In this document: in pieces, positions 1-64,000 of the stretch
Position numbering within the stretch: the first letter of the stretch is position 1
How the letters are laid out: each line of letters begins with the position of its first letter
NCBI GenBank assembly: GCA_030765065.1
Contig: CM060983.1
Coordinates: forward strand, 53,566,067 to 53,630,066
DNA from: Deroplatys truncata
Lineage: Eukaryota; Arthropoda; Insecta; Mantodea; Mantidae
DNA length: 64,000 bases
Reading direction: 5' to 3'
Position numbers and translations under genes: made by a program
The notes under the pieces: model-generated
Seen by the model: only the letters and a program-made list of their open reading frames with translations
What the model was told of the DNA's origin: nothing
Database searches by the model: none

Positions 1-739
1 TATCTATGATGATAATACTGAAAAATGTCTTTCGAAGTTGTAATATTATAAACGACCGTGCGAATAAAGCGTCCTATCTGGTGCACATAATGCAAATTGT
101 TGATGGGAGCAATAATTTTATTAACATTGGAGAAAAGGGAAATTTTATCATGTAGGTAATATAACGCGACATTTTTCGCGATTCTTTAAACAAACAAGAT
201 TATTAAGAGTGTTGAAGACTTGGAGCTAAATAATGTTCCTGTTGTATAGTTAAGAAGCATTTACATGGCTTTTTTTTCAGTCCATGAATTCGTTATGCCC
301 TAATATTTTGGGGCAAATCCAGTAACAATATTCTTACCTTACCCTCCGTCAAAAAAAAGACACATTTTAACAAACAAATCAGAACGTGAGCATTGTAAAC
401 CTCTTTTTGTTCATTTAAATTTACCAACCGTAATTAATTTATACATTTATGATTTAATAATTTTTACCTGGCAGATGAACGACAGTATTAAATTAATTTT
501 TGATATGCACACTCGCAATACAAAAAATAATCAGAATCTTGATATTCCAAATTACAGACTAAATAAAATTGAATGTAGTTGTTTAATTATGGGCCTAAAA
601 TTATTTCATAAAATACCATCAAAGTATCATAGGTTACCATTTCTTATTTAAAAAACAGGTTTAGGATTGGTTAATTTTAAATCCCTGTTATGTTTTAGAC
701 GAGTGTATAAATATGAATAATATTATACAGTGCCTTTCC
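1..739. other. AT-rich DNA, nothing recognised
   Basis: No convincing reading frame, terminal inverted repeat or tRNA-like promoter was seen. The stretch is AT-rich with frequent stops in all frames. Confidence 0.6.
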
Positions 740-902
740 GTCACACTGTGGCCACCGCACAGCGGCTTACGGGCCGGCTGTTACAGCTCGGACTCCCGCC
801 GAAACAGTTAGAATAATCCCGCAAATGCCTCACGTTCTCATATTTACAATTGCAGTGATAATAAGCACATACCTTATCATAAGAGATGTTGGAAATGTCC
901 TT

Positions 903-970
<68 letters not shown>

Positions 971-1045
971 TTCTGGTATCTTCTCAGAAAACTTTTATTT
1001 ACACTCCAGAGTTCAATATTTCAAATTGAATGAACTTCTTACCTA
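740..1045 (+). repeat. Interspersed repeat R2, copy 1, with CA microsatellite
   Basis: This block reappears in reverse complement at about 3790-4015. Shared landmarks are a GC-rich segment (GCCGAAACAGTTA, CTCACGTTCTCATA), then GATGTTGGAAAT, then TCTTCTCAGAAAACTTT. Copy 1 carries a pure CA run at about 907-969 where copy 2 has only a few CA units, so the microsatellite grew inside the repeat. I do not recognise the family. The GC-rich head could be a degenerate promoter region of a SINE, but clear A and B boxes are not visible. Confidence 0.55.
907..969. repeat. CA dinucleotide microsatellite
   Basis: About 30 uninterrupted CA units lie inside repeat R2. The repetitive C-V or T-H peptides readable here are artefacts of the microsatellite. 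Confidence 0.95.
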
Positions 1046-1050
1046 ATGTG

Positions 1051-2381
1051 TTCTACTTTCTCTACCACGTACATATTTGGGGGTCCCTGAATACAAATAA
1101 AGCATTTTTGGAAACATGTGTGTCTGTGAACAGTATAGCACAAAAACGAAAAGTCGGATAAATATCAAACTTGGTATTCAAGTTCAGTATCTTCCAAGAA
1201 CGCGACACGAAGATTTGTAAGAAAATTCCCCTACTCTAACTACCCTTTACATGGAACATTTCTCAAAAATTTTGATTTTCTGAAAATCGGCTCTAACAAT
1301 TTTGCTTAAAATACCATATATTAAAGATACTTACATAACAAATAAAACGTATATTATCTTGAATTTTCTGGGAATAGCCTGTGAAGTCCTCTTCATTCGG
1401 AAGGAATTTTGTATAATCTTGTATAACTGGTAAACGTTAAGCGATAAATGAAAATGTACTGCACACGAAATGTAGACCTCTTTAAAACACACGATTTATC
1501 TCAGATAAGCTTTTTTGTGGCATAAGCCATTTCTGAGATATCCGTTATTAAAAGTTCGAATTGTTCATTACTTGGTCATTCTCTGTTTCTGCAAAGGTTT
1601 ATTTGGATTCAAACGTAGTAGATAGAAAAATAAGGTTTAGTAAGAATAGTTGTATACTCACTAATAGAGGTAGAGGGTAAAAAATCTGATGTGTTACACT
1701 CACATGACTTTCTCTACTCTTGTACAATCTAATTTTACAAACGCTTATTCTCCATATGGTTCATGTTAATCGAGATATCGAGATGTCAATCTTATTGGTA
1801 ATTTTCTTGTAGATGCAAGGGAAATATGGTAGCTTTTAAGCGATAGTCAAATATTTTAACGCTGGTTGCTATGTGGCGCATTCCATTCTCTTTGCATGTC
1901 CAGGACATAAAAAAAATGAATAACGAATGTGAGAAAAAGTACAAGTATTGGAAAATTTAAGGGAATAACAAGCAATATCTCGAAAACGGTTCACTCAACA
2001 AAAGAAATGTATATGACATAAGTTGTGTATTTTAACGCGATCTACATTTTTTGTGTAGTAAAATTTTGTCTATCTCTTATGGTTTACCAGTTATGCAAAA
2101 GTCGTTCACAATGAAGAATACTTTTGGAGACATTCCCAGAAAATTCGAGATATACATTTCATTTCTCATGACATTATCTTAAACATATGATATTTTCATC
2201 AAAATCGTTAGAGCCATTTTTGAGAAAATTAAAATTTTCGAAAAATCTTCCATGTAAAGGGTAGTCTGGGGTGGGGGGATTTTCTTGAAAACCTTCGTGT
2301 CGCATCTCTGGAAGATACTGAACCTAAATACCAAGTTTGGTGCTTATCCGACTGTTCGTTTTTGAGTTATGCTGTTCACAG

Positions 2382-2412
<31 letters not shown>

Positions 2413-2625
2413 TACACACACACAGACACACAGACACACACACAGACACACACACGGACATGTTTCCAAAAATGCTTTTTTTGGATTCAGGAGGTCTCAA
2501 AACATGTATTTCCGGTGAAATCTCGGTATCGAATTTTTGGGTGGAATGCAATACTTCCCCTACTTACTATACGTAGTAGAGAAAGTAAAAAGGTCATGTG
2601 AAGTATCGCGTCAGATTTTTTTTTA
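1051..2625 (+). mobile_element. HINE-like element, old subfamily, interrupted by a younger copy
   Basis: The left end reads ACTTTCTCTACCACG and the body matches the family landmarks: AACAGTATAGC, AAGTCGGATAAA, then the conserved TTTGCTTAAAATACC block. The right end is split. Its left part ends near 1677 in GGTAGAGGGTA. The rest, AAGGTCATGTG...GCGTCAGATTTT, resumes after 2591. The young copy therefore inserted within the right subterminal repeat. Hairpin-end features (CATGTG then a CA-rich return arm) follow the break. This copy belongs to the diverged subfamily also seen at 42.4, 53.3 and 55.0 kb. Confidence 0.75.
1679..2591 (-). mobile_element. HINE-like element, young complete copy, nested
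   Basis: The copy is complete from the hairpin end (AATCTGATGTGTTACACT at left) to the opposite end (ACGTAGTAGAGAAAGTAAAA at right). ACTTTCTCTACT occurs 25-35 bp from the left end and its inverse closes the right end. A CA/GACA microsatellite lies at about 2382-2458. The sequence is nearly identical to copies at 21.97, 31.13, 39.0 and 58.5 kb, so insertion was recent. It lies inside the older copy 1051-2625. No protein-coding capacity is seen; the element would be non-autonomous. Confidence 0.8.
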
Positions 2626-2679
2626 GTTCTTCCTGTGTATGGGGTTTGCTGCATATACTTATTTTTTACGTGATCAGCG

Positions 2680-2985
2680 TCAGATAGATTTCTATAAATT
2701 GGATTTTGCGAAATGGCAATGATAGAGTAATTCACCCACACTTAATATTATTCTCTGACGAAGCATGGTTCCATTAAATGGAGTTCCATCGTAAAATAAG
2801 AGATACTGAAGCACAGAGAAACCCCGTTTTACACACGATATTCCCTTGTATGTCGCGGAAATTAGTGTGTTGTGTGCAGTAAATGCATAGTAATAGCGCC
2901 TATATTTTCTGAAGAAATAATAAATTCAGATAGGTATACGAATGCCTTATCCATACCTTTTTTGAACAGCTGGCCGATGTTAAAT
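2680..2985 (+). pseudogene. IS630/Tc1/mariner-type transposase relic
   Basis: Two stretches resemble a widespread arthropod DDE transposase. At about 2751 the translation gives FSDEAWFH, where the D is a likely catalytic Asp. At 2893-2937 it gives IAPIFSEEIINSDRY, matching the GPIFFEETINSxRY segment of that family. The two lie in different frames, with frameshifts and stops between, so the copy is dead. No terminal inverted repeats were found. The right side runs into SINE sequence. Confidence 0.6.
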
Positions 2986-3009
2986 GACAGTCTAGGTATT
3001 TTCAATAAG

Positions 3010-3235
3010 ACTTTTGTTGGAAAGGTAGAGTCAAACGCCAAATTCAATGCCTTAGCAGGGATTTGAACATCGGATCTCCCAGTCTCCGTCCGGTTGCTCT
3101 AACCATTGAGCTACCATGGCAACATGCCGACACGACATTAAATTCTCCAACTGATTCGCATTTTTCCCTGTAAACCACAAGGAGATCTCAAATTGTATTG
3201 AGATGGCATACCCCAATGGCGACTTACAATGCTGT
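3010..3235 (-). mobile_element. tRNA-derived SINE (family B), minus-strand arm
   Basis: On the minus strand it reads GCCATGGTAGCTCAATGG (A-box-like) and about 45 bp later GATGTTCAAATCCC (B box), typical of a tRNA-derived Pol III promoter. The tRNA-like part lies near 3057-3125. About 100 bp of conserved sequence precedes it (towards 3230), which is unusual because tRNA heads normally sit at the 5' end. The same unit occurs in opposite orientation at 3325-3570 and, more diverged, at 48.6-48.8 kb. Confidence 0.65.
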
Positions 3236-3255
3236 AAGTACTTTATTTCCTGGGC

Positions 3256-3280
3256 TTGTGTGGAAGAACAATTAATTCCA
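3256..3280. repeat. 25-bp direct repeat, left copy
   Basis: A 25-bp word beginning TTGTGTGGAAGAACAATT occurs here and again at about 3572-3596, flanking the plus-strand SINE unit. It may be a long target-site duplication or simply part of a duplicated block. Confidence 0.6.
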
Positions 3281-3324
3281 TTAATTGACCTAATAGTGGT
3301 TAAACTATGAAGCCTGGGACTTAA

Positions 3325-3596
3325 AATACTTACAACATTGTAAGTCGCCATTGGGGTATGTCATCTCAATACAATTTGAGATTTCCTTGTGGTTTACCGG
3401 AAAAAATGTGAATCTGTTGGGGAATTTAATGTCGTACCGGCATGTTGCCATGGTAGCAGAGTGGTTAGAGTAACCGGACGGAGACGGGAGATCCGTTGTT
3501 TAAATCCCGGCTATGGCATTGAATTTTTCAGTCGTCTGATTCTATCTTACCAACCTTGTCTAACACACGGTTTGTGTGGAAGAACAATTAATTCCA
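3325..3596 (+). mobile_element. tRNA-derived SINE (family B), plus-strand arm
   Basis: This is the inverted partner of 3010-3235, with about 100 bp between. It reads CCATGGTAGCAGAGTGG (A box) and TTGTTTAAATCCCGG (degenerate B box). The two units could pair into a long hairpin. The 25-bp direct repeat at 3256 and 3572 brackets this copy, which fits insertion of the plus-strand unit next to an existing minus-strand unit. Confidence 0.65.
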
Positions 3597-3789
3597 AGAC
3601 TTTTGTTATCGCGCATACAACTGATAAGTCATTAAATCTAATTCAGGAAAAGTTTTGGATTAGCCCTCAATATCCCCTGATTTAATTGTATGCGAGTTTT
3701 ATATATGAGGAAACTTGAAAAATAAAGTATATGCAAAAAAATAAACAAAAAAAAAACATTGACAGAACTAAGGAAAACAGGCGATAAAT

Positions 3790-4015
3790 TGACCCCATTT
3801 CAGATACTGAACTCCCGATGTAAATGAAAGTTTTCTGAGAAGATGGCAGAAATGTGTGTGAAAAGGAGGAGATTTCCAACATCGTTTATAATAAGGCAAT
3901 GCGTGATTGTAACTATGAGAACGTGAGGTGGTTGCGGGGATATTATAACTGTTTCGGCGGAAGTCCGAGCTGAAGCGGCTGGCGCTTGAGCCGCCATGCA
4001 GCGGCCAACATATGA
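3790..4015 (-). repeat. Interspersed repeat R2, copy 2
   Basis: This is the reverse complement of the block at 740-1045, with matching GC-rich segment, GATGTTGGAAAT and TCTTCTCAGAAAACTTTCAT landmarks. It lacks the long CA run. Short open frames here are not conserved between the two copies and are not taken as genes. Confidence 0.55.
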
Positions 4016-4246
4016 AAGAAAAGTACTGTATTATTAATGAATTCAAAACCTGGTGGAATGGCAAGTACGAGTATATTAAATTGCATGTAAACAGCTTAGC
4101 GTTTGAGTGTAATTACACTTATGAAAACAGTCACCAGGTACGTGATTTAAATGCACCAATGATTTGTACATTATATCAGGGTTGATTATAATAATATTTG
4201 TCTCTTTTCTGACAGACTTTTACTTTCACTTAAGAACATGTCTTAT

Positions 4247-5010
4247 ATTTTTACTTTCTCTACTACGTATAGTAAGTAGGGGAAGTATTGTATTACACCC
4301 AAAAATTCGATACCGAGATTTCACCGGAAATATATGTTTTGAGACCCCCTGAATCCAAAAAAAGCATTTTTGGAAACATGTCCGTGTGTGTGTCTGTCTG
4401 TGGGTGTGTCTATGAACAGCATAACTCAGAAACGAACAGTCGGATAAACACCAAACTTGGTATTTAGGTTCAGTATCTTCCAGAAATGCAACACGAAGGC
4501 TTTCAAGAAAATCCCCCACCGCAGAACATTTTCGAAAAATTTAATTTTCTCAAAAATGGCTCTAACGATTTTGATTAAAATATCATATGTTTAAGATATT
4601 TTCATGACAAATGAAATGTATATCTCGAATTTTCTGGGAATGTCTCCAAAAGTGTTCTTCATTGTGAACGGCTTTTGCATAACTGGTAAACCATAGGAGA
4701 TAGACAAACTTTTACTACACAAAAAATGTAGATCGCGTTAAAATACACAATTTATGTCATATACATTTTTGTTGTTGAGTGAACCGTTTTCGAGATATTG
4801 ATTGTAATTGCCTTCAATTTTACAATACTTATACTTTTTCTCAAATTCGTTATTCATTTTAAAGCCTAGCAATTCCCCTTGCATCTACAAGAAAATTAGC
4901 AATAAGATTAACATCTCGATTAACATGAAGCATATGCAGAATAAGCGTTTGTAAAAATAGGTTGTACAAGAGTAGAGAAAGCCATGTGAGTGTAACACAT
5001 CAGATTTTTT
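4247..5010 (+). mobile_element. HINE-like element, complete short copy
   Basis: It begins TTTTTACTTTCTCTACTACG and ends at the hairpin terminus CATGTGAGTGTAACACATCAGATTTTTT. The microsatellite is a short interrupted TGTG/TCTG run at about 4383-4417. It is about 764 bp, shorter than young copies because part of the right half is missing around AAGCCTAGCAATTCCCC. Both subterminal repeats are intact. Confidence 0.78.
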
Positions 5011-5021
5011 CTCCTTTACTT

Positions 5022-5480
5022 TTATCTGTATTTAGAGTAATAGTCGAATGGGAATCCTATAGTGGTTCACCTTTCAAAGTAGACAAGACAGTACTTATTT
5101 TCGCTCGCAAGCCGAATATAAAGAGAATTAATCTGCAACACATTTTGCGGCACTGTTATGAAATGCGAAGTATTATAACACGACATTGTAAAATTTCCCC
5201 TCACGCCGCAGATGATGGCAATTGGTACGTTTTCAGCAGGGAGCAATGCGACCACCATTGGAAACTTGATTTCCCAAGTGACAATCTAACATCCTATGTC
5301 TTCTATCACTGTATGTGAGTAATAAACCCACACTGGTTAGTTGTCATCCTAATTTCTCTACGTTCATAATGACATACCCATTACAGTTACAGAATTTAGG
5401 ATGGAAATCTTATATTCACATTAGGTGCGTGCGTGAATACGTTTGTCATATTTCGGAAGACTGAAAGAAAAACAATTATG
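5022..5480. other. Unassigned DNA with one small open frame
   Basis: A plus-strand frame entering from the HINE-like end stays open to about 5318. The part outside the repeat includes HILRHCYEMRSIITRHCK and HWKLDFPSDNLTSYVF. I recognise no family, and the apparent start codon lies within the repeat. It could be a relic exon or chance. Confidence 0.3.
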
Positions 5481-6890
5481 ATCCGTTATATTCTCTTGGC
5501 TTTCTCAACTCGCTCTTGTACAAACTATTCTTTAAAAGCTTATTCTTTTAGCTAATTCTTGTTAATGTAGATAACGTTTCAATTCACATTTACACTTTCG
5601 TTGTACGATAGAGTATGTAAAGCGATAGTCAGATTTTTAAAGCTTTCTCTACTCTTGTACAAACGCTTATTCTCCATATTCTTCGTGTTAATCGAGATAT
5701 CGAGATGTCAATCTCATTGCTAATTTTCTTGTAGATGCAAGGGGAATATGGTAGGCTTTATGCGATAGTCAAATATTTTAAGAGCTGGTTGCTATGTGGA
5801 GTATTCCATTCTCTTTGCATTGCCAGGAAAAAAAAGAATAACGAATTCCCATTTGAGAAAAAGTATAAGTATTTGAAAATTTAAGGGAATAACAAGCAAT
5901 ATCTCGAAAATGGTTCACTCAACAAAATCAATGTATATGACATAAATTATTTATTTTAACGCGATCTACATTTTTCGTGTAGTAAAATTTTGTATATCTC
6001 TTATGCAAAAGTGGTTCACAATGAAGAATACTTTTGGAGACATTCCCAGAAAATTCAAGATATACATTTTATTTGTCATGAAAGTATCTTAAATATATGA
6101 TATTTTAATCAAAATCGTTAGAGCCATTTAAAATTTTCTCAAAATATTCCATGTAAAGGATAATCTGGGGTGGGGGGATTTTCTTGAAAACCTTCGTGTC
6201 GCATCTCTGGAAGATATTCAACCTAAATATCAAGTTTGGTGTTTATCCGACTGCTCGTTTCTGAGTTATACTGTTCACAGACAGACAGACACAGACGGAT
6301 ATGTTTCCAAAAATGCTTGTTTTGGATTCAGGGGGTCTCAAAACATGTATTTCCGGTGAAATCTCGGTATCGAATTTTTGGGTGGAATGCAATACTTCCC
6401 CTACTTACTCTACGTAGTAGAGAAAGTAAAAAACGAATGACTTCCCAGTTGAGAAAAGTATAAGTATTTGAAAAGTCAAACAAATACAAGGAATATCTCG
6501 GAAATAGTTATCTCCACAAAAAACTATATGGCATAGATTGTGTGCTTTAACGAGATCTACATTTTATGTAGATCTAGTAACATTTTGACCATGCCTTATG
6601 GTTTACCAATTATACAAAGTCATTCAGAGTTGAGAACTTCGCATGTTATTCCCAGAAAATGCCGAAGATACTTTTAATCTGTAATGGAAGTGCTTTAAAA
6701 ATATGGTTTTTTAATTAAAATCGTTAGAGCCATTTTTGAGAAAAAGAAAAAAACTGAAAAATGTTCCATGTAAAGGGGTGGGGTGGGGATGTTTTCTTGC
6801 ACATCTTCCTGGCGCATTTTTAGAAGATAGTGAGCTTAAATACCAAGTTTGATATTTATCGAACTCTTCTTTTTTGAGTTCTGCTGCACA

Positions 6891-6926
<36 letters not shown>

Positions 6927-7057
6927 CACGCTTGCTAAAATGCTTTTTGGGGTTCAGGGAGCCACAAATAATGTATTTTAGGTGAAATCTCGATCGATTT
7001 TTGGGTGGGATGCAACGTTTTCTTACGTTAAGTAACGTAATAAGAAAGAAGAATGTA
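5480..7057 (-). mobile_element. HINE-like element, old copy split by a younger one
   Basis: The left piece (5480-5640) carries a decayed hairpin end and subterminal repeat (GGCTTTCTCAACTCGCTCTTG). The right piece (6432-7057) continues from CTTCCCAGTTGAGAAAAG through a CA run at about 6893-6920 to a degraded terminus GTAATAAGAAAGAAGAATG. The two pieces join in the expected order around the young insertion, apart from some tens of bases lost at the junction. Confidence 0.65.
5641..6431 (-). mobile_element. HINE-like element, younger copy nested in an old copy
   Basis: It starts directly at the inner subterminal repeat (GCTTTCTCTACTCTTGTAC), so its outer hairpin end is missing. It finishes with the intact opposite end CTACGTAGTAGAGAAAGTAAAA. 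The microsatellite is reduced to a few CAGA units near 6281. Confidence 0.7.
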
Positions 7058-7087
7058 AAAAATCCAAAGAAAAAAAGATCACCAATA

Positions 7088-7272
7088 AGGCCGTAAATAC
7101 AGAACGAGATGGCTTAGGCGGTAACGTCTGTGGCTCATACTTGGGAGGTCATGGGCTCGAATCTTGTGTCCCGCTCAATCTGATTGACGTTTTTCTCGTG
7201 AACTTCGCAATATTAATACGTGGATCTCACGACCCAAAGGTCCATACACAGAACAAAAATAAAAAATAAAAT
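7088..7272 (+). mobile_element. tRNA-derived SINE (family C)
   Basis: A tRNA-like head has an A-box-like GATGGCTTAGGCGGTAACG and a B box GGGCTCGAATCTTG about 35 bp later. A non-tRNA body follows with an A-rich tail (AAAAATAAAAAATAAAA). The flanking 58-bp repeats resemble the 3' tail of the SINE at 9895-10127, so the two may share a LINE-derived tail. Confidence 0.65.
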
Positions 7273-7274
7273 TT

Positions 7275-7540
7275 TCAAGAAAGCGACTACGCGACTAAGA
7301 CCATATGTTATGAAGTTGCCCCAGCATATGGTACAGAATGACGACTATGTAACTAAGGCCATTTGTTCGACATCTCACTGAGTATACATTTGCCTTCACA
7401 GAGCAGCAATCAAAAAATCACAAACGACACAGAAAGGCGATTATGCAGCTGAGGCCATCTGGAGGCAACTTACTCAAGCATGTGGTACAGGAAGGCGACT
7501 ACACAACAAAGGTCATCTGTCCATAGCATTGCTTAGATTT
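7275..7540 (+). repeat. Diverged tandem repeat, about 58-bp unit
   Basis: A unit resembling GGCGACTACGCAACTAAGG then CCATCTGT recurs at about 7283, 7341, 7436 and 7494, giving spacings of 58, 95 and 58. The word GCATATGGTACAG precedes several units. One unit of the same kind ends the SINE at 9895-10127 on the minus strand. Confidence 0.6.
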
Positions 7541-9894
7541 ATTTTTGGAAATAAAATTCCAAAAACCGTACACGTTTAGGAAGCTGGTAATGAATCACTC
7601 AAATCATAAGTCTACATTACCATTGGTACTCTAAACTTTAATATTTAGAAAATAACCTATTTAAAATAACTAATTCGCCTAATTTTATTGTAAAAGGAAA
7701 TTTATTTGACACCGAAAAATTCCACTTTGTTATAACTCTATCCTAATTTATAAAGTTATGCATATCCTTTGTCGGAAGGCAAGCTCATAAGGGGACAAGG
7801 TAGTCTGAACACACAGAAATTACATCTTAAGTGTGTTAAATTACCACTGCTCTTAAACTTCTGAATGGTTTCTCCTCATATTTTTATGAATTATTCTATA
7901 ACTCATGACAATTATTTCAAGTGCTGGTTTGCATTGATAGCTTATGTAGTTGAGTTCGTAAAAATTATTTCATTCAGCAGAAAAATAATAAAATGTACTC
8001 TTAAAATATGTGAATTCATGTACCCTTTTCTTTATACTACTTGTAATACAGAATTACACTTTTGCATGCTTGTTTTTAGTATGATCAGCTAACTTCTGAA
8101 CCTCAATTATTTAGTTACGTATATCAGTTCACTAGAAATTGAAAAATAATTATTTACAAAGTCAAAAAAGTAAAAATGTGGGAAATTTGCAACGTTGTTG
8201 CTTTCCTAATATCACTAATATACATTATAAAATTATGATTCTGGTTGAGAAAGTTAAACCTCTCACACTTTCTGAGAAAAAGGTACCTAAGTATCCAAAA
8301 ACGTTTTTAGCAAAGTGAATTAAAAGTTTGAACATTAAAATTCTGACACACTTCAGTACATTCCAGGGCCAATCATCTGCACCTTCATTTCTGGATTGCT
8401 TCAGCTTTTCTGATTGCCTTCTGTTGGTCCTGGCCTCTTTTGTTAATTGCTGAACTGCTCGCTGGGTATGATATAGTTGTTCGTTGTTGACAGGTACAAA
8501 ATGTTCTAAAAAGGGGTGTTGCATAACGGCTTTAAAGGAATGCAGACTAGCATTTAAATGTTATTTAAATGTCTTAAAGACCTCTTAACCCCTAAAAAGT
8601 ATATATTTTCTGAAACTGGAAATAATAGAGATTTTATTAGTTCCTAAAACAAAAACTTTGATTTTTGACCATTTCAGAGTACTTTGTCCCTTAAGGAAGA
8701 CTGTTGAAGAAAGTAAAGTGTAAAGGGTATCAAATTGATGTTTTCCTTCTTCACTTCGTTGTGTCTTTTAAATATGTTTAATTTGCTGTGATAGGTTATA
8801 ATAGTTTTTCTAGAATAAAGAATATTACACGCATTGCTTGTTAACATATATTAAAAAAAAACAAGACTGAACTTCTAATATCTAACCAAACGTAAAATAA
8901 ACTGCGGATAATACAGCTATTTAGGTCCACTATTCAGGTTTCAAGGTTTTAGCCCACATGATCCCACCTTATACTGTATACGCTGAACGCTGTATTTGAT
9001 AAAGGTATAAACGTCAGGTAAAGCTGCACATCTAGCAGTTAATATCCGCTAATGTAGTGTATAAACAAGAACCACTTCACTCCATTTAGTGAAGTGCACT
9101 TCTGCATGCTGTTTAGCTAAAGTCTTAGCAGCTTTTCCCTCGTTTTGTTTTTTACGCCTTTAAAACTAAAAAGTGGACTAATTATTAACCTCACCTCCAT
9201 CGTAGTTTTCGGCCTTTCTGCTGCAGAAAGCCAGTAAGTGAGATAATCCACAGTTCTCAGCATTTTTCACGAAAAGCTTATCACATTATCACAAATTTAC
9301 GATAGAGCAACACTTCTGTCGAACGAGGAAAGTTAAATAAACGCAAAGCACCTTTCTACAGAAAATTGTAAGGAGAGAGTTTTCGCGGGAACTGAATAAA
9401 TCATTTTAAATCGATCTTTGTTACAGTACCAACCCAACGAAAGCACAGAAGTTTCAGACAGCTGAATGTAGGTAGCGTTTGGCTTAATGTCGGGTATTGT
9501 TAATGCAGGGCTACTACTAATCTGCTAATCGACGAAAGGAATTTAAAACAAGAAGCTAGAATTTTGCACTAAAGCAAACAGCTGTGAAAGAAGACGGCTA
9601 AAACAAGGAAGAGAATATAAAGTCGAGCCATTATAAAGCGTGTCCTTGAAGATGATCTGCATCAGCAGTCTTTAAAGCTGTACAAAGGTCTGACCAATGC
9701 TCAAAAATGTTTCACACGACACTCATATAGGACGCAAGAAACAAACAGTGCAAAAATGTGACGTCACAAACACTTTTTTTTATTAAAATTGCTTATACCA
9801 CGTATATTATATTAGTGACAATTTATACTTACTACTGTTAGCTCTTTTCTTTCCTTGTTTCCATATTTTTCCCTTGTTTAATGTCATTTTCACA
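7541..9894. other. AT-rich DNA, nothing firmly recognised
   Basis: No inverted-repeat ends or Pol III boxes were seen. One minus-strand frame at 8225-8524 begins MQHPFLEHFVPVNNEQLY and is rich in Q, K and R (QLTKEARTNRRQSEKLK). It is vaguely like basic tails of some transposases, but I cannot assign it. Confidence 0.45.
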
Positions 9895-10127
9895 ACTAGG
9901 TTATGTTACCATGTTACTTGTGGGTTCTTTGATTCACGGTGTGGCAAACAGATAACCTTAGTTGCGTAGTCGGCTTCTTGTACGAAATGCTTTAATTTTA
10001 TTTGTATTGTTCTGCGAGAGGAGCGTGGATCGTGGTGTTGAATATTCAAACCGAAGGAGAAACCAATCACATTGATTGGTAACCAGATTTGAACGGTTGA
10101 GCCAGCGAGCTCCCGAACGCGAGCCAC
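9895..10127 (-). mobile_element. tRNA-derived SINE with LINE-like tail
   Basis: On the minus strand, a B-box-like CAACCGTTCAAATCTGG lies near the start. The body ends in GCATTTCGTACAAGAAG and CGACTACGCAACTAAGG. That tail matches the tandem unit at 7275-7540. A CTTT microsatellite abuts the head. Confidence 0.55.
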
Positions 10128-10134
10128 ATGCACT

Positions 10135-10148
10135 TCCTTCCTTCTTTC

Positions 10149-10211
<63 letters not shown>

Positions 10212-10232
10212 TATTTCTTTCTTTCTTTCTTT
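10135..10232. repeat. CTTT tetranucleotide microsatellite
   Basis: About 24 near-perfect CTTT units, with one A substitution near 10213. The F/L/S-rich frame here is an artefact. Confidence 0.95.
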
Positions 10233-11115
10233 TGTGTGGTTAGTTTAAAGCATTGCTTACTCGATATATCAAGCTGGCGTATTCGCATTCCTTTTCGGGT
10301 CCTGGACGTTTGCACTTATTGCCGCTAGGATCGCCCAAAGCCATGTACACCGCCATTGCTGTATTCCGTATTTGTCAAAGTTAGTCATTAATTACGAATT
10401 GTAGTTACGTTATGAAACTTAGAAATAAAGTAAGTACGAGTATATTGGGTTAGGTTTAATAAACGTGTTAAAACAAAATACATTCGAAAGTTCTTTGTAC
10501 TGAGATGTATAATGGATCCAACATTAAGTGTCATAGGCACTTGGAGGTTAAGGTAGCTTGCGGGATTAATAATGAATTATATGTGGAACATGAAGAAATC
10601 CGGCTATATAGGAATCATTTTGGCACTATTAACTCATTATTAGAATATTCCGACTGTAGTGATACATAATGGACTCAATATTAAGTGACAGATGTCAAAG
10701 GTTGTAAACTATAACTAAAACTCCTCATTCTAACACAGCATACATCAATAAAAATGTGCATGTAGTGAAAGTCGTTATACTGAACTGACTGATGAATTGA
10801 ATTATTAATCCTTCCTTGATTGAAAAACAAATAGGACCTGTTGCTGTTCACAAACTATTGTAATCCATTTCTGTTTCAGTTTATTGTCTTTTGTCAATAG
10901 ATGCAATGACAAACCATATACTTCCTCCTACTTTGAATTGAGTAAGGTACACAGCAATAAACAATTTTTATTTAATTATAGGCTAAGATGCAAATATTAA
11001 ACATTCTGCTTTAGAGTAACTGAAAGCGTTTCCATGTAATGTATTTTGTGCTCACTGGAAAACCCAAACAATAGATTTATTTCCCGTCAACTTAATTATA
11101 TGTTATATATAAAAC
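10233..11115. other. AT-rich DNA, nothing recognised
   Basis: No open frame of note or repeat end was seen. The words ATAATGGATCCAACATTAAG and ATAATGGACTCAATATTAAG recur at about 10508 and 10666, a weak direct repeat. Confidence 0.5.
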
Positions 11116-11782
11116 ATACACCCCTCAAGAAAGTATTCGTCTGCATTTTAAAAAATTCTAGAAGCCAAATTAATGGAGGGAAAATCTATTTTTTTTACAT
11201 AAAGATCAAATGATAATACAGTTTACATGTTTTGGCGGTTTTTCAGATCGTTCATTTTATCACTTTTATAATTTTTGAAAAATATGCCAAAATTGTAACT
11301 GCCTTGTACGTGGTGTTTTAAAAATTATCTTACATGCATTGAGTAGATCATTTTTTGTGTATTAGTTGATTTTGCGGCGAAATAATATTTTATTTGACGG
11401 AGGAATAACATGTCAAAGTTCGAATTTTCAATGTTTTTGCCTTAATTCCTCATTATCGGCTCACTTTTTACGACTTCACGAATTTATTTCTCCACCAATT
11501 TATCACATATCAATGAAAGTGTGTGGATGTATGCACAAAAATATGCCCTACCAATGCATGAAACATAATTTTGAAATACCACGTACAAAATGTTGCAATT
11601 TTGGCATATTTGTTAAAAAAATTATCAAAATGATAAAATGAGCGACCTGAAAAACCCCAAAACACGTAAACTGTATTACCATTTGATATTTATGTCCAAA
11701 TATTTAGGTTTTCCCCTTCATTAATTTGGCTTCTAGAATTGTTTGAAGTGCAGTGCTTTCTTAAGGGGGTGTATATACTGAC
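11116..11782. mobile_element. Foldback MITE with about 200-bp inverted arms, copy 1
   Basis: The left arm (about 11119-11330) and right arm (about 11565-11780) are reverse complements. Landmarks are CTCAAGAAAGTATTCGTC against its partner near 11755, TCTAGAAGCCAAATTAATG, GTAATACAGTTTACGTG and AATATGCCAAAATTG. Both ends sit in TATA/TACA contexts, so a TA target and Tc1/mariner-type mobilisation is plausible. The loop holds a 91-codon frame without recognisable motifs. A second copy lies at 14783-16010. Confidence 0.65.
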
Positions 11783-12544
11783 GTAGTACGGCAGGGGGAA
11801 AGGAAAAGTTGCATCCCTGTATGTATATTTAATATCTATTTTATAATAAGAGAAGTGTCACGGTTTATTTTTTTGTATTATTCGAATCTAGAATTAATAA
11901 AGGTCCGTCTAATTACGATTCAGTATCATGATTATGAAATATATGCATAAACAACATTGGAAAGAAATCGGCAAGACTTCATTGTCATAATAACTTTTTT
12001 ATGGTGTAGTTGAGCGCCTCTATTGGCAAAAATCGGCGTTCTGCAGGAATCTGTTTTATTGCTATTTCTGACGCCGATGCACCAGCTTGTAATAACTAGT
12101 AAGCAATGGTTTAAAACGTCCGCCTTAACTACTAGGTCGCCATATTAGGTGACCTGAAAACACTAAAGCACAGAATTTTATTTCTTTTTCTGATATTTTT
12201 CAATTCGGGTATTGGTTACACTGCCAATGTCATCAAATGCCTTTGGTGTGGGAGCAAGAAAAATGGCGTAATATGAAGTTATAACAATTTGGAAGAGGAA
12301 TAAATTTGTTGGTTTTCCAAATTTGCAAAATTAAATATAATTCAAGAAAGAAGATTGATTCAAAGGTCGTTAAATCAATATTAAGAATGGAATGATAAAA
12401 CTAGGAAAAATAAATTTTCTTAAATTATAAAATACATGATATAATTCAAGGAAAGTGTTAAAACTAAAAGGATTCAAAAATAAATATTGAAGTTCATATC
12501 AGTATGAACTAAAATAAAAGAGAAATTAATGTGTTAATTTATAA
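11783..12544. other. AT-rich DNA, nothing recognised
   Basis: No supported feature. The stretch is strongly AT-rich up to the ATT microsatellite. Confidence 0.5.
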
Positions 12545-12548
12545 AAGC

Positions 12549-12550
12549 AA

Positions 12551-12596
<46 letters not shown>

Positions 12597-12600
12597 GTTG
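12549..12600. repeat. ATT trinucleotide microsatellite
   Basis: About 16 ATT units ending in an imperfect ATTGTTGTT tail. Confidence 0.95.
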
Positions 12601-13935
12601 TTATTGAAGGTGAAAGTTAGATTTTAAAGTGGAAATCTGATAAAAGAAATATGAATTTATTTGAAGCAAAACAAAGGCGATTTTTATAATGTAAATAAAA
12701 TATGCGTCCATAAGATAAATCAATATTTACTAACAGTAATAACCCTATATGTTTATACCATGCTCATTTATGTAAAACAATTACTTAACTGACCTGCAAT
12801 ACAGACAGGACATATATATTCTGTTACTAGGAACAATAAATAACATTATTAACATACTATATCACAGACTTTCTACATAATTGAAAGCTTTCTTAAATGA
12901 GAAAAAATAAGAAAAATATAGTATTATTAAAATAAAAGCTAACTGAAGTAATTAATGGGTATATCAAATTGATTAATACTGAAAAATAAATAAAATATAA
13001 TAATAAAAATTTAATGTAATGAGTCATTTAATATTGTTGGTATAAGACGTTAAAGAGATCAAGGTTATCTTAGGACGTCGTTAAATGAGGTGGAGGAGAA
13101 GAAGAAGAATCAAATGACTTTCGCTGAATCCAACTGGCGCAAGCAAAAATAACGTATAAATTCTCTGTTTCGCTAAGGAAAGTGCAATTAAGTTTTACAT
13201 TTACTGAATGATGTGCCTTTATCACGATGATGCATTAACAATATTTTATTGTGCTACATTTGTTGCTGGTGTTTTTATACTACTCATCGATCTTCTCAAA
13301 CATACCAGGGAAAATCAAACCTCAGTGCCATTAATTAATTATAATCTCTATACATGTTTTATATATGCTTTAAATAGGTTATTGTAGGCCAGATGTAACG
13401 TACTTTTAATACAGTTAACTTATTTACCAAAAATGACAGCCGGTATTCATCTGTTAGAAGTATCTATCTTCTGTTTCATCTGATAATGAGGTTGGTATTA
13501 AGCGCCCGGTGATATCGATTAAAAATAATGGATTCCCGCGAAAACGTGTTACTTACCTACATCTCCTCGTGGAAAAATGTATTGCATTTATGTAATTATT
13601 TAGTGTTAACTGTTCAACAGAAGTGCTGATTTATCCGAAACTTGTGATAATGTGATGTGATTTGCTGTGGAAACCTCATTAGATTATGGGTTACTTCATT
13701 TACTGACTACGCAGCAGGAAAATCGATAACTAGGATGGAAGTAAGGTTAGTGTTTAGTTTGTTCCGTAATCTAAACCTTCGAAATGAATGGAATGACAAT
13801 AATATGAGGGGAAACTATTTACAGTATGAACAGTTCACTAAATAGAGTAAAATCACTGCATTAGCCTTGCGTTTCTGTATGCAAATACAGAATACATAGG
13901 TTGCCTTGAAGACAAAATTCGCAGTGTGTGTATGT
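12601..13935. other. AT-rich DNA, nothing recognised
   Basis: No domain-bearing frame was seen. A 62-codon plus-strand frame at 13657-13845 shows no recognisable motif. Confidence 0.45.
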
Positions 13936-13939
13936 TTCC

Positions 13940-14365
13940 CTTACCTGAAAGTTTTTCATTAGCTTGTTTTATTTTCTCAAATTATTTCTAACGATGTTCA
14001 TTAAAATACACATTAATTGACTTATCTGCACAATGAATAAGGTATAGGTATATCTCGAATTTTCTATGAATAGCCTGTAAAATTATCTTCATTTTTACTG
14101 AAATTTGTATTAGTGGGAAACTGTAAGATATACACAGAGACTTACTGCATGGAAAATGCATAGCTCATTAAAACACGCAATTTATATCATATTGCCAAGC
14201 AGGGGTCTTCGGAAGTGGTGTAGGTGTGAAGGACGAAATGTATGGGGGCATCTCATATTCTCGGTGTCATGTTCATTGGCTAAGAACAACCACACCACAC
14301 CACACCACATAGCGTTGTACATTAATGAAAACATGTGAAATGTAACACGTCATGATTTTCTCTCC
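13940..14365 (+). mobile_element. HINE-like element, decayed partial copy
   Basis: It matches the family interior from ATTTCTAACGATGTTCATT through ATATCTCGAATTTTCTATG to AACACGCAATTTATATCATA. It ends with a degraded hairpin terminus (ATGTGAAATGTAACACGTCATG). About 120 unrelated bases with a CACAC/CCACA run sit near 14205-14330. The left end with its subterminal repeat is absent. Confidence 0.55.
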
Positions 14366-14782
14366 TCAGAGATACCTAACCTTTAACAGTATACTCTTCA
14401 CACACAATGCCATTCTATTCACTCCACCTTATTTACGATAAATCCTAGAAATGCTTTCATATCACGGAAAATGTAGAAAAAAACACTTAGCAATCTACAT
14501 CACAAGTTCAGTTTTATCAGTAATAAACTGAAACACGAAACAGAAGAATTTTAAAACGCAGATGGTACATCAGACAAACGTTTACTTGGGAAAGGTTAAA
14601 TATACAGCAATGCATATTTCGGAAATGGCTAATGCTGGGAAAAGGCAATTTAATATAACTGTGTTTTAAGAGCTCTTATTTTTTCTGCGATACGTTTCTG
14701 CATATCTTTTACGTTTCTCACTTATATAAAATTCAGTAAGAACGAAGAGGGATTTTATAGGCTGTTCACGGAAAACTCGAGA

Positions 14783-16010
14783 TATATAGCGACTTTAGAA
14801 AGCACTCGTCTTCAATTTCAAAACATATGTCAGCAGTCAAATTAAGGAAGAGAAACATTTGATTTTTAATGTACAGAAAGAACAAACTATATTACAGTTT
14901 ACGTCCCCTTGCATATTTTTTTAAGGTTTTGCACTTTATTAGTTTTATAATTTTTTTGAAATTCCACAGATTTATTTTTGTGTATACTAGTTACAAAATT
15001 ATAAATATTGCATACATTTAATGCAACAATTTTGGTGTAGTAACTCAGATTTCGGTGAAAATAATATTGCGAAGAAACCAAGTGTAGTGGTCAGGAATTA
15101 TCAATGTTTTTACTGAACTTACAGATTAACGCCTAAATTTTTAGAAAAGCATAAATTTATTTCTCCTTCAGTTTAAATAATTTGTCGTTCGTATTACCGG
15201 GTGCTGAATAAAATGCTCTATTAAGCGCATATAAAGCAATTTTGTAAACATCACAAATGAAAAGTTTGAAAAAGCAGTGCAATTTTCGAAAGAAAATACG
15301 AAAAATCCTTAAAAACGTAAGAACACGTAAACTGCAATATTGTTAGCTCTCTCTGCATATTAAAATGAGAATTTCCTTTCCGTTAATTTGGTTAGAATTT
15401 TTATTTTCTCTACTACGTATAGTAAGTAGGGGAAGTATTGCATTCCACCCAAAAATTCGATACCGAGATTCACTGGTAATACACGTTTTGAGGCACCGTG
15501 AATTCAAAAACAAGCATTTTTAGAAAAAGGTCTGTGTCTGTGAACAGCATAAATGAAAAGTCGGATAAATACAAAATTTGACATTTGAGTTTAGTATCTT
15601 TCAAAGATGCGACACGAAGATTCCCTTTACATGGTACATTTTTCGAAAAATTAGATTTTCTCAAAAATGGCTGTAACGATTTTGATTAAAATATCATATG
15701 TTTAAGATACTTTCATGGCAAATGAAATGTATATCTTGAATTTTCTGGAAATGTCCCCAAAAGTCCTCTTTATTCTGAATGGATTTTGCATAACTGATAA
15801 ACCGTAAGAGATAGACAAACGTTTACTACACAAAAAATGTAGATCTCGTTAAAACACACAATTGATGTTATATACATTCTTTTCTGGAGTGAGCCATTTT
15901 CGAGATATTCCATGTTATTTGTTTGAATTTTCAGCCTACCACATTCCCCTTCTAATTATAAGATGTAACACATCAGATTTTTTAAAAATGTACTTCTGTG
16001 AATATCTCGA
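14783..16010. mobile_element. Foldback MITE, copy 2, interrupted by a HINE-like copy
   Basis: The left arm (about 14783-14960: GAAAGCACTCGTCTTCAA, GTCAAATTAAGGAAG, TATTACAGTTTACG) pairs with a right arm at about 15290-15398 (ACACGTAAACTGCAATATTG, CCGTTAATTTGG). It is the same family as 11116-11782. The right arm breaks off at AGAATTTTT, where the HINE-like copy 15398-15982 begins. The first bases after that copy (TTTAAAAATGTACTTCTG) resemble the expected continuation of the arm. Outer limits are approximate. Confidence 0.55.
15398..15982 (+). mobile_element. HINE-like element with internal deletion, nested in a MITE
   Basis: The left end is TTTTTATTTTCTCTACTACG and the right end is GATGTAACACATCAGATTTTTT. 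About 105 bp that normally precede the hairpin, including the right subterminal repeat, are missing between CATTCCCCTT and AGATGTAACAC. The microsatellite is almost absent (GTCTGTGTCTG). Confidence 0.7.
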
Positions 16011-17186
16011 ATGTATATAATCATTTGAAACAATTTTGAGTAAAAAAGCTGAATAAACTGCAAAATTTGTCTTCAAGGAGTACATTATACACGTTAAAAT
16101 CGGTTATTTGCCCAAATTTGAAAATCACCAGGACAGTTTATTATACGTACGAAAGGATAAATAAGTTCTATTAAATCTTCATGTGGATACAGAACCTGTA
16201 ACAACAATAACATAAATTCGTAACATGCATTAAAGTTGAAGCAAACCGATGTGATTGTTGGTAATCGAGATTAATCACGACCTTTATTGCCTTTACAGGT
16301 GCTTCTACGCAAGAAGTACTTTTTGAAAATATCTTGCACAAATGGTTTGTTTCGTATATTAATCATGGCATGCTTTCGTAACATAGTACCATACTCTGGA
16401 TATGACTTGCCTTCATTAATATTTTCCAAAGTGCTGTTGTTGAATTGACAAAACTTGTGGACCACACTTTTCACAAAGCAGCTGTTTTCGTCACTTTCAC
16501 TGAAGAGTACGAATATAGCATATGAGCTTAAGATCTCTGTGAAACTCACTAGCGAAATCCTTGCCTATACTAGACTTTCGTGCTGTATTGTCACTTAAGT
16601 TTCGAACAAACACGATTTCATCACAGGATGTGGCATTGCTATCACTGGATCTTTGCACATTTTTCTACACTTACACTTTTAAACAGTAATTTGTTTCCAA
16701 CTTTGAGCTAATTGCTTCCTTTCTGTGTTCTTTGTCCCGTTTAAATATCTTATTTGTTTAAACTCATCACACAAAATCCTCCAGTGAACGAAACACAGCA
16801 GTCAAGTATATCAAGCAAGAACTGACAGACCAAGGTAGACATATTATTTTCCTGGAACTTTTAGCTGATCAAAGCACATACAGCACAGCGATCAACGAAG
16901 GCAACAGTAGGGTTTATCCTTGAATTTACAAGCCAGGCATTAACATATTTTTTCTTGGAACTGAATCGGAGCTGTAACATCTGTATACTCACCTCCAAGG
17001 ATAGACAGAGTGAGGTTATTGACCCAATCGTAGTAAAATAAAAGGAAAAGAGAAAGTGTTTGCATTACTATTTTCATCAAAGATGCAATAATAATTAATG
17101 ATACTTCAACGTACACAAACTGCAGTGAGGATGCACAAAATATCTCGGTTGCATTTAAGTATTTATATAAAAGTTCTAAAAGTAAA
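16011..17186. other. Unassigned DNA
   Basis: A minus-strand frame of 92 codons at 16271-16549 (MSFTEILSSYAIFVLF..., CKGNKGRD end) has no recognisable domain. Nothing else is supported. Confidence 0.4.
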
Positions 17187-18046
17187 GAAAAAATCTGATG
17201 TGTTACACTCTCATGACTTTCTCCACTCTTGTACAATCTATTTTTACAAACGCCTATTCTCCATATGCTTCATATTAATCGAGATATCGAGATGTCAATC
17301 TTATTGGTAATTTTCTTGTAGATGCAAGGGGAATATGGTAGCTTTTAAGCGATAGTCAAATATTTTATCGCTGGTTGCTATGTGGCGCATTCCATTCTCT
17401 TTGCATGTCCAGGACATAAAAAAATGAATAACGAATTTGAGAAAAAGTATAAGTATTGGAAAATTTAAGGAAATAACAACCAATATCTCGAAAACGGTTC
17501 ACTCAACAAAAAACATGTATATGATATAAGTTGTGTATTTTAATGCGATCTACATTTTTTGTGTAGTAAAATTTTGCCTATCTCTTATGGTTTACCAGTT
17601 ATGCAAATGTCGTTCATAATGAAGAATACTTTTGGAGACATTCCCAGAAATTTCGAGATATACATTTCATTTCTTATGACATTATCTTAAACATATGATA
17701 TTTTCATCAGAACCGTTAGAGCCATTTTTGAGAAAATTAAAATTTTCGAAAAATGTTCCATGTAAAGGGTAATCTGGGGTGGGGGGATTTTCTTGAAAAC
17801 CTTCGTGTCGCATCTCTGAAAGATATTGAACCTAAATACCAAGTTTGGTGTTTATCCGACTCTTCGTTTTTGAGTTATGCTGTTCACAGACACACAGACA
17901 GACACACACACGGACATGTTTCCAAAAATGCTTTTTTTGGATTCAGTGAGTCTCAAAACATGTATTTCCGGTGAAATCTCGGTATCGAAATTTTGGGTGG
18001 AATACAATACTTCCCCTACTTACTATACGTAGTAGAGAAAGTAAAA
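17187..18046 (-). mobile_element. HINE-like element, complete young copy
   Basis: It runs from the hairpin end (AAATCTGATGTGTTACACTC) to ACGTAGTAGAGAAAGTAAAA. The microsatellite is short (CACACAGACAGACACACAC near 17890). At its right edge the sequence continues ATCTGATGTGATGTATTC, which looks like the hairpin terminus of a further broken copy. This copy may therefore have landed in the A-run of an older element. Confidence 0.78.
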
Positions 18047-18101
18047 AATCTGATGTGATGTATTCATACAACTGCATCTACCAATGACAATTCACACATA
18101 T

Positions 18102-18385
18102 TATTAAATTAAATTGAGTTTTATTTATGGACGCTCTTTAACTACTATGGTTCTTAGCGCCCCATTCTATATTGGGCGTGAAAGACCGGTAATTTTGCAC
18201 AGAGGCCTCTTTATCAGGCTTGAGGTTGTTTTACATGCCGTAAATCAACGAAGGAAGCCATGCTAAGGATTTTTACGCCCGAAAAAGTCCATCGCCCTCC
18301 ACCGGGTTTGAACCCGCAACCTCGGGAATTAAAGACTAGCATGGTACTACTACAGAGTCTACTCCTTGGGCCACGGAGGACGACA
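18102..18385 (-). mobile_element. tRNA-derived SINE (family A), copy 1
   Basis: The tRNA-like head is at the right: on the minus strand GTCGTCCTCCGTGG, and the B box GGTTCAAACCCG near 18305. The tail at left reads CATAAATAAAACTC. About 40 bp of the body found in the other copies are absent near 18243. A 9-bp target duplication CACACATAT lies at about 18093-18101 and 18386-18394. The A box is eroded in this copy. Confidence 0.8.
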
Positions 18386-18669
18386 CACACATATCCATTT
18401 TGTATTATAGTGTTTATACAAAAAGTGATACTTCTATGTTAAATTACTCAGGATATGTTTTTACCAGAAACTATCTCAAAGTAAGAAAGATATGTTTAGT
18501 TACAGCACGCAGAAATAGCATTCAGAATATGTTTTTTCTTTTCATTGGAAAGAAAGAAACAAGCAAAAGGACTCGCAAACTTCCAAGCATGCCTGTAAGA
18601 TACAGTAATCACACTTGGGAAAAGTGTAAATTTGTAAAATAGAATATTTGAAAACAAAATTATTCACAT

Positions 18670-18968
18670 TGTGTGTATTAATGAAACCTTGTTTTTTTCT
18701 GTCTTAAGTTTTTATCAATCTCTTATTGCTCACCAGTAATACAACATTAATTTAGAATAAGAGGGTTTAAAAAACAGGCACTCAGGAAATTCAAGTTATA
18801 AGTTTTCTTATTCATGCAAATATCCTTATCAAAATCACTAGAGGCAATTTTGAGAAAACCAGAATTAATTAAAAGCTTTCTATGTAAAGGATAGTTTGGT
18901 GTGGGGGATTTTCTTGCAAATTTTCGTGCCGCATCTTTTGAAGATATTGAAATTAAATACGAAGTTGG
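18670..18968 (-). mobile_element. HINE-like element, internal fragment
   Basis: It matches the family middle: CTCTTATTGCTCACCAGT, then ATCACTAGAGGCAATTTTG, TTTCTATGTAAAGGATAG, GGGGGATTTTCTTGCAAA and GCCGCATCTTTTGAAGATA. Both termini are missing. Confidence 0.65.
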
Positions 18969-19324
18969 GAGGCGTGTGAATAGTAGAACTTATAAAGGGC
19001 GGGGCAGTTACAAACTTGTGCTTCTTCTTTATGCCTGCAGTGGCATTGGAATTCTATTCTTTCTGGTGGTAACCGAATTATGTACATGACGATTATTGTT
19101 AAAACCTCTTAGATATCCACTCTATTGAAAGTTCGTATCTTATAACAAAATGTGCAGGAAGATAATAGTTATAAGCTTGCGTTAGGAAACATTTTTCAAA
19201 AACTGATAGATAAGCGAAATATTAGATTAGTTTTTTATTTTGGAGCCTACTCTCTGCTTCTTTTGGGGAAAATAATTCAGTTTCATATATGTATCGCATT
19301 TTCGAGGTGGGACACAAAGTATAG
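18969..19324. other. Unassigned DNA before a mariner
   Basis: Nothing recognised. The 18901-19089 frame is mostly HINE-like sequence running into this stretch. Confidence 0.4.
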
Positions 19325-19326
19325 TA

Positions 19327-20135
19327 TGAGGGGCATTCAAATGAAACTTGGTCAGTGCGTCTAACTTTGCACTACACGTAAGGTGGCACCACGTAACTGC
19401 GTGTATGGTGGCACCATCTATTGGTAGAGCGACTACAGCGTGTGCAACGTTTGACGTTGCATAGCGACAGTGTGGTTTCACGCCGAAGAGAAAGTAGTCA
19501 CACAAGTTATCGTTCACTACTGAACATGAAGGCGAGTAAGCAGGAACGACGAGGAGTGTCAGAGCAACCAGTGGAAACATGCGCCTTCACCACCTCCAAA
19601 GAAATTAAACGCCGTGCACACCAGTTCTGGTAAGGTCATGATGTCCTTTTTTACCCTAAAGGCCCACTGCTTGTCGAGTTCCTGGAACGGGGAACCGCCA
19701 TCAATGCCCAGCGTTATCAAGCCACTTTACAGAACCTTAGACGAGTCATCAAGTCGAAACGCCCAGGCATGTTGTCCAATAGCGTTATTCTCCTGCATGA
19801 TAATGCCCGCCCACACACTGTCAATGCGGTGAAGACGACATTGCAGCAGTTTAAATGAGAAACATTGGAACATCCACCGTACAGTCCAGACCTTTCACCG
19901 TGTGACTTTCTGAAAAAAGTTATTCGCGGACATCGATTCACAACCGACGACGAAGTGTGTGAATGGGTCCAGGCCTGGATCCAACAGCAGCCTACTAGCT
20001 TCTTCAAAGATGGAATCGACCAGCTAGTGTCGCAATGGAATAAATGTGCCAACAGTTTTGGCGACTATTTTTGAGATAATAAAATCGTTACCGTAACTTT
20101 ACACAAGTGACCGGGTTTCATGTGAATGACCCTTA
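19327..20135 (+). mobile_element. Mariner element, internally deleted (lineage 1)
   Basis: Terminal inverted repeats of about 27 bp (TGAGGGGCATTCAAATGAAA at left; the right end inverts to TAAGGGTCATTCACATGAAA) are flanked by TA on both sides. The transposase start MKASKQERRGV at about 19527 jumps to the middle of the protein; relative to the copy at 50.4 kb about 490 bp are gone. Remaining motifs are FLERGTAINAQRYQATLQNL, HDNARPHTVNAV and YSPDLSPCDF, with 34 residues between the second and third Asp (DD34D). Stops and frameshifts make it non-autonomous. Confidence 0.85.
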
Positions 20136-20310
20136 TATAAGTTTCATAATAACCCGTTTAGCCATTCTTGTGTGATAACATCATGCACAAGCGCGCACTC
20201 AAACAATTTAAACTATTGTTAAACAAATTTAAAAAATATATTTCTAACTTCATGGTAAATTATATTATATCCATTAGTACGAATTATTCATCTAAAATTA
20301 AGAATTATCT

Positions 20311-21151
20311 TAAAAAATCTGATGTATTACACTCACATGACTTTCTCTACTCTTGTACAAACTATTTTTACAAACGCTTATTCTCCATCTATTTCATGTT
20401 AATCGAGATAAACATTTGCAGAAACGATCTTATTGCTAATTTTCTTGTAGGTGCAAGGGGAATTGGTAGGCTTTAAGCGATAGTCAAATATTTTAAGAGC
20501 TGGTTGCTATGTGGCGCATTCTATTCTCTTTGTATGTTCAGGACAAAAATAAGAATAACGAATTCCCGTTTGAGAAAAAGTATAAGAGTTGGAAAATTCA
20601 AACAAATAACAAGGAATATCTCGGAAATGGTTCACTCGACCCCCCCCCCCACTAAAGGAATGTAACATAAATTGTGTGTTCTAACAAGATCTACATTTTC
20701 TGTATAGTAAAAGTTTGTGTATCTCTTCCGGTTTACCAGTTATGCGGAAGTCATTCAGAATGAAGAGGGCTTTTGTGGACATTCCCAAGAAATCTAAGAT
20801 ATACATTTCATTTGCCATGCGAACATCTTAAACATGTGATATATTAATCAAAATCGTTAGAGCCATTTTTGAGAAAATTTAAATTTTCTTGAAAATCTTC
20901 GTGTCGCATTCTTGGATGATACTAAATTCAAATTCCAAGTTGGTATTTATCCGACTTTTAAGTTTTGAGTTATGCTGTTTACCGACTAACAGACACACAA
21001 ACACACACACATGGATATATTTCCAAAAATGCTATATTTAGATTCAGGGCACATCAAAAGATGTATTTCCGGTGAAATCTTGGTATCGAATTTTTGGGTG
21101 GAATGCAATAGGTACTTCCCCTGCTTATGTACGTAGTAGAGAAAGCAAAAA
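20311..21151 (-). mobile_element. HINE-like element, complete copy
   Basis: The hairpin end is AAAATCTGATGTATTACACTC at left and the other end TACGTAGTAGAGAAAGCAAAA at right. A C-run (CCCCCCCCCC) near 20641 and several small indels mark it as somewhat older than the youngest copies. The microsatellite (CACACAAACACACACAC) is short. Confidence 0.75.
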
Positions 21152-21439
21152 TTTCGGCTACAGTTTTATTATATGTGCAGAGCTTTTTTCTACATTCATA
21201 AAATCAAAATTAAATTTGAAAATGAATGTAATGAAAACGACTAGTGCCAAACATTCGTATGATTGTACCTATTCTTATAGGTATACAATCATGGATATAT
21301 ACCTAGTAAATCTTTAGGAGCAGTGTCATATCAAAGATATAAAACTTATACTGCTTTTTAACTAAATATAAATATTGACTTTTTGGATCAACTTACCTCG
21401 AAGCATTTTATTAAACTCCACTTGCAAACTTTCGAAGAA

Positions 21440-21930
21440 TTGCCCCCCTCCCCCTTAAAAGCCCCAGAACAATCAAGTTATGCTTTCTGCCCGAGGATAG
21501 ATCTTTCATATCACCAACCGAAGCTCCTCCAGTCTTCCCTCTTTTCCACTGTTCTCTCTTTTTTGGAGGGGGGTACTTCACACTCGACCATTTATCTTAT
21601 GTTATCTATTATTTCACTTCCTCTCTTACTTCTCCCCCAAACATTTTCCCCCTTCATCATTCCTTCCAGTGCCTCTCCTAGTAAGTGTTTTGTCACTTTC
21701 AAAATTAGCCAATTGTTTGCTTCTTCTAATCAACTTCACTACTGGTCTTCCTTCACTACTTTTTCTAAAACAGTTCGAGGACTTAACTTACCTGACCATT
21801 TTACATACTCCATTCTTCTATGTCCATATTTCCAATGCTTCAAATGTTTTTTTCAACCGTCGCAACGCAAATTTTCTGCATTTTACAATGCGACGTTCTA
21901 CGCAAAGCACTTAAACAATCGCTTGGTTAG
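21440..21930 (-). pseudogene. LINE ORF2 C-terminal relic
   Basis: On the minus strand the frames read KTFEALEIWT then RRMEYVKWSGKLSPRTVLEK, followed by basic GRPVVKLIRRSKQLANF and an end like DLSSGRKH. This order (LEAFEMWxWRRMEKVKW, a VLER segment, a basic block, a GRxxxK block, then DLPxGR) is the C-terminal region of many insect LINE ORF2 proteins. Several frameshifts and stops are present. A long plus-strand frame covering the same stretch (21383-22069) is L/F/S-rich and is the shadow of this relic. Confidence 0.6.
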
Positions 21931-21964
21931 TTCTTTATTCAAGGGCTCTGAGAAGCTTTTTCTA

Positions 21965-22866
21965 TTTTTACTTTCTCTACTACGTATAGTAAGTAGGGGA
22001 AGTATTGCATTCCACCCAAAAATTCGATACCGAGATTTCACCGGAAATACATGTTTTGAGACCTCCTGAATCCAAAAAAAGCATTTTTGGAAACATGTCC
22101 GTGTGTGTGTCTGTGTGTGTGTGTGTCTGTGTGTGTGTGTGTCTGTGTGTGTGTGTCTGTGTGACTGTGAACAGCATAACTCAAAAACGAACAGTCGGAT
22201 AAACACCAAACTTGGTATTTAGGTTCAGTATCTTCCAGAGATGCGACACGAAGGTTTTCAAGAACATCCCCCCACCCCAGACTACCCTTTACATGGAAGA
22301 TTTTTCGAAAATTTTAATTTTATCAAAAATGGCTCTAACGATTTTGATGAAAATATCATATGTTTAAGATAATGTCATGAGAAATGAAATGTATATCTCG
22401 AATTTTCTGGGAATGTCTCCAAAAGTATTCTTCATTGTGAACGACTTTTGCATAACTGGTAAACCATAAGAGATAGACAAAATTTTGCTACACAAAAAAT
22501 GTAGATCGCGTTAAAATACACAATTTATGTCCTATACATTTTTGTTGTTGGGTGAACCATTTACAAGTTATTGTGTGTTATTTCCTTAAATTTTCCAATA
22601 CTTACACTTTTTCTCAAATTCGTTATTCATTTTTTTTGTCCTGGTAATGCAAAGAGAATGGAATACTCCACATAGCAACCAGCTCTTAAAATATTTGTCT
22701 ATAGCTTAAAGCCTACCAATTCCCCTTGCATCGACAAGAAAATTAGCAATAAGATTAACATCCTGATATCTCGATTAACATGAAGCATATGGAGAATAAG
22801 CGTTTGTAAAAATAGTTTGTACAAGAGTAGAGAAAGTCATGTGAGTGTAACACATCAGAATTTTTT
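21965..22866 (+). mobile_element. HINE-like element, complete young copy
   Basis: Complete from TTTTTACTTTCTCTACTACG to ATGTGAGTGTAACACATCAG. An interrupted TG/TCTG microsatellite lies at 22100-22165. The first 130 bp are identical by eye to the copy at 31126-32005 and to the inverse of 1679-2591. It abuts the LINE relic on the left. Confidence 0.82.
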
Positions 22867-23056
22867 AAACAATTTGTATGAATTCAGCTGATTAATGTGA
22901 ATTAATCCTGAGTTGAAATATTTAAATACATTGGTTTTATATTCGCAGATTAAGGTGTAGCAATTGGACTTAAAATTAGGATAGGATGTTTTGCGTATTC
23001 TATGCGACAAATGTGTTGTGACATGGGAATTAATGGCCACTGTGAAGTAGGTATGT

Positions 23057-23360
23057 TAACTGCTACAGGACATTTTTTTTAGTTCCATTTATACCCTACA
23101 TTTAACTACATTGGTCTTAGCGGCGGCCTTTACTTTGGAACTTATTGCCTATTGGCAATGGTGTTAACTCGTATTCTCTTATCGTCGGGTTTTGATCATT
23201 ATTCACACTCTTATTCATACTTCCAGACTCTGGAGAGGATAAGTCATAATCTTGGATAGGGAAAAATTCTCACCACCCCGAGCCGGGAATCAAACTCGGG
23301 ACCTCTTGCACAGCAGGCAGTTAGTTACTCTACCAACTGACTTACGGGGTCAGCCGCAGG
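23057..23360 (-). mobile_element. tRNA-derived SINE (family D)
   Basis: The minus strand has A box CAGTTGGTAGAGTAAC and B box GAGTTTGATTCCCGG in a well-preserved tRNA-like head at about 23265-23350. A body of about 200 bp follows, with an A-run tail near 23075. Total length is about 300 bp. Clear target duplications were not identified. Confidence 0.7.
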
Positions 23361-24429
23361 CTATGTTATTTCACTACAAAATAGGGTTTCTGTTATATTC
23401 TAGACTGGAAGATAGTTCACTCATTTGGAGACCACTCAAATTTAACACCGGAATGAAAACATGGTCGTACCAACGCCATCAATAGTACGGTTTCTGTTGC
23501 TGCCAACTTGGCGATAAATCAACGTAGTCAGGTTGATATGCCCAGAAATATTTCTGCAGCACTCAATGATGCAACTTACTTTTCTTAAATTAATTAATAT
23601 ATATCAATACATTTAACCAAATTGTAACCTGTATGTATACATAATGTATAAGTATGATACTGTAATCCAATAATGTAAGCAACTGTGCATGAAAGGTCGT
23701 GATAAAACCTAGGAAGATTAAAACGGCCCTATAAAACTTTTTTGAAAAAAAAACTTGGCGATATTGTCTAACTCTAATGTATGCGGCGCAAATATAGAGT
23801 TATCAGTGATACGATTAGGAAGTTACTCATTCCCAGCAACCTAGAAAGATGCTATTATGTTAACGAAGCTATTTTTCCTATTAATTTTTACATTTTTTTA
23901 GTAAGGGGGGTTCCATCCCCCTCGCTAGCTACGCCTCTGGTATCAGATAGTACTGGAGTATATAGGCAGTTTAAAAATCACTCAGCGCCTAAAGGATTAA
24001 TCGATTTTGTAAACAATGAAAAAATAAAAAATTATAATAAAACTAAAATATCCATACAATGTCACCATCCTTAACTTCAAGTGTCCACCCTGTTTAATAT
24101 TATACCGTATTGGTCTTCATCAGATGCTGATGCATACAGATATTTTGGTGGGAGTCACGTATTTTTCGCACCTGATGTCCAAAATTTCGGGACATGTTTT
24201 AATCTCCTTCATGAACTCAACTTCGAATTCTCCATCCATCATAACTGACAGACAAAATATGCTCGTTTACCCTGGCTGTTGATAATTTATAGCTGCTACG
24301 CCAGAAGTAACAATGTGCGGGGCAACCAGGCAGCACCCTTTAGTCCGATTTCGTCCGCTGCGAGCTCGGTGAGTGTCGTAGCGAGCCCACTCACTCGTCA
24401 GCATTTAATCCTGTGTATTTCTAGCGTCA
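23361..24429. other. Mostly unassigned DNA with one hAT-like end
   Basis: Apart from the terminus at about 23903-23939 nothing is recognised. Confidence 0.4.
23903..23939 (-). mobile_element. hAT-like transposon terminus, fragment
   Basis: The minus strand reads CAGAGGCGTAGCTAGCGAGG followed by a G-run, resembling the CAGRGGCGTAGC terminal repeat common in animal hAT elements. No second end was located, so only a terminal fragment is claimed. Confidence 0.45.
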
Positions 24430-24560
24430 AATGCCCGCACATGTTCACCGGGCCTAAATGGCGTTACCCTCCTTAGGTGCGTGATCTAGGCCACCGCAGA
24501 TCGAGGTCATTCAAACCGATACCTGCTACGAGTCTGTTCCAGCGGTCACTAGTCGCATTA
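24430..24560. repeat. Short interspersed repeat shared with 36.8-36.96 kb
   Basis: The block CGTTACC...TTAGGTGCGTGATCTAGG, CCGCAGATCGAGGTCATT, ACGAGTCTGTTCCAGCGGTC aligns with CGTTACCGCCATAGGCGCTT, CCGCAGAACTAGGCCATT, CGAGTCAAATCTGGCGATCG at the second site. It could be an eroded tRNA-derived head on the minus strand. Confidence 0.5.
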
Positions 24561-24999
24561 TTCAGGGCAAACCGGGTACTTACGGCACTTAGGGCTGGAG
24601 TATAAAATCTTCTATCTTCGAACCTGCACTTCAAGCATTTGCATAAACAAAATTACACGTTCAGTATTCGGTTGCAACGTCATACATAAGTGCAACTTGG
24701 TAATGGGTAGGAGAAGTTGGTGACGTGCGGCTTCTCTGATTGCAGATTCCGGAACTCTCGGGAGTTACAGTTGAGGTGGGAGCTGACGTTGATGATTTGC
24801 GGAATTCAGCTGACAGAGTGCTTCTGAGAAAGGAGCATTAAGTGGAGGCTACACTGAAAATGCTCACTTCCCAAAGTGTTAACCCACCTTGTGGGTTATA
24901 ATCTACTCGGCCGTTTTTATTATCTATATATTAGCTCAGCACTAGGTTGTAACACGTGTGTAAGGGTTATAGCTGCCATGCTTTGCGTTACGATAAGTA

Positions 25000-25790
25000 A
25001 ATAGATAGATAGACAAGGTATCTTTATTGGTTTCAAATTATTGAAGTTATTACACAAGCATTTTGTGCATGGTTCATTGACCGTACACAAGAAAAAGTAA
25101 AATAGAGATAAATCTAGCTTCGCGCACTTTAGCCAAAAAATTGCCCATGTTTGCCAGTTCCTCTGGTCAGCCAGTAGATCCCAACATGCCAATCTCTTTC
25201 TTGACGGACTTAAGAATTTGTTTTCAGTTTAATCGTTCGCTGGTTCTCCCACTGTGCACATTCCGCCAAAATATGTACCCAGTCCTCATCCAAATCACAG
25301 AATGGGCAGATTCTCCTGCCAGAATCGTCAGTCATTTTCTGTGCCCTCCAGCCCCCCCAGTGTAAACCATGCCATTCCTGATCTTTCCTTTCTTCCTATA
25401 TTAAGTATATATGCCTCTTTACCCCAGTTCAATTTTATTTCATTTGCTAGATTTAGAGAAGGTTTAATTTTAAAATCCGATTCTATTTCCTGTTGATTGA
25501 TGTCTCTTAGTCTTCTTTTAACACCTTTCCATATGTTTTTGTCATTTGTTTCAGCTATTAGCCATACTAACCCCATTCCTATTCTCCTCAAACCCCTTTC
25601 CAAATCAGCTGCCCAAAACTTAGGAGACAGGTTTTCTCGCTGGTATTTATAACATTTGGATCATAGTTTGGAGTTATCCCCCTGCATCAGCCTTAGCCAG
25701 TACTTCACTGCTCTTATTTTGCAGTGTATTGTGTCTTCATAACATCCCACCTCCCTCAATACCCCCGAATTACGATAAGTAACGACTAAC
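25000..25790 (-). pseudogene. LINE ORF2 C-terminal region and 3' end (LINE relic 1)
   Basis: On the minus strand, in order: IRAVKYWLRLMQGDNSKL, a segment with ADLERGLRRIGMGLVWLI, and a cysteine-histidine motif CPFCDLDEDWVHILAEC (C-x2-C-x7-H-x4-C) at about 25262-25310. This layout matches the region after the reverse transcriptase in several LINE clades. Translation is broken by a few stops and a frame change. The 3' end runs through AATAAAGATACCTTG into a TCTA-type simple tail near 25000, as expected for a LINE 3' terminus. Confidence 0.7.
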
Positions 25791-25799
25791 ATGTTAACG

Positions 25800-26900
25800 C
25801 CCTAGTATGCAGCTTCTGTAACTGGTACAAAGAACTGAATGTTACTGTGTAGCAGATTATTCACAGGTGCTGTGCAATAAATATTAAAAATGTAATATGT
25901 TAACTCCCATTTGTCTTGTCTTGTTCGATACAGATTATTACTCCGGACGCACTTCAACCTTGGGCTTATTGTGCCAGCACCCTTTACCAAGTAATACAGT
26001 CTCATAACAGATATGGTTTCAAATTCTTCTGCTTATAGAAGCATTTTCCAAAAGCAATGCATCTCCAGCAAGCCAAGGCCTCACGGAGCATATATCAGTT
26101 TCTTTCTTGCAATCTGCAGTCTAAGTTACCCTGAAATAACCTGTTAGGATGCCCTTTTACAGTAGCATGTCCTGTAAGAAATACAATAATTGTTCTCAGT
26201 TGAAGTCTGTTACATTTAAGAAAGCTTTCAGCTCTTTTCTTACATGGTTTTCTAATAAATAGTGTACCATGTTTGTTTCCTCGAGTTTTAAGCCAGGTTT
26301 TATGATGTTCTACTCTAGACCACTTCTTAATAGCTTCTCTTACTAACATCGAGATGTTCCTAGAACCGGCTCTGGCCCAATGTGAAGCTACTCCTTGTCT
26401 TGCAAGTTCATCAGCTTTTTCATTTCCCTCTATGCCATTATGACCCGGCACCCAGATGAGTTGAACTTCATTCTGTTTCGCCAAGCTTGTGAGCATGTTT
26501 AGGTAGTTTAAAACATCCTGACGTTACCTTATGACTACTTAGAGCCTAAGTGCAGCCTGGCTGTCTAAGAAGAAAAAGATCTGTTTACCAGTTTAAGCTA
26601 TTCTTATGATTTTATGTATGCATTGAATAACAGAATACTCACCCAAGGAAAAAAAAGAACTTCGTAAACCACTTTAAGGTTTTCTCAGGAGTTTCCAGAG
26701 TTTTATTCATCAAAGGTTCAGGATCATTAATGACCCTGAAGTTCTGTATAAACTGTTTAGTTGGAATTATATAGTTTGACGGCATTTCTAAAGATTTATT
26801 TCCTAATTCTTAGCAAATCTGAGTTGCTTCAGGAATTCTGAGTTGCTTCGCGTGTTGCAATCTATAGTGTCACTCTTGCCTCCTTCATTACAACTAATGC
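25800..26900 (-). pseudogene. LINE ORF2 RNase H domain and 3' part (LINE relic 2)
   Basis: An open minus-strand frame (26095-26496) reads VQLIWVPGHNGIEGNEKADE then LARQG, the C-terminal motif of a ribonuclease H domain, followed by RLQLRTIIVFLTGHATVKGH, the usual post-RNase-H segment of R1/I-type LINEs. Upstream, frames give SQAA-like and LRxLSSHKVTS-like fragments (26500-26560), interrupted by stops. Downstream near 25945-26000 a frame reads LYYLVKGAGTI. RNase H narrows the source to RNase-H-bearing LINE clades. The reverse transcriptase itself is absent. Confidence 0.75.
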
Positions 26901-26959
26901 AGTAGAGTCAATTCAAGAGTATCTCCATTGCTGCAGTAATTGTTTTCATAGCTCCCACA

Positions 26960-27190
26960 TTTGTCTTTTTACTCTAGTAACTCTTCTAAAAGCTATTCTT
27001 ACAAATGCTTATCTAAAAAATTGCACTATACATTTATAATTTTATTGTAGCTATGAGAAGCACACAGTAAGCTAAAGCGATAGTTAGATTTTTAAAATGC
27101 GGATCGCAATGTGATGATTTCGGAATTCCATGTTCATGCATAACCACGAGAAAAGATCTGATGTGTTACATTCACATGACTTTCTGTCGA
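26960..27190 (-). mobile_element. HINE-like element, two terminal fragments
   Basis: About 26960-27150 matches a decayed hairpin half (CTTCTAAAAGCTATTCTTAC, TAAAGCGATAGTTAGATTTT). At 27154-27190 there is a separate clean hairpin terminus, AGATCTGATGTGTTACATTC then ACATGACTTTCTGTC, which stops just after the subterminal repeat begins. Confidence 0.6.
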
Positions 27191-27343
27191 AGTACATGTT
27201 TATCAATTTTGCTGAATACTTTGGTCCATAAACATTTAGATAATAACAATAACAAGATGATAAAGCTAACTTCTGTATAATGACCTTTCTCTGTCACTCT
27301 ACTCTCTTGACTGGTAGGAATGTATACCATATGGTAAGGTGAC

Positions 27344-27344
<1 letters not shown>

Positions 27345-27381
<37 letters not shown>
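27345..27381. repeat. ATT trinucleotide microsatellite
   Basis: Twelve ATT units. Confidence 0.95.
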
Positions 27382-27779
27382 GCATGATGGTTTATATGGC
27401 CTGAAAGTCACAATGTGTCGCTAAGGAAATGAAATATTTTCGTCACCTTTAGCAATATTATCATGATTATTATTAATTTAACTGTATTCAACCAGCAAGA
27501 CATTGACACCCCATTGGCAGTGTTACGTTCCGCCCAGTTTTTTGGACAACGTAAGCTACCTGTCAATAAACTGTCTGGAATTATGCAAGAGGGAGCATAG
27601 AAAGGCGACGCTTGCAGAGGGCAGAGCTACACGTCAATACCAATTGAAACCCCTCTACTATATGGGTCATTTTCTGTGCTCCCACGTCTTCCCACAGGTA
27701 TAGCAGAACAGTTCGCAATATGTGGTTTTTGAGATTACTCTACAGTCACACTTACTCATACATTACATGCAAGATATCT
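27382..27779. other. Unassigned DNA
   Basis: No supported gene or element. A 66-codon plus frame at 27503-27703 has no recognisable motif. Confidence 0.4.
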
Positions 27780-28328
27780 AACCACCTATCCACCAATTCT
27801 TCCATCCATCCATAATATGAAGGGGCCCTCGAAACCGAGGCAGAGCACCGCAAATAGGCCGAAACGGCTCTTTTTGCTTCCAACGTGATTTCTGGGAAGG
27901 AGGGATGAGGGGAGAGATCAGAAGGGCGACGAGATTCGGATGACGACGAGCGCAAACATGGACGGGATCGCTAACGTTTCCAGAGAGAACACATTCGACC
28001 CGCGAGCCCATAACCCTGGCGATCCCCCCTCTGGTGGGACCCACTTCGGAGACGAATGCAGAGAAGAAACCTCTACAAAGCACACATCCACCGCTCAACT
28101 GCAAGACGCCGAACACCGTCGTCTGGTCCTACAACCCTGAAACAGATGTCAATGCAGGAGATGATACGTACAGGAAAGTGGTAGAAAAGGAACCATCCTA
28201 GTATTCGCCTGCCGGTCCGGGAAAACCACGAAAAGCCCAGATCAGAGTGGGTGGTCGCTGGGGATCGAACCCGAACTTCTCGAATGCGAGTCGCACACGT
28301 TACCGCGGCGCCAGCTCGCTCGTTAGAC
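27780..28328 (-). mobile_element. tRNA-derived SINE (family E), long or compound
   Basis: The minus strand from about 28325 has a tRNA-like head (GGCGCCGCGGTAACGTGTGC, B box CGGGTTCGATCCCCAG). A body segment follows, TTTTCGTGGTTTTCCCGG then GAATACTAGGATGGTTCC, a core common to many arthropod SINEs, including some described in termites. Sequence to about 27780 continues GC-rich and ends with ATGGATGG repeats, so a second unit or long tail may be fused. Minus-strand frames across it are not conserved proteins. Confidence 0.6.
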
Positions 28329-28329
28329 A

Positions 28330-29525
28330 TACACCTATTACATAATGTAATATTATTTTCTATTTTTGTAATTTATGAATAGGTTGGAGGAAGGATGGCT
28401 TATGACTGACTCCATTAATAAAAGCTGTTTCTCATTTGTGTATAAAATATCTATATTGAAACGCAGGCAGGACGAGAGGTATATTAGTGAACGTGATAGT
28501 GCTGAAATAAATTAATTTAATTATTTTTCTTTTCCCCGAGCTGAGAGAAAGGGAAAAGTGTTGTATGTGAAAGTGTGAGAAAAACACAAAAGCAAAGGAT
28601 ATGCACATTTCCTTTTACTTTTTTCCCCGACGTGCTTCCTTTCTTGCTTGCTTTGTTCCTCTTATTTGCAACTTCCGTTGCTAGTACCGTGCTTATTTTA
28701 TGGGAATAAAGACAAAGAAGAGGAAAAGAAGTGTGATTCAAAATCTCCTTTATCTGTGTAGACGCCACATAATAGAGGATTGGAAACGAAAGCAATTGTA
28801 ATAATAATTTCTCTACCGAAATGCACTGTGATAACATTGGAACTTACGGTAGAAAGAAATTAGGGTTAAAAGCCTGATACCAACTAACCTGTCTAGGATT
28901 ACGGCTTGTTGTTTTCCATAGACACAAAGAACAATGCTGGTTTAGTATACAGCTGTCCAAAATGATGTATTATTATTATTGACTTCAACGGAACATTAAT
29001 ACAGAGATAGCATTTCAAACAGTGTGTTGTTTTATTTAATTTTGTTGTGCTGTAACAATAACGGAAAGCAGAGGCGAGGTAACAGAAAGACAAGTGGCTT
29101 CAGTTAACTTCTATTATTTTGGCCAGAAGTGAACGCAGAGTAGATCAACAATTTACTGCTTCTAGTTGTGTCCAACAGAATTTACCCCCCCCTCCCGCCT
29201 TCAGGGCTATTAATCGGGTTTCTCTTGAATGACGCGACTGACAGCCCGCGCCTGCCATGACACTGCTATACGAATCCGTTCGTGTAGTAACGACGGACTG
29301 GCCCGCCGTTTTCAGCTTAGATAATGCTAACAATATGAATATGTCATGCTTACTTTTCGTTATATGCCTCTCGTGTCTATATAAGCCTTGAATATGTTGA
29401 ACATTTGAATTTCTACAGCTGTAATATTGGATAAACACATGCCGAATACTGTCTTCTTATTCATCGAGGGTATGGAGATTTGTTGCATAAACGTTATCTT
29501 TAAGGCAAACTGGGACTAAATTATC
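28330..29525. other. Unassigned AT-rich DNA
   Basis: Frames of 60-106 codons occur but none shows a domain or repeat architecture. No element ends were seen. Confidence 0.45.
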
Positions 29526-29526
29526 T

Positions 29527-30130
29527 AACTTTTTACTTTCCTACGTATAGTAAGTAGAGGAAGTATTGTATTCAACCCAAAAATTCGATACCGAGATTCC
29601 ACCGGAAATACATGTTTTGAGACCCCCTGAATCCAAAAAACGCATTTTTGGAAACATGTCCGTGTGTGTGTCTGTGAACAGCATAACTCAGAAACGAACA
29701 GTCGGATAAACACCAAACTTGGTATTTAGGTTCAACATCTTCCAGAGATGCGACACGAAGGTTTCCAAGAAAATCCCCCCACCCCAAGTTACCCTTTACA
29801 AGGAACATTTTTCGAAAATTTTAATTTTCTCAATAATGGCTCTAACGATTTGGATTAAAATATCATATATTTAAGATATTTTCATCACAAATGAAATGTA
29901 TATCTCGAATTTTCTGGGAATGTCTCCAAAAGTATTCTTCATTGTAACAACTTTTGCATAACTAGTAAACCATGAGATAGACAAAATTTCACAACACAAA
30001 AAATGTAGATCGCGTTAAAACACACAATTTATGTCATATAAATTTTTTGTTGTTGAGTGTACCATTTTCGAGATATTGCTTGTTATTCCCTTAAATTTTC
30101 AAATACTTATACTCAAATTCGTTATTCATG
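29527..30130 (+). mobile_element. HINE-like element, truncated, head-to-tail with the next copy
   Basis: It starts TTTTTACTTTCCTACGTATAG (subterminal repeat shortened by a small deletion) and follows the family to CAAATTCGTTATTCATG. There the next copy begins with its own left end, so the right third, including the hairpin, is missing. Confidence 0.72.
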
Positions 30131-30262
30131 TTTACTTTCTCTACTACGTATAGTAAGTAGGGGAAATATTGTATTCCACCCAAAAATTTGATACCCAGAT
30201 TTCACCGGAAATATACGTTTTGAGACCGCTGAATACAAAAAAAAAGCGTTTTTGGAAACATG

Positions 30263-30299
<37 letters not shown>

Positions 30300-31012
30300 C
30301 TGTGTGTGTCAGTGAACAGCATAACTCAGATACTAACAGTCGGATGAACACCAAACTTGGTATTTAGGTTCAGTATCTTCCAGAGATGCGACACGAAGGT
30401 TTTCCAGAAAATCCCTCACCCCAGATTACCCTTTACATGGAACATTTGTCGAAAATTTTAATTTTCTCAAAAATGGATCTAACGATTTTGATTAAAATAT
30501 CATATGTTTAAGATATTTTCATGAGAAATGAAATGTATATCTTGAATTTTCTGGGAATGTCTTCAAAAGTATTCTTCATTGTGAACGACTTTTGCATAAC
30601 TGGTAAACCATAAGAGATAGACAAAATTTTACTACACAAAAAATGTAGATCGCGTTAAAATATACAATTTATCTCATATACATTTTTTGTTGTTGAGTGA
30701 ACCATTTTCGAGTTGCTTGTTATTATTCCCTTAAATTTTGCAATACTTATACTTTTTCTCAAATTCGTTATTCGCTTTTAGTTGTCCTGGTAATGCAAAG
30801 AGAATGGAATACTCCACATAGCAACCAGCTCTTAAAATATTTGACTATCACTTAAAGCCTAGCAATTCCCCTTGCATCTACAAGAAAATTAGCAGTAAGA
30901 TTAACATCTCGACATCTCGATTAACATGAAGCATATGGAGAATAAGCGTTTGTAAAAATAGTTAATACAAGAGTAGGGAAAGTCATGTGAGTGTAACACA
31001 TCAGATTTTTTA
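30131..31012 (+). mobile_element. HINE-like element, complete copy
   Basis: Left end TTTACTTTCTCTACTACG, right end CATGTGAGTGTAACACATCAG then TTTTTT. The TG microsatellite lies at about 30263-30297. It directly follows a truncated copy in the same orientation. Confidence 0.8.
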
Positions 31013-31125
31013 ATTTCAAAGCTATTCAGTGAAAATTGAACAGTTAATGTGAGTAAATCAAGAAATGACTGTGCAAATGCTCAAAGCTCTAGTTTCAATA
31101 ATTTTTAATTTAATGCAATTAAATA

Positions 31126-32005
31126 TTTTTACTTTCTCTACTACGTATAGTAAGTAGGGGAAGTATTGCATTCCACCCAAAAATTCGATACCGAGATTTC
31201 ACCGGAAATACATGTTTTGAGACCTCCTGAATCCAAAAAAAGCATTTTTGGAAACATGTCCGTGTGTGTGTCTGTGTGTGTGTGTGTGTCTGTGTATGTG
31301 TGTCTGTGAACAGCATAACTCAAAAACGAACAGTCGGATAAGCACCAAACTTGGTATTTAGGTTCAGTATCTTCCAGAGATGCGACACGAAGGTTTTCAA
31401 GAAAATCCACCCACCCCATACTACCCTTTACATGGAAGATTTTTCGAAAATTTTAATTTTCTCAAAAATGGCTCTAACGATTTTGATGAAAGTATCATAT
31501 GTTTAAGATAATGTCATGGGAAATGAAATGTGTATCTCGAATTTTCTGGGAATGTCTCCAAAAGTATTCTTTATTGTGAACGACTTTTGCATAACTGGTA
31601 AACCATAAGAGATAGACAAAATTTTACTACACAAAAAGTGTAGATCGCGTTAAAATACACAACTTATGTCATATACATTTCTTTTGTTGAGTGAACCGTT
31701 TTGGAGATATTGCTTGTTATTTCCTTAAATTTTCCAATACTTATACTTTTTCTCAAATTCGTTATTCATTTTTTTTATGTCCTGGACATGCAAAGAGAAT
31801 GGAATGCGCCACATAGCAACCAGCGTTAAAATATTTGACTATCGCTTAAAAGCTACCATATTCCCCTTGCATCTACAAGAAAATTACCAATAAGATTGAC
31901 ATCTCGATATCTCGATTAACATGAAGCATATGGAGAATAGGCGTTTGTAAAATTAGATTGTACAAGAGTAGAGAAAGTCATGTGAGTGTAACACATCAGA
32001 TTTTT
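31126..32005 (+). mobile_element. HINE-like element, complete young copy
   Basis: Complete from TATTTTTACTTTCTCTACTAC to GTAACACATCAGATTTTT. The TG/TCTG microsatellite is at 31262-31308. It is the third same-orientation copy within 2.5 kb and is near-identical to the copies at 1.68, 21.97 and 39.0 kb. Confidence 0.82.
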
Positions 32006-33125
32006 ATATAGCGAAAAGAACGCAACTTTTCTAAAACTGTCTCGCGCATGGAACAGAAGTATGATAGCGGCATTTTCTGATGCTTTAGTACAGTGAAAAT
32101 AAATGCAAGGATTTCATTGAAGTTGAAGTTACTAGTTGTAGAGAAATAATTTTTTTTATAAAGGTATTGGTGTTAGAATTTCTCCTGTTATTCTGTATAA
32201 ATGAATGTTTTGTGAGCCAACGAATAAAGCAATCATAAAATGCATGTTGAATCTTTAGCACAGTTGAGATTATTTATACAAATTTTCATCGAATTGGAGC
32301 AAAACTGAAATGTAAGGAATAAATTTCATGCGCAAAAATGTAAAACTGAGAAAAAACATAGGAAAGGAAGGGAGCGCATGGATGATTTAAACATGTTACT
32401 GGGCTTTTAAAAATGAGGATCGTTACAGTGGTTAGACAAAAGGATTCACAGGTGTGTATGGAATATTTACCTATGTACGATATAAATAAAAAATCTATAC
32501 TTTTGTAATTTTCGTATAAAAACTCAGTCCCAATGTTCCTTAAGCATTCGTCATAGATAATCACATGGGTGTGTATGAGAACGAGCAGTCCAGGTAGTTA
32601 TTGTCATAAAACACGCGTAATGCGAGGTAGCGGTTTTCTTGGACTTCTTTCCTGTGGCCGGCTATTGCGTCCCGCGGCCAGTTCCGTCCCTGGATTGTTG
32701 CATTCGTCAGTTGCGTCCCTGGATTTCTTCGTTAGTGCAGTCTCTGATTGATTTGAGTTGTTAGTCCCAGTATTTTCAATTCCTGGCCCAAACGACATTT
32801 CCCTTCTCATTTTTTATTTTTAACACTTAACTTTATGAAACACTTAAAAGATTTCATGCAGTACGCCCAACGCGAAATATTGTTCTGGAGATCCTTGTGA
32901 TGCCTAAATTTGTAACCATTGATCGCAAATAAAGGCTTCCCCTCTCACTTGTCATCGATTCCATGGCTCGTGCAAAACTGAGAACGACAACTATTACGTA
33001 TGTCCAATTTGACCTTTATGACGTAGCAGAAAGCGTTCTAAACAGTACTTAGTTATGTCTCTTTGCAGAACGCGTTCTAGTGTTTGGTTGTGTCGTATCG
33101 AATAACCTAAACCTACCCAAGCTAC
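32006..33125. other. Unassigned DNA
   Basis: Several frames of 60-92 codons occur, none with a recognised motif. No repeat ends were seen. Confidence 0.45.
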
Positions 33126-33129
33126 CTAA

Positions 33130-33880
33130 GCAGGTAACTGATGTGTTATAAAACACCAGAAGCAACTGAAAATGAAATGAAATAAAAGTTTTATTTATGG
33201 ACGCTCCTTAACTGCTATGGTTCTTAGCGTCCCATTCTATATTGGGCGTGAAAGACCGGTAATTTTTCTCAGAGACCTCTTTATCGGGCTTGAGGTTCTT
33301 TTACGTGCCGTAATTCTACAACACGGGACCACCGGCTTTACTTCCCTACCGAAGGAAGCCATGCTAAGGATTTTTACGCCCGAAAAATTCATTGCCCTCC
33401 GCCGGGTTTGAACCCGCGACCTAGGGAACTAGAGGATAGCATGGTAACCACTACACTACGGAGGACGACCCAGAAGCAACTGACGTACTGATTTTTCGTA
33501 AACATGTTTACGTGGACGCAACTGACGTCTATATTTTAAAAGCCCTAGACGCAACTGACGTACTGATTTTAAAAACTCCAAACACAACTGAAGTACTTAT
33601 TTTAAAAACCCCCATCGCAATTGACCAACTGACTTTTTGGGAACATGTTTATGTGGACGGAACTGACGTATATATTTTAAAAGCCCCTGACGCAACTGAC
33701 GTACTGATGTTTCCTAAACATGTTTACGTGGACTCAACTACGTATATATTTTAAAAGCAACTGATGTACTGCTTATTCTAAACATGCTTACGTGGACGCA
33801 ACTGACGTATATATTTTAAAAGCCCCAGACGCAACTGATGTACTGATTATTACGCATACGCAACTGACATAGCCCCTTCT
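33130..33880 (+). repeat. Composite tandem repeat, alternating 33- and 42-bp units
   Basis: About 12 units each start with CAACTGACGTA or a variant. Longer units contain AAACATGTTTACGTGGACG, which includes the palindrome AAACATGTTT; shorter units contain TATATTTTAAAAGCCCC. The two kinds alternate for part of the array, giving a higher-order period near 75 bp. The first units (33130-33169) are separated from the rest by a SINE that landed in the array. Confidence 0.75.
33170..33469 (-). mobile_element. tRNA-derived SINE (family A), copy 2, with exact target duplication
   Basis: The minus strand starts GTCGTCCTCCGTAGTGTAGT (A-box region at right) and has B box GGTTCAAACCCGG near 33405. The body contains TTACGGCACGTAAAAGAACC and the left tail CATAAATAAAACTT. 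The 14-bp duplication CCAGAAGCAACTGA is exact at 33156-33169 and 33470-33483. The target is one unit of the surrounding tandem repeat. Confidence 0.9.
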
Positions 33881-33899
33881 TTCCACGTTAGCTTCTGTT

Positions 33900-34336
33900 T
33901 CGCCTATTTTTTCGGTGGTTGCCTGTGTTTCTGTTTGTCTTAACACAGAACCGCCTATTTAAACTTCTCTAACAACCTATAAATTATAGATTTGTTAGGA
34001 ACGATGACATTGAGGAATTTCTGATGAATTCAATGACAGTCGACATGTAGCTCCGTTCGAGCTAAAGACATGCCGCTCTGCAGTATAGCCATGATAACTA
34101 CACACAGCCAACTGACAGCTTCACATAAGGTTTCTCCCACTGTACACCACGCCATACAAACCACGTGTCGGCCACACGGCAGCGACTTGTATAGTTGTAC
34201 TAACAAGACGGAACAGGTACTGCAGACTCGCAGTGTCACCACATAACGCGACTGAAAGTGCATACAGCCTGGTCAGTGTTGCTAGCTAGAGGCGAGAGGG
34301 TGCTTGGAAGTAAACAGTTCAGTGGTGGAGTTCTTG
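33900..34336. other. Unassigned DNA, possible hAT-like 5' flank
   Basis: CAGTGTTGCTAGCTAGAGG at about 34275 resembles a hAT terminal repeat and lies 60 bp before the coding relic at 34337, but no matching right end was found. The minus-strand C-rich frame at 34030-34263 has no known domain. Confidence 0.35.
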
Positions 34337-34740
34337 ATGGCATTGTCTCCTAAACCAGCGTTTTCCGGAAAACGGAAATTTCGTGCAGAATGGGGAAAAA
34401 ATTAAATTAAGTTTCATTTACGGACGATGTTTAACTGCTGCGGTCCTTAGCGTCCCATTCTATATTGGGCGTGAAAGACCGGTAATTTTGCACACATGCC
34501 TCTTTATCAGACTTGAGGTTCTTTTACGTGCCTTAAATCTACGACATGGGATCACCGGCTTTATTTCCCTTCCGATCCATGAACCCGCCACCTCAGGAAC
34601 TAGAGACTAGCATGGTAACCACTACACAACGGAGGACGACGCAGAATGGGAGGATGAATTTTTTTGTTGTGCAGAAGGAGAGCATGTGAAATGTTTAATT
34701 TTCTCAAAAACATTACATGGAGTATTTAGAGGCAAAACAT
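34337..34740 (+). pseudogene. BED-type zinc-finger or hAT-like protein N-terminus, split by a SINE
   Basis: Translation from ATG at 34337 gives MALSPKPAFSGKRKFRAEW up to the SINE junction at 34394. After the SINE the frame resumes EDEFFCCAEGEHVKCLIFSK. The pattern (basic RKF, xxEW, aromatic residues, then a CxxC-like VKCLIC site, here CLIF) resembles the N-terminus of BED-finger proteins of the hAT/GTF2IRD2-like group. The second cysteine is replaced by Phe, the frame continues only to about 34740, and the body is missing. It is either an old hAT relic or a lost exon. Confidence 0.5.
34395..34640 (-). mobile_element. tRNA-derived SINE (family A), copy 3, in a coding relic
   Basis: Head at right (minus strand GTCGTCCTCCGTTGTGTAGT) and tail at left (AAATGAAACTTAATTTAATT). 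The 10-bp target duplication GCAGAATGGG is exact at 34385-34394 and 34641-34650. The B-box region is shortened relative to copy 2, so the Pol III promoter looks dead. Confidence 0.88.
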
Positions 34741-35324
34741 CCAAAGGCACTACGTTAGATGTCATGCTTCACATGGTGAAATTAAATGTAGATATTGTTG
34801 CACTGGGAAGTTGTTGAAGATTATTATTATTTTTTATTTGTTTTAGGAATTGAACATGCTAAACTGTTGCAGGTGTTAGCTGCAAAGAACATTGTGTAGA
34901 AAGTCCCGAAAATAAATATGCTTATTAAATACCTGGGAGATAGCTCGGAGTGAATTTCTGAAACTGTCTGACAGAAGTTGTCGAAATTGTGTAACCTCTA
35001 GAACTTCCAGTTTTAATGATATTAATTTATCTCCTTTATTACAAGGAGAGTCAAAAACCTTTCAAAAATTTAGAAAGTCAACTCAACACAATATAATAGT
35101 GAACTAAACTGCTATTAACCGTTACTGTAGGGGCTATGCAACCGTAACTGTCCCCTTCCCACGCAGCAATGCTTTATTTTCGTGTTTCTCGTGAGGGTTG
35201 CGTTGTGTTATGTTGTCGGCGCAAAACTGACTCTGCCCACTTCTGGCGAACTGCGTCCATATGTTGCAAGTAAGTTTGCGCAAACCTTAGTACGAACTTG
35301 GTCTTCGAAAGAGGTTGCCGAGAT
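34741..35324. other. Unassigned DNA
   Basis: Nothing recognised between the coding relic and the fossil LTR. Confidence 0.4.
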
Positions 35325-36241
35325 TGAGGCAGTATTTTTAACACTTAAATGATTTCAGTCAAATTATGTAATATATAAATTCAATAACAGCACGTCTTAA
35401 AGCAATATGTGTATGTAACAATATATAAAGAGTGTATATTACAGTCATTGTAAATGTTTATATTATTGTATACATGTTCAATAACGTTATGTGAATGTAT
35501 TACGTAATTTAATAATGTAGGAGCTGTGAGAATAATAGGTTAAAAGCTGCTAACAATGAGGTAACCTTGAGGCAATAATGAGTAAGAAAGTGTAATAATG
35601 CTACTAGTCATTCTTAGAGCAACAATAATGTAATTTTTGTGACAGTTTATAAAATAGCCAATCAACAACCAGAAAAAAACCTTAAGTTAAATAAAAGTAT
35701 TCTATTGGAGAAGGATTAGCCAAACAGAAATTGAAATATAGCAAAATTTGCAAATCTAGAGCGCTTGTAGACAGCGCTCATAACTGGACGCGTTGGTTGT
35801 TGACAGTGTTACTAATCAGACGCGAGATGCGTCCTCGAGAAATTTTATACATATTCGTGTGAAACGAAAATAGTTTACGTATTAAAAAGTGCAAGTAATT
35901 AACAAAAGAATCTCACAGCTGTCTATATCAGTAAAGTGTTATTTAAATCGTATCAAATATTAATAAATGGAGTGAAGAAACACTTAAAATCTGTGTAAGC
36001 CTACATTCTTCAGTCGCACCAACCCCTGCCAAGACATTCATGTCTCTAAAAATAAATACTGATGCAGCCGAGGCAGTCATAAATATATAATATTTAAGGA
36101 AACAGTCAAATTACAAAGTTAATATTTTTAAATTTGGGACGAAGGCTACGGGTACCATACGTTCGGTTGCAACTACTTCAAGTTCGGCTCCCCAACAGTT
36201 GAACTACTATACAACCTACTCCTTCAATACAACCTACTTCA
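35325..36241 (+). mobile_element. Fossil LTR of an LTR retrotransposon, plus orientation
   Basis: It begins TGAGGCAGTATTTTTAAC and ends at CA just before a primer-binding-site-like sequence (ATTGACGCCCAAAGCG at 36243), similar to the tRNA-Lys type GGCGCCCAACGTGGGG. Length is about 917 bp. A related LTR lies on the opposite strand at 41588-42320. A diverged relative with the same TGAGGCAGTATTTT start is at 51641-52550. About 280 bp of leader-like sequence follow. No coding domains were found, so the element is broken and old. Gypsy-like is the likely family, with modest certainty. Confidence 0.65.
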
Positions 36242-36570
36242 AATTGACGCCCAAAGCGTGGTGCAAATAATTTAAAAATAACAATACAACAAACCAACTT
36301 CATCGAAAGAATGTAGATGTAAGATTTATTTTTGTTATAAGTATTTCTAGTCTGTATATTAATGGAAAAATGTACCAAACGCTCCTGATCAAAATGGTGC
36401 AAAAAGTGAGAGAAAATTTACTTGCATATAAATTTAATGAAAGACTTGAGAGAAGACCCAGCTGACTAATTACTTGAGAATGGATGAAAGTGTATAATAT
36501 AAAGAATTATTAAGCTTGGTGACTCCTGTAATTGACGGCAGAACACTGCGATTCGCGATTCTATCTCTCC

Positions 36571-36790
36571 TCATGAAAGATTGAGTTGTACCTTAAAGTT
36601 TTTGATTACCGGGAGGTCATACAGAGATTTAAGATTTAATTTCTGTGCCATCTTTTGGTAACACACATTCTTCTTATTCCTATCGGAATATTCCTGGGCT
36701 TTATTTTTCAAAGGCAGGCACGGCAACAATTTATATAATTCGATACACTCGGTATTGCTTGTGTTAAGTGTGTACCTCACACATCTTGCA
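36571..36790 (-). pseudogene. MADF-like DNA-binding domain relic
   Basis: The minus-strand frame reads TECIELYKLLPCLPLKNKA, QEYSDRNKKNVCYQKMAQKL. This fits the MADF (Adf-1/Myb-SANT-like) pattern of an acidic or aromatic helix (FIELYxxxPCLW), then YxDRNKK, then xxALxEIAxxL. The later helix (normally VxKKIxNLRxxFRRE) is replaced by VIKNFKVQLNLS and a stop. MADF domains occur in host regulators and in accessory proteins of some transposons. With no other exon visible I call it a relic, though an isolated exon cannot be excluded. Confidence 0.45.
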
Positions 36791-36834
36791 CTAAATTTCC
36801 CTTCCGGTTGAAGGCACGGCTTATATACTGTTCA

Positions 36835-36960
36835 CACGGATACACCATTGGATTGAACTGCAAATGTCGTTACCGCCATAGGCGCTTGAGCTAGGCTACC
36901 GCAGAACTAGGCCATTAAACTCGATACGAGTCAAATCTGGCGATCGCCTCGCGCCGCATC
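36835..36960. repeat. Short interspersed repeat shared with 24.43-24.56 kb
   Basis: This is the second copy of the block described at 24430; matching words are CCGCAGAACTAGGCCATT and CGAGTCAAATCTGGCG. On the minus strand GCAGTTCAATCC resembles a weak B box. A scrap of HINE-like sequence (GAGTTATGCTGTTCAAAAC) follows at about 36985-37030. Confidence 0.45.
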
Positions 36961-37040
36961 CTTGGAAATGTTTGGCATTTAACCAACTTTTCATTTTGAG
37001 TTATGCTGTTCAAAACACACAGATACACACAGCTCAGCCA

Positions 37041-37479
37041 TCTGATGGCATAAAGCTCACCGCCTGACGAAATTGTAGAAGCTCGTCAGAATCTCGGGGC
37101 CCTGCTTTATTTATACACCACGCAAGAGGTGCCATTTTCCTCATAACTATTTTAAATCACTATAGTGATTGGCTGATCACTTTAGCGTCGTATGAGAACA
37201 TTTGCTATTATATCTCTCCTCATGACGAGTTTCGGCTTTACATTTTTGTCCCAAACTCTATCTCTCTTCAACCTCTACTTGTCTCTCTCACTCAAGCGTC
37301 TCTGCTGGCCTTTTCAGCCTATACCCTGTGCTTCGTGTCACCCTAGAGATATCTCCGCTTGCTATCGCTTGGCTTCATGGACTTAATTTGCACCTGTACG
37401 GCTAGCTAGCTTCCATTACATTTAATATAATATATTTACATTTTTATTTACATTGATATACATTATTCCCTGTACAAGA
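37041..37479. other. Unassigned DNA
   Basis: A 64-codon plus frame (37192-37386), rich in S and L, has no known motif. Nothing else is supported. Confidence 0.4.
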
Positions 37480-38366
37480 GATAAACTTTCATTACACATT
37501 TCGCTGTAGAATTAAGAAGGTAGATAAAGTGTAGTAGGTAAAGAAATAGGTGGTCAGATTTTAAAAGCGTGAAAATGTAAACCAATCACACAGAATGTCT
37601 CGGAAATAGTTGACACACAAAAAAAAAATTATTTGACATAAATTGTGTGTTTTAATGAGATCTACATTTTGCGGGGGTTAGTAAAATTTTATTTCCCTCT
37701 TACGATTTACCAATAATATACAAAAATCGTTTAAATTGAAGAGGTCTTCACAGGCTATTTGCACGAAAATTTAAGCTGTACGTTTTTTGTCATGGGAATG
37801 TCTTACACATATAGTATTTTAATAAAATAGATCGATTTTGAGAAAATAAGAAATAAAGAAAGCATTTCCCATGTATAACAAGTTTTGTATTTAACCGACT
37901 TTATATTTTTGATCTTTTTGAGTTTTTATTTATGGACGCTCTTTAACTACTATGGTTCTTAGCGTCCCATTCCATATTGGGCGTGAAAGACCGATAATTT
38001 TGCTCAGAGCTCTCTTTATCAGACTTGAGGTTGTTTTACGTGCCGTAAATCTACGACCGGGACCACCGGCTTTACTTTCCTTCCGAAGGAAGCCATGTTA
38101 AGGGTTTTTACGCCCGAAAAAAATTCATTGCCCTCCGCCTGGTTTGAACCGGCGGCCTGGGGAACTAGAGGCTAGTATGGTAACCACTACACCACGGAGG
38201 ACGACTTTTGATTTTTGCTGTTTATAGACAGACATATATGTTTTTTCTAAAAATTACCCCCTTTTGGATTCTCGTTTACTTCCAGTGAAGTCCCTATATC
38301 GAATTATGGGGTGGAATGCAATACTTCCTATGTTACTATAGGTAGGTAAGTAGTGGATAAAGCAGA
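37480..38366 (-). mobile_element. HINE-like element, old copy carrying a SINE
   Basis: The hairpin half is eroded (TTCATTACACATTTCGCTGT near 37490, GAGATCTACATTTTGCGG near 37660). The other half is readable up to GGGGTGGAATGCAATACTTCC and a degraded terminus near 38360. The SINE at 37921-38205 interrupts the sentence-like family sequence between ACTTTATATTTTTGA and TTTTGCTGTTTATAGACAG. Confidence 0.65.
37921..38205 (-). mobile_element. tRNA-derived SINE (family A), copy 4, nested in a HINE-like element
   Basis: The minus strand has the head GTCGTCCTCCGTGGTGTAGT with A box GTGGTGTAGTGGTTACC, a weakened B box CGGTTCAAACCAGG, the common body and the tail CATAAATAAAAACTC. An imperfect target duplication of about 13 bp, TTTTGATCTTTTTG against TTTTGATTTTTG, brackets it. 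Confidence 0.85.
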
Positions 38367-38369
38367 AAG

Positions 38370-39000
38370 TTTAGAGCTAGTGACGCCTGCTGCTTGAAAC
38401 ACGGATGACAGTTAACAAGGTATTAACGCTATTGAAGTTCAGAAAGGTTTTTGCGGGTGCAGGTTATGAACTAATGCACATCCTTCCATTGCTCGCGTTT
38501 TTACGCTCAGGGGCGACAAAATAACGAGAACGATGCCCTAGCACGAGCTGTATAAGCAGCCCCTAATACAATTTGTATACGCGAGGTTGTTCCATTAGCT
38601 AAAAGCTATATGTCACACTCCATTACGAATCAACAGGGCGAGGGTTTTCATTTCCATCCCAATAAATTAAAATCTCCTGCTGGCTCAGCGATGCAGATGC
38701 GCTATAGCGACATCTGATAACTAGCTAGTAATTACGCTATCAGGATAAAGCGTCTTCCATGTCTTTATTTGCTGCTTTCAGCAATATTATCTTACAGGAA
38801 TCTCTTTAAAACTGTACCGCTTCTGAACAGAGCTACAGTAGAATCAACCTTTCTATTAACCGTAGATGCAATAACGCTTCGCGAGAGTTGGGCTGGACTT
38901 CAGCGAGTTTTCTTAGGATAATGGTTCTCAGCCACGTGACGTCACCAAACACACATATACACAGGCTTTCAGCCTCGATCTGTAAACATCATACTCGCAA
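38370..39000. other. Unassigned DNA
   Basis: No supported feature. Confidence 0.4.
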
Positions 39001-39732
39001 AAAAAAAAATCTGATGTGTTACACTCACATGACTTTCTCTACTCTTGTACAAACTATTTTTACAAACACTTATTCTCCATATGCTTCATGTTAATCGAGA
39101 TATCGAGATGTCAATCTTATTCGTAATTTTCTTGTAGATGCAAGGGGAATATGGTAGCTTTTAAGGGATAGTCAAATATTTTAACGCTGGTTGCTATGTG
39201 GCGCATTCCATTCTCCTTGCATGTCCAGGACATAAAAAAATGAATAACGAATTTGAGAAAAAGTATAAGTATTGGAAAATTTAAGGAAATAACACGCAAT
39301 ATCTCAAAAACGGTTCACTCAACAAAAGATATGTATATGACATAAGTTGTGTATTTTAACGCGATCTACATTTTTTGTGTAGTAAAATTTTGTCTATCTC
39401 TTATGGTTTACCAGTTATGCAAAAGTCGTTCACAATGAAGAATACTTTTGGAGACATTCCCAGAAAATTCGAGATACACATTTCATTTCTCATGACATTA
39501 TCTTAAACATATGATATTTTCATCAAAATCGTTAGAGCCATGTTTGAGAAAATTAAAATTTTCGAAAAATGTTCCATGTAAAGGGTAGTCTGGGGTGGGG
39601 GGATTTTCTTGAAAAGCTTCGTGTCGCATCTCTGGAAGATACTGAACCTAAATACCAAGTTTGGTGTTTATCCGACTGTTCGTTTTTGAGTTATGCTGTT
39701 CACAGACACACACACACACACACAGACACACA

Positions 39733-39769
<37 letters not shown>

Positions 39770-39912
39770 ACACACGGACATGTTTCCAAAAATGCTTTTT
39801 TTGGATTCAGGAGGTCTCAAAACATGTATTTCCGGTAAAATCTCGGTATCGAAGTTTTAGGTGGAATGCAATACTTCCCCTACTTAACTATACGTAGTAG
39901 AGAAAGTAAAAA
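39001..39912 (-). mobile_element. HINE-like element, complete young copy abutting an old one
   Basis: It starts in an A-run then TCTGATGTGTTACACTC and ends ACGTAGTAGAGAAAGTAAAA. A long CA microsatellite with CAGA interruptions lies at 39708-39776. The right edge meets the hairpin end of the next, older copy (ATGTGATATATTAGTG), so this copy seems to have inserted in the A/T run at that terminus. Confidence 0.8.
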
Positions 39913-41002
39913 TGTGATATATTAGTGGGTGAACAAACAATTCTTAGTAAAGCTTATTTTCTCTCCACTTCATTTTAATCCAAATAAACCATTGCAGAAA
40001 TACAGGTGAACCAAAAGACTACGAACCGGCTGCGTTACTTTTAAAGGCTTTACTTAACAACTTTATAAAAGTATGTTTGAGGACAGAATTATTAGTAGAA
40101 ATTTTCGGTGCCCGACCTAACCGCCTGCGATTTCTATCTCTGTGGTAACTTAAAACAAAGCGAACAAGACAAACCCACACCCTGGAAGAATTACAACAAA
40201 ATATCGGCCAGCAAATTGCCAGCATTTCTCAACGTGAACTACGGATAGTGATAGATAGTTTCCTTAAGAGGTGCCAAAAATGTATGGACAACGACGGTGG
40301 CCAGTTTCAGCATCTCCTTTTATAAACCGCGCAGCCGGTTCGTAGTTTTTTGGCTCTCTCTGTAGCTACATTACACGTTTCGTTATGGATACAAAGGGAA
40401 TAGAGATAGTCAAATGTTTAAGAAGTGGACGCTATACGCTGCCTTAAAATTACATACTGTTTCCATGACATTGCGAGAAACAACTGAATGTTGACAAGAA
40501 TTTAAAACAAAGACTAATTGAACCATTAATAACGGATACCTCAGAAAGGTTATTTGAAATAAATTTTCTGTGTAGTACGTTTTCGTCCACCTCTTCCCAA
40601 CGAAGAGAGTTCATAAGCTATTCCCAGAAAATTCAAAATATACATTTTGTTTGTAATTAGGTATTTTAATCAAAATCGTTAGTAATTTTTTAGAAAATCA
40701 AAATTTTCGAAATATGTTCCATGCAAAGGGTAGGTTCCGGTGGAGGGATTTTCTTGAAAATCTTCTTGTCACATCTTTGAAAGGTACTGAACTTAAATAC
40801 CAAGTTTGGTTTTTATCCTACATTTCTTTTTCGAGTTATGCTGCTCATAGACACACATACGCGGACCTTTTTCTAAAATGATTTTTTTTTTCGTTTCAGG
40901 GGGCCTTTTAACATGTATTCCCACTGAAATCGCGACATCGAATTTTTGGGTGGAATACAATACTCCCACTACTTAGTATACATAGTAGAGAAAGTAATAA
41001 AA
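39913..41002 (-). mobile_element. HINE-like element, old copy carrying a Tc1/mariner derivative
   Basis: The hairpin end is degraded (GTGATATATTAGTGGGTG). The family interior resumes on both sides of the Tc1/mariner-like insertion (CCATTGCAGAAA at left, GCTACATTACACGTTTCG at right). The far end is CATAGTAGAGAAAGTAATA. Confidence 0.7.
40003..40362 (+). mobile_element. Tc1/mariner-type internally deleted element
   Basis: Terminal inverted repeats of about 30 bp share CTACGAACCGGCTGCG and CCAAAA, flanked by TA at 40001-40002 and 40363-40364. The plus-strand interior from about 40111 reads PDLTACDFYLCGNLK, then after a frame change TLEELQQNIGQQIASISQ, and DSFLKRCQKCMDNDGGQFQH near the end. This is the C-terminal part of a Tc1/mariner-group transposase around its last catalytic Asp. 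The N-terminal two-thirds are absent, so it is non-autonomous. Confidence 0.8.
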
Positions 41003-41587
41003 CTCTTATTTAGCATAAATAATTATTATACGAACCTAATACCTTAGTACAAACGGAGTAGCTCTGTTGTATGTTTTTACACAGTCGTGATACGCTTTTA
41101 GAAACCCAGAGGTAAATTCTCAGAGCTTCACCACTGTCTCTGAAACAACCATGGGACTAATTCACTTAACAGGATCACGTGTACTTAGAGCATGGACAGT
41201 TGTTGTTTTAAAGGGTTTCAATTAGAGTAATGTTTGTAAACATGGACTTCTTGCAGGGCACGCTTTAAGTGATTTCCCAGGTGATCGTATCTCCTCTAGT
41301 TTGCTATAATCTGTCCACACGTCTTTCAATCTTCTGTCTAAACACAAACAAAATAAACTGCAAAAGATTTACCTTAATTGTTCACATGTGGGCTATTGTT
41401 AGAGACTGTTACAGTGCGTTCATTAAAAACGTTACAGAAATAAGATAGGTTTAACATTTTAACATTTCCAGTATTATCGAATTATCACAAGACGTCTTGC
41501 GATGGTCAAACCCGCGAACTTATTTGATTAAGCTGAAGAAGTTATTTTGTTGTATTTTTTATTTGCCCCACGCTTTGGGAGCCAATT
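41003..41587 (-). other. Unassigned DNA, ending in a fossil LTR-element leader
   Basis: The last 25 bp (41563-41587), read on the minus strand, give ATTGGCTCCCAAAGCGTGG, a primer-binding-site-like sequence next to the LTR that follows. Some tens of bases beyond it resemble the leader after the LTR at 35325-36241. The remainder is not recognised. Confidence 0.5.
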
Positions 41588-42320
41588 TGACGAAGGTTTG
41601 TTGTATATCATTTCGACTACTTGAAGTAGTTGCAACTGCACGTATGGTAAAAAGTTTCCGGTAGCCTTCGCCCCAAATGTTTCTTTAAATATAATATATA
41701 ATATATTTATGTTTGCCTCGGCTGCGTCAGTATTTATATTTTTAGAGACATGAATGTCTTAGCAGGGAGTGGTGCGACTGAAGAATGTAGGCTTACACAG
41801 ATTATAATTTTACTTCACTCCTTTTATTAATGCTTGACACGATGTAAATAACACTTCACTGATAGAGAGAGAGAGAGAGAGAGAGAGAGCTGCGAGATTG
41901 TTTTATTAATTACTTGCACTTTTTAACACTGTCTACAAGCAACTGACTTCTGCATTTGTAAATTCTGCTCTATTTTAGTTTCTGATTGGCTACTTTATAA
42001 ACTGTCACAAAAATTACATTATTGCTTCTAAGAATCACCAGTGGCATTTAAACTTTCAAATTCATTATTGCCTCAAGGTTACCTCATTGTTAGAAACTTT
42101 TAACCTATTATTCTCACAGCTCCCACATTATTAAATTACGTAATGCATTCACATAACATTATTGAACATGTACATAATGATATAAACATTTACAATGACT
42201 GTAATATACACTTTTTATATATTGTTAATACACATATTGCTTTAAGGCGGGCTGTTATTGAATTATATATATATTATATAATTAGACTGAAATCATTTAA
42301 GTGTTAAAAATACTGTCTCA
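41588..42320 (-). mobile_element. Fossil LTR, minus orientation, related to that at 35.3 kb
   Basis: Read on the minus strand it starts TGAGACAGTATTTTTAACAC and shares long blocks with 35325-36241, including TAACCTATTATTCTCACAGC and the GACATGAATGTCT region in this strand. It is about 730 bp and carries a GA microsatellite at 41866-41889. It faces the other LTR, so the two are not the ends of one element. Broken and old. Confidence 0.6.
41866..41889. repeat. GA dinucleotide microsatellite
   Basis: Twelve GA units within the fossil LTR. Confidence 0.9.
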
Positions 42321-42403
42321 AAGCTTAAAAACTTTGAGTAAAACATACACGATAAACACAATTTCTATTTACGTCCACATGGCTCTCTCTAGCCACCATC
42401 GTT

Positions 42404-43264
42404 TGTTTTTCTCTACTACGTACTGTAAGTAGGGGAAGTATTGCATTCCACCCAAAAATTCGATAACGAGATTTCACCGGAAATACATGTTTTGAGGCCT
42501 CCTGAATCCAAATAAAACATTTTTAGAAATATATCTGTGTATCTGTGAACAGCAGAACTCAAAAACGAAAAGTCGGATGAATACCAAACTTTGTATACTT
42601 TGTATTTGAGTTTAGTATCTTCCAAGGATGCGACACGAAGATTTTCAAGAAAGTCCCCCACCCTCAGCTAACCTTTAGATGGAATACTTTTTGAAAATTT
42701 TGATTTTCTAAAAATGGCTCTAACGACTTTGATTAAAATACCATATATTAAAGATATTTACATGACAAATAAAGTGTATATCTTGAATTTTTGGGAATAG
42801 CCTAGGACGTCCTCTTCATTCGGAAGGAACGTTGTACAATCTTGTAAAACTTCTAAACGATAAGCCATAGACAAAACATACCACACATAAAATGTAGATC
42901 GCTTTATCATACGATTTACTTCAAATAAGTTTTTTTTTTTGGCATAAGTCGTTTTTGAGATATCCGTTATTAAAGATTGGAATTGTTCAATACTTGTCAT
43001 TCTTTTAAAGTCCCATCGATTTTAGGTTGTTTCTCGCGATTGCATGGAATTTTAAGGCCAGCATATAGCGTACAGTTATTAAACAATTACCTATCGCTGT
43101 TGTCTTTATAGCTATAACGCAATGTGTCATGTAGCTATTTTTGCAAAGGTTTATTTCGATTAAGTGTAGTAGATAGAAACATAAGCTTTTGTAAGGATAT
43201 TTTGTATACCCACTAATAAAGATAGCGGATAAAGAAAGTCATGTAAATGTATCACAGATTTTTT
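42404..43264 (+). mobile_element. HINE-like element, old subfamily, near-complete
   Basis: Left end TTTTTCTCTACTACGTACTG, right end AAAGAAAGTCATGTAAATGT then CACAGATTTTTT. It carries the old-subfamily right half (GATATCCGTTATTAAAGATT, GGTTTATTTCGATTAAGTG, TGTATACCCACTAATAAAG). The central microsatellite is nearly gone. A good reference for the old subfamily. Confidence 0.78.
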
Positions 43265-43299
43265 GGAGTATAGTTTCTATAAATTATGCTTGTAAAATT

Positions 43300-43680
43300 T
43301 TATTATTTGCTCTATGACATATGCAGGAGGTAGAGAAGGTATTGCATTTCACCCAAAAATTCGATACCGAGATTTCCCGGAGATGCATGTTTTAGGCCTC
43401 CTGAATAAAAAAAAAACAGTTTTAGAAAAGGTAGGTTTGTGTCTCTGTGTGGTGTGTGTCTGTGAACAGTATGATACGAAGATTTTCAAGAAAATCTCCC
43501 CACCCCAGACCACCCATTACATGGAAGATTTTTCGAAATTTTTGATTTCCTAAAAAATGGGTCTAACGATTTTGACTAAAATACCATATATTAAACACAT
43601 TTTTGGGAAAATAAGAAATGGGGAATTTTTTTTATGTAAAGGGTAGATTGAAGTAGGGGCTTTTCTCCAAAGAATATAAG
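43300..43680 (+). mobile_element. HINE-like element, truncated, with an inverted scrap
   Basis: 43320-43590 follows the left half of the family (GGTATTGCATTTCACCC, CCCCACCCCAGACCACCC). From about 43590 to 43680 the sequence reads in the opposite sense (TTTTTGGGAAAATAAGAAAT, ATGTAAAGGGTAGATTGAAG), making a small foldback of two pieces. Confidence 0.55.
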
Positions 43681-43879
43681 ATTCTATAATGTACCATGTA
43701 CACTTGGAAGCAAGAAAGTGGCCATTTAGGAAAAAGGGGAAGGAGATTTAACTTCTTACCGATACGCGTAGCTCGGTCCTTTCCAAGCACCACCATTCTA
43801 CCTCCCTGTTGCATAATTCCAGCCTAACACTGCCAGTGAGCCGTCTATGATCTTGATAACTGAGTGCCTAGGTTAGTAA

Positions 43880-44560
43880 TAATCATGATCATATTGTGAT
43901 AAAGCCCTCCGTTGGCTTCCCGCGCCGTGGTAATGAACAAGTTCTCCAGTGTCAGCTGGCGTATGATTGGTTGGAGAGATAGGGGGAAGGTGCTAAGCTA
44001 ACGAAACGCCCGGAACCTGTAGTGGGACACTCTAGAATTTTCTAGACCTACCTTCTTCTCTGTGCTGTACCAAACCTTCTCAAGGGATCGTACGAGTATA
44101 AAAGGAAGCTTGATCGCCACTAGTGAGGTTGTTGGGACGTTCAGTGCTGTCTACGTGATGAGTCCTGTGTTCGACGTGTCACTGAGCGATATAAAAGAGA
44201 AGAGCTATAAGATGAGCACACTTTACTGAATGTCCGGAAGAGAGAAGAGTCCTGTGTTCAGCAATTTAGTGAGCGACGGGAAGAGAGGAGTGGCGTCCTG
44301 TGTTTGACTCGCTGGTGAGCTACCAGAACAGAGAATAGACTGATTTGCACGTCCTTTAATTGCAGCACTGCGTGCGAGGAAAATCTGAAGGGTGATCGGG
44401 GGAATAACGGAAATTCACAATATTACTAAGGCTAACGTTAATAGTTGATTTATATAATGACGCTTTTTTACTCCTAGGGCCACACCAGTCATTATAAAAG
44501 AACAACACTAATAAATATAATTATTATTGTTATTATATAAATGCTAAAGAACCAACGTAA
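43880..44560 (+). mobile_element. Possible fossil solo LTR
   Basis: A GC-richer island has a TATA-type box (GAGTATAAAAGGAAGC at about 44096), a stretch resembling a 5' untranslated leader with short repeats (GAGTCCTGTGTTCGAC, GAGTCCTGTGTTCAGC), and AATAAATATAATTATT near the end. This promoter-to-poly(A) order is LTR-like, but TG/CA ends and a target duplication were not confirmed. Confidence 0.35.
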
Positions 44561-45839
44561 GTATTAAAATTAATAGAAATAGTATACTCTTGGTGGCATT
44601 AATCCGATGACAATAACTCTTTTGGACTGCGTTTCCATGTCACCTTCAGAACATATGTTTGATATATAAATGTTATGGCTGTTGTGCATTTCAGCGCTGC
44701 AGGTTACTCATTTCTGACCCACCCCTCCCTCTATGAGGTGTCGCTAATCACATTACATTGGGCTAGCCATTTCTGCTTGTTTGCACGAATCAGAGTAGAT
44801 TTCATTAAGAGATCCCTCCTTCGTTTCACATCGACTATAACATCTCTCACCAATTCATGTTTGTTTCTTGGGATTTTTGGATGGAAATTAGTGTTGGTAA
44901 GATAAATGCGGAAACCTTACGGAAGAAAAACCACTATTGGCATCTAGGGGAATGAGCCACTTTTTCTGTTCCTTAAGTGTACAGTGAGAATACGTAAATT
45001 TCTTTATACAATAGATTTCAGTTGAGTCAAAATTTTAGTAATGACAGTATTGATTTAACATTTACAGTCTATCATTTTAGTTTTTTTAAAACGTTCGCAG
45101 GTCTTCTACCAATTTATGAAATACCCTCTATGGTCATCAAAAGATGTAAATGTCCATACATAGAGGGTCGTGTTCGTACAATTGGCAACACTGTTCTAAA
45201 TTCGGTGCAGAATAAAAGGTCACACTGATGTCCCCAGTTGTAAACACCTGCACAGGTACACGGCGACCTCTGTGCTGCGGCAAGTATAATATGATGTTAT
45301 CGGGTCAAGTATTGATTTCTGTTGGCTCGATTAAGTTTGTTTTGATATGGAAATTCGGCGGTTGCGGTCACCAAATGGGATTTTTGTTGCTTTTCCACTG
45401 AAAAAAAAAGATCCTCTATGACGAGCGATTTAATTTAATCTTCAAAAATATTTTCGAAGCGGGATTAATTCACATTGCAATCCTACTATTGCATCCTGTT
45501 CGAAAACAAATTGCAGATTATTTAGTTCATCAGCTGATCTCCTATTAATTAATCGAGTTACCGCAATGCGCTACATTTACTTCCTATGTGTTCTACGTTT
45601 CTAATTACTGTTTCATAAAGTACATATTTGTGAACTTATCACTTTGAATATTTTCGGAAATGCACAAATATTCTGCACACTACTGTGAAGTATCTATTAG
45701 TGTCGATTTTTCCATTTGTCCGTCCGTACGTATGGAACAACTCGCCAACAACTGCAAGTATGCAGCTGGCGTTTTATATGTAGAAGCTTGAAGAAAATTT
45801 GTTAACAAAGTCCAAATTTGGTTGAACAGAGCACAACAT
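44561..45839. other. Unassigned DNA
   Basis: Frames of 60-80 codons (44675-44905, 45022-45228) have no recognised motif. A word near 45121 (ACCCTCTATGG) recurs inverted near 45166 (CATAGAGGGTCG), a small local hairpin. Confidence 0.4.
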
Positions 45840-45842
45840 TAA

Positions 45843-46844
45843 GGACCGGTTTCACCAACCGATGTTAAAAATACTCTAACATCTTGTTTGTTAACAAGCT
45901 GTTCAAAGTTTAACATAGTTTTGCGTTTCATCAAGCTTTTACCGCAAATTGTTAGCTAACATTTTGTTAACATCAAAGACAACTGCGAACGCTAGCTTTC
46001 GAGAAGGCGGTAGCCGAACTACACTGCTTCTGAACGTACCCCGATGCACTTTTGTCTACGTATCGCCGAGCTCTCTGTGTCAGTAACCGACAACTATTTA
46101 CATTCATGGCAGTGGCCATGTGATGTTCCCGGTTATTTGAGGTTAGAATCACAATGTCAACTGAAAGAAATGTTTCACCGTTTAAAAGGCGTTAATTATC
46201 ATCTGGTTAATAAGTATAGACGTATTGTCAAGTGCGAAAAATCCGACGTTCTTACATTAAAGATTGCAGCCTGAGACAAAATCCACGAGTAATTTCATTG
46301 GAAAAGAAATACTGTTTGCTTCTTGAAGCAATTGCTTTGGAAACCTTCCAGATAAACCCACAAACGGTGGCTTTGGAAATTCCAACATTATCACAAGTAA
46401 ATGAAACATGTTAGTAGCATAAATTCTAAGTACCTAATTTAGCATAGGAGAAAGAGACATGCTTCTGTTGGTAGTATTCTAACCTCTCGTATTTCCCATA
46501 AAGCCATGCTTATGACCCCTTGGACAGTCTATATTGCTTTAAAAATTTCTCTTTTTGTAGGGTTTCAAATTTATTATGACGTAGACTGCTCTTCCATTAG
46601 GAATGAAATTAAAAAATGCCAATTGTAGCAAACTCGCTTCAACAGATTGATTTGCGGCAGCCATTTTGCAATTTATGACATTTGTTAAACGCCTTAACAC
46701 AGGGGTATGGGGATGTTAACTTAACACGGACTTTAACACATTGTTAAAGTTAACATTGTTTGATGAAACAGAATTTGTGTTAACTTCAGTGTCAAATCAT
46801 TTAACGTTGTGTTAAAATTTAGCATCCGTTGGTGAAACCGGCCC
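45843..46844 (+). mobile_element. PIF/Harbinger-like non-autonomous element
   Basis: Terminal inverted repeats of about 27 bp (GGACCGGTTTCACCAACCGA at left; GGGCCGGTTTCACCAACGGA from the right) are flanked by a 3-bp TAA duplication (45840-45842 and 46845-46847), as expected for PIF/Harbinger (TWA targets). Subterminal zones are rich in TTAACA/TGTTAA words. No transposase was found, but an interior Myb-like relic at 46154-46260 fits the accessory gene of this superfamily. Length 1,002 bp. Confidence 0.65.
46154..46270 (+). pseudogene. Myb/SANT-like accessory-protein relic
   Basis: From ATG at 46154 the frame reads MSTERNVSPFKRR. A neighbouring frame then gives LVNKYRRIVKCEKSDVLTLK. Together they resemble the start of the Myb_DNA-bind_5-like domain (RxNFTxxExxxLLxLVxKYKxIIExKKTDxxTxKxK) of Harbinger-associated and host proteins. 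A frame change separates the two parts and the later helices are lost. Confidence 0.5.
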
Positions 46845-46978
46845 TAAAGGTAGTTTAGTTGTAAAGCTTCTATAAATTTTCAATGTTTACGGAACCACTG
46901 CATGTATGGAGTTGTCCACTCGTTTCAGATTACGGGTAGTTAGGATAAAGCGCCTCCTAATGAGGTCGCAGCTGATTA

Positions 46979-48267
46979 CGAGGGCTGTCCCAGAAGTACC
47001 CTAATAAAGAAAACACAAACATTTTGGGAAAAAATATCTTTATTTCTCTATATAGTCTCCTTTCAGCTCGATACACTTTTCCCAGGGATGTTCAATAGCT
47101 TCGATACCCTGTTTATAGTGAGAACCGTCGAGTTCTGCAAAATAGCCATCAACTACAAACTCCACCTCTTTATTGTTGGCAAATCTTTTACCACCAAGCA
47201 ATTTCCTCAACTTTGGAAACAGAAAATAATCAGAGGGGGCTAAGTCTGGCGAATAGGGTGCGTGAGGAAGCAATTCGAACTTCAACTCGTTGAATTTGGC
47301 CATGGCGATAATGGATGTGTGAACTGATGCATTGTCTTTATGAAACAGAACTTTCTTTTTCGCTAAATGCGGCCGTTTTTACTTGGTTTCACCATTCAAA
47401 CGCTGAAATAAGTTTGCATAATACTCGCCCATTGATTGCTTTTCCTTTTTTAAGACAATCAATGAAAACTATCCCACGTGATCCCAAAAAACTGACGCCA
47501 TGACCTTGCCTGCAGATGGAACTGTCTTCGCCTTCTTTGGAGCCGATTCTCCCCTTTCAATCCACTGTTTTGACTGTCCCTTTATCTCAGGTGTGAAGTG
47601 ATGGACCCATGTTTCATCCATGGTTATGGATCGACGCAAAAACTCGGCTTTATTGCAGCGAAACATCGCCAAACACTCGACTGAAACATCCTCACGACGC
47701 TGCTTTTGTTCCATTGTGAGTAAACGCGGCACCCATCTTGCAAATAGCTTTCTCGTGTCTAAATTTTCAGTTAGTGTGCAATGTACAACACTTTTTGAAA
47801 TGCGTACGGTGCCTGCTAGCTCGCGCACTTTCAGTCGACGGTCATCCAATACCATTTTGTGAATGATCCTCACAATTTCTGGCGTGGTCACATCATTTGG
47901 TCGACCGCTGCGATGTTCGTCTTGGCAGCTCATACGGCCTCGCTTAAATTGTGCCACCCAATATTTTACTTTTGTAAACGAAGGAGCAGACTCCCCCAGA
48001 GTAGAATCTAGCTCAGCTTTAATATTAGTTGGACTAAGACCTTTCAAATGAAAGTATTGTATCACATACCGATGACCAGTTTTATCCATGTTTACAAATT
48101 CGCTGAGAGAGTTCACTGTTAATGGCTGCCAAACAATTACTAATCAACGTACCATCATCATACTTCAAACTTAAGCTTTATAAGGGCGATACTTTCTACT
48201 ATAGTCATTTGTTAGAAACAAAACCGCTGCATATACGTCAGGTCAGGTACTTCTGGAACTACCCTCG
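46979..48267 (-). mobile_element. Mariner element, nearly full length (lineage 2)
   Basis: At 1,289 bp it has the normal length for mariner. The inverted ends CGAGGGCTGTCCCAGAAGTA and CGAGGGTAGTTCCAGAAGTA sit between TA dinucleotides at 46977-46978 and 48268-48269. It carries one broken transposase gene on the minus strand. Confidence 0.88.
47040..48090 (-). pseudogene. Mariner transposase (DD34D), frameshifted
   Basis: Likely start MDKTGHRYVIQYFHLKGLSP (about 48088). The N-terminal half has helix-turn-helix regions (FTKVKYWVAQFKRGRMSCQD, VRELAGTVRISKSVVH) and TMDETWVHHF with the first Asp. The frame stops after VFWDHVG near 47469; the next frame gives MGEYYANLFQRLNGETK then a stop. The third part reads HKDNASVHTS and YSPDLAPSDYFLFPKL, with 34 residues between the second and third Asp, ending KGDYIEK. 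All three catalytic residues remain, so one frameshift and one nonsense change account for most of the loss. Confidence 0.85.
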
Positions 48268-48269
48268 TA

Positions 48270-48619
48270 TTTTGAATCGAGGCTAAAAGCTTTTAAACTT
48301 TGCTAGCTAAAAGAAGTATGCTGCTGCATTGAAAAAAACAAACAAAAAGTTACACTCGCGAAAACTTTAGATACCGTTGAAATGTGTTGTCATTTAGGCA
48401 CATTGCTAGAATTTATTTTCCTGTGCACTTTGCAAACAAGATTATTCTCTGGTGATTTAGAAGGCCCTTATCTTCTCTCAAGCTTTGCTAATCCACGATT
48501 TTCAACACTCCGACATTGTTGTGATTGCAAACAGATCCCATCACACATTGTGAATGTTCATTCATTATTCTCTACAGTGTTGAAATTTTGTACTCTGAAA
48601 GATGCCTTTGAGCCCTGTC
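48270..48619. other. Unassigned DNA
   Basis: The 48382-48639 plus frame has no recognised domain. Confidence 0.4.
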
Positions 48620-48780
48620 AGTGGCCGAAACCTTGTTAATGTAGAAAGTTGAAACCGTCTTGAAAAATTCAATGCTGCGGCCAGGATTTGAACCACGGAT
48701 CTTCGGCTCTGCATGCTGATGCTGACATGTCGAGAAACCCGTACGCATGCCAATTCCTCGCAGTGCCCTGGTAAACCTTC
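48620..48780 (-). mobile_element. tRNA-derived SINE (family B), diverged copy
   Basis: The minus strand reads GATCCGTGGTTCAAATCCTG (B box) followed by GCAGCATTGAATTTTTCAAG, the same order as in the unit at 3325-3596. The A-box region is eroded. A further tRNA-like scrap may lie at about 48930-48990. Confidence 0.55.
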
Positions 48781-49093
48781 AAGATGAACTCAGATACTAG
48801 AGATTTTGTACCTCAAAGCCACTTTCAATGCTGCAAGTGTTTTAAATTTACGACTTTTATAGCTAATCACTACGTTTTGATAACCGTACTTTTACTTACC
48901 TGTGTGTAAGCACTAAGTTAGAGGCATGAACCAGACTTCAAACTTCAATCCCAAGGCCGGGAGACGAACTGCAGATCTTGGGTTCTCTTGCCCATGTTCT
49001 TAATGCTTGTTAATGTGTTTATAGACTCCCATTCGAAATAGTCGCTGCGCGGTGTAATGGCTTGCAACTTGGCAGAAGGATAGCACTACATTT

Positions 49094-49685
49094 TGTATTA
49101 CTTTCTCTACTACGTATAGTAGTTATTGCATTCCACCCAAAAATTTATATTGACATTTCATACTAAATACGCGTTTTGAGAGCCCCTGAGAAGGAAATGA
49201 ACTTTTGGAAAAAGGCCCATGTTATTATGTATGGTGTAGGTGTATGTGTGTCTATCTGTCTGTGAATAACATAACTCAAAAACAAAAAGTCGGATTAATA
49301 CTAAACTTGGCATTTAAGTACAGTATGTTCCAAAAATGCGATACGAAGATTTTCAAGAAAATTAAGAAAATCTTCCACACCAATCTCAATATTTTTGTTT
49401 TTATTAAACATTTCTCTAACGATTCAGATTAAAATATTATAATTTAATATATATATAATAAGTAAAATGTGTAACTTGAATTTCTGGTATAGCCTGTGAA
49501 GTCCACTTCATCGGGAAGGAATTTTGTATAATTCTGTGTAACGTGTAAACATAAGAAATGGACAAAAAGGTACTACACAAACAATGTATATCTCTTTAAA
49601 ACATACAATTATTTGCAATTACTTTTTTATGGCATCATCCACTTCCGAGATATCCGTTATTATTGTTTAATGCTGTAATTAGTGA
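49094..49685 (+). mobile_element. HINE-like element, left two-thirds
   Basis: Left end TATTACTTTCTCTACTACG. It follows the old-subfamily interior (GTGAATAACATAACTCAAAA, AAGTCCACTTCATCGGGAAG) and stops after TTCCGAGATATCCGTTATTA, before the right subterminal repeat and hairpin. Confidence 0.68.
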
Positions 49686-50383
49686 CAGGAAGATATAAAT
49701 AATTAAATAAGGATGACAGTAAGAAGACAAATAAATGCAATAAATAATTTCTTTATATAAGTCAATGTATGATGTAATAAGGTTGAGTTTAAAAGATTTG
49801 TCCGAAGAAAAAGTAATTAGCGAGCAAAGTCATTAACTCATTAGTAATAGCCAAAGTAGTAAACGCATTTGTATAAGAGTTCTTGGAATGCAGTTAAATG
49901 TGAATTCAGTACTTTTGAGCAGTCACGTAGACCATAATTCTGTAAAAGAGCAAGGGGAATGAAATTCTGAGATTCGGGGAGGTACTCCATGGTAGCAGTG
50001 TCACATACACATACACAGGAGTTTAAGATTGGCTCCGCGAGAGAAGGAATCTTGGTGGGATAGTTCTAACGTAGGCGGAGGTTAAGTAATAAAAGAACGT
50101 GTAGTGCTAATATTAGCGGCTTGCCATCCTTTCTTATCTTCGTGTACATCCTTAGGGCTTACATCCCGGTGATCGGCAGTTCGTAGCGCCACAGATCGCG
50201 CTGGGTTATTAGTTACTTAGCGGTAGCCTCGAGGGGTTTTGCCGGTAAGCATTTTAGCGACTCACGGCAAGTTACGCTTCTAGTTTCTTTTATTTCGGAA
50301 ACAGTCAAACCGTAAAATTTATACTGCAGGAGTTAGCAGGTATAATAATTAACAATTATGGTTGTAGTGCTGCGGTTCATAAT
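49686..50383. other. Unassigned DNA
   Basis: Nothing recognised. Confidence 0.4.
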
Positions 50384-50584
50384 TATGAGGGGCATTCAAA
50401 TAAAACCTGGTCAGTGCGTCTAACTTTGCATTACACGTAAGGTGGCACCACGTAACTGCGTGTATGGTGGCACCATCTATTGGTAGAGCCACTGCAGTGT
50501 GTGCAACGTTTGACGTTGCATAGTGACAGTGTGGTTTCACGCCGAAGAGAAGGTGGTCGCAGAAGTTATCGTCCACTACTGAAC

Positions 50585-51636
50585 ATGAAGGCCAGTAAGC
50601 AGGAACAACGAGGAGTGATTCGATTTTTAGCGGCGGAGGGAGTTGGAGGCCGTGAAATGTATCGACGTATGAAGGCTGTGTACAGTGAGTACAGTCTGTG
50701 TCGTTCAAGCGTGGTGGAATGACGCAAAAGATTCCTTGAAGGGCGCGAATTACTGGAAGACAGCGTTCGTCCTGGACAGGCTCATCGTGTCATCACAGCT
50801 GAAATTATTGCGGAAATGAATGCTTTAGTATTGGGCAACCGAGAATCACCGTGGACGAGATCCACCGATTACTGGGTACTAGCGTAGGCACCATTCACAC
50901 CATAATGCATCAACACCTGAAATTTGGAAAAGTTTGCGGCAGTGGTCTCCCCACCAACTGACCGCTGAACTGAACAGCGCAATACTCGAATGGCGCTGTC
51001 TTTGAGTCGTCTGCAACGATAGCATGAGGAGGAATACGGTTTTCTGTCGCATATTGTCACAGGTGTCGAAACATGGTGTCACCATTTTGAACCGGAAAGC
51101 AAGCTTCAGAGCAAGTAGTGGAAACATGCGACTTCACCGCTTCCGAAGAATTCAAAGGCCGTGCACACCAGTTCTGGTAAGGTCATTATGTCCTTTTTTG
51201 ACCACAAGGGCCCACTGCTTGTCGAGTTCCTGGAACGGGGAACCACCATCAGTGTCCAGCGTTATCAAGCCGCTTTACAGAACCTTAGACGAGCTATCAA
51301 GTCGAAACACCCAGGAATATTATCCAATGACGTTATTCTCCTGCATGATAATGCCCGCCCACACACTGCCAATGCGGTGAAGACGAATTGCAGCAGTTTC
51401 TATGGGAAATGCTGGAAAATCCACCGCACAGTCCAGACCTTTCACCTTGTGAAATTCATGTTTATGGACCTCTACAACAAGCTATTCGCAGACATCGATT
51501 CACAACGGACGACGAGGTGTGTGAATGGGTCCAGGCCTGGATCCAACAGCAGCCTACTAGCTTCTTCAAAGATGGAATCGACCGGAAAGTGTCGCAATGG
51601 GATAAATATGCCAACAGTTTTGGCGACTATTTTTGA
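50585..51636 (+). pseudogene. Mariner transposase (DD34D), inactive
   Basis: The frame from 50585 reads MKASKQEQRGVIRFLAAEGV, then EMYRRMKAVYSEYS, with a stop at 50720 where Trp is expected. Later segments, in changing frames, are RKRFLEGRELLEDSVRPGQA, VDEIHRLLGTSVGTIHTIMH, GVETWCHHFEPESK, FLERGTTISVQRYQAALQNL, HDNARPHTANAV, HSPDLSPCEIHVYGPLQQAI and the end SQWDKYANSFGDYF. The first catalytic Asp is Val (GTC at 51065-51067) and the third is Glu (GAA at 51451-51453), so catalysis is lost apart from the frame breaks. Confidence 0.88.
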
Positions 51637-51640
51637 GTTA

Positions 51641-52550
51641 TGAGGCAGTATTTTATATCACAACACTGTAAATGCCAGAGGTAATGTAGTGTAAATTAGG
51701 ATTATTGTATGACAATGATTTGAGATGTTTGTTAACTATAAGCATTGTTAGGAAATAAGTTTACACGGCCTCACTGAAATTGACAATAGGAGCGGGTAAC
51801 AATGTAGCGAGGGGGTGAGTTGTTTATTAATTAGAAGAGACAAGCAAATGACGTCAGAGTAGCGCGCTTTTCTTTAGAAATGGAGGGAATATTTTCCCTA
51901 GAGCATATGTGTTCGTAATTTTGATTGGATATAAAAATAGACGCTAATGTTGGCACGCTTTATTAACCAATAGCAGTTCTGTTATAATGTTTAGTCATAT
52001 CGGGGTGAGGGAGTATAAATTCTAAAGCCAGAGACAAGTGTTGCCCAGTTCAACAGAATCATTCGCGGGTTACACGTCGCCCAGTTCAAGAGAATCATTC
52101 ACGGGTTACACGTCGCACAGTTCAACAGAATCATTCACGCGTTACACGTCACACAGTTTAAGAGAATCATCCACGGGTTACATGTCGCACAGTTCCACAG
52201 AATCCCTCGCTTCGTAAAGTTAGTTACAAAAATGTGAAATACGCGAATTAATAATGCGCGGCAAATAAGTGATTATAGTTACATTCGAAAATATAACAGT
52301 TCCAGTCAGGCGTGTATCAAGAGTAAATATGTGAAATTAATGAAGTTTGACGGCAATAAAAGTGTAAAAACAAATTCTTTTATCAGTGTTATCTTTTAGT
52401 AACAACTCCTTTCCGTTTACACACCCTGTTCAAGAGATTTACTCGATTGAGTAATAGTAGCTAGCCGGAGGACAAAGAATCCAAAATTCAAAAATAGTAA
52501 AACAATAACAGGCGCTCAGAAAATAAGATAACACGAAAGTAGCCGCGACA
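51641..52550 (+). mobile_element. Fossil solo LTR inside a mariner
   Basis: About 910 bp beginning TGAGGCAGTATTTTATATC and ending GAAAGTAGCCGCGACA, inserted just after the mariner stop codon. A short GTTA-type duplication flanks it imperfectly. A TATA-type box (GGGAGTATAAATTC near 52009) and AATAAAAGTG near 52356 mark promoter and polyadenylation regions. The start matches the LTRs at 35.3 and 41.6-42.3 kb, but the remainder differs, so it is a related subfamily. No internal region remains. Confidence 0.7.
52043..52209 (+). repeat. 36-bp tandem repeat within the solo LTR
   Basis: Nearly five units of a 36-bp sequence starting GCCCAGTTCAACAGAATCAT and ending GGTTACACGTC, with a few differences between units. 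They lie downstream of the TATA-type box, in the part of the LTR that would be transcribed. Confidence 0.85.
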
Positions 52551-52879
52551 GTTTATAAAATCGTTACCATTATTTTACACAAGTGACCGGGTTTCATTTG
52601 AATGACCCTTATAGTTTCATTCTTTACCTTCAAACGTTCGCAACTCGCTTTAGTAGCTCAAGTATTAGATCACATTGAACTTCTCAGTCAATTAAAACTG
52701 GTGTTATCCTTTCAAAATACGCCCACGCATTCCGTGAGAGAAGGATGTCATAGCCAACCACTGTAGCACCCGCAAGAGAATCAACAGCTGCTATTGAGGA
52801 ATGGGTGCGGCTTCAGAAATTGACGACCATCGCCCGGCTTCATGTTTTGTATTACTCAATACTTTTGACATTAAGCGTC

Positions 52880-53150
52880 GCTGTTCAGCTGTTTCTCGCG
52901 ATGTCATGGAAAATATATCGAATTTCAAGGCGAGCATATAGGTTCTCACTTTTAAACATCCGACCATCGATTTCGTTTCCCCTATCTCTCTTTATCAACA
53001 ACGAAATGTGTAATGAAACTATTTCTGCAAAGCTTTATCTCAGTTAACATGAAGTGAATAGAAAAATAAGTTTTCGTAATAACAGTTAAGAGAAGCTATA
53101 CAAAGTAAACAAGTGGGTAGAGAAAGTCATGTAAATGAAATACATCAGCC
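52880..53150 (+). mobile_element. HINE-like element, right-end fragment, old subfamily
   Basis: It matches the old-subfamily right third (GTTTCTCGCGATGTCATGG, CTATTTCTGCAAAGC, AGTGGGTAGAGAAAGTCATG) and ends near AAATGAAATACATCAG. The left two-thirds are absent. Confidence 0.65.
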
Positions 53151-53284
53151 TCTTTATGTTTGTAGCTATGGATTAGGAAAAATATATACACTTTAAATGA
53201 ATTCAAGAGTCCTCTTCTTTTTTAAATTAAAAATCTAGTTAGGTAAAATAATTGTTACCACACAGGTTCATGTTACTGATTAAT

Positions 53285-54622
53285 AATTTTCACTTTCTCT
53301 ACCACGTACATAGTATTTAGAGAGGTCCACTAACAAATTCGATACCGATATTTCACTGGAAATACATGTTTTGAGGCCCCCGAATAAAAAAAGCATTTTA
53401 ATAAAATGTCCATGTGTATGTGTGTGTGTGTGTGTGTATGTCTGAGCAGCATGACTATAGAACGAATTCTCGAATAAATACCAAAGTTGCTATTTAAATA
53501 CCACACGAAGCTTTTCAAGAAAATACTCGCCGCCCAAATTAGCTTTACATGAAACTTTTTTCGAAATTGTTTATTTTCTAAAAAATTACCATTATTATGA
53601 TTAAAATACTATTACTACGGATGACAAATAAAATGTGTATCTTGAATTTTCTGGCAATAACCTGTGAAGCCCTCTTCACTTGGAAGGAATTTTGTACAAT
53701 TTTGTATAACTAGTAAACGTTATATACGAAAACGTGCTACACCAAAAGTGCAGTTCTCTTTAAAAATTACACAATCTATTTCAAATAACTTTTGTTATGA
53801 CATAAGCCATTTCCGAGATATTCGTTATTAATGGTTCGTATTGTTCAATACTTAGTCATTCTTGAGCCTGCCGATTTTCAGTTGTTTCTCACGATTGCGT
53901 GGAAAGAGTGTGGAATTTTAAGGCAAACGTACAGCATCCAATCCTAAAACATTTGCTTATCGCTACTCCCTTTGTATCTACAACGAAATGTGTAATACAG
54001 CTATTGTTATACACCGGGGTGAGACCGAAAAGTTTGCAGCTTAAAATTAAGTTTAGTTACCCCGGCATAAACATTGGGGGACGTAGCTCTGAGGCGGCGA
54101 GAGATACCAAGAACTTGCTGCACAAAACTAAAGCGGGCGTGGTATTCTTAGAACATAAAATTACATAAATTCACATTTACCTCTGAGATATTATAGTTAA
54201 CAAGGGCCCTACATTATACACAAAAGGTTACAGACGAACACTGAGGAGATGCCCCACGCACACGCAACCAAACACTCACAAGACCTACACTCGACTGACG
54301 CCACTGGTAACACCAAGCACTTAAACAAGGAGGCTCTTCCCTCAATTGCCTTCACCCTCCCTGACTAGGAATTGGAGGGAATTGCCACGCCGGACAAGAA
54401 TTCAACGTTGCGAACGAAATAATTAGTTCAACAATATATTATACACAGCAATAAAGTGTCCGACCCGACAATGTACACACATACGCTACGCTATTTCTGC
54501 AAAGGTTTATCTTGGTTAAAATTAAGTAGATAGGAAAATAAACTTGCATATGAATAATTTGTATAGACACTACAACGCGATACTGGGTAGAGAAAGTCAT
54601 GTGAATGTAACACAGGGATAGG
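53285..54622 (+). mobile_element. HINE-like element, old subfamily, with an insertion
   Basis: Left end TTTCACTTTCTCTACCACG, a TG microsatellite at about 53408-53440, old-subfamily interior, then an unrelated block at about 54005-54490. The right end resumes GCTATTTCTGCAAAGGTTT and finishes GGTAGAGAAAGTCATGTGAA with TGTAACACAG. Confidence 0.72.
54005..54492. mobile_element. Unclassified insertion, possibly a fossil LTR
   Basis: This block of about 490 bp is absent from other copies of the surrounding element. GCTATT occurs on both sides (about 53999 and 54493), a plausible 6-bp target duplication. The block starts near TGTTATACACCGGGGTGAG and ends near ATGTACACACA, so TG and CA ends are possible, with AATAAAGTG shortly before the right end. 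No coding sequence was seen. Confidence 0.4.
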
Positions 54623-54709
54623 ATTCCAAAGAGAATTTTTGGAAAGTTACAAACTGAGCATATGTTTCTCATATTTGTACAAAAAACATCTCTCAACGGC
54701 GATGTGGTC

Positions 54710-54870
54710 ACACCTCTGGAGAATTTCACGAGGGCAGAACAGCGATCAGTAACGTACTTTTTTTTTCGAAAAGGGGGGGGGGGTGTAAAACCAAGCGAAA
54801 TTCATCGCAGGGTGAGGCCGCAACGCATTTATCACAGAGACAAGTGCGAGAGTGGTGCAAGAAATGTTAG
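54710..54870 (+). pseudogene. Mariner-type transposase N-terminal relic
   Basis: Translation gives NFTRAEQRSVTYFFFRKG, then VKPSEIHRRVRPQ and QVREWCKKC-like remnants. It resembles the FTxxEQRxVIRFLxxEGVKP, xEIHRRMxxQYG, QVxEWCKxF order of the first helix-turn-helix of several arthropod mariners. A G-run near 54773 and frame changes break it. No inverted ends were identified. Confidence 0.55.
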
Positions 54871-55004
54871 AATGGTGGACATTTCACCCTGCGGGCTGAC
54901 CATGTAAAGAATGTACGTGCTGTTAGAATTCGGAGACTTTCTCCTAGTGACAAAGAAAAGGAATTCTTTTTAAGATGATACTCAAAATGGAGAAAAAGTT
55001 TATT

Positions 55005-56642
55005 ATTACTTTTTCTGTTATTTACATATAAAATAGAGGAAGTCGTATTCCATCCAAAAATTCCATATCGAGATTTCCCTGAAACCAGAAAATGCATTTT
55101 TCCTTTCTCTACTACGTATAGTGAGTAGGGGAAGTATTGCATTCCACCAAAAAATTCGATGCCGATTTTTCATATTCATGTTTTGAGGCCCACTGAATAC
55201 AAATGAAGTATTTTTGGAAACATGTCCATATGTGTGTCTGTCTGTGAACAGCATAACTAAAAAACGAAAAGTCGTATACATACCAAACTTGGTATTTGAG
55301 TTAAGTATCTTCCAAGGCGACACGAAGATTTTCCGGAAAATCTCCCCACCCAGACTACCCAGACTAATTTTGATTTTCTCAAAAATGGTTCTAACGATTT
55401 TGTTTAAAATATCATATATTTACGATATTTTTATGCTAAATAAAATGTATATCTTGAATTTTCTGGGAATGTCCCCAAAAGTCCTCTTCATTCTGAATGA
55501 CTTTCGCATAACTGGTAAACCGCAAGAGATAGACAAAATGTTACTACACAAAAAATGTAGATCTCGTTAAAACGCACAATTTACGTGATATAAATTTTGT
55601 CGAGGGTACCATTTCAAGATGTTATTTGTTTGAATTATCCAATACTTATACTTTTTCTCAAATGGCAATTCGCTATTCGTTTTTTTTATGTCCTGGTAAT
55701 ACAAAGAGAATGGAATACTCCACATAGCAACCAGCTCTTAAAAGTTTTGACTGTCGCTTAAAGCCTACCATATTCCCCTTGCACCTACAAGAAAATTAAC
55801 AATAAGATTAACATCTCGATTAACATGAAGCATATGGAGAATAAGCGTTTGTAAAAATAGTTTGTACAAGAGTAGAGAAAGTCTGTGAGTGCAACTCATC
55901 AAATTTTTAGAAAAAAAAGGTTCGTGTGTTAGTGAACAGCATAACGCTAAACGAAAATTCAGCATCTTCCAATGACGCCATGTGAAGATTTTCAAGCAGA
56001 GTTTCCCACCCCAAACTACCCTTTGAATGAAAACCTGTTCATTTCTTTTTCATTTTTTCTAAAATGGCTCTTACAATTTCGTTTAAAATACCACATGTTT
56101 AAGATATTTGGTTCACAAATAAAGTGTATTCCTAATAAAATGTGTATTTCGAATTTTCTGGGAATAGCCTGTGAAGTCCTCTTCATTCGGAAGGAATTTT
56201 GTATAATCTTGTGTAACTGGTAAACGTAAAGCGATAGACGAAAACGTTACAAAATATTTAGATCTCTTTAAAACACATAATTTATTACAACTAACTTTGT
56301 TTGTAGCATCAGCCATTTCCGAAATAATCGTTATTAATGGGTCCATTTGTTCATAATTTTGTTATTCTTTTAAGTCCCATCGATTTTCAGTTGTTACTCG
56401 CGATTGCATGGAAAGAATATGGAATTTGAAGGCCAGCATATAGTGACCAGTTGTTAAAAATTTGACTATCACTGTTCTCAATGTATCTATAATGAAATGT
56501 ATAATGCAGCTATTTCTGCAAAGATTTATCTGGATTAAAATGTATTAGATAGAAAAATAAACTGTAAGAATAATTTGTATACCAACTAATAAACAAGAGA
56601 GGGTAGAGAAAGTCATGTGAATAAAACGCATCAGAGTTTTGC
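55005..56642 (+). mobile_element. HINE-like element, old subfamily, split by a younger copy
   Basis: The left part (55005-55097) ends GAAACCAGAAAATGCATTTT. After the younger copy the sequence resumes AGAAAAAAAAGGTTCGTGTG, which in uninterrupted copies follows CATTTTTAGAAA directly. It continues through the old-subfamily right half to GGTAGAGAAAGTCATGTGAA and CGCATCAGAGTTTT. The junction shows the target was a T-run. Confidence 0.75.
55098..55907 (+). mobile_element. HINE-like element, younger copy nested in an old one
   Basis: Left end CCTTTCTCTACTACGTATAG, right end GAGTAGAGAAAGTCTGTGAG then CATCAAATTTTT. Both subterminal repeats are present. The microsatellite is short (TGTGTGTCTGTCTG). 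It lies in the same orientation as its host copy. Confidence 0.78.
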
Positions 56643-57839
56643 TTAAAATTTTTCCTCTCCTATGCTACACAGCGAACAAACAAATAAATCTATAATAAAA
56701 GTACTTCTCTATAAAACACTTGACATTAATTTTTAAAAGCGTATTAAAGGCTAAAATATGAAAATTACTATTTTGGGTCTTGTTTAATCATTCCAAACAA
56801 ATCTCCGGAGAGGTTTAAATTTTTAATTTTTCACAGATGCATTACGTGGATCCCCTAGTCGATTCTGACCTCCCATTAGAGTTATCTTCATTTGATGACA
56901 TCAACTGCGGTTGTGATCAACAGAGGCCCTGAAGTGCTTCAGATGGCCACACTGAAGCAAGCCAGGATATTAATTGTGTTGCGGTTTCCTTGGGCCCAGC
57001 GGAAGGAGAGGGGGTTATTTTTAATATGTGGATGATGCTCCTGCTGTTCTGACCTTTTTAAAAATGAATACCATTAAACGTTGTAGTTCACTTCGTTGAG
57101 CCAATATTAAATTTCTAGCGCTTCGTCTTAATTAGCAAACTAAATTAAAACATTTACTGGCTGCGGATGCCGCCGCTTGTCAGCGCTGCCTGTCACTTTA
57201 CAGCTTGACGGTGCACATAAACAGTTGAAGGAAGGACTTGAAAATTACCAGCTAAGAGAGGAGTGTACTTATATAGAACAGGACGAATATTAGAAAGTTG
57301 TCTAAAACGAGGATACTTAGTAAACAAAAATCATACGTTTTGCACACGTTCTTCTTAAGGCACTGCAATGTCATTGTTACAGCTGGGTAGAGGCTTAAAG
57401 GTTCACATGAAAATTAAATTAATTTCTAGTACCCAGCATGTACATTGAGGAGACATATACTGACTTGGCTGCAAAGGACGGAAACGTGAAGTGGAGGTTA
57501 AGAGGAGGGCGTGAGTTTTTCACTCTACAAAATCCATAACAAAAATCTAATTACATACTCCTAGATTTATTTCCCAATCGTTTGAGGTTCCTACATTATT
57601 AAATATGAAAGGTGAGAGGAGATGTCCACCGATCCAAAGGCCGGCTTGCACACGCGATCCGCTTCTCACGGAATCCCAACAGGCGCTATATCCCCCACCA
57701 CTAGTGTGGCTATCAAAGCTATCAACCAGGAGTGACGTAAACAACACTGTGTTTGACAATGACAATGTAACTCCCCTAATTATTAATACGCCACAATATT
57801 TGAAAGTTTCGGCCTTCTCAACAATTTTCTTGCACTTCT
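56643..57839. other. Unassigned DNA
   Basis: No supported element ends or domains. Confidence 0.4.
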
Positions 57840-57985
57840 TTCTGTCCTTCACTAGAACCCTCCAGTCCTTTATTCTCATTCTCCGTATATCGTCCTTGAC
57901 GTCCTCGCAACGAGCTTTGGTCGTTCCACTACCCTTCCTCCTATTGTCTTCTAGGGGCGGCACCGGGGGTAGTGCCTGCATGTTA
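57840..57985 (-). pseudogene. LINE ORF2 C-terminal relic
   Basis: On the minus strand the frame reads GSGTTKARCEDVKDDIRRMR, then IKDWRVLVKDRKKCKKIVEKAETF. It matches the final segment of many LINE ORF2 proteins (RxxWxDxVKEDIRRMGVKDWR, xLVxDRxxWRxIVExAK). The frame stays open toward 57547, but that part has no LINE similarity. The plus-strand frame opposite is its shadow. Confidence 0.6.
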
Positions 57986-58476
57986 TGGCACTACCTTAAT
58001 ATGAACAAATGTATGCTTGAAATTATTTGTATACTCCAGGATTACATAAAGAATATGTTCATGCTTATTATTCTTAAAGGCGTAATGAAATGGCTTGTCT
58101 GACAATAGAAAGCCATAGAAGCTGAAGGAAACGACTGCAATTGCGAGTTTGCAACCTTATTATATTATTATTCTATGGATCTGTGCCACTTCTGTCCTGC
58201 AGGGATTCATAGCACTCTGGGCTTTCAGTGTAGACTCTAGTGCGGATTGGAGGTGCGAGAGGATAGCCCATATTCGTGCCTGTCATCGCTTTTCTTAGCA
58301 GCACATGCGATTTAAAAGTACTAACTTTACTGTACACCTACGACAAAGTGTGCTATACTGAGAAGTGAGAAATAAAGTACCAATGCTTGCAGTGTAAAAG
58401 TTAGCAGAAAATCTTCCTTTGTTGTATCATATTCGTTATTAATTTTCCATTGTTTACACTTAAAATTAAGTTAATC
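57986..58476. other. Unassigned DNA
   Basis: Nothing recognised. Confidence 0.4.
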
Positions 58477-59370
58477 ATTTTTACTTTCTCTACTACGTAT
58501 AGTAAGTAGGGGAAGTATTGCATTCCACCCAAAAATTCGATACCGAGATTTCACCGGAAATAAACGTTTTGAGACCTCCTGAATCCAAAAAAAGCATTTT
58601 TGGAAACATGTCCGTGTGTGTGTCTGTGTGTGTGTGTCTGTGTGTGTGTCTGTGTGTGTGTCTGTGTGTCTGTGAACAGCATAACTCAAAAACGAACAGT
58701 CGGATAAACACCAAACTTGGTATTTACGTTCAGTATCTTCCAGAGATGCGACACGAAGGTTCTCAAGAAAATCCCCCCACCCCAGACTACCCTTTACATG
58801 GAACATTTTTCGAAAATTTTAATTTTCTCAAAAATGGCTCTAACGATTTTGATGAAAATATCATATGTTTAAGATAATGTCATGAGAAATGAAATGTATA
58901 TCTCGAATTTTCTGGGAATGTCTCCAAAAGTATTCTTCATTATGAACGACTTTTGCATAACTGGTAAACCATAAGAGATAGACAAAATTTTACTACACAA
59001 AAAATGTAGATCGCGTTAAAATACACAATTTATATCATATACATTTTTTTTGTTGAGTGAACCGTTTTCGAGATATTGCTAGTTATTTCCTTAAATTTTC
59101 CAATACTTATACTTTTTCTCAAATTCGTTATTCATTTTTTTATGTCCTGGACATGCAAAGAGAATGGAATGCGCCACATAGCAACCAGCGATAAAATATT
59201 TGACCATCGCTTAAAAGCTACCATATTCCCCTTGCATCTACAAGAAAATTACAAATAAGATTGACATCTCGATATCTCGATTAACATAAAGCATATGGAG
59301 AATAGGCGTTTGTAAAAATAGATTGTACAAGAGTAGAGAAAGTCATGTGAGTGTAACACATCAGATTTTT
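58477..59370 (+). mobile_element. HINE-like element, complete young copy
   Basis: Left end ATTTTTACTTTCTCTACTAC, right end GTGTAACACATCAGATTTTT. A TG/TCTG microsatellite lies at 58613-58672. Sequence is close to the copies at 31.1 and 39.0 kb. Confidence 0.82.
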
Positions 59371-59712
59371 TTATCTTGGATATGCAAAGAGTTATAATCT
59401 GTGGCAAAGGGAATGGTGCTGCACCTAGCAACCAGCTATTAAGATATATGTCGATGCTTAAAGGCTTACTGTATTTCTGTATTGCCCTTGCAAATACAAA
59501 ACAAGGAGAACTTAGTAGGCCTTAAGTCATAGTCAAATATTCTTAGAACTAGTCACCATGTTTAAAATGTAATTTTCTTTGCATGTCAAAAGATCGTTTC
59601 TGCAAATATTTATCTCGATTAATATGAAATAGATGAAGAATAAGAGTTTGTAAAAATAGTTTGTATAAGAGTAGAGAAAGTTATGTGAGTGTAACACACC
59701 AGATTTTTATAA
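59371..59712 (+). mobile_element. HINE-like element, right-end fragment, tandem with the previous copy
   Basis: Immediately after the preceding copy the sequence follows the right third of the family again (AGCAACCAGCTATTAAG, AGTAGAGAAAGTTATGTGAG, CACACCAGATTTTT). The two hairpin ends lie about 340 bp apart in the same orientation. Confidence 0.7.
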
Positions 59713-59869
59713 TATTGCCTGCAATGGCAGCAGTCCAGCAGATAATAAAAAGAGAAGTAAAACTCCACAAACCGTATCTGCACCCGGCCAGCTGTGATTT
59801 CGCCCGCGCGATTTGAACGGGAACCGTGGGGTTTGCTTAGCTTTATTAGTATGTGTACTTGCGCTCTAC

Positions 59870-60030
59870 AATAGTACCTCTGCTATTAAAGGTCTGTATT
59901 ACGATATCCGGTTAGGTATTAACTGGGAGTCAGGGTAAATGTTCGTATTACGACCTTCGGTTAACAACTAACCCGGAGTTATTCTTAGCGATGAACTAAC
60001 CGCCAGCTCGGGTAACGATTAGTGTACTAA
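59870..60030. repeat. Short diverged direct repeat
   Basis: GTATTACGATATCCGGTTAG with AACTGGGAGT (about 59896) and GTATTACGACCTTCGGTTAA with AACCCGGAGT (about 59945) form two copies of a block of about 50 bp. Confidence 0.5.
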
Positions 60031-60054
60031 CTTGGAGGTAACCATACAAAAGTG

Positions 60055-60073
60055 TCGTGGTGGTGGTGGTGGT
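60055..60073. repeat. GGT trinucleotide run
   Basis: Six GGT units; the glycine run in frame here is an artefact. Confidence 0.85.
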
Positions 60074-60424
60074 ATATTTATTGCTTCACATAAAAATTTC
60101 GGGGAGGTATTCCTGGCACCCCACTGCATTCGTGGTTCAGCCGCCATGTTGTCTTCCATGGAAATGATTTTTAACCAACCTTTCCTCACCCATCCTTTAT
60201 ATATACCCAAACCAACCTAGTCTCCTTTCTGTGATGAAATTAATTATGTTTTGGTTTCTGATTAATTAATTTATTTCTGCATTTGTTTTAATTCTCCATT
60301 TTTTCTCTCTATTTTATGTCGCTTTAAATATATTTTCATATCGTAATGGATCTGTTAGGAGATACCTTGTAGATCGGTGTGTGGCGGACAGTTATTCTTT
60401 AAGGTTTCATACCTGTATCATGCC

Positions 60425-60595
60425 ATCTTGCTCAGTCACGTGTTCGCAGAGGCCTTAGTGCTAGACAACTGTACTTTTGCTTCTGTGGCGGGCTGATCTG
60501 CTTCGACACGTGTCCACAGAGACTTTAGTACCAGGCAACTATATCTTTGCTTTTACACATACCGGCAGAAGGCATTAGTATGGGGTCCAGTCTAT
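60425..60595 (+). repeat. Diverged tandem duplication, about 85-bp unit
   Basis: CACGTGTTCGCAGAGGCCTT with GACAACTGTACTTTTGCTT and CACGTGTCCACAGAGACTTT with GGCAACTATATCTTTGCTT lie about 84 bp apart. A partial third unit (CGGCAGAAGGCATTAGTA) follows. Confidence 0.5.
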
Positions 60596-60949
60596 CTAGT
60601 TTTATTATCTGTGAATAGGTGGTAAGAATTCGCTTTTATCATATTTTTCATTTTTACTATTGTTTTAGAGTTAAGGCGGAACTTTTGAACGTGGTTTATT
60701 TGAATCTGTTTTAGTTGAAATCACTTATTATGTGTGTATTTGTTATTTTAATACTTTGCACCTTGGTAAGCGTTGAGTACAAATAGCCTTCACTCGAAGA
60801 GGGCAGACGTTTTCAATGAATTCTTTCATCGCAAAATTAAAGTGTGTAAAACTTCAATCTCTGTATTTCTAATTCGACTCCAGAACGAGATATAAACTAT
60901 TTTATTTATAGCCATCATTGGCTATTGTGATCATATTGTGGCAGTTTTT
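60596..60949. other. Unassigned DNA
   Basis: Nothing recognised between the tandem duplication and the LTR-like island. Confidence 0.4.
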
Positions 60950-61502
60950 CGTTGTCCATTACTATTATTGTTAATAATTTCTTTGTTTACGATATCTATC
61001 TGTGGCTCCCCCCTCGGTTTGGGAAATACTGTGACTTTATCCACTTTTTAACGTCACTTCACTTGTTCTTTCTGTCACTTTGTTAATGTGTTCTAGTTCA
61101 CTTCACTTAGTTTTCACCATCACTTCATTTTCTACATGACGTAATGGCGTAACGAAATAGGTACGGCGTAGCCTCCTTGTCCGAACGGTTCACTCCTAGG
61201 GAGTCGAACACAAGACTTCTCAAATATCTCGCGGAAGCAGTACTCACTGCACGTCACAGCAGTCGTCACAAACTCACTTGTAGAACCGCGCTTGAAGTCG
61301 CCGTACTAACTTGAGAGAGCGCTCGATTATATAGCCTTTGGACATATCCACACAGTTCCAGAATGTTCGAGAGGCAGGAAACTTCATAAGGTTCTTGTTA
61401 TCTGACGATAGTACTTCTGGTGTTTACACTTGACGAGCGTGCTGCTTATCTCTGTTTACCTCTCCACTGCCGGAGAGACATTAGGCTATAGCCACTACAT
61501 CA
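60950..61502 (-). mobile_element. Possible fossil LTR, minus orientation
   Basis: The minus strand starts TGTAGTGGCTATAGCC near 61500, has a TATA-type box (GGCTATATAATCGAGCG near 61338) followed 25-30 bp later by an initiator-like CAAGTTAGTACGG, and then a leader-like stretch. This resembles LTR promoter organisation. The 3' end and a target duplication were not established. Confidence 0.4.
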
Positions 61503-62029
61503 TAATATCATAAGAAATAGGCCGAAGTAACTATATTAATTTCATTTCTTCGCTTCTAGATATGTGATAGAATGTGAAACATTTTAAGCCTAAAGCTCGT
61601 CTTGTGCAGTTCATTTCGGCAACGAAATATCTCCATAGTTCTGTAGTTACGCTACACTTGGGCAACAAGAGACATCTAATGAATGGTTCAGGTTTCATTA
61701 TGTGCGCAGCCCCAACAGCAAAAATATGAAATATAAGTTAGTTAAAAAGCAAACACCGGGTCTGTAGCTTTGTTTGGTTCGCAAACAGAACGTGTTAATT
61801 AATAGCCCAGAGGAGGAAGGAGGGGATAGGTGCATGTTTTTGCATCATTAGCGTTTTGGGCGAGTAAATCAGCGATGCAAGAGTATGCGATGTTTCCAAG
61901 ACTTCGTTTGTTCAATACTCATAATTTGAATCTGAAATTTCAGCAATGCGTGCCAGATATATGCATGGTGTTTTGATTTTAAATATGTGAGAGGTGTGTG
62001 TTTGGTAGAACCTTTTCATTAGTCACCAC
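61503..62029. other. Unassigned DNA
   Basis: No supported feature. Confidence 0.4.
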
Positions 62030-63474
62030 TAAAAAAAGCTTTGATGTATTACTTCACAGTACTATCTCTACCCTCTATCGTTAGTGGGTATACAAACTAT
62101 TCTTACGAAAGTTTACTTTTTAATATACTTAATTTTAATCCAAATAAACCTTTGCAGAATAGCTACATTAATCATTTCGTTATAGACACAAAGGGAACAG
62201 CGATAGTCAAATGTTTAAGAACTAGACGCTGGCCTTAAAATTCCATACTCTTTCCATGTAACCCCTAGAAACAACTGCATGTTGAGAGGACTTTAAAAAG
62301 AAGTGGTAATTTCGAAGCATTCATTTCGAACTATTAATAATGGATACCCTTGAAATCCTTATGCCACAAAATTTTATTTAAAAATAAATTGTTTATTTTA
62401 AAGAGATCTAAATGTTTTGTGCTGCACATTTATCGCTTAACGTTTACCATTTATACAGGATTATAAAAGCTTCTTTCCGAATGAGGACAGGCTATTCCCA
62501 TGAAAACTCAAGATATAATTATGTACCTATATTTTACGAGGGGCGTCCAATAAGTAAGTTTCCCTATTTTATAAAGAAAACATTACACACAATTGAACAT
62601 GTTGAATTAATTTTATTTATATTGTACAATCTTCTGTTACTTTTCTATAGTTAACATGCCTTTCCAAGCATTTTTGGGGACGTGACACAAGCTTTTCCAA
62701 GCCAGTGTTGTACCAGGTCGGTCCTGTGCTCGCAACCAGCTGTTCACTGATTTGACTTCATTCGGTGTTAAAAGTGCTTACCTTTGAGTTGGATGAACAT
62801 GTGAAAATCACTTGGGGCAAGCTCCGGTGAATACGGAGGATACGAGAAAACTTCCAAGTTGAATCTTGACCCAGGCGGAGCTCAGAAGAATCAAACTGGG
62901 AAGTTTTCTCGCATCCTCCATATTCACCAGATCTTTTCCCAAGTGATTCTCACATGTCTTCCTGACTCAAAGGTCATCATGGAGGTAAGGCTTGGAAAAA
63001 CTTGTGTCATGTCCCCAAAAATGCTTGAAAAAACATGTTGACTACTGGGAAAAGTAACAGAAGGATTGTACAATATAAATAAAATTAATTGAACATGATC
63101 AATAGTGTGTAATATTTTTTTATAAAACAGGGAAACTTACTTATTGGACGCCCCTCGTGTTTGTCATATGTGTTATGTGTATGGCATTTTAATAAAAATC
63201 GTTAGAGCCATTCTTCAAAGAATCAAACATTTCAAAAGGGTAGTTTGGGGTGGTTGGTTTTCTTGAAAATCTTCGTGTAGCATCTTTGGACTCGAATACC
63301 AAGTTTGGTATTTATCTGGCTTTAGTTTTTGAGTTATGCTGCTCACAGACACACAAATACGCGCGCGCGCGGATCTTTTTCTAAAAATGCCTTTTGGATT
63401 TAGGGGATCTTAAAGCATATATTTCTGGTGAAATCTCGACATCGAATTTTTTTACGTAGTAAAGAAAGTAAAAA
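62030..63474 (-). mobile_element. HINE-like element, old subfamily, with a foldback insertion
   Basis: The hairpin end is eroded (GATGTATTACTTCACAGTAC, then CTATCTCTACCCTCTATCG). The interior runs to CTCAAGATATAATTATG before the foldback and resumes TTTGTCATATGTGTTATGTG after it. The far end is TACGTAGTAAAGAAAGTAAA. A short CGCGCGCG run occurs where the CA microsatellite normally lies (63360). Confidence 0.72.
62537..63157. mobile_element. Palindromic mariner-derived foldback element (lineage 3)
   Basis: The ends CGAGGGGCGTCCAATAAGTA are perfect inverted copies, with TA at the left flank (62535-62536). The two arms, about 350 and 270 bp, are reverse complements over most of their length. Read inward to outward, each arm encodes the same mariner C-terminal piece: YPPYSPELAPSDFHMFIQLK on the minus strand of the left arm and HPPYSPDLFPSDSHM on the plus strand of the right arm. 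The element is thus two mariner 3' ends joined head to head, with no N-terminal part. Confidence 0.8.
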
Positions 63475-64000
63475 TAAAATTGTGTTCAGCCTAAAATTCT
63501 ATTAAAATAATGAGTTTTAATATGCTCTGCATTATTTGTGAAGTAAATTTTTTTCTATCGCTTATGGTTTACGAGATATACAAATTATACAAAATTGTAG
63601 AAAATTCATTCGTATATTAGTTTCATATTCACCAGTATTTCGTTGAATACTGCTGTGAAGGGTGTCTTATGTTATAATATCTATGAACATTGTATAGTAG
63701 CTCCCATATTATTAAATAAATACAGACTAGAGAGAGGGTACTATAGAGACTTTCTTTTGCTGTATTATCGTGTATTTCAAATCATAGATTAATTTGTGAG
63801 TCACGTAGTGACAAGAGAAGTTCTGTAGCGGATTTGGAAATCAGAAGTAGTATTTGCTGGGACTATTTCTGGAATAAAATTAAGCGATTTGCCCAAAAAC
63901 CATTGTTATTAAAATTAATGATGGTACGGTACCACTATTTCTCGATACTTGATGCTAACTTTACAAAAAACTGTAAAGGCGATAGCTTGTTCATGAATTA
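63475..64000. other. AT-rich DNA with a HINE-like scrap
   Basis: TTTTCTATCGCTTATGGTTTACGAGATATACAA at about 63550-63585 resembles the family interior. The remainder is not recognised. Confidence 0.4.

Follow-up and report, generated by a model that had tools for sequence, protein, structure and literature searches.

A repeat family of very probable Helentron-associated non-autonomous elements, with nested copies, in Deroplatys truncata

The stretch of Deroplatys truncata DNA analyzed here (the window: 64,000 nt of assembly GCA_030765065.1, contig CM060983.1, positions 53,566,067–53,630,066 of the forward strand) contains a repeat family with copies of several age classes and, in this one window, younger copies inside older ones (Table 1). 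A profile built from ten complete copies yields 45 matches covering 29.8% of the window, in line with the roughly 30% estimated in a first-pass annotation made from the sequence; BLAST with one copy as query covers 24.4%. By length, 20 matches span at least 500 bp, 7 span 200–499 bp and 18 are shorter. The same search returned no match in each of three Markov controls and 13 in the reversed window. Because all 13 fall at model positions 104–204, the microsatellite region (best E = 1.9e-6), we set aside the match at 928–1013 (model 98–180, E = 2.5e-6), which consists of microsatellite only; the match at 43592–43671 is weak (E = 0.0017). Hand chaining of the remaining matches gives about 30 copies or fragments, which revises upward the about 25 copies counted at first pass.

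Table 1. Copies and fragments of the repeat family in the window
Position	Strand	Feature	Basis
1049–1674	+	Older divergent copy, left part, split by 1675–2592; 5′ inverted repeat unrecognizable	
1675–2592	-	Complete young copy, inside 3′ end of inverted older copy 1049–1674/2593–2622	
2593–2622	+	Hairpin-like and T-run end of older copy 1049–1674	printed sequence
4247–5014	+	Complete copy, internal deletion of ~74 bp	
5470–5642	-	Older copy hosting 5642–6433, 3′ part (model 699–882)	
5642–6433	-	Copy, 5′ end intact, 3′ end cut after subTIR, at T7 tract (model ~648) of older copy	
6430–7042	-	Older copy hosting 5642–6433, 5′ part (model 15–648)	profile
13938–14193	+	Fragment	profile
14324–14796	-	Fragment (profile match 14588–14796), doubtful 3′ end near 14366	
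15397–15932	+	5′ part of a copy	
17184–18048	-	Complete copy, directly after sequence ending ACATCAGATTTTTT	
18666–18970	-	Fragment	profile
20308–21152	-	Complete older copy, 83–85% identical to other complete copies	
21964–22869	+	Complete copy	
26972–27151	-	Older copy, part after T7 tract (model 651–849)	
27150–27185	-	3′ end of divergent copy, at T7 tract of older copy	
29527–30132	+	5′ part (model 2–648), another copy directly after	
30128–31012	+	Complete copy	
31125–32008	+	Complete copy, 97.7% to consensus	
36947–38368	-	Three pieces from one or two old copies (36947–37031, 37571–37875, 38207–38368)	profile
39000–39913	-	Complete copy, adjoins cut-off 3′ region of older copy	
39914–40999	-	Older copy, model 3–758 at 40378–40999; 39920–40000 resembles 3′ parts of other divergent copies	
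42400–43264	+	Older full-length copy (model 8–881)	
43299–43621	+	5′ part of older copy	
49094–49666	+	5′ part of older copy; 5′ inverted repeat lost	
52848–53155	+	3′ part; hairpin pair changed on both sides (ATGTA/TACAT)	
53286–54614	+	Older copy: 53286–53996 and 3′ end 54508–54614	
55004–55095	+	Older copy, 5′ part, broken at GCATTTTT	
55096–55909	+	Complete copy inserted in older copy 55004–55095/55910–56641	
55910–56641	+	Older copy, 3′ part, hairpin and T-rich end	
58477–59376	+	Complete copy at T7 tract of older copy	
59367–59711	+	Older copy, 3′ part, inverted piece at 59502–59587	
62034–62517	-	3′ part of older copy	
63179–63584	-	Fragments with 5′ end (63179–63474, 63508–63584); 5′ inverted repeat lost	

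The element consists of T5, a 12-bp 5′ subterminal inverted repeat (subTIR), an inverted repeat that can pair with this subTIR, a TG tract, the 3′ subTIR in inverted orientation, a hairpin (ATGTG/CACAT) and a T-rich terminus. The two subTIRs, ACTTTCTCTACT and AGTAGAGAAAGT, are 100% complementary in the copy at 31125–32008, and ACTTTCTCTACT occurs exactly 19 times in the window (mean of 0.00 in 100 shuffles). A left-end motif (TTTTACTTTCTCTAC[CT]ACGTA, at most four substitutions) was found in 18 places and in none of ten first-order Markov controls; a right-end motif (subTIR plus hairpin, substitutions allowed) was found in 15 places, with 0, 2, 0, 0, 0, 0, 0, 0, 0 and 1 matches in the controls. 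Since these controls gave occasional matches, the weakest right-end match (14366, six substitutions) may be due to chance. The motif ends agree with the original observation that the same sequence lies near both ends in inverted orientation, and the internal repeat, a TG microsatellite, is the CA/TG microsatellite described there.

The 5′ end reads TTTTT-ACTTTCTCTACT-10 nt-AGTAGGGGAAGT, and the consensus fold places a stem of about 15 pairs here (z = −3.58), longer than the small CTACT/AGTAG stem of the first-pass annotation. In an alignment of 17 left ends, 14 of them distinct, 92.3% of 208 cells pair, versus 45–56% when the alignment is slid. This alignment comprises 14 of the 18 motif ends and three others, with 1051, 49096, 53288 and 63473 dropped because their inverted repeat is unrecognizable. 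In view of this selection, pairing was counted over all 21 left ends: in 15 of them, at least 11 of the 12 subTIR bases have potential partners within the following 50 nt; the other six lack a recognizable 5′ inverted repeat. Covariation in the 5′ stem is not above shuffles (497 of 500 reach its score).

The 3′ end reads AGTAGAGAAAGT-CATGTGAGTGTAACACATCAGA-T run. Its hairpin has a 5-bp stem and a 7-nt loop, with 9 nt between it and the end of T5; as first noted, it sits between the subterminal repeat and the terminus in the aligned right ends. Among 16 such ends (14 of the 15 motif ends, with 14366 dropped as doubtful, plus 54586 and 27146), 93.7% of 79 cells pair, versus 1–58% when slid. The 3′ subTIR lies ~27 nt from the end of T5 by its outer edge and ~39 nt by its inner edge, and both subTIR and hairpin are kept in divergent copies. 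Folded in isolation, the 3′ stretch shows no unusual stability (z = −1.08, with 31 of 200 shuffles as good), and hairpin covariation is not above shuffles (141 of 500 reach its score). There are no true terminal repeats, in agreement with the first-pass annotation: the inverted repeat reaches the terminus at one end but not at the 3′ side, where ~22 nt holding the hairpin separate it from the T run throughout the aligned set of 16 ends.

Both junctions of the ten complete copies carry T runs, matching the T/A-rich junctions reported earlier: five Ts on the left in eight copies (six and three in the others) and at least five on the right in all ten, in one case after an extra A. Beyond these runs, we detected no pair-specific flank match of 3–8 bases among the ten copies (maximum excess of 0.9, with 186 of 200 permutations as high); two-base matches, taken at whichever offset was best, number three of ten versus 1.1 expected, where the permutation covers lengths 3–8 only. 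Two nested insertions can be read to the base, with empty sites of T5 and T7 that each gained about five Ts. The earlier statement that no target duplication is obvious stands beyond the T runs; within them, an all-T duplication of about five is indistinguishable, at these two sites, from Ts that the element brings along. When the 250-bp flanks on the two sides of 11 copies were joined and compared, leaving out rows within 260 bp of a copy and above 97% identity, no empty site was seen in any repeat other than the family itself.

These T counts bear on the most probable alternative, a MITE mobilized by a DDE transposase, in which TTTTT would be the target duplication and the subTIRs would serve as the inverted repeats. 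Both the runs at the ten complete copies and the gain at the two readable empty sites fit a 5-bp all-T duplication, and the window does contain mariner-type pieces. However, mariner-type elements duplicate TA, the inverted repeat here reaches just one terminus, with the hairpin outside it at the other, and the 5′ end has an inverted repeat of its own. A DDE transposase sharing the ends, named at first pass as evidence that would count against a Helentron assignment, was not seen: no motif pair (at most two mismatches) in end orientation encloses the mariner-type pieces in the window. We consider this explanation very improbable. A canonical Helitron, with 5′-TC and 3′-CTRR ends and insertion between A and T, is less probable still; a hairpin near the 3′ end and the absence of a visible duplication would suit it, but the ends here are TTTTTAC... 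and ...CATCAGATTTTT, and it was set aside as neither 5′-TC nor, in the consensus 3′ end, CTRR is present. Least credible is a SINE or other retroposed repeat, which the short, non-coding elements in many copies of several ages would allow, but the two ends are constant and each bears a subterminal inverted repeat, and the sole Rfam match at gathering score in the window is a tRNA (3048–3120) outside the copies.

We conclude that the family, ~880 bp long, very probably consists of non-autonomous Helentron-associated elements (HINE, DINE-1-like), a known kind of repeat with an ordinary mechanism. We favor this assignment, which was also that of the first-pass annotation, because the structure readable in the window, above all its terminal anatomy, agrees with the layout in the part of the published description available to us, except for the position of the 3′ subTIR (PMC4067079). 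In the same part of that source, DINE-1 (INE-1) of Drosophila has 13-bp subTIRs (12 bp here) and a 5′ inverted repeat whose 5′ arm falls within the subTIR, with the other arm 3–22 bp away (10 here); a 3′ stem loop, a microsatellite, a TT or T-rich target and a lack of coding capacity are also shared in layout (PMC4067079). The HINE-Mo families of the mite Metaseiulus occidentalis, in that portion, resemble ours in subTIR length (12–15 bp), location at T-rich sites, a varying number of terminal Ts and a 3′ palindrome 8–35 bp from the end (9 here), but their subTIRs are palindromic and lie 38–60 bp from the 3′ end (PMC4067079). Those here are not palindromic and lie nearer to it, by an amount that depends on whether the outer (~27 nt) or inner (~39 nt) edge is taken. 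As far as the accessible text of its report goes, Hel-2 of Lepidoptera shares the subterminal inverted repeats, 5′ inverted repeat, 3′ hairpin and a microsatellite downstream of the 5′ repeat, but has TC/CTRR ends and a 250-bp consensus in place of T-run ends and ~880 bp (PMC4344730). Helentron non-autonomous elements of Crassostrea gigas, in the excerpt at hand, likewise come from an invertebrate and carry internal repeats, which are satellite-like there and a TG microsatellite here (PMC7492417).

Family elements contain no long ORF, and the longest closed stop-to-stop ORF in the window encodes 235 aa. No Rep/helicase family appeared in the 37 of 74 window ORFs of at least 85 aa that were scanned, and no autonomous Helentron was seen within the window. 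By analogy with the published family, a Rep/helicase/endonuclease protein encoded by an autonomous Helentron at another genomic site would recognize the common ends, one strand would be copied by rolling-circle replication, for which the 3′ hairpin would signal the stop, and the copied strand would be joined into a T tract. In main-text literature searches, the papers containing letters of the ends were, judged by title, unrelated, none of them a transposon paper. Pattern scans with the family ends and core gave no matches in viral contigs and bacterial and archaeal genome contigs, and plasmids yielded no relative in a distant DNA search; both are uninformative on novelty for a eukaryotic-looking repeat.

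The copy at 55096–55909 splits an older copy at GCATTTTT, and the T7 tract of older copies (model 646–652) has received insertions in four places (58477–59376, 5642–6433, 30128–31012 and 27150–27185). Only the left side is recognizable at 30128–31012 and only the right side at the 3′ end 27150–27185 (score of 91 versus a shuffled maximum of 59), where the two matches spanning 26972–27185 are not collinear. At 58477 the left-flank alignment is poor, and the site is supported by the right flank together with local scores of 39 and 45 (flank-score null of 200 shuffles: 95% point of 34, maximum of 41). The flank scores of 1675 (40 and 39) are below the shuffled maximum, and its nesting is retained because joined-flank matches reach E values of 1e-30 on one side and 1e-20 on the other; the score of 32 for 17184 is not above shuffles. 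Against 17.6% older coverage, under a null that ignores T-run preference, nesting amounts to 4 of 11 copies flanked on each side by older-copy sequence (P = 0.11), or by other counts 5 (P = 0.03), 6 (P = 0.006) or 7 of 11 (P = 0.0009, the seventh being 17184). These sites tentatively suggest, at rather long odds, that the family carries its own landing pad, with the internal T7 tract receiving newer copies. T-run length alone is not the rule, because no insertion was seen in the window at an 8-T run at model 555–562.

Unless an autonomous partner turns up, the family tells us little more about mechanism. It is a well-preserved HINE-like family whose nesting provides paralogous empty sites within one window, from which insertion into T runs and the gain of Ts are directly readable. 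If the landing pad is real, newer copies would enter older ones, producing dense nested clusters and a larger family share of the region.

The motif ACTTTCTCTACT, which the first-pass annotation had described as shared by the copies of a repeat family and placed near both ends in inverted orientation, has 19 exact occurrences in the window (mean of 0.00 in 100 shuffles). Its matches with at most two mismatches are indeed paired, inverted and flank a unit of 800–900 bp. One copy used as a BLAST query covered 24.4% of the window, and a profile built from ten complete copies gave 45 matches covering 29.8%, confirming the family. The same profile found no matches in each of three Markov control sequences; in the reversed window it gave 13, all within model positions 104–204, the microsatellite region. 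We left out the match at 928–1013, which is of this microsatellite-region type; that at 43592–43671 is weak (E 0.0017). Chained by hand, the remaining matches form ~30 copies or fragments.

The consensus starts with ATTTTT-ACTTTCTCTACT-ACGTATAGTA-AGTAGGGGAAGT, carries a TG/CA tract at ~135–182, in line with the internal CA/TG microsatellite of the first-pass annotation, and ends in AGTAGAGAAAGT-CATGTGAGTGTAACACATCAGA-T run. The 12-bp subterminal inverted repeat (subTIR) of the 5′ end folds with an inverted repeat into ~15 pairs (consensus, z −3.58). Of 21 left ends, 15 offer pairing partners within the following 50 nt for 11 or more of the 12 subTIR bases; the six that do not are 1051, 49096, 53288, 63473, 29530 and 43301. 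Across 17 aligned left ends (14 distinct, omitting 4 of the 18 found by motif), 92.3% of 208 cells pair, against 45–56% when slid. The proposed ATGTG/CACAT hairpin at the 3′ end was borne out over 16 right ends (omitting 14366), with 93.7% of 79 cells paired, against 1–58% when slid. Five of the cells are unpaired, three hold a wobble pair and one has both partners changed. Covariation exceeded shuffles neither in the aligned left ends nor in the 16 right ends, and the stability of the 3′ stretch folded by itself is unremarkable (z −1.08).

All ten complete copies have T runs at both borders (left lengths 5, 5, 6, 5, 5, 3, 5, 5, 5 and 5; right 6, 6, 6, 6, 6 after an extra A, 6, 5, 11, 5 and 7). 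Consistent with the earlier remark that no target duplication is obvious, flanks of 3–8 bases were no more alike within than between these copies (maximum excess 0.9, as high in 186 of 200 permutations); two-base matches at the best offset, counted outside the permutation, occurred in 3 of 10 versus 1.1 expected. Copy 55096–55909 splits an older copy, which reads to GCATTTTT at the left and resumes after TTTTTA at the right; the consensus here is GCATTTTTGGAAAC, a T5 that has become T5 plus T5. Copy 58477–59376, with T5 on its left and T7 on its right, lies in another old copy at the family's internal T7 tract (model 646–652). Both sites gained ~five Ts, and a five-base target duplication made of T only would look the same. 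PMC4067079 reports HINEs in T-rich sequence with variable numbers of terminal Ts, whose allocation to the element ends is there unclear.

The T7 tract is also the site of 5642–6433, where the 3′ end of the inserted copy is missing together with some of the target. Copy 30128–31012 directly follows a 5′ half ending at that tract, its right side not being recognisable. After a divergent 3′ end at 27150–27185, the sequence continues with model 651–849 of an older copy (score 91, against at most 59 in shuffles). Copy 1675–2592 interrupts an older, inverted copy in its 3′ subTIR region. Part of the clustering in the window is nesting, the strength of which depends on the counting rule; PMC4067079 notes that rolling-circle movement may make related insertions cluster.

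The longest closed stop-to-stop ORF in the window (235 aa) has no Pfam match. Of 74 ORFs with 85 aa or more, 37 were scanned with Pfam, and none of these gave a Rep or helicase match; the matches are an RNase H piece, which may be the end of a non-LTR retrotransposon, and mariner-type transposase pieces, with HTH_32, DUF6033, DDE_3 and MADF_DNA_bdg below cut-offs. The mariner-type pieces, together with the type of repeat, suggest a eukaryotic host, probably an animal. The DDE_3 match (47040–47378) falls within the first mariner-type region, and a HINE fragment (49094–49666) lies between the two. The places of a second interspersed repeat are 78–93% alike. ARAGORN makes no call at the Rfam tRNA match, perhaps a tRNA pseudogene or SINE head.

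Other features in the window
Feature	Position	Strand	Evidence or remark
Broken mariner-type transposase pieces (Transposase_1, HTH_48)	47040–48143	−	Pfam
Broken mariner-type transposase pieces (Transposase_1, HTH_48)	51119–51643	+	Pfam
RNase H piece	26095–26523	−	Pfam
Second interspersed repeat	33172–33398, 34399–34544, 37918–38134, about 18103–18298		Outside HINE profile matches
Tandem array, 33–75 bp units	33515–33846		Near one place of the second interspersed repeat
36-bp tandem repeat, 4.4 copies	52046–52204		
tRNA match	3048–3120	−	Rfam, 36 bits
TTCT tetranucleotide tract, 24.5 copies	10134–10232		

The ends of the family disagree with those of a canonical Helitron. The features agree with the DINE-1/HINE description in PMC4067079, apart from a 3′ subTIR that, at least when measured from its outer edge, lies closer to the end than published there. 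This supports the HINE/DINE-1-like interpretation of the first-pass annotation, and the family is very probably a member of this already known kind. Eight of the ten complete copies differ mutually by a K2P of 0.02–0.11, with 20308 and 55096 at 0.13–0.20 from these eight and from each other. Copies more divergent than these ten have common 3′ parts unlike the main type, yet keep the 3′ subTIR and hairpin, as would be expected if a transposition protein recognises the ends.
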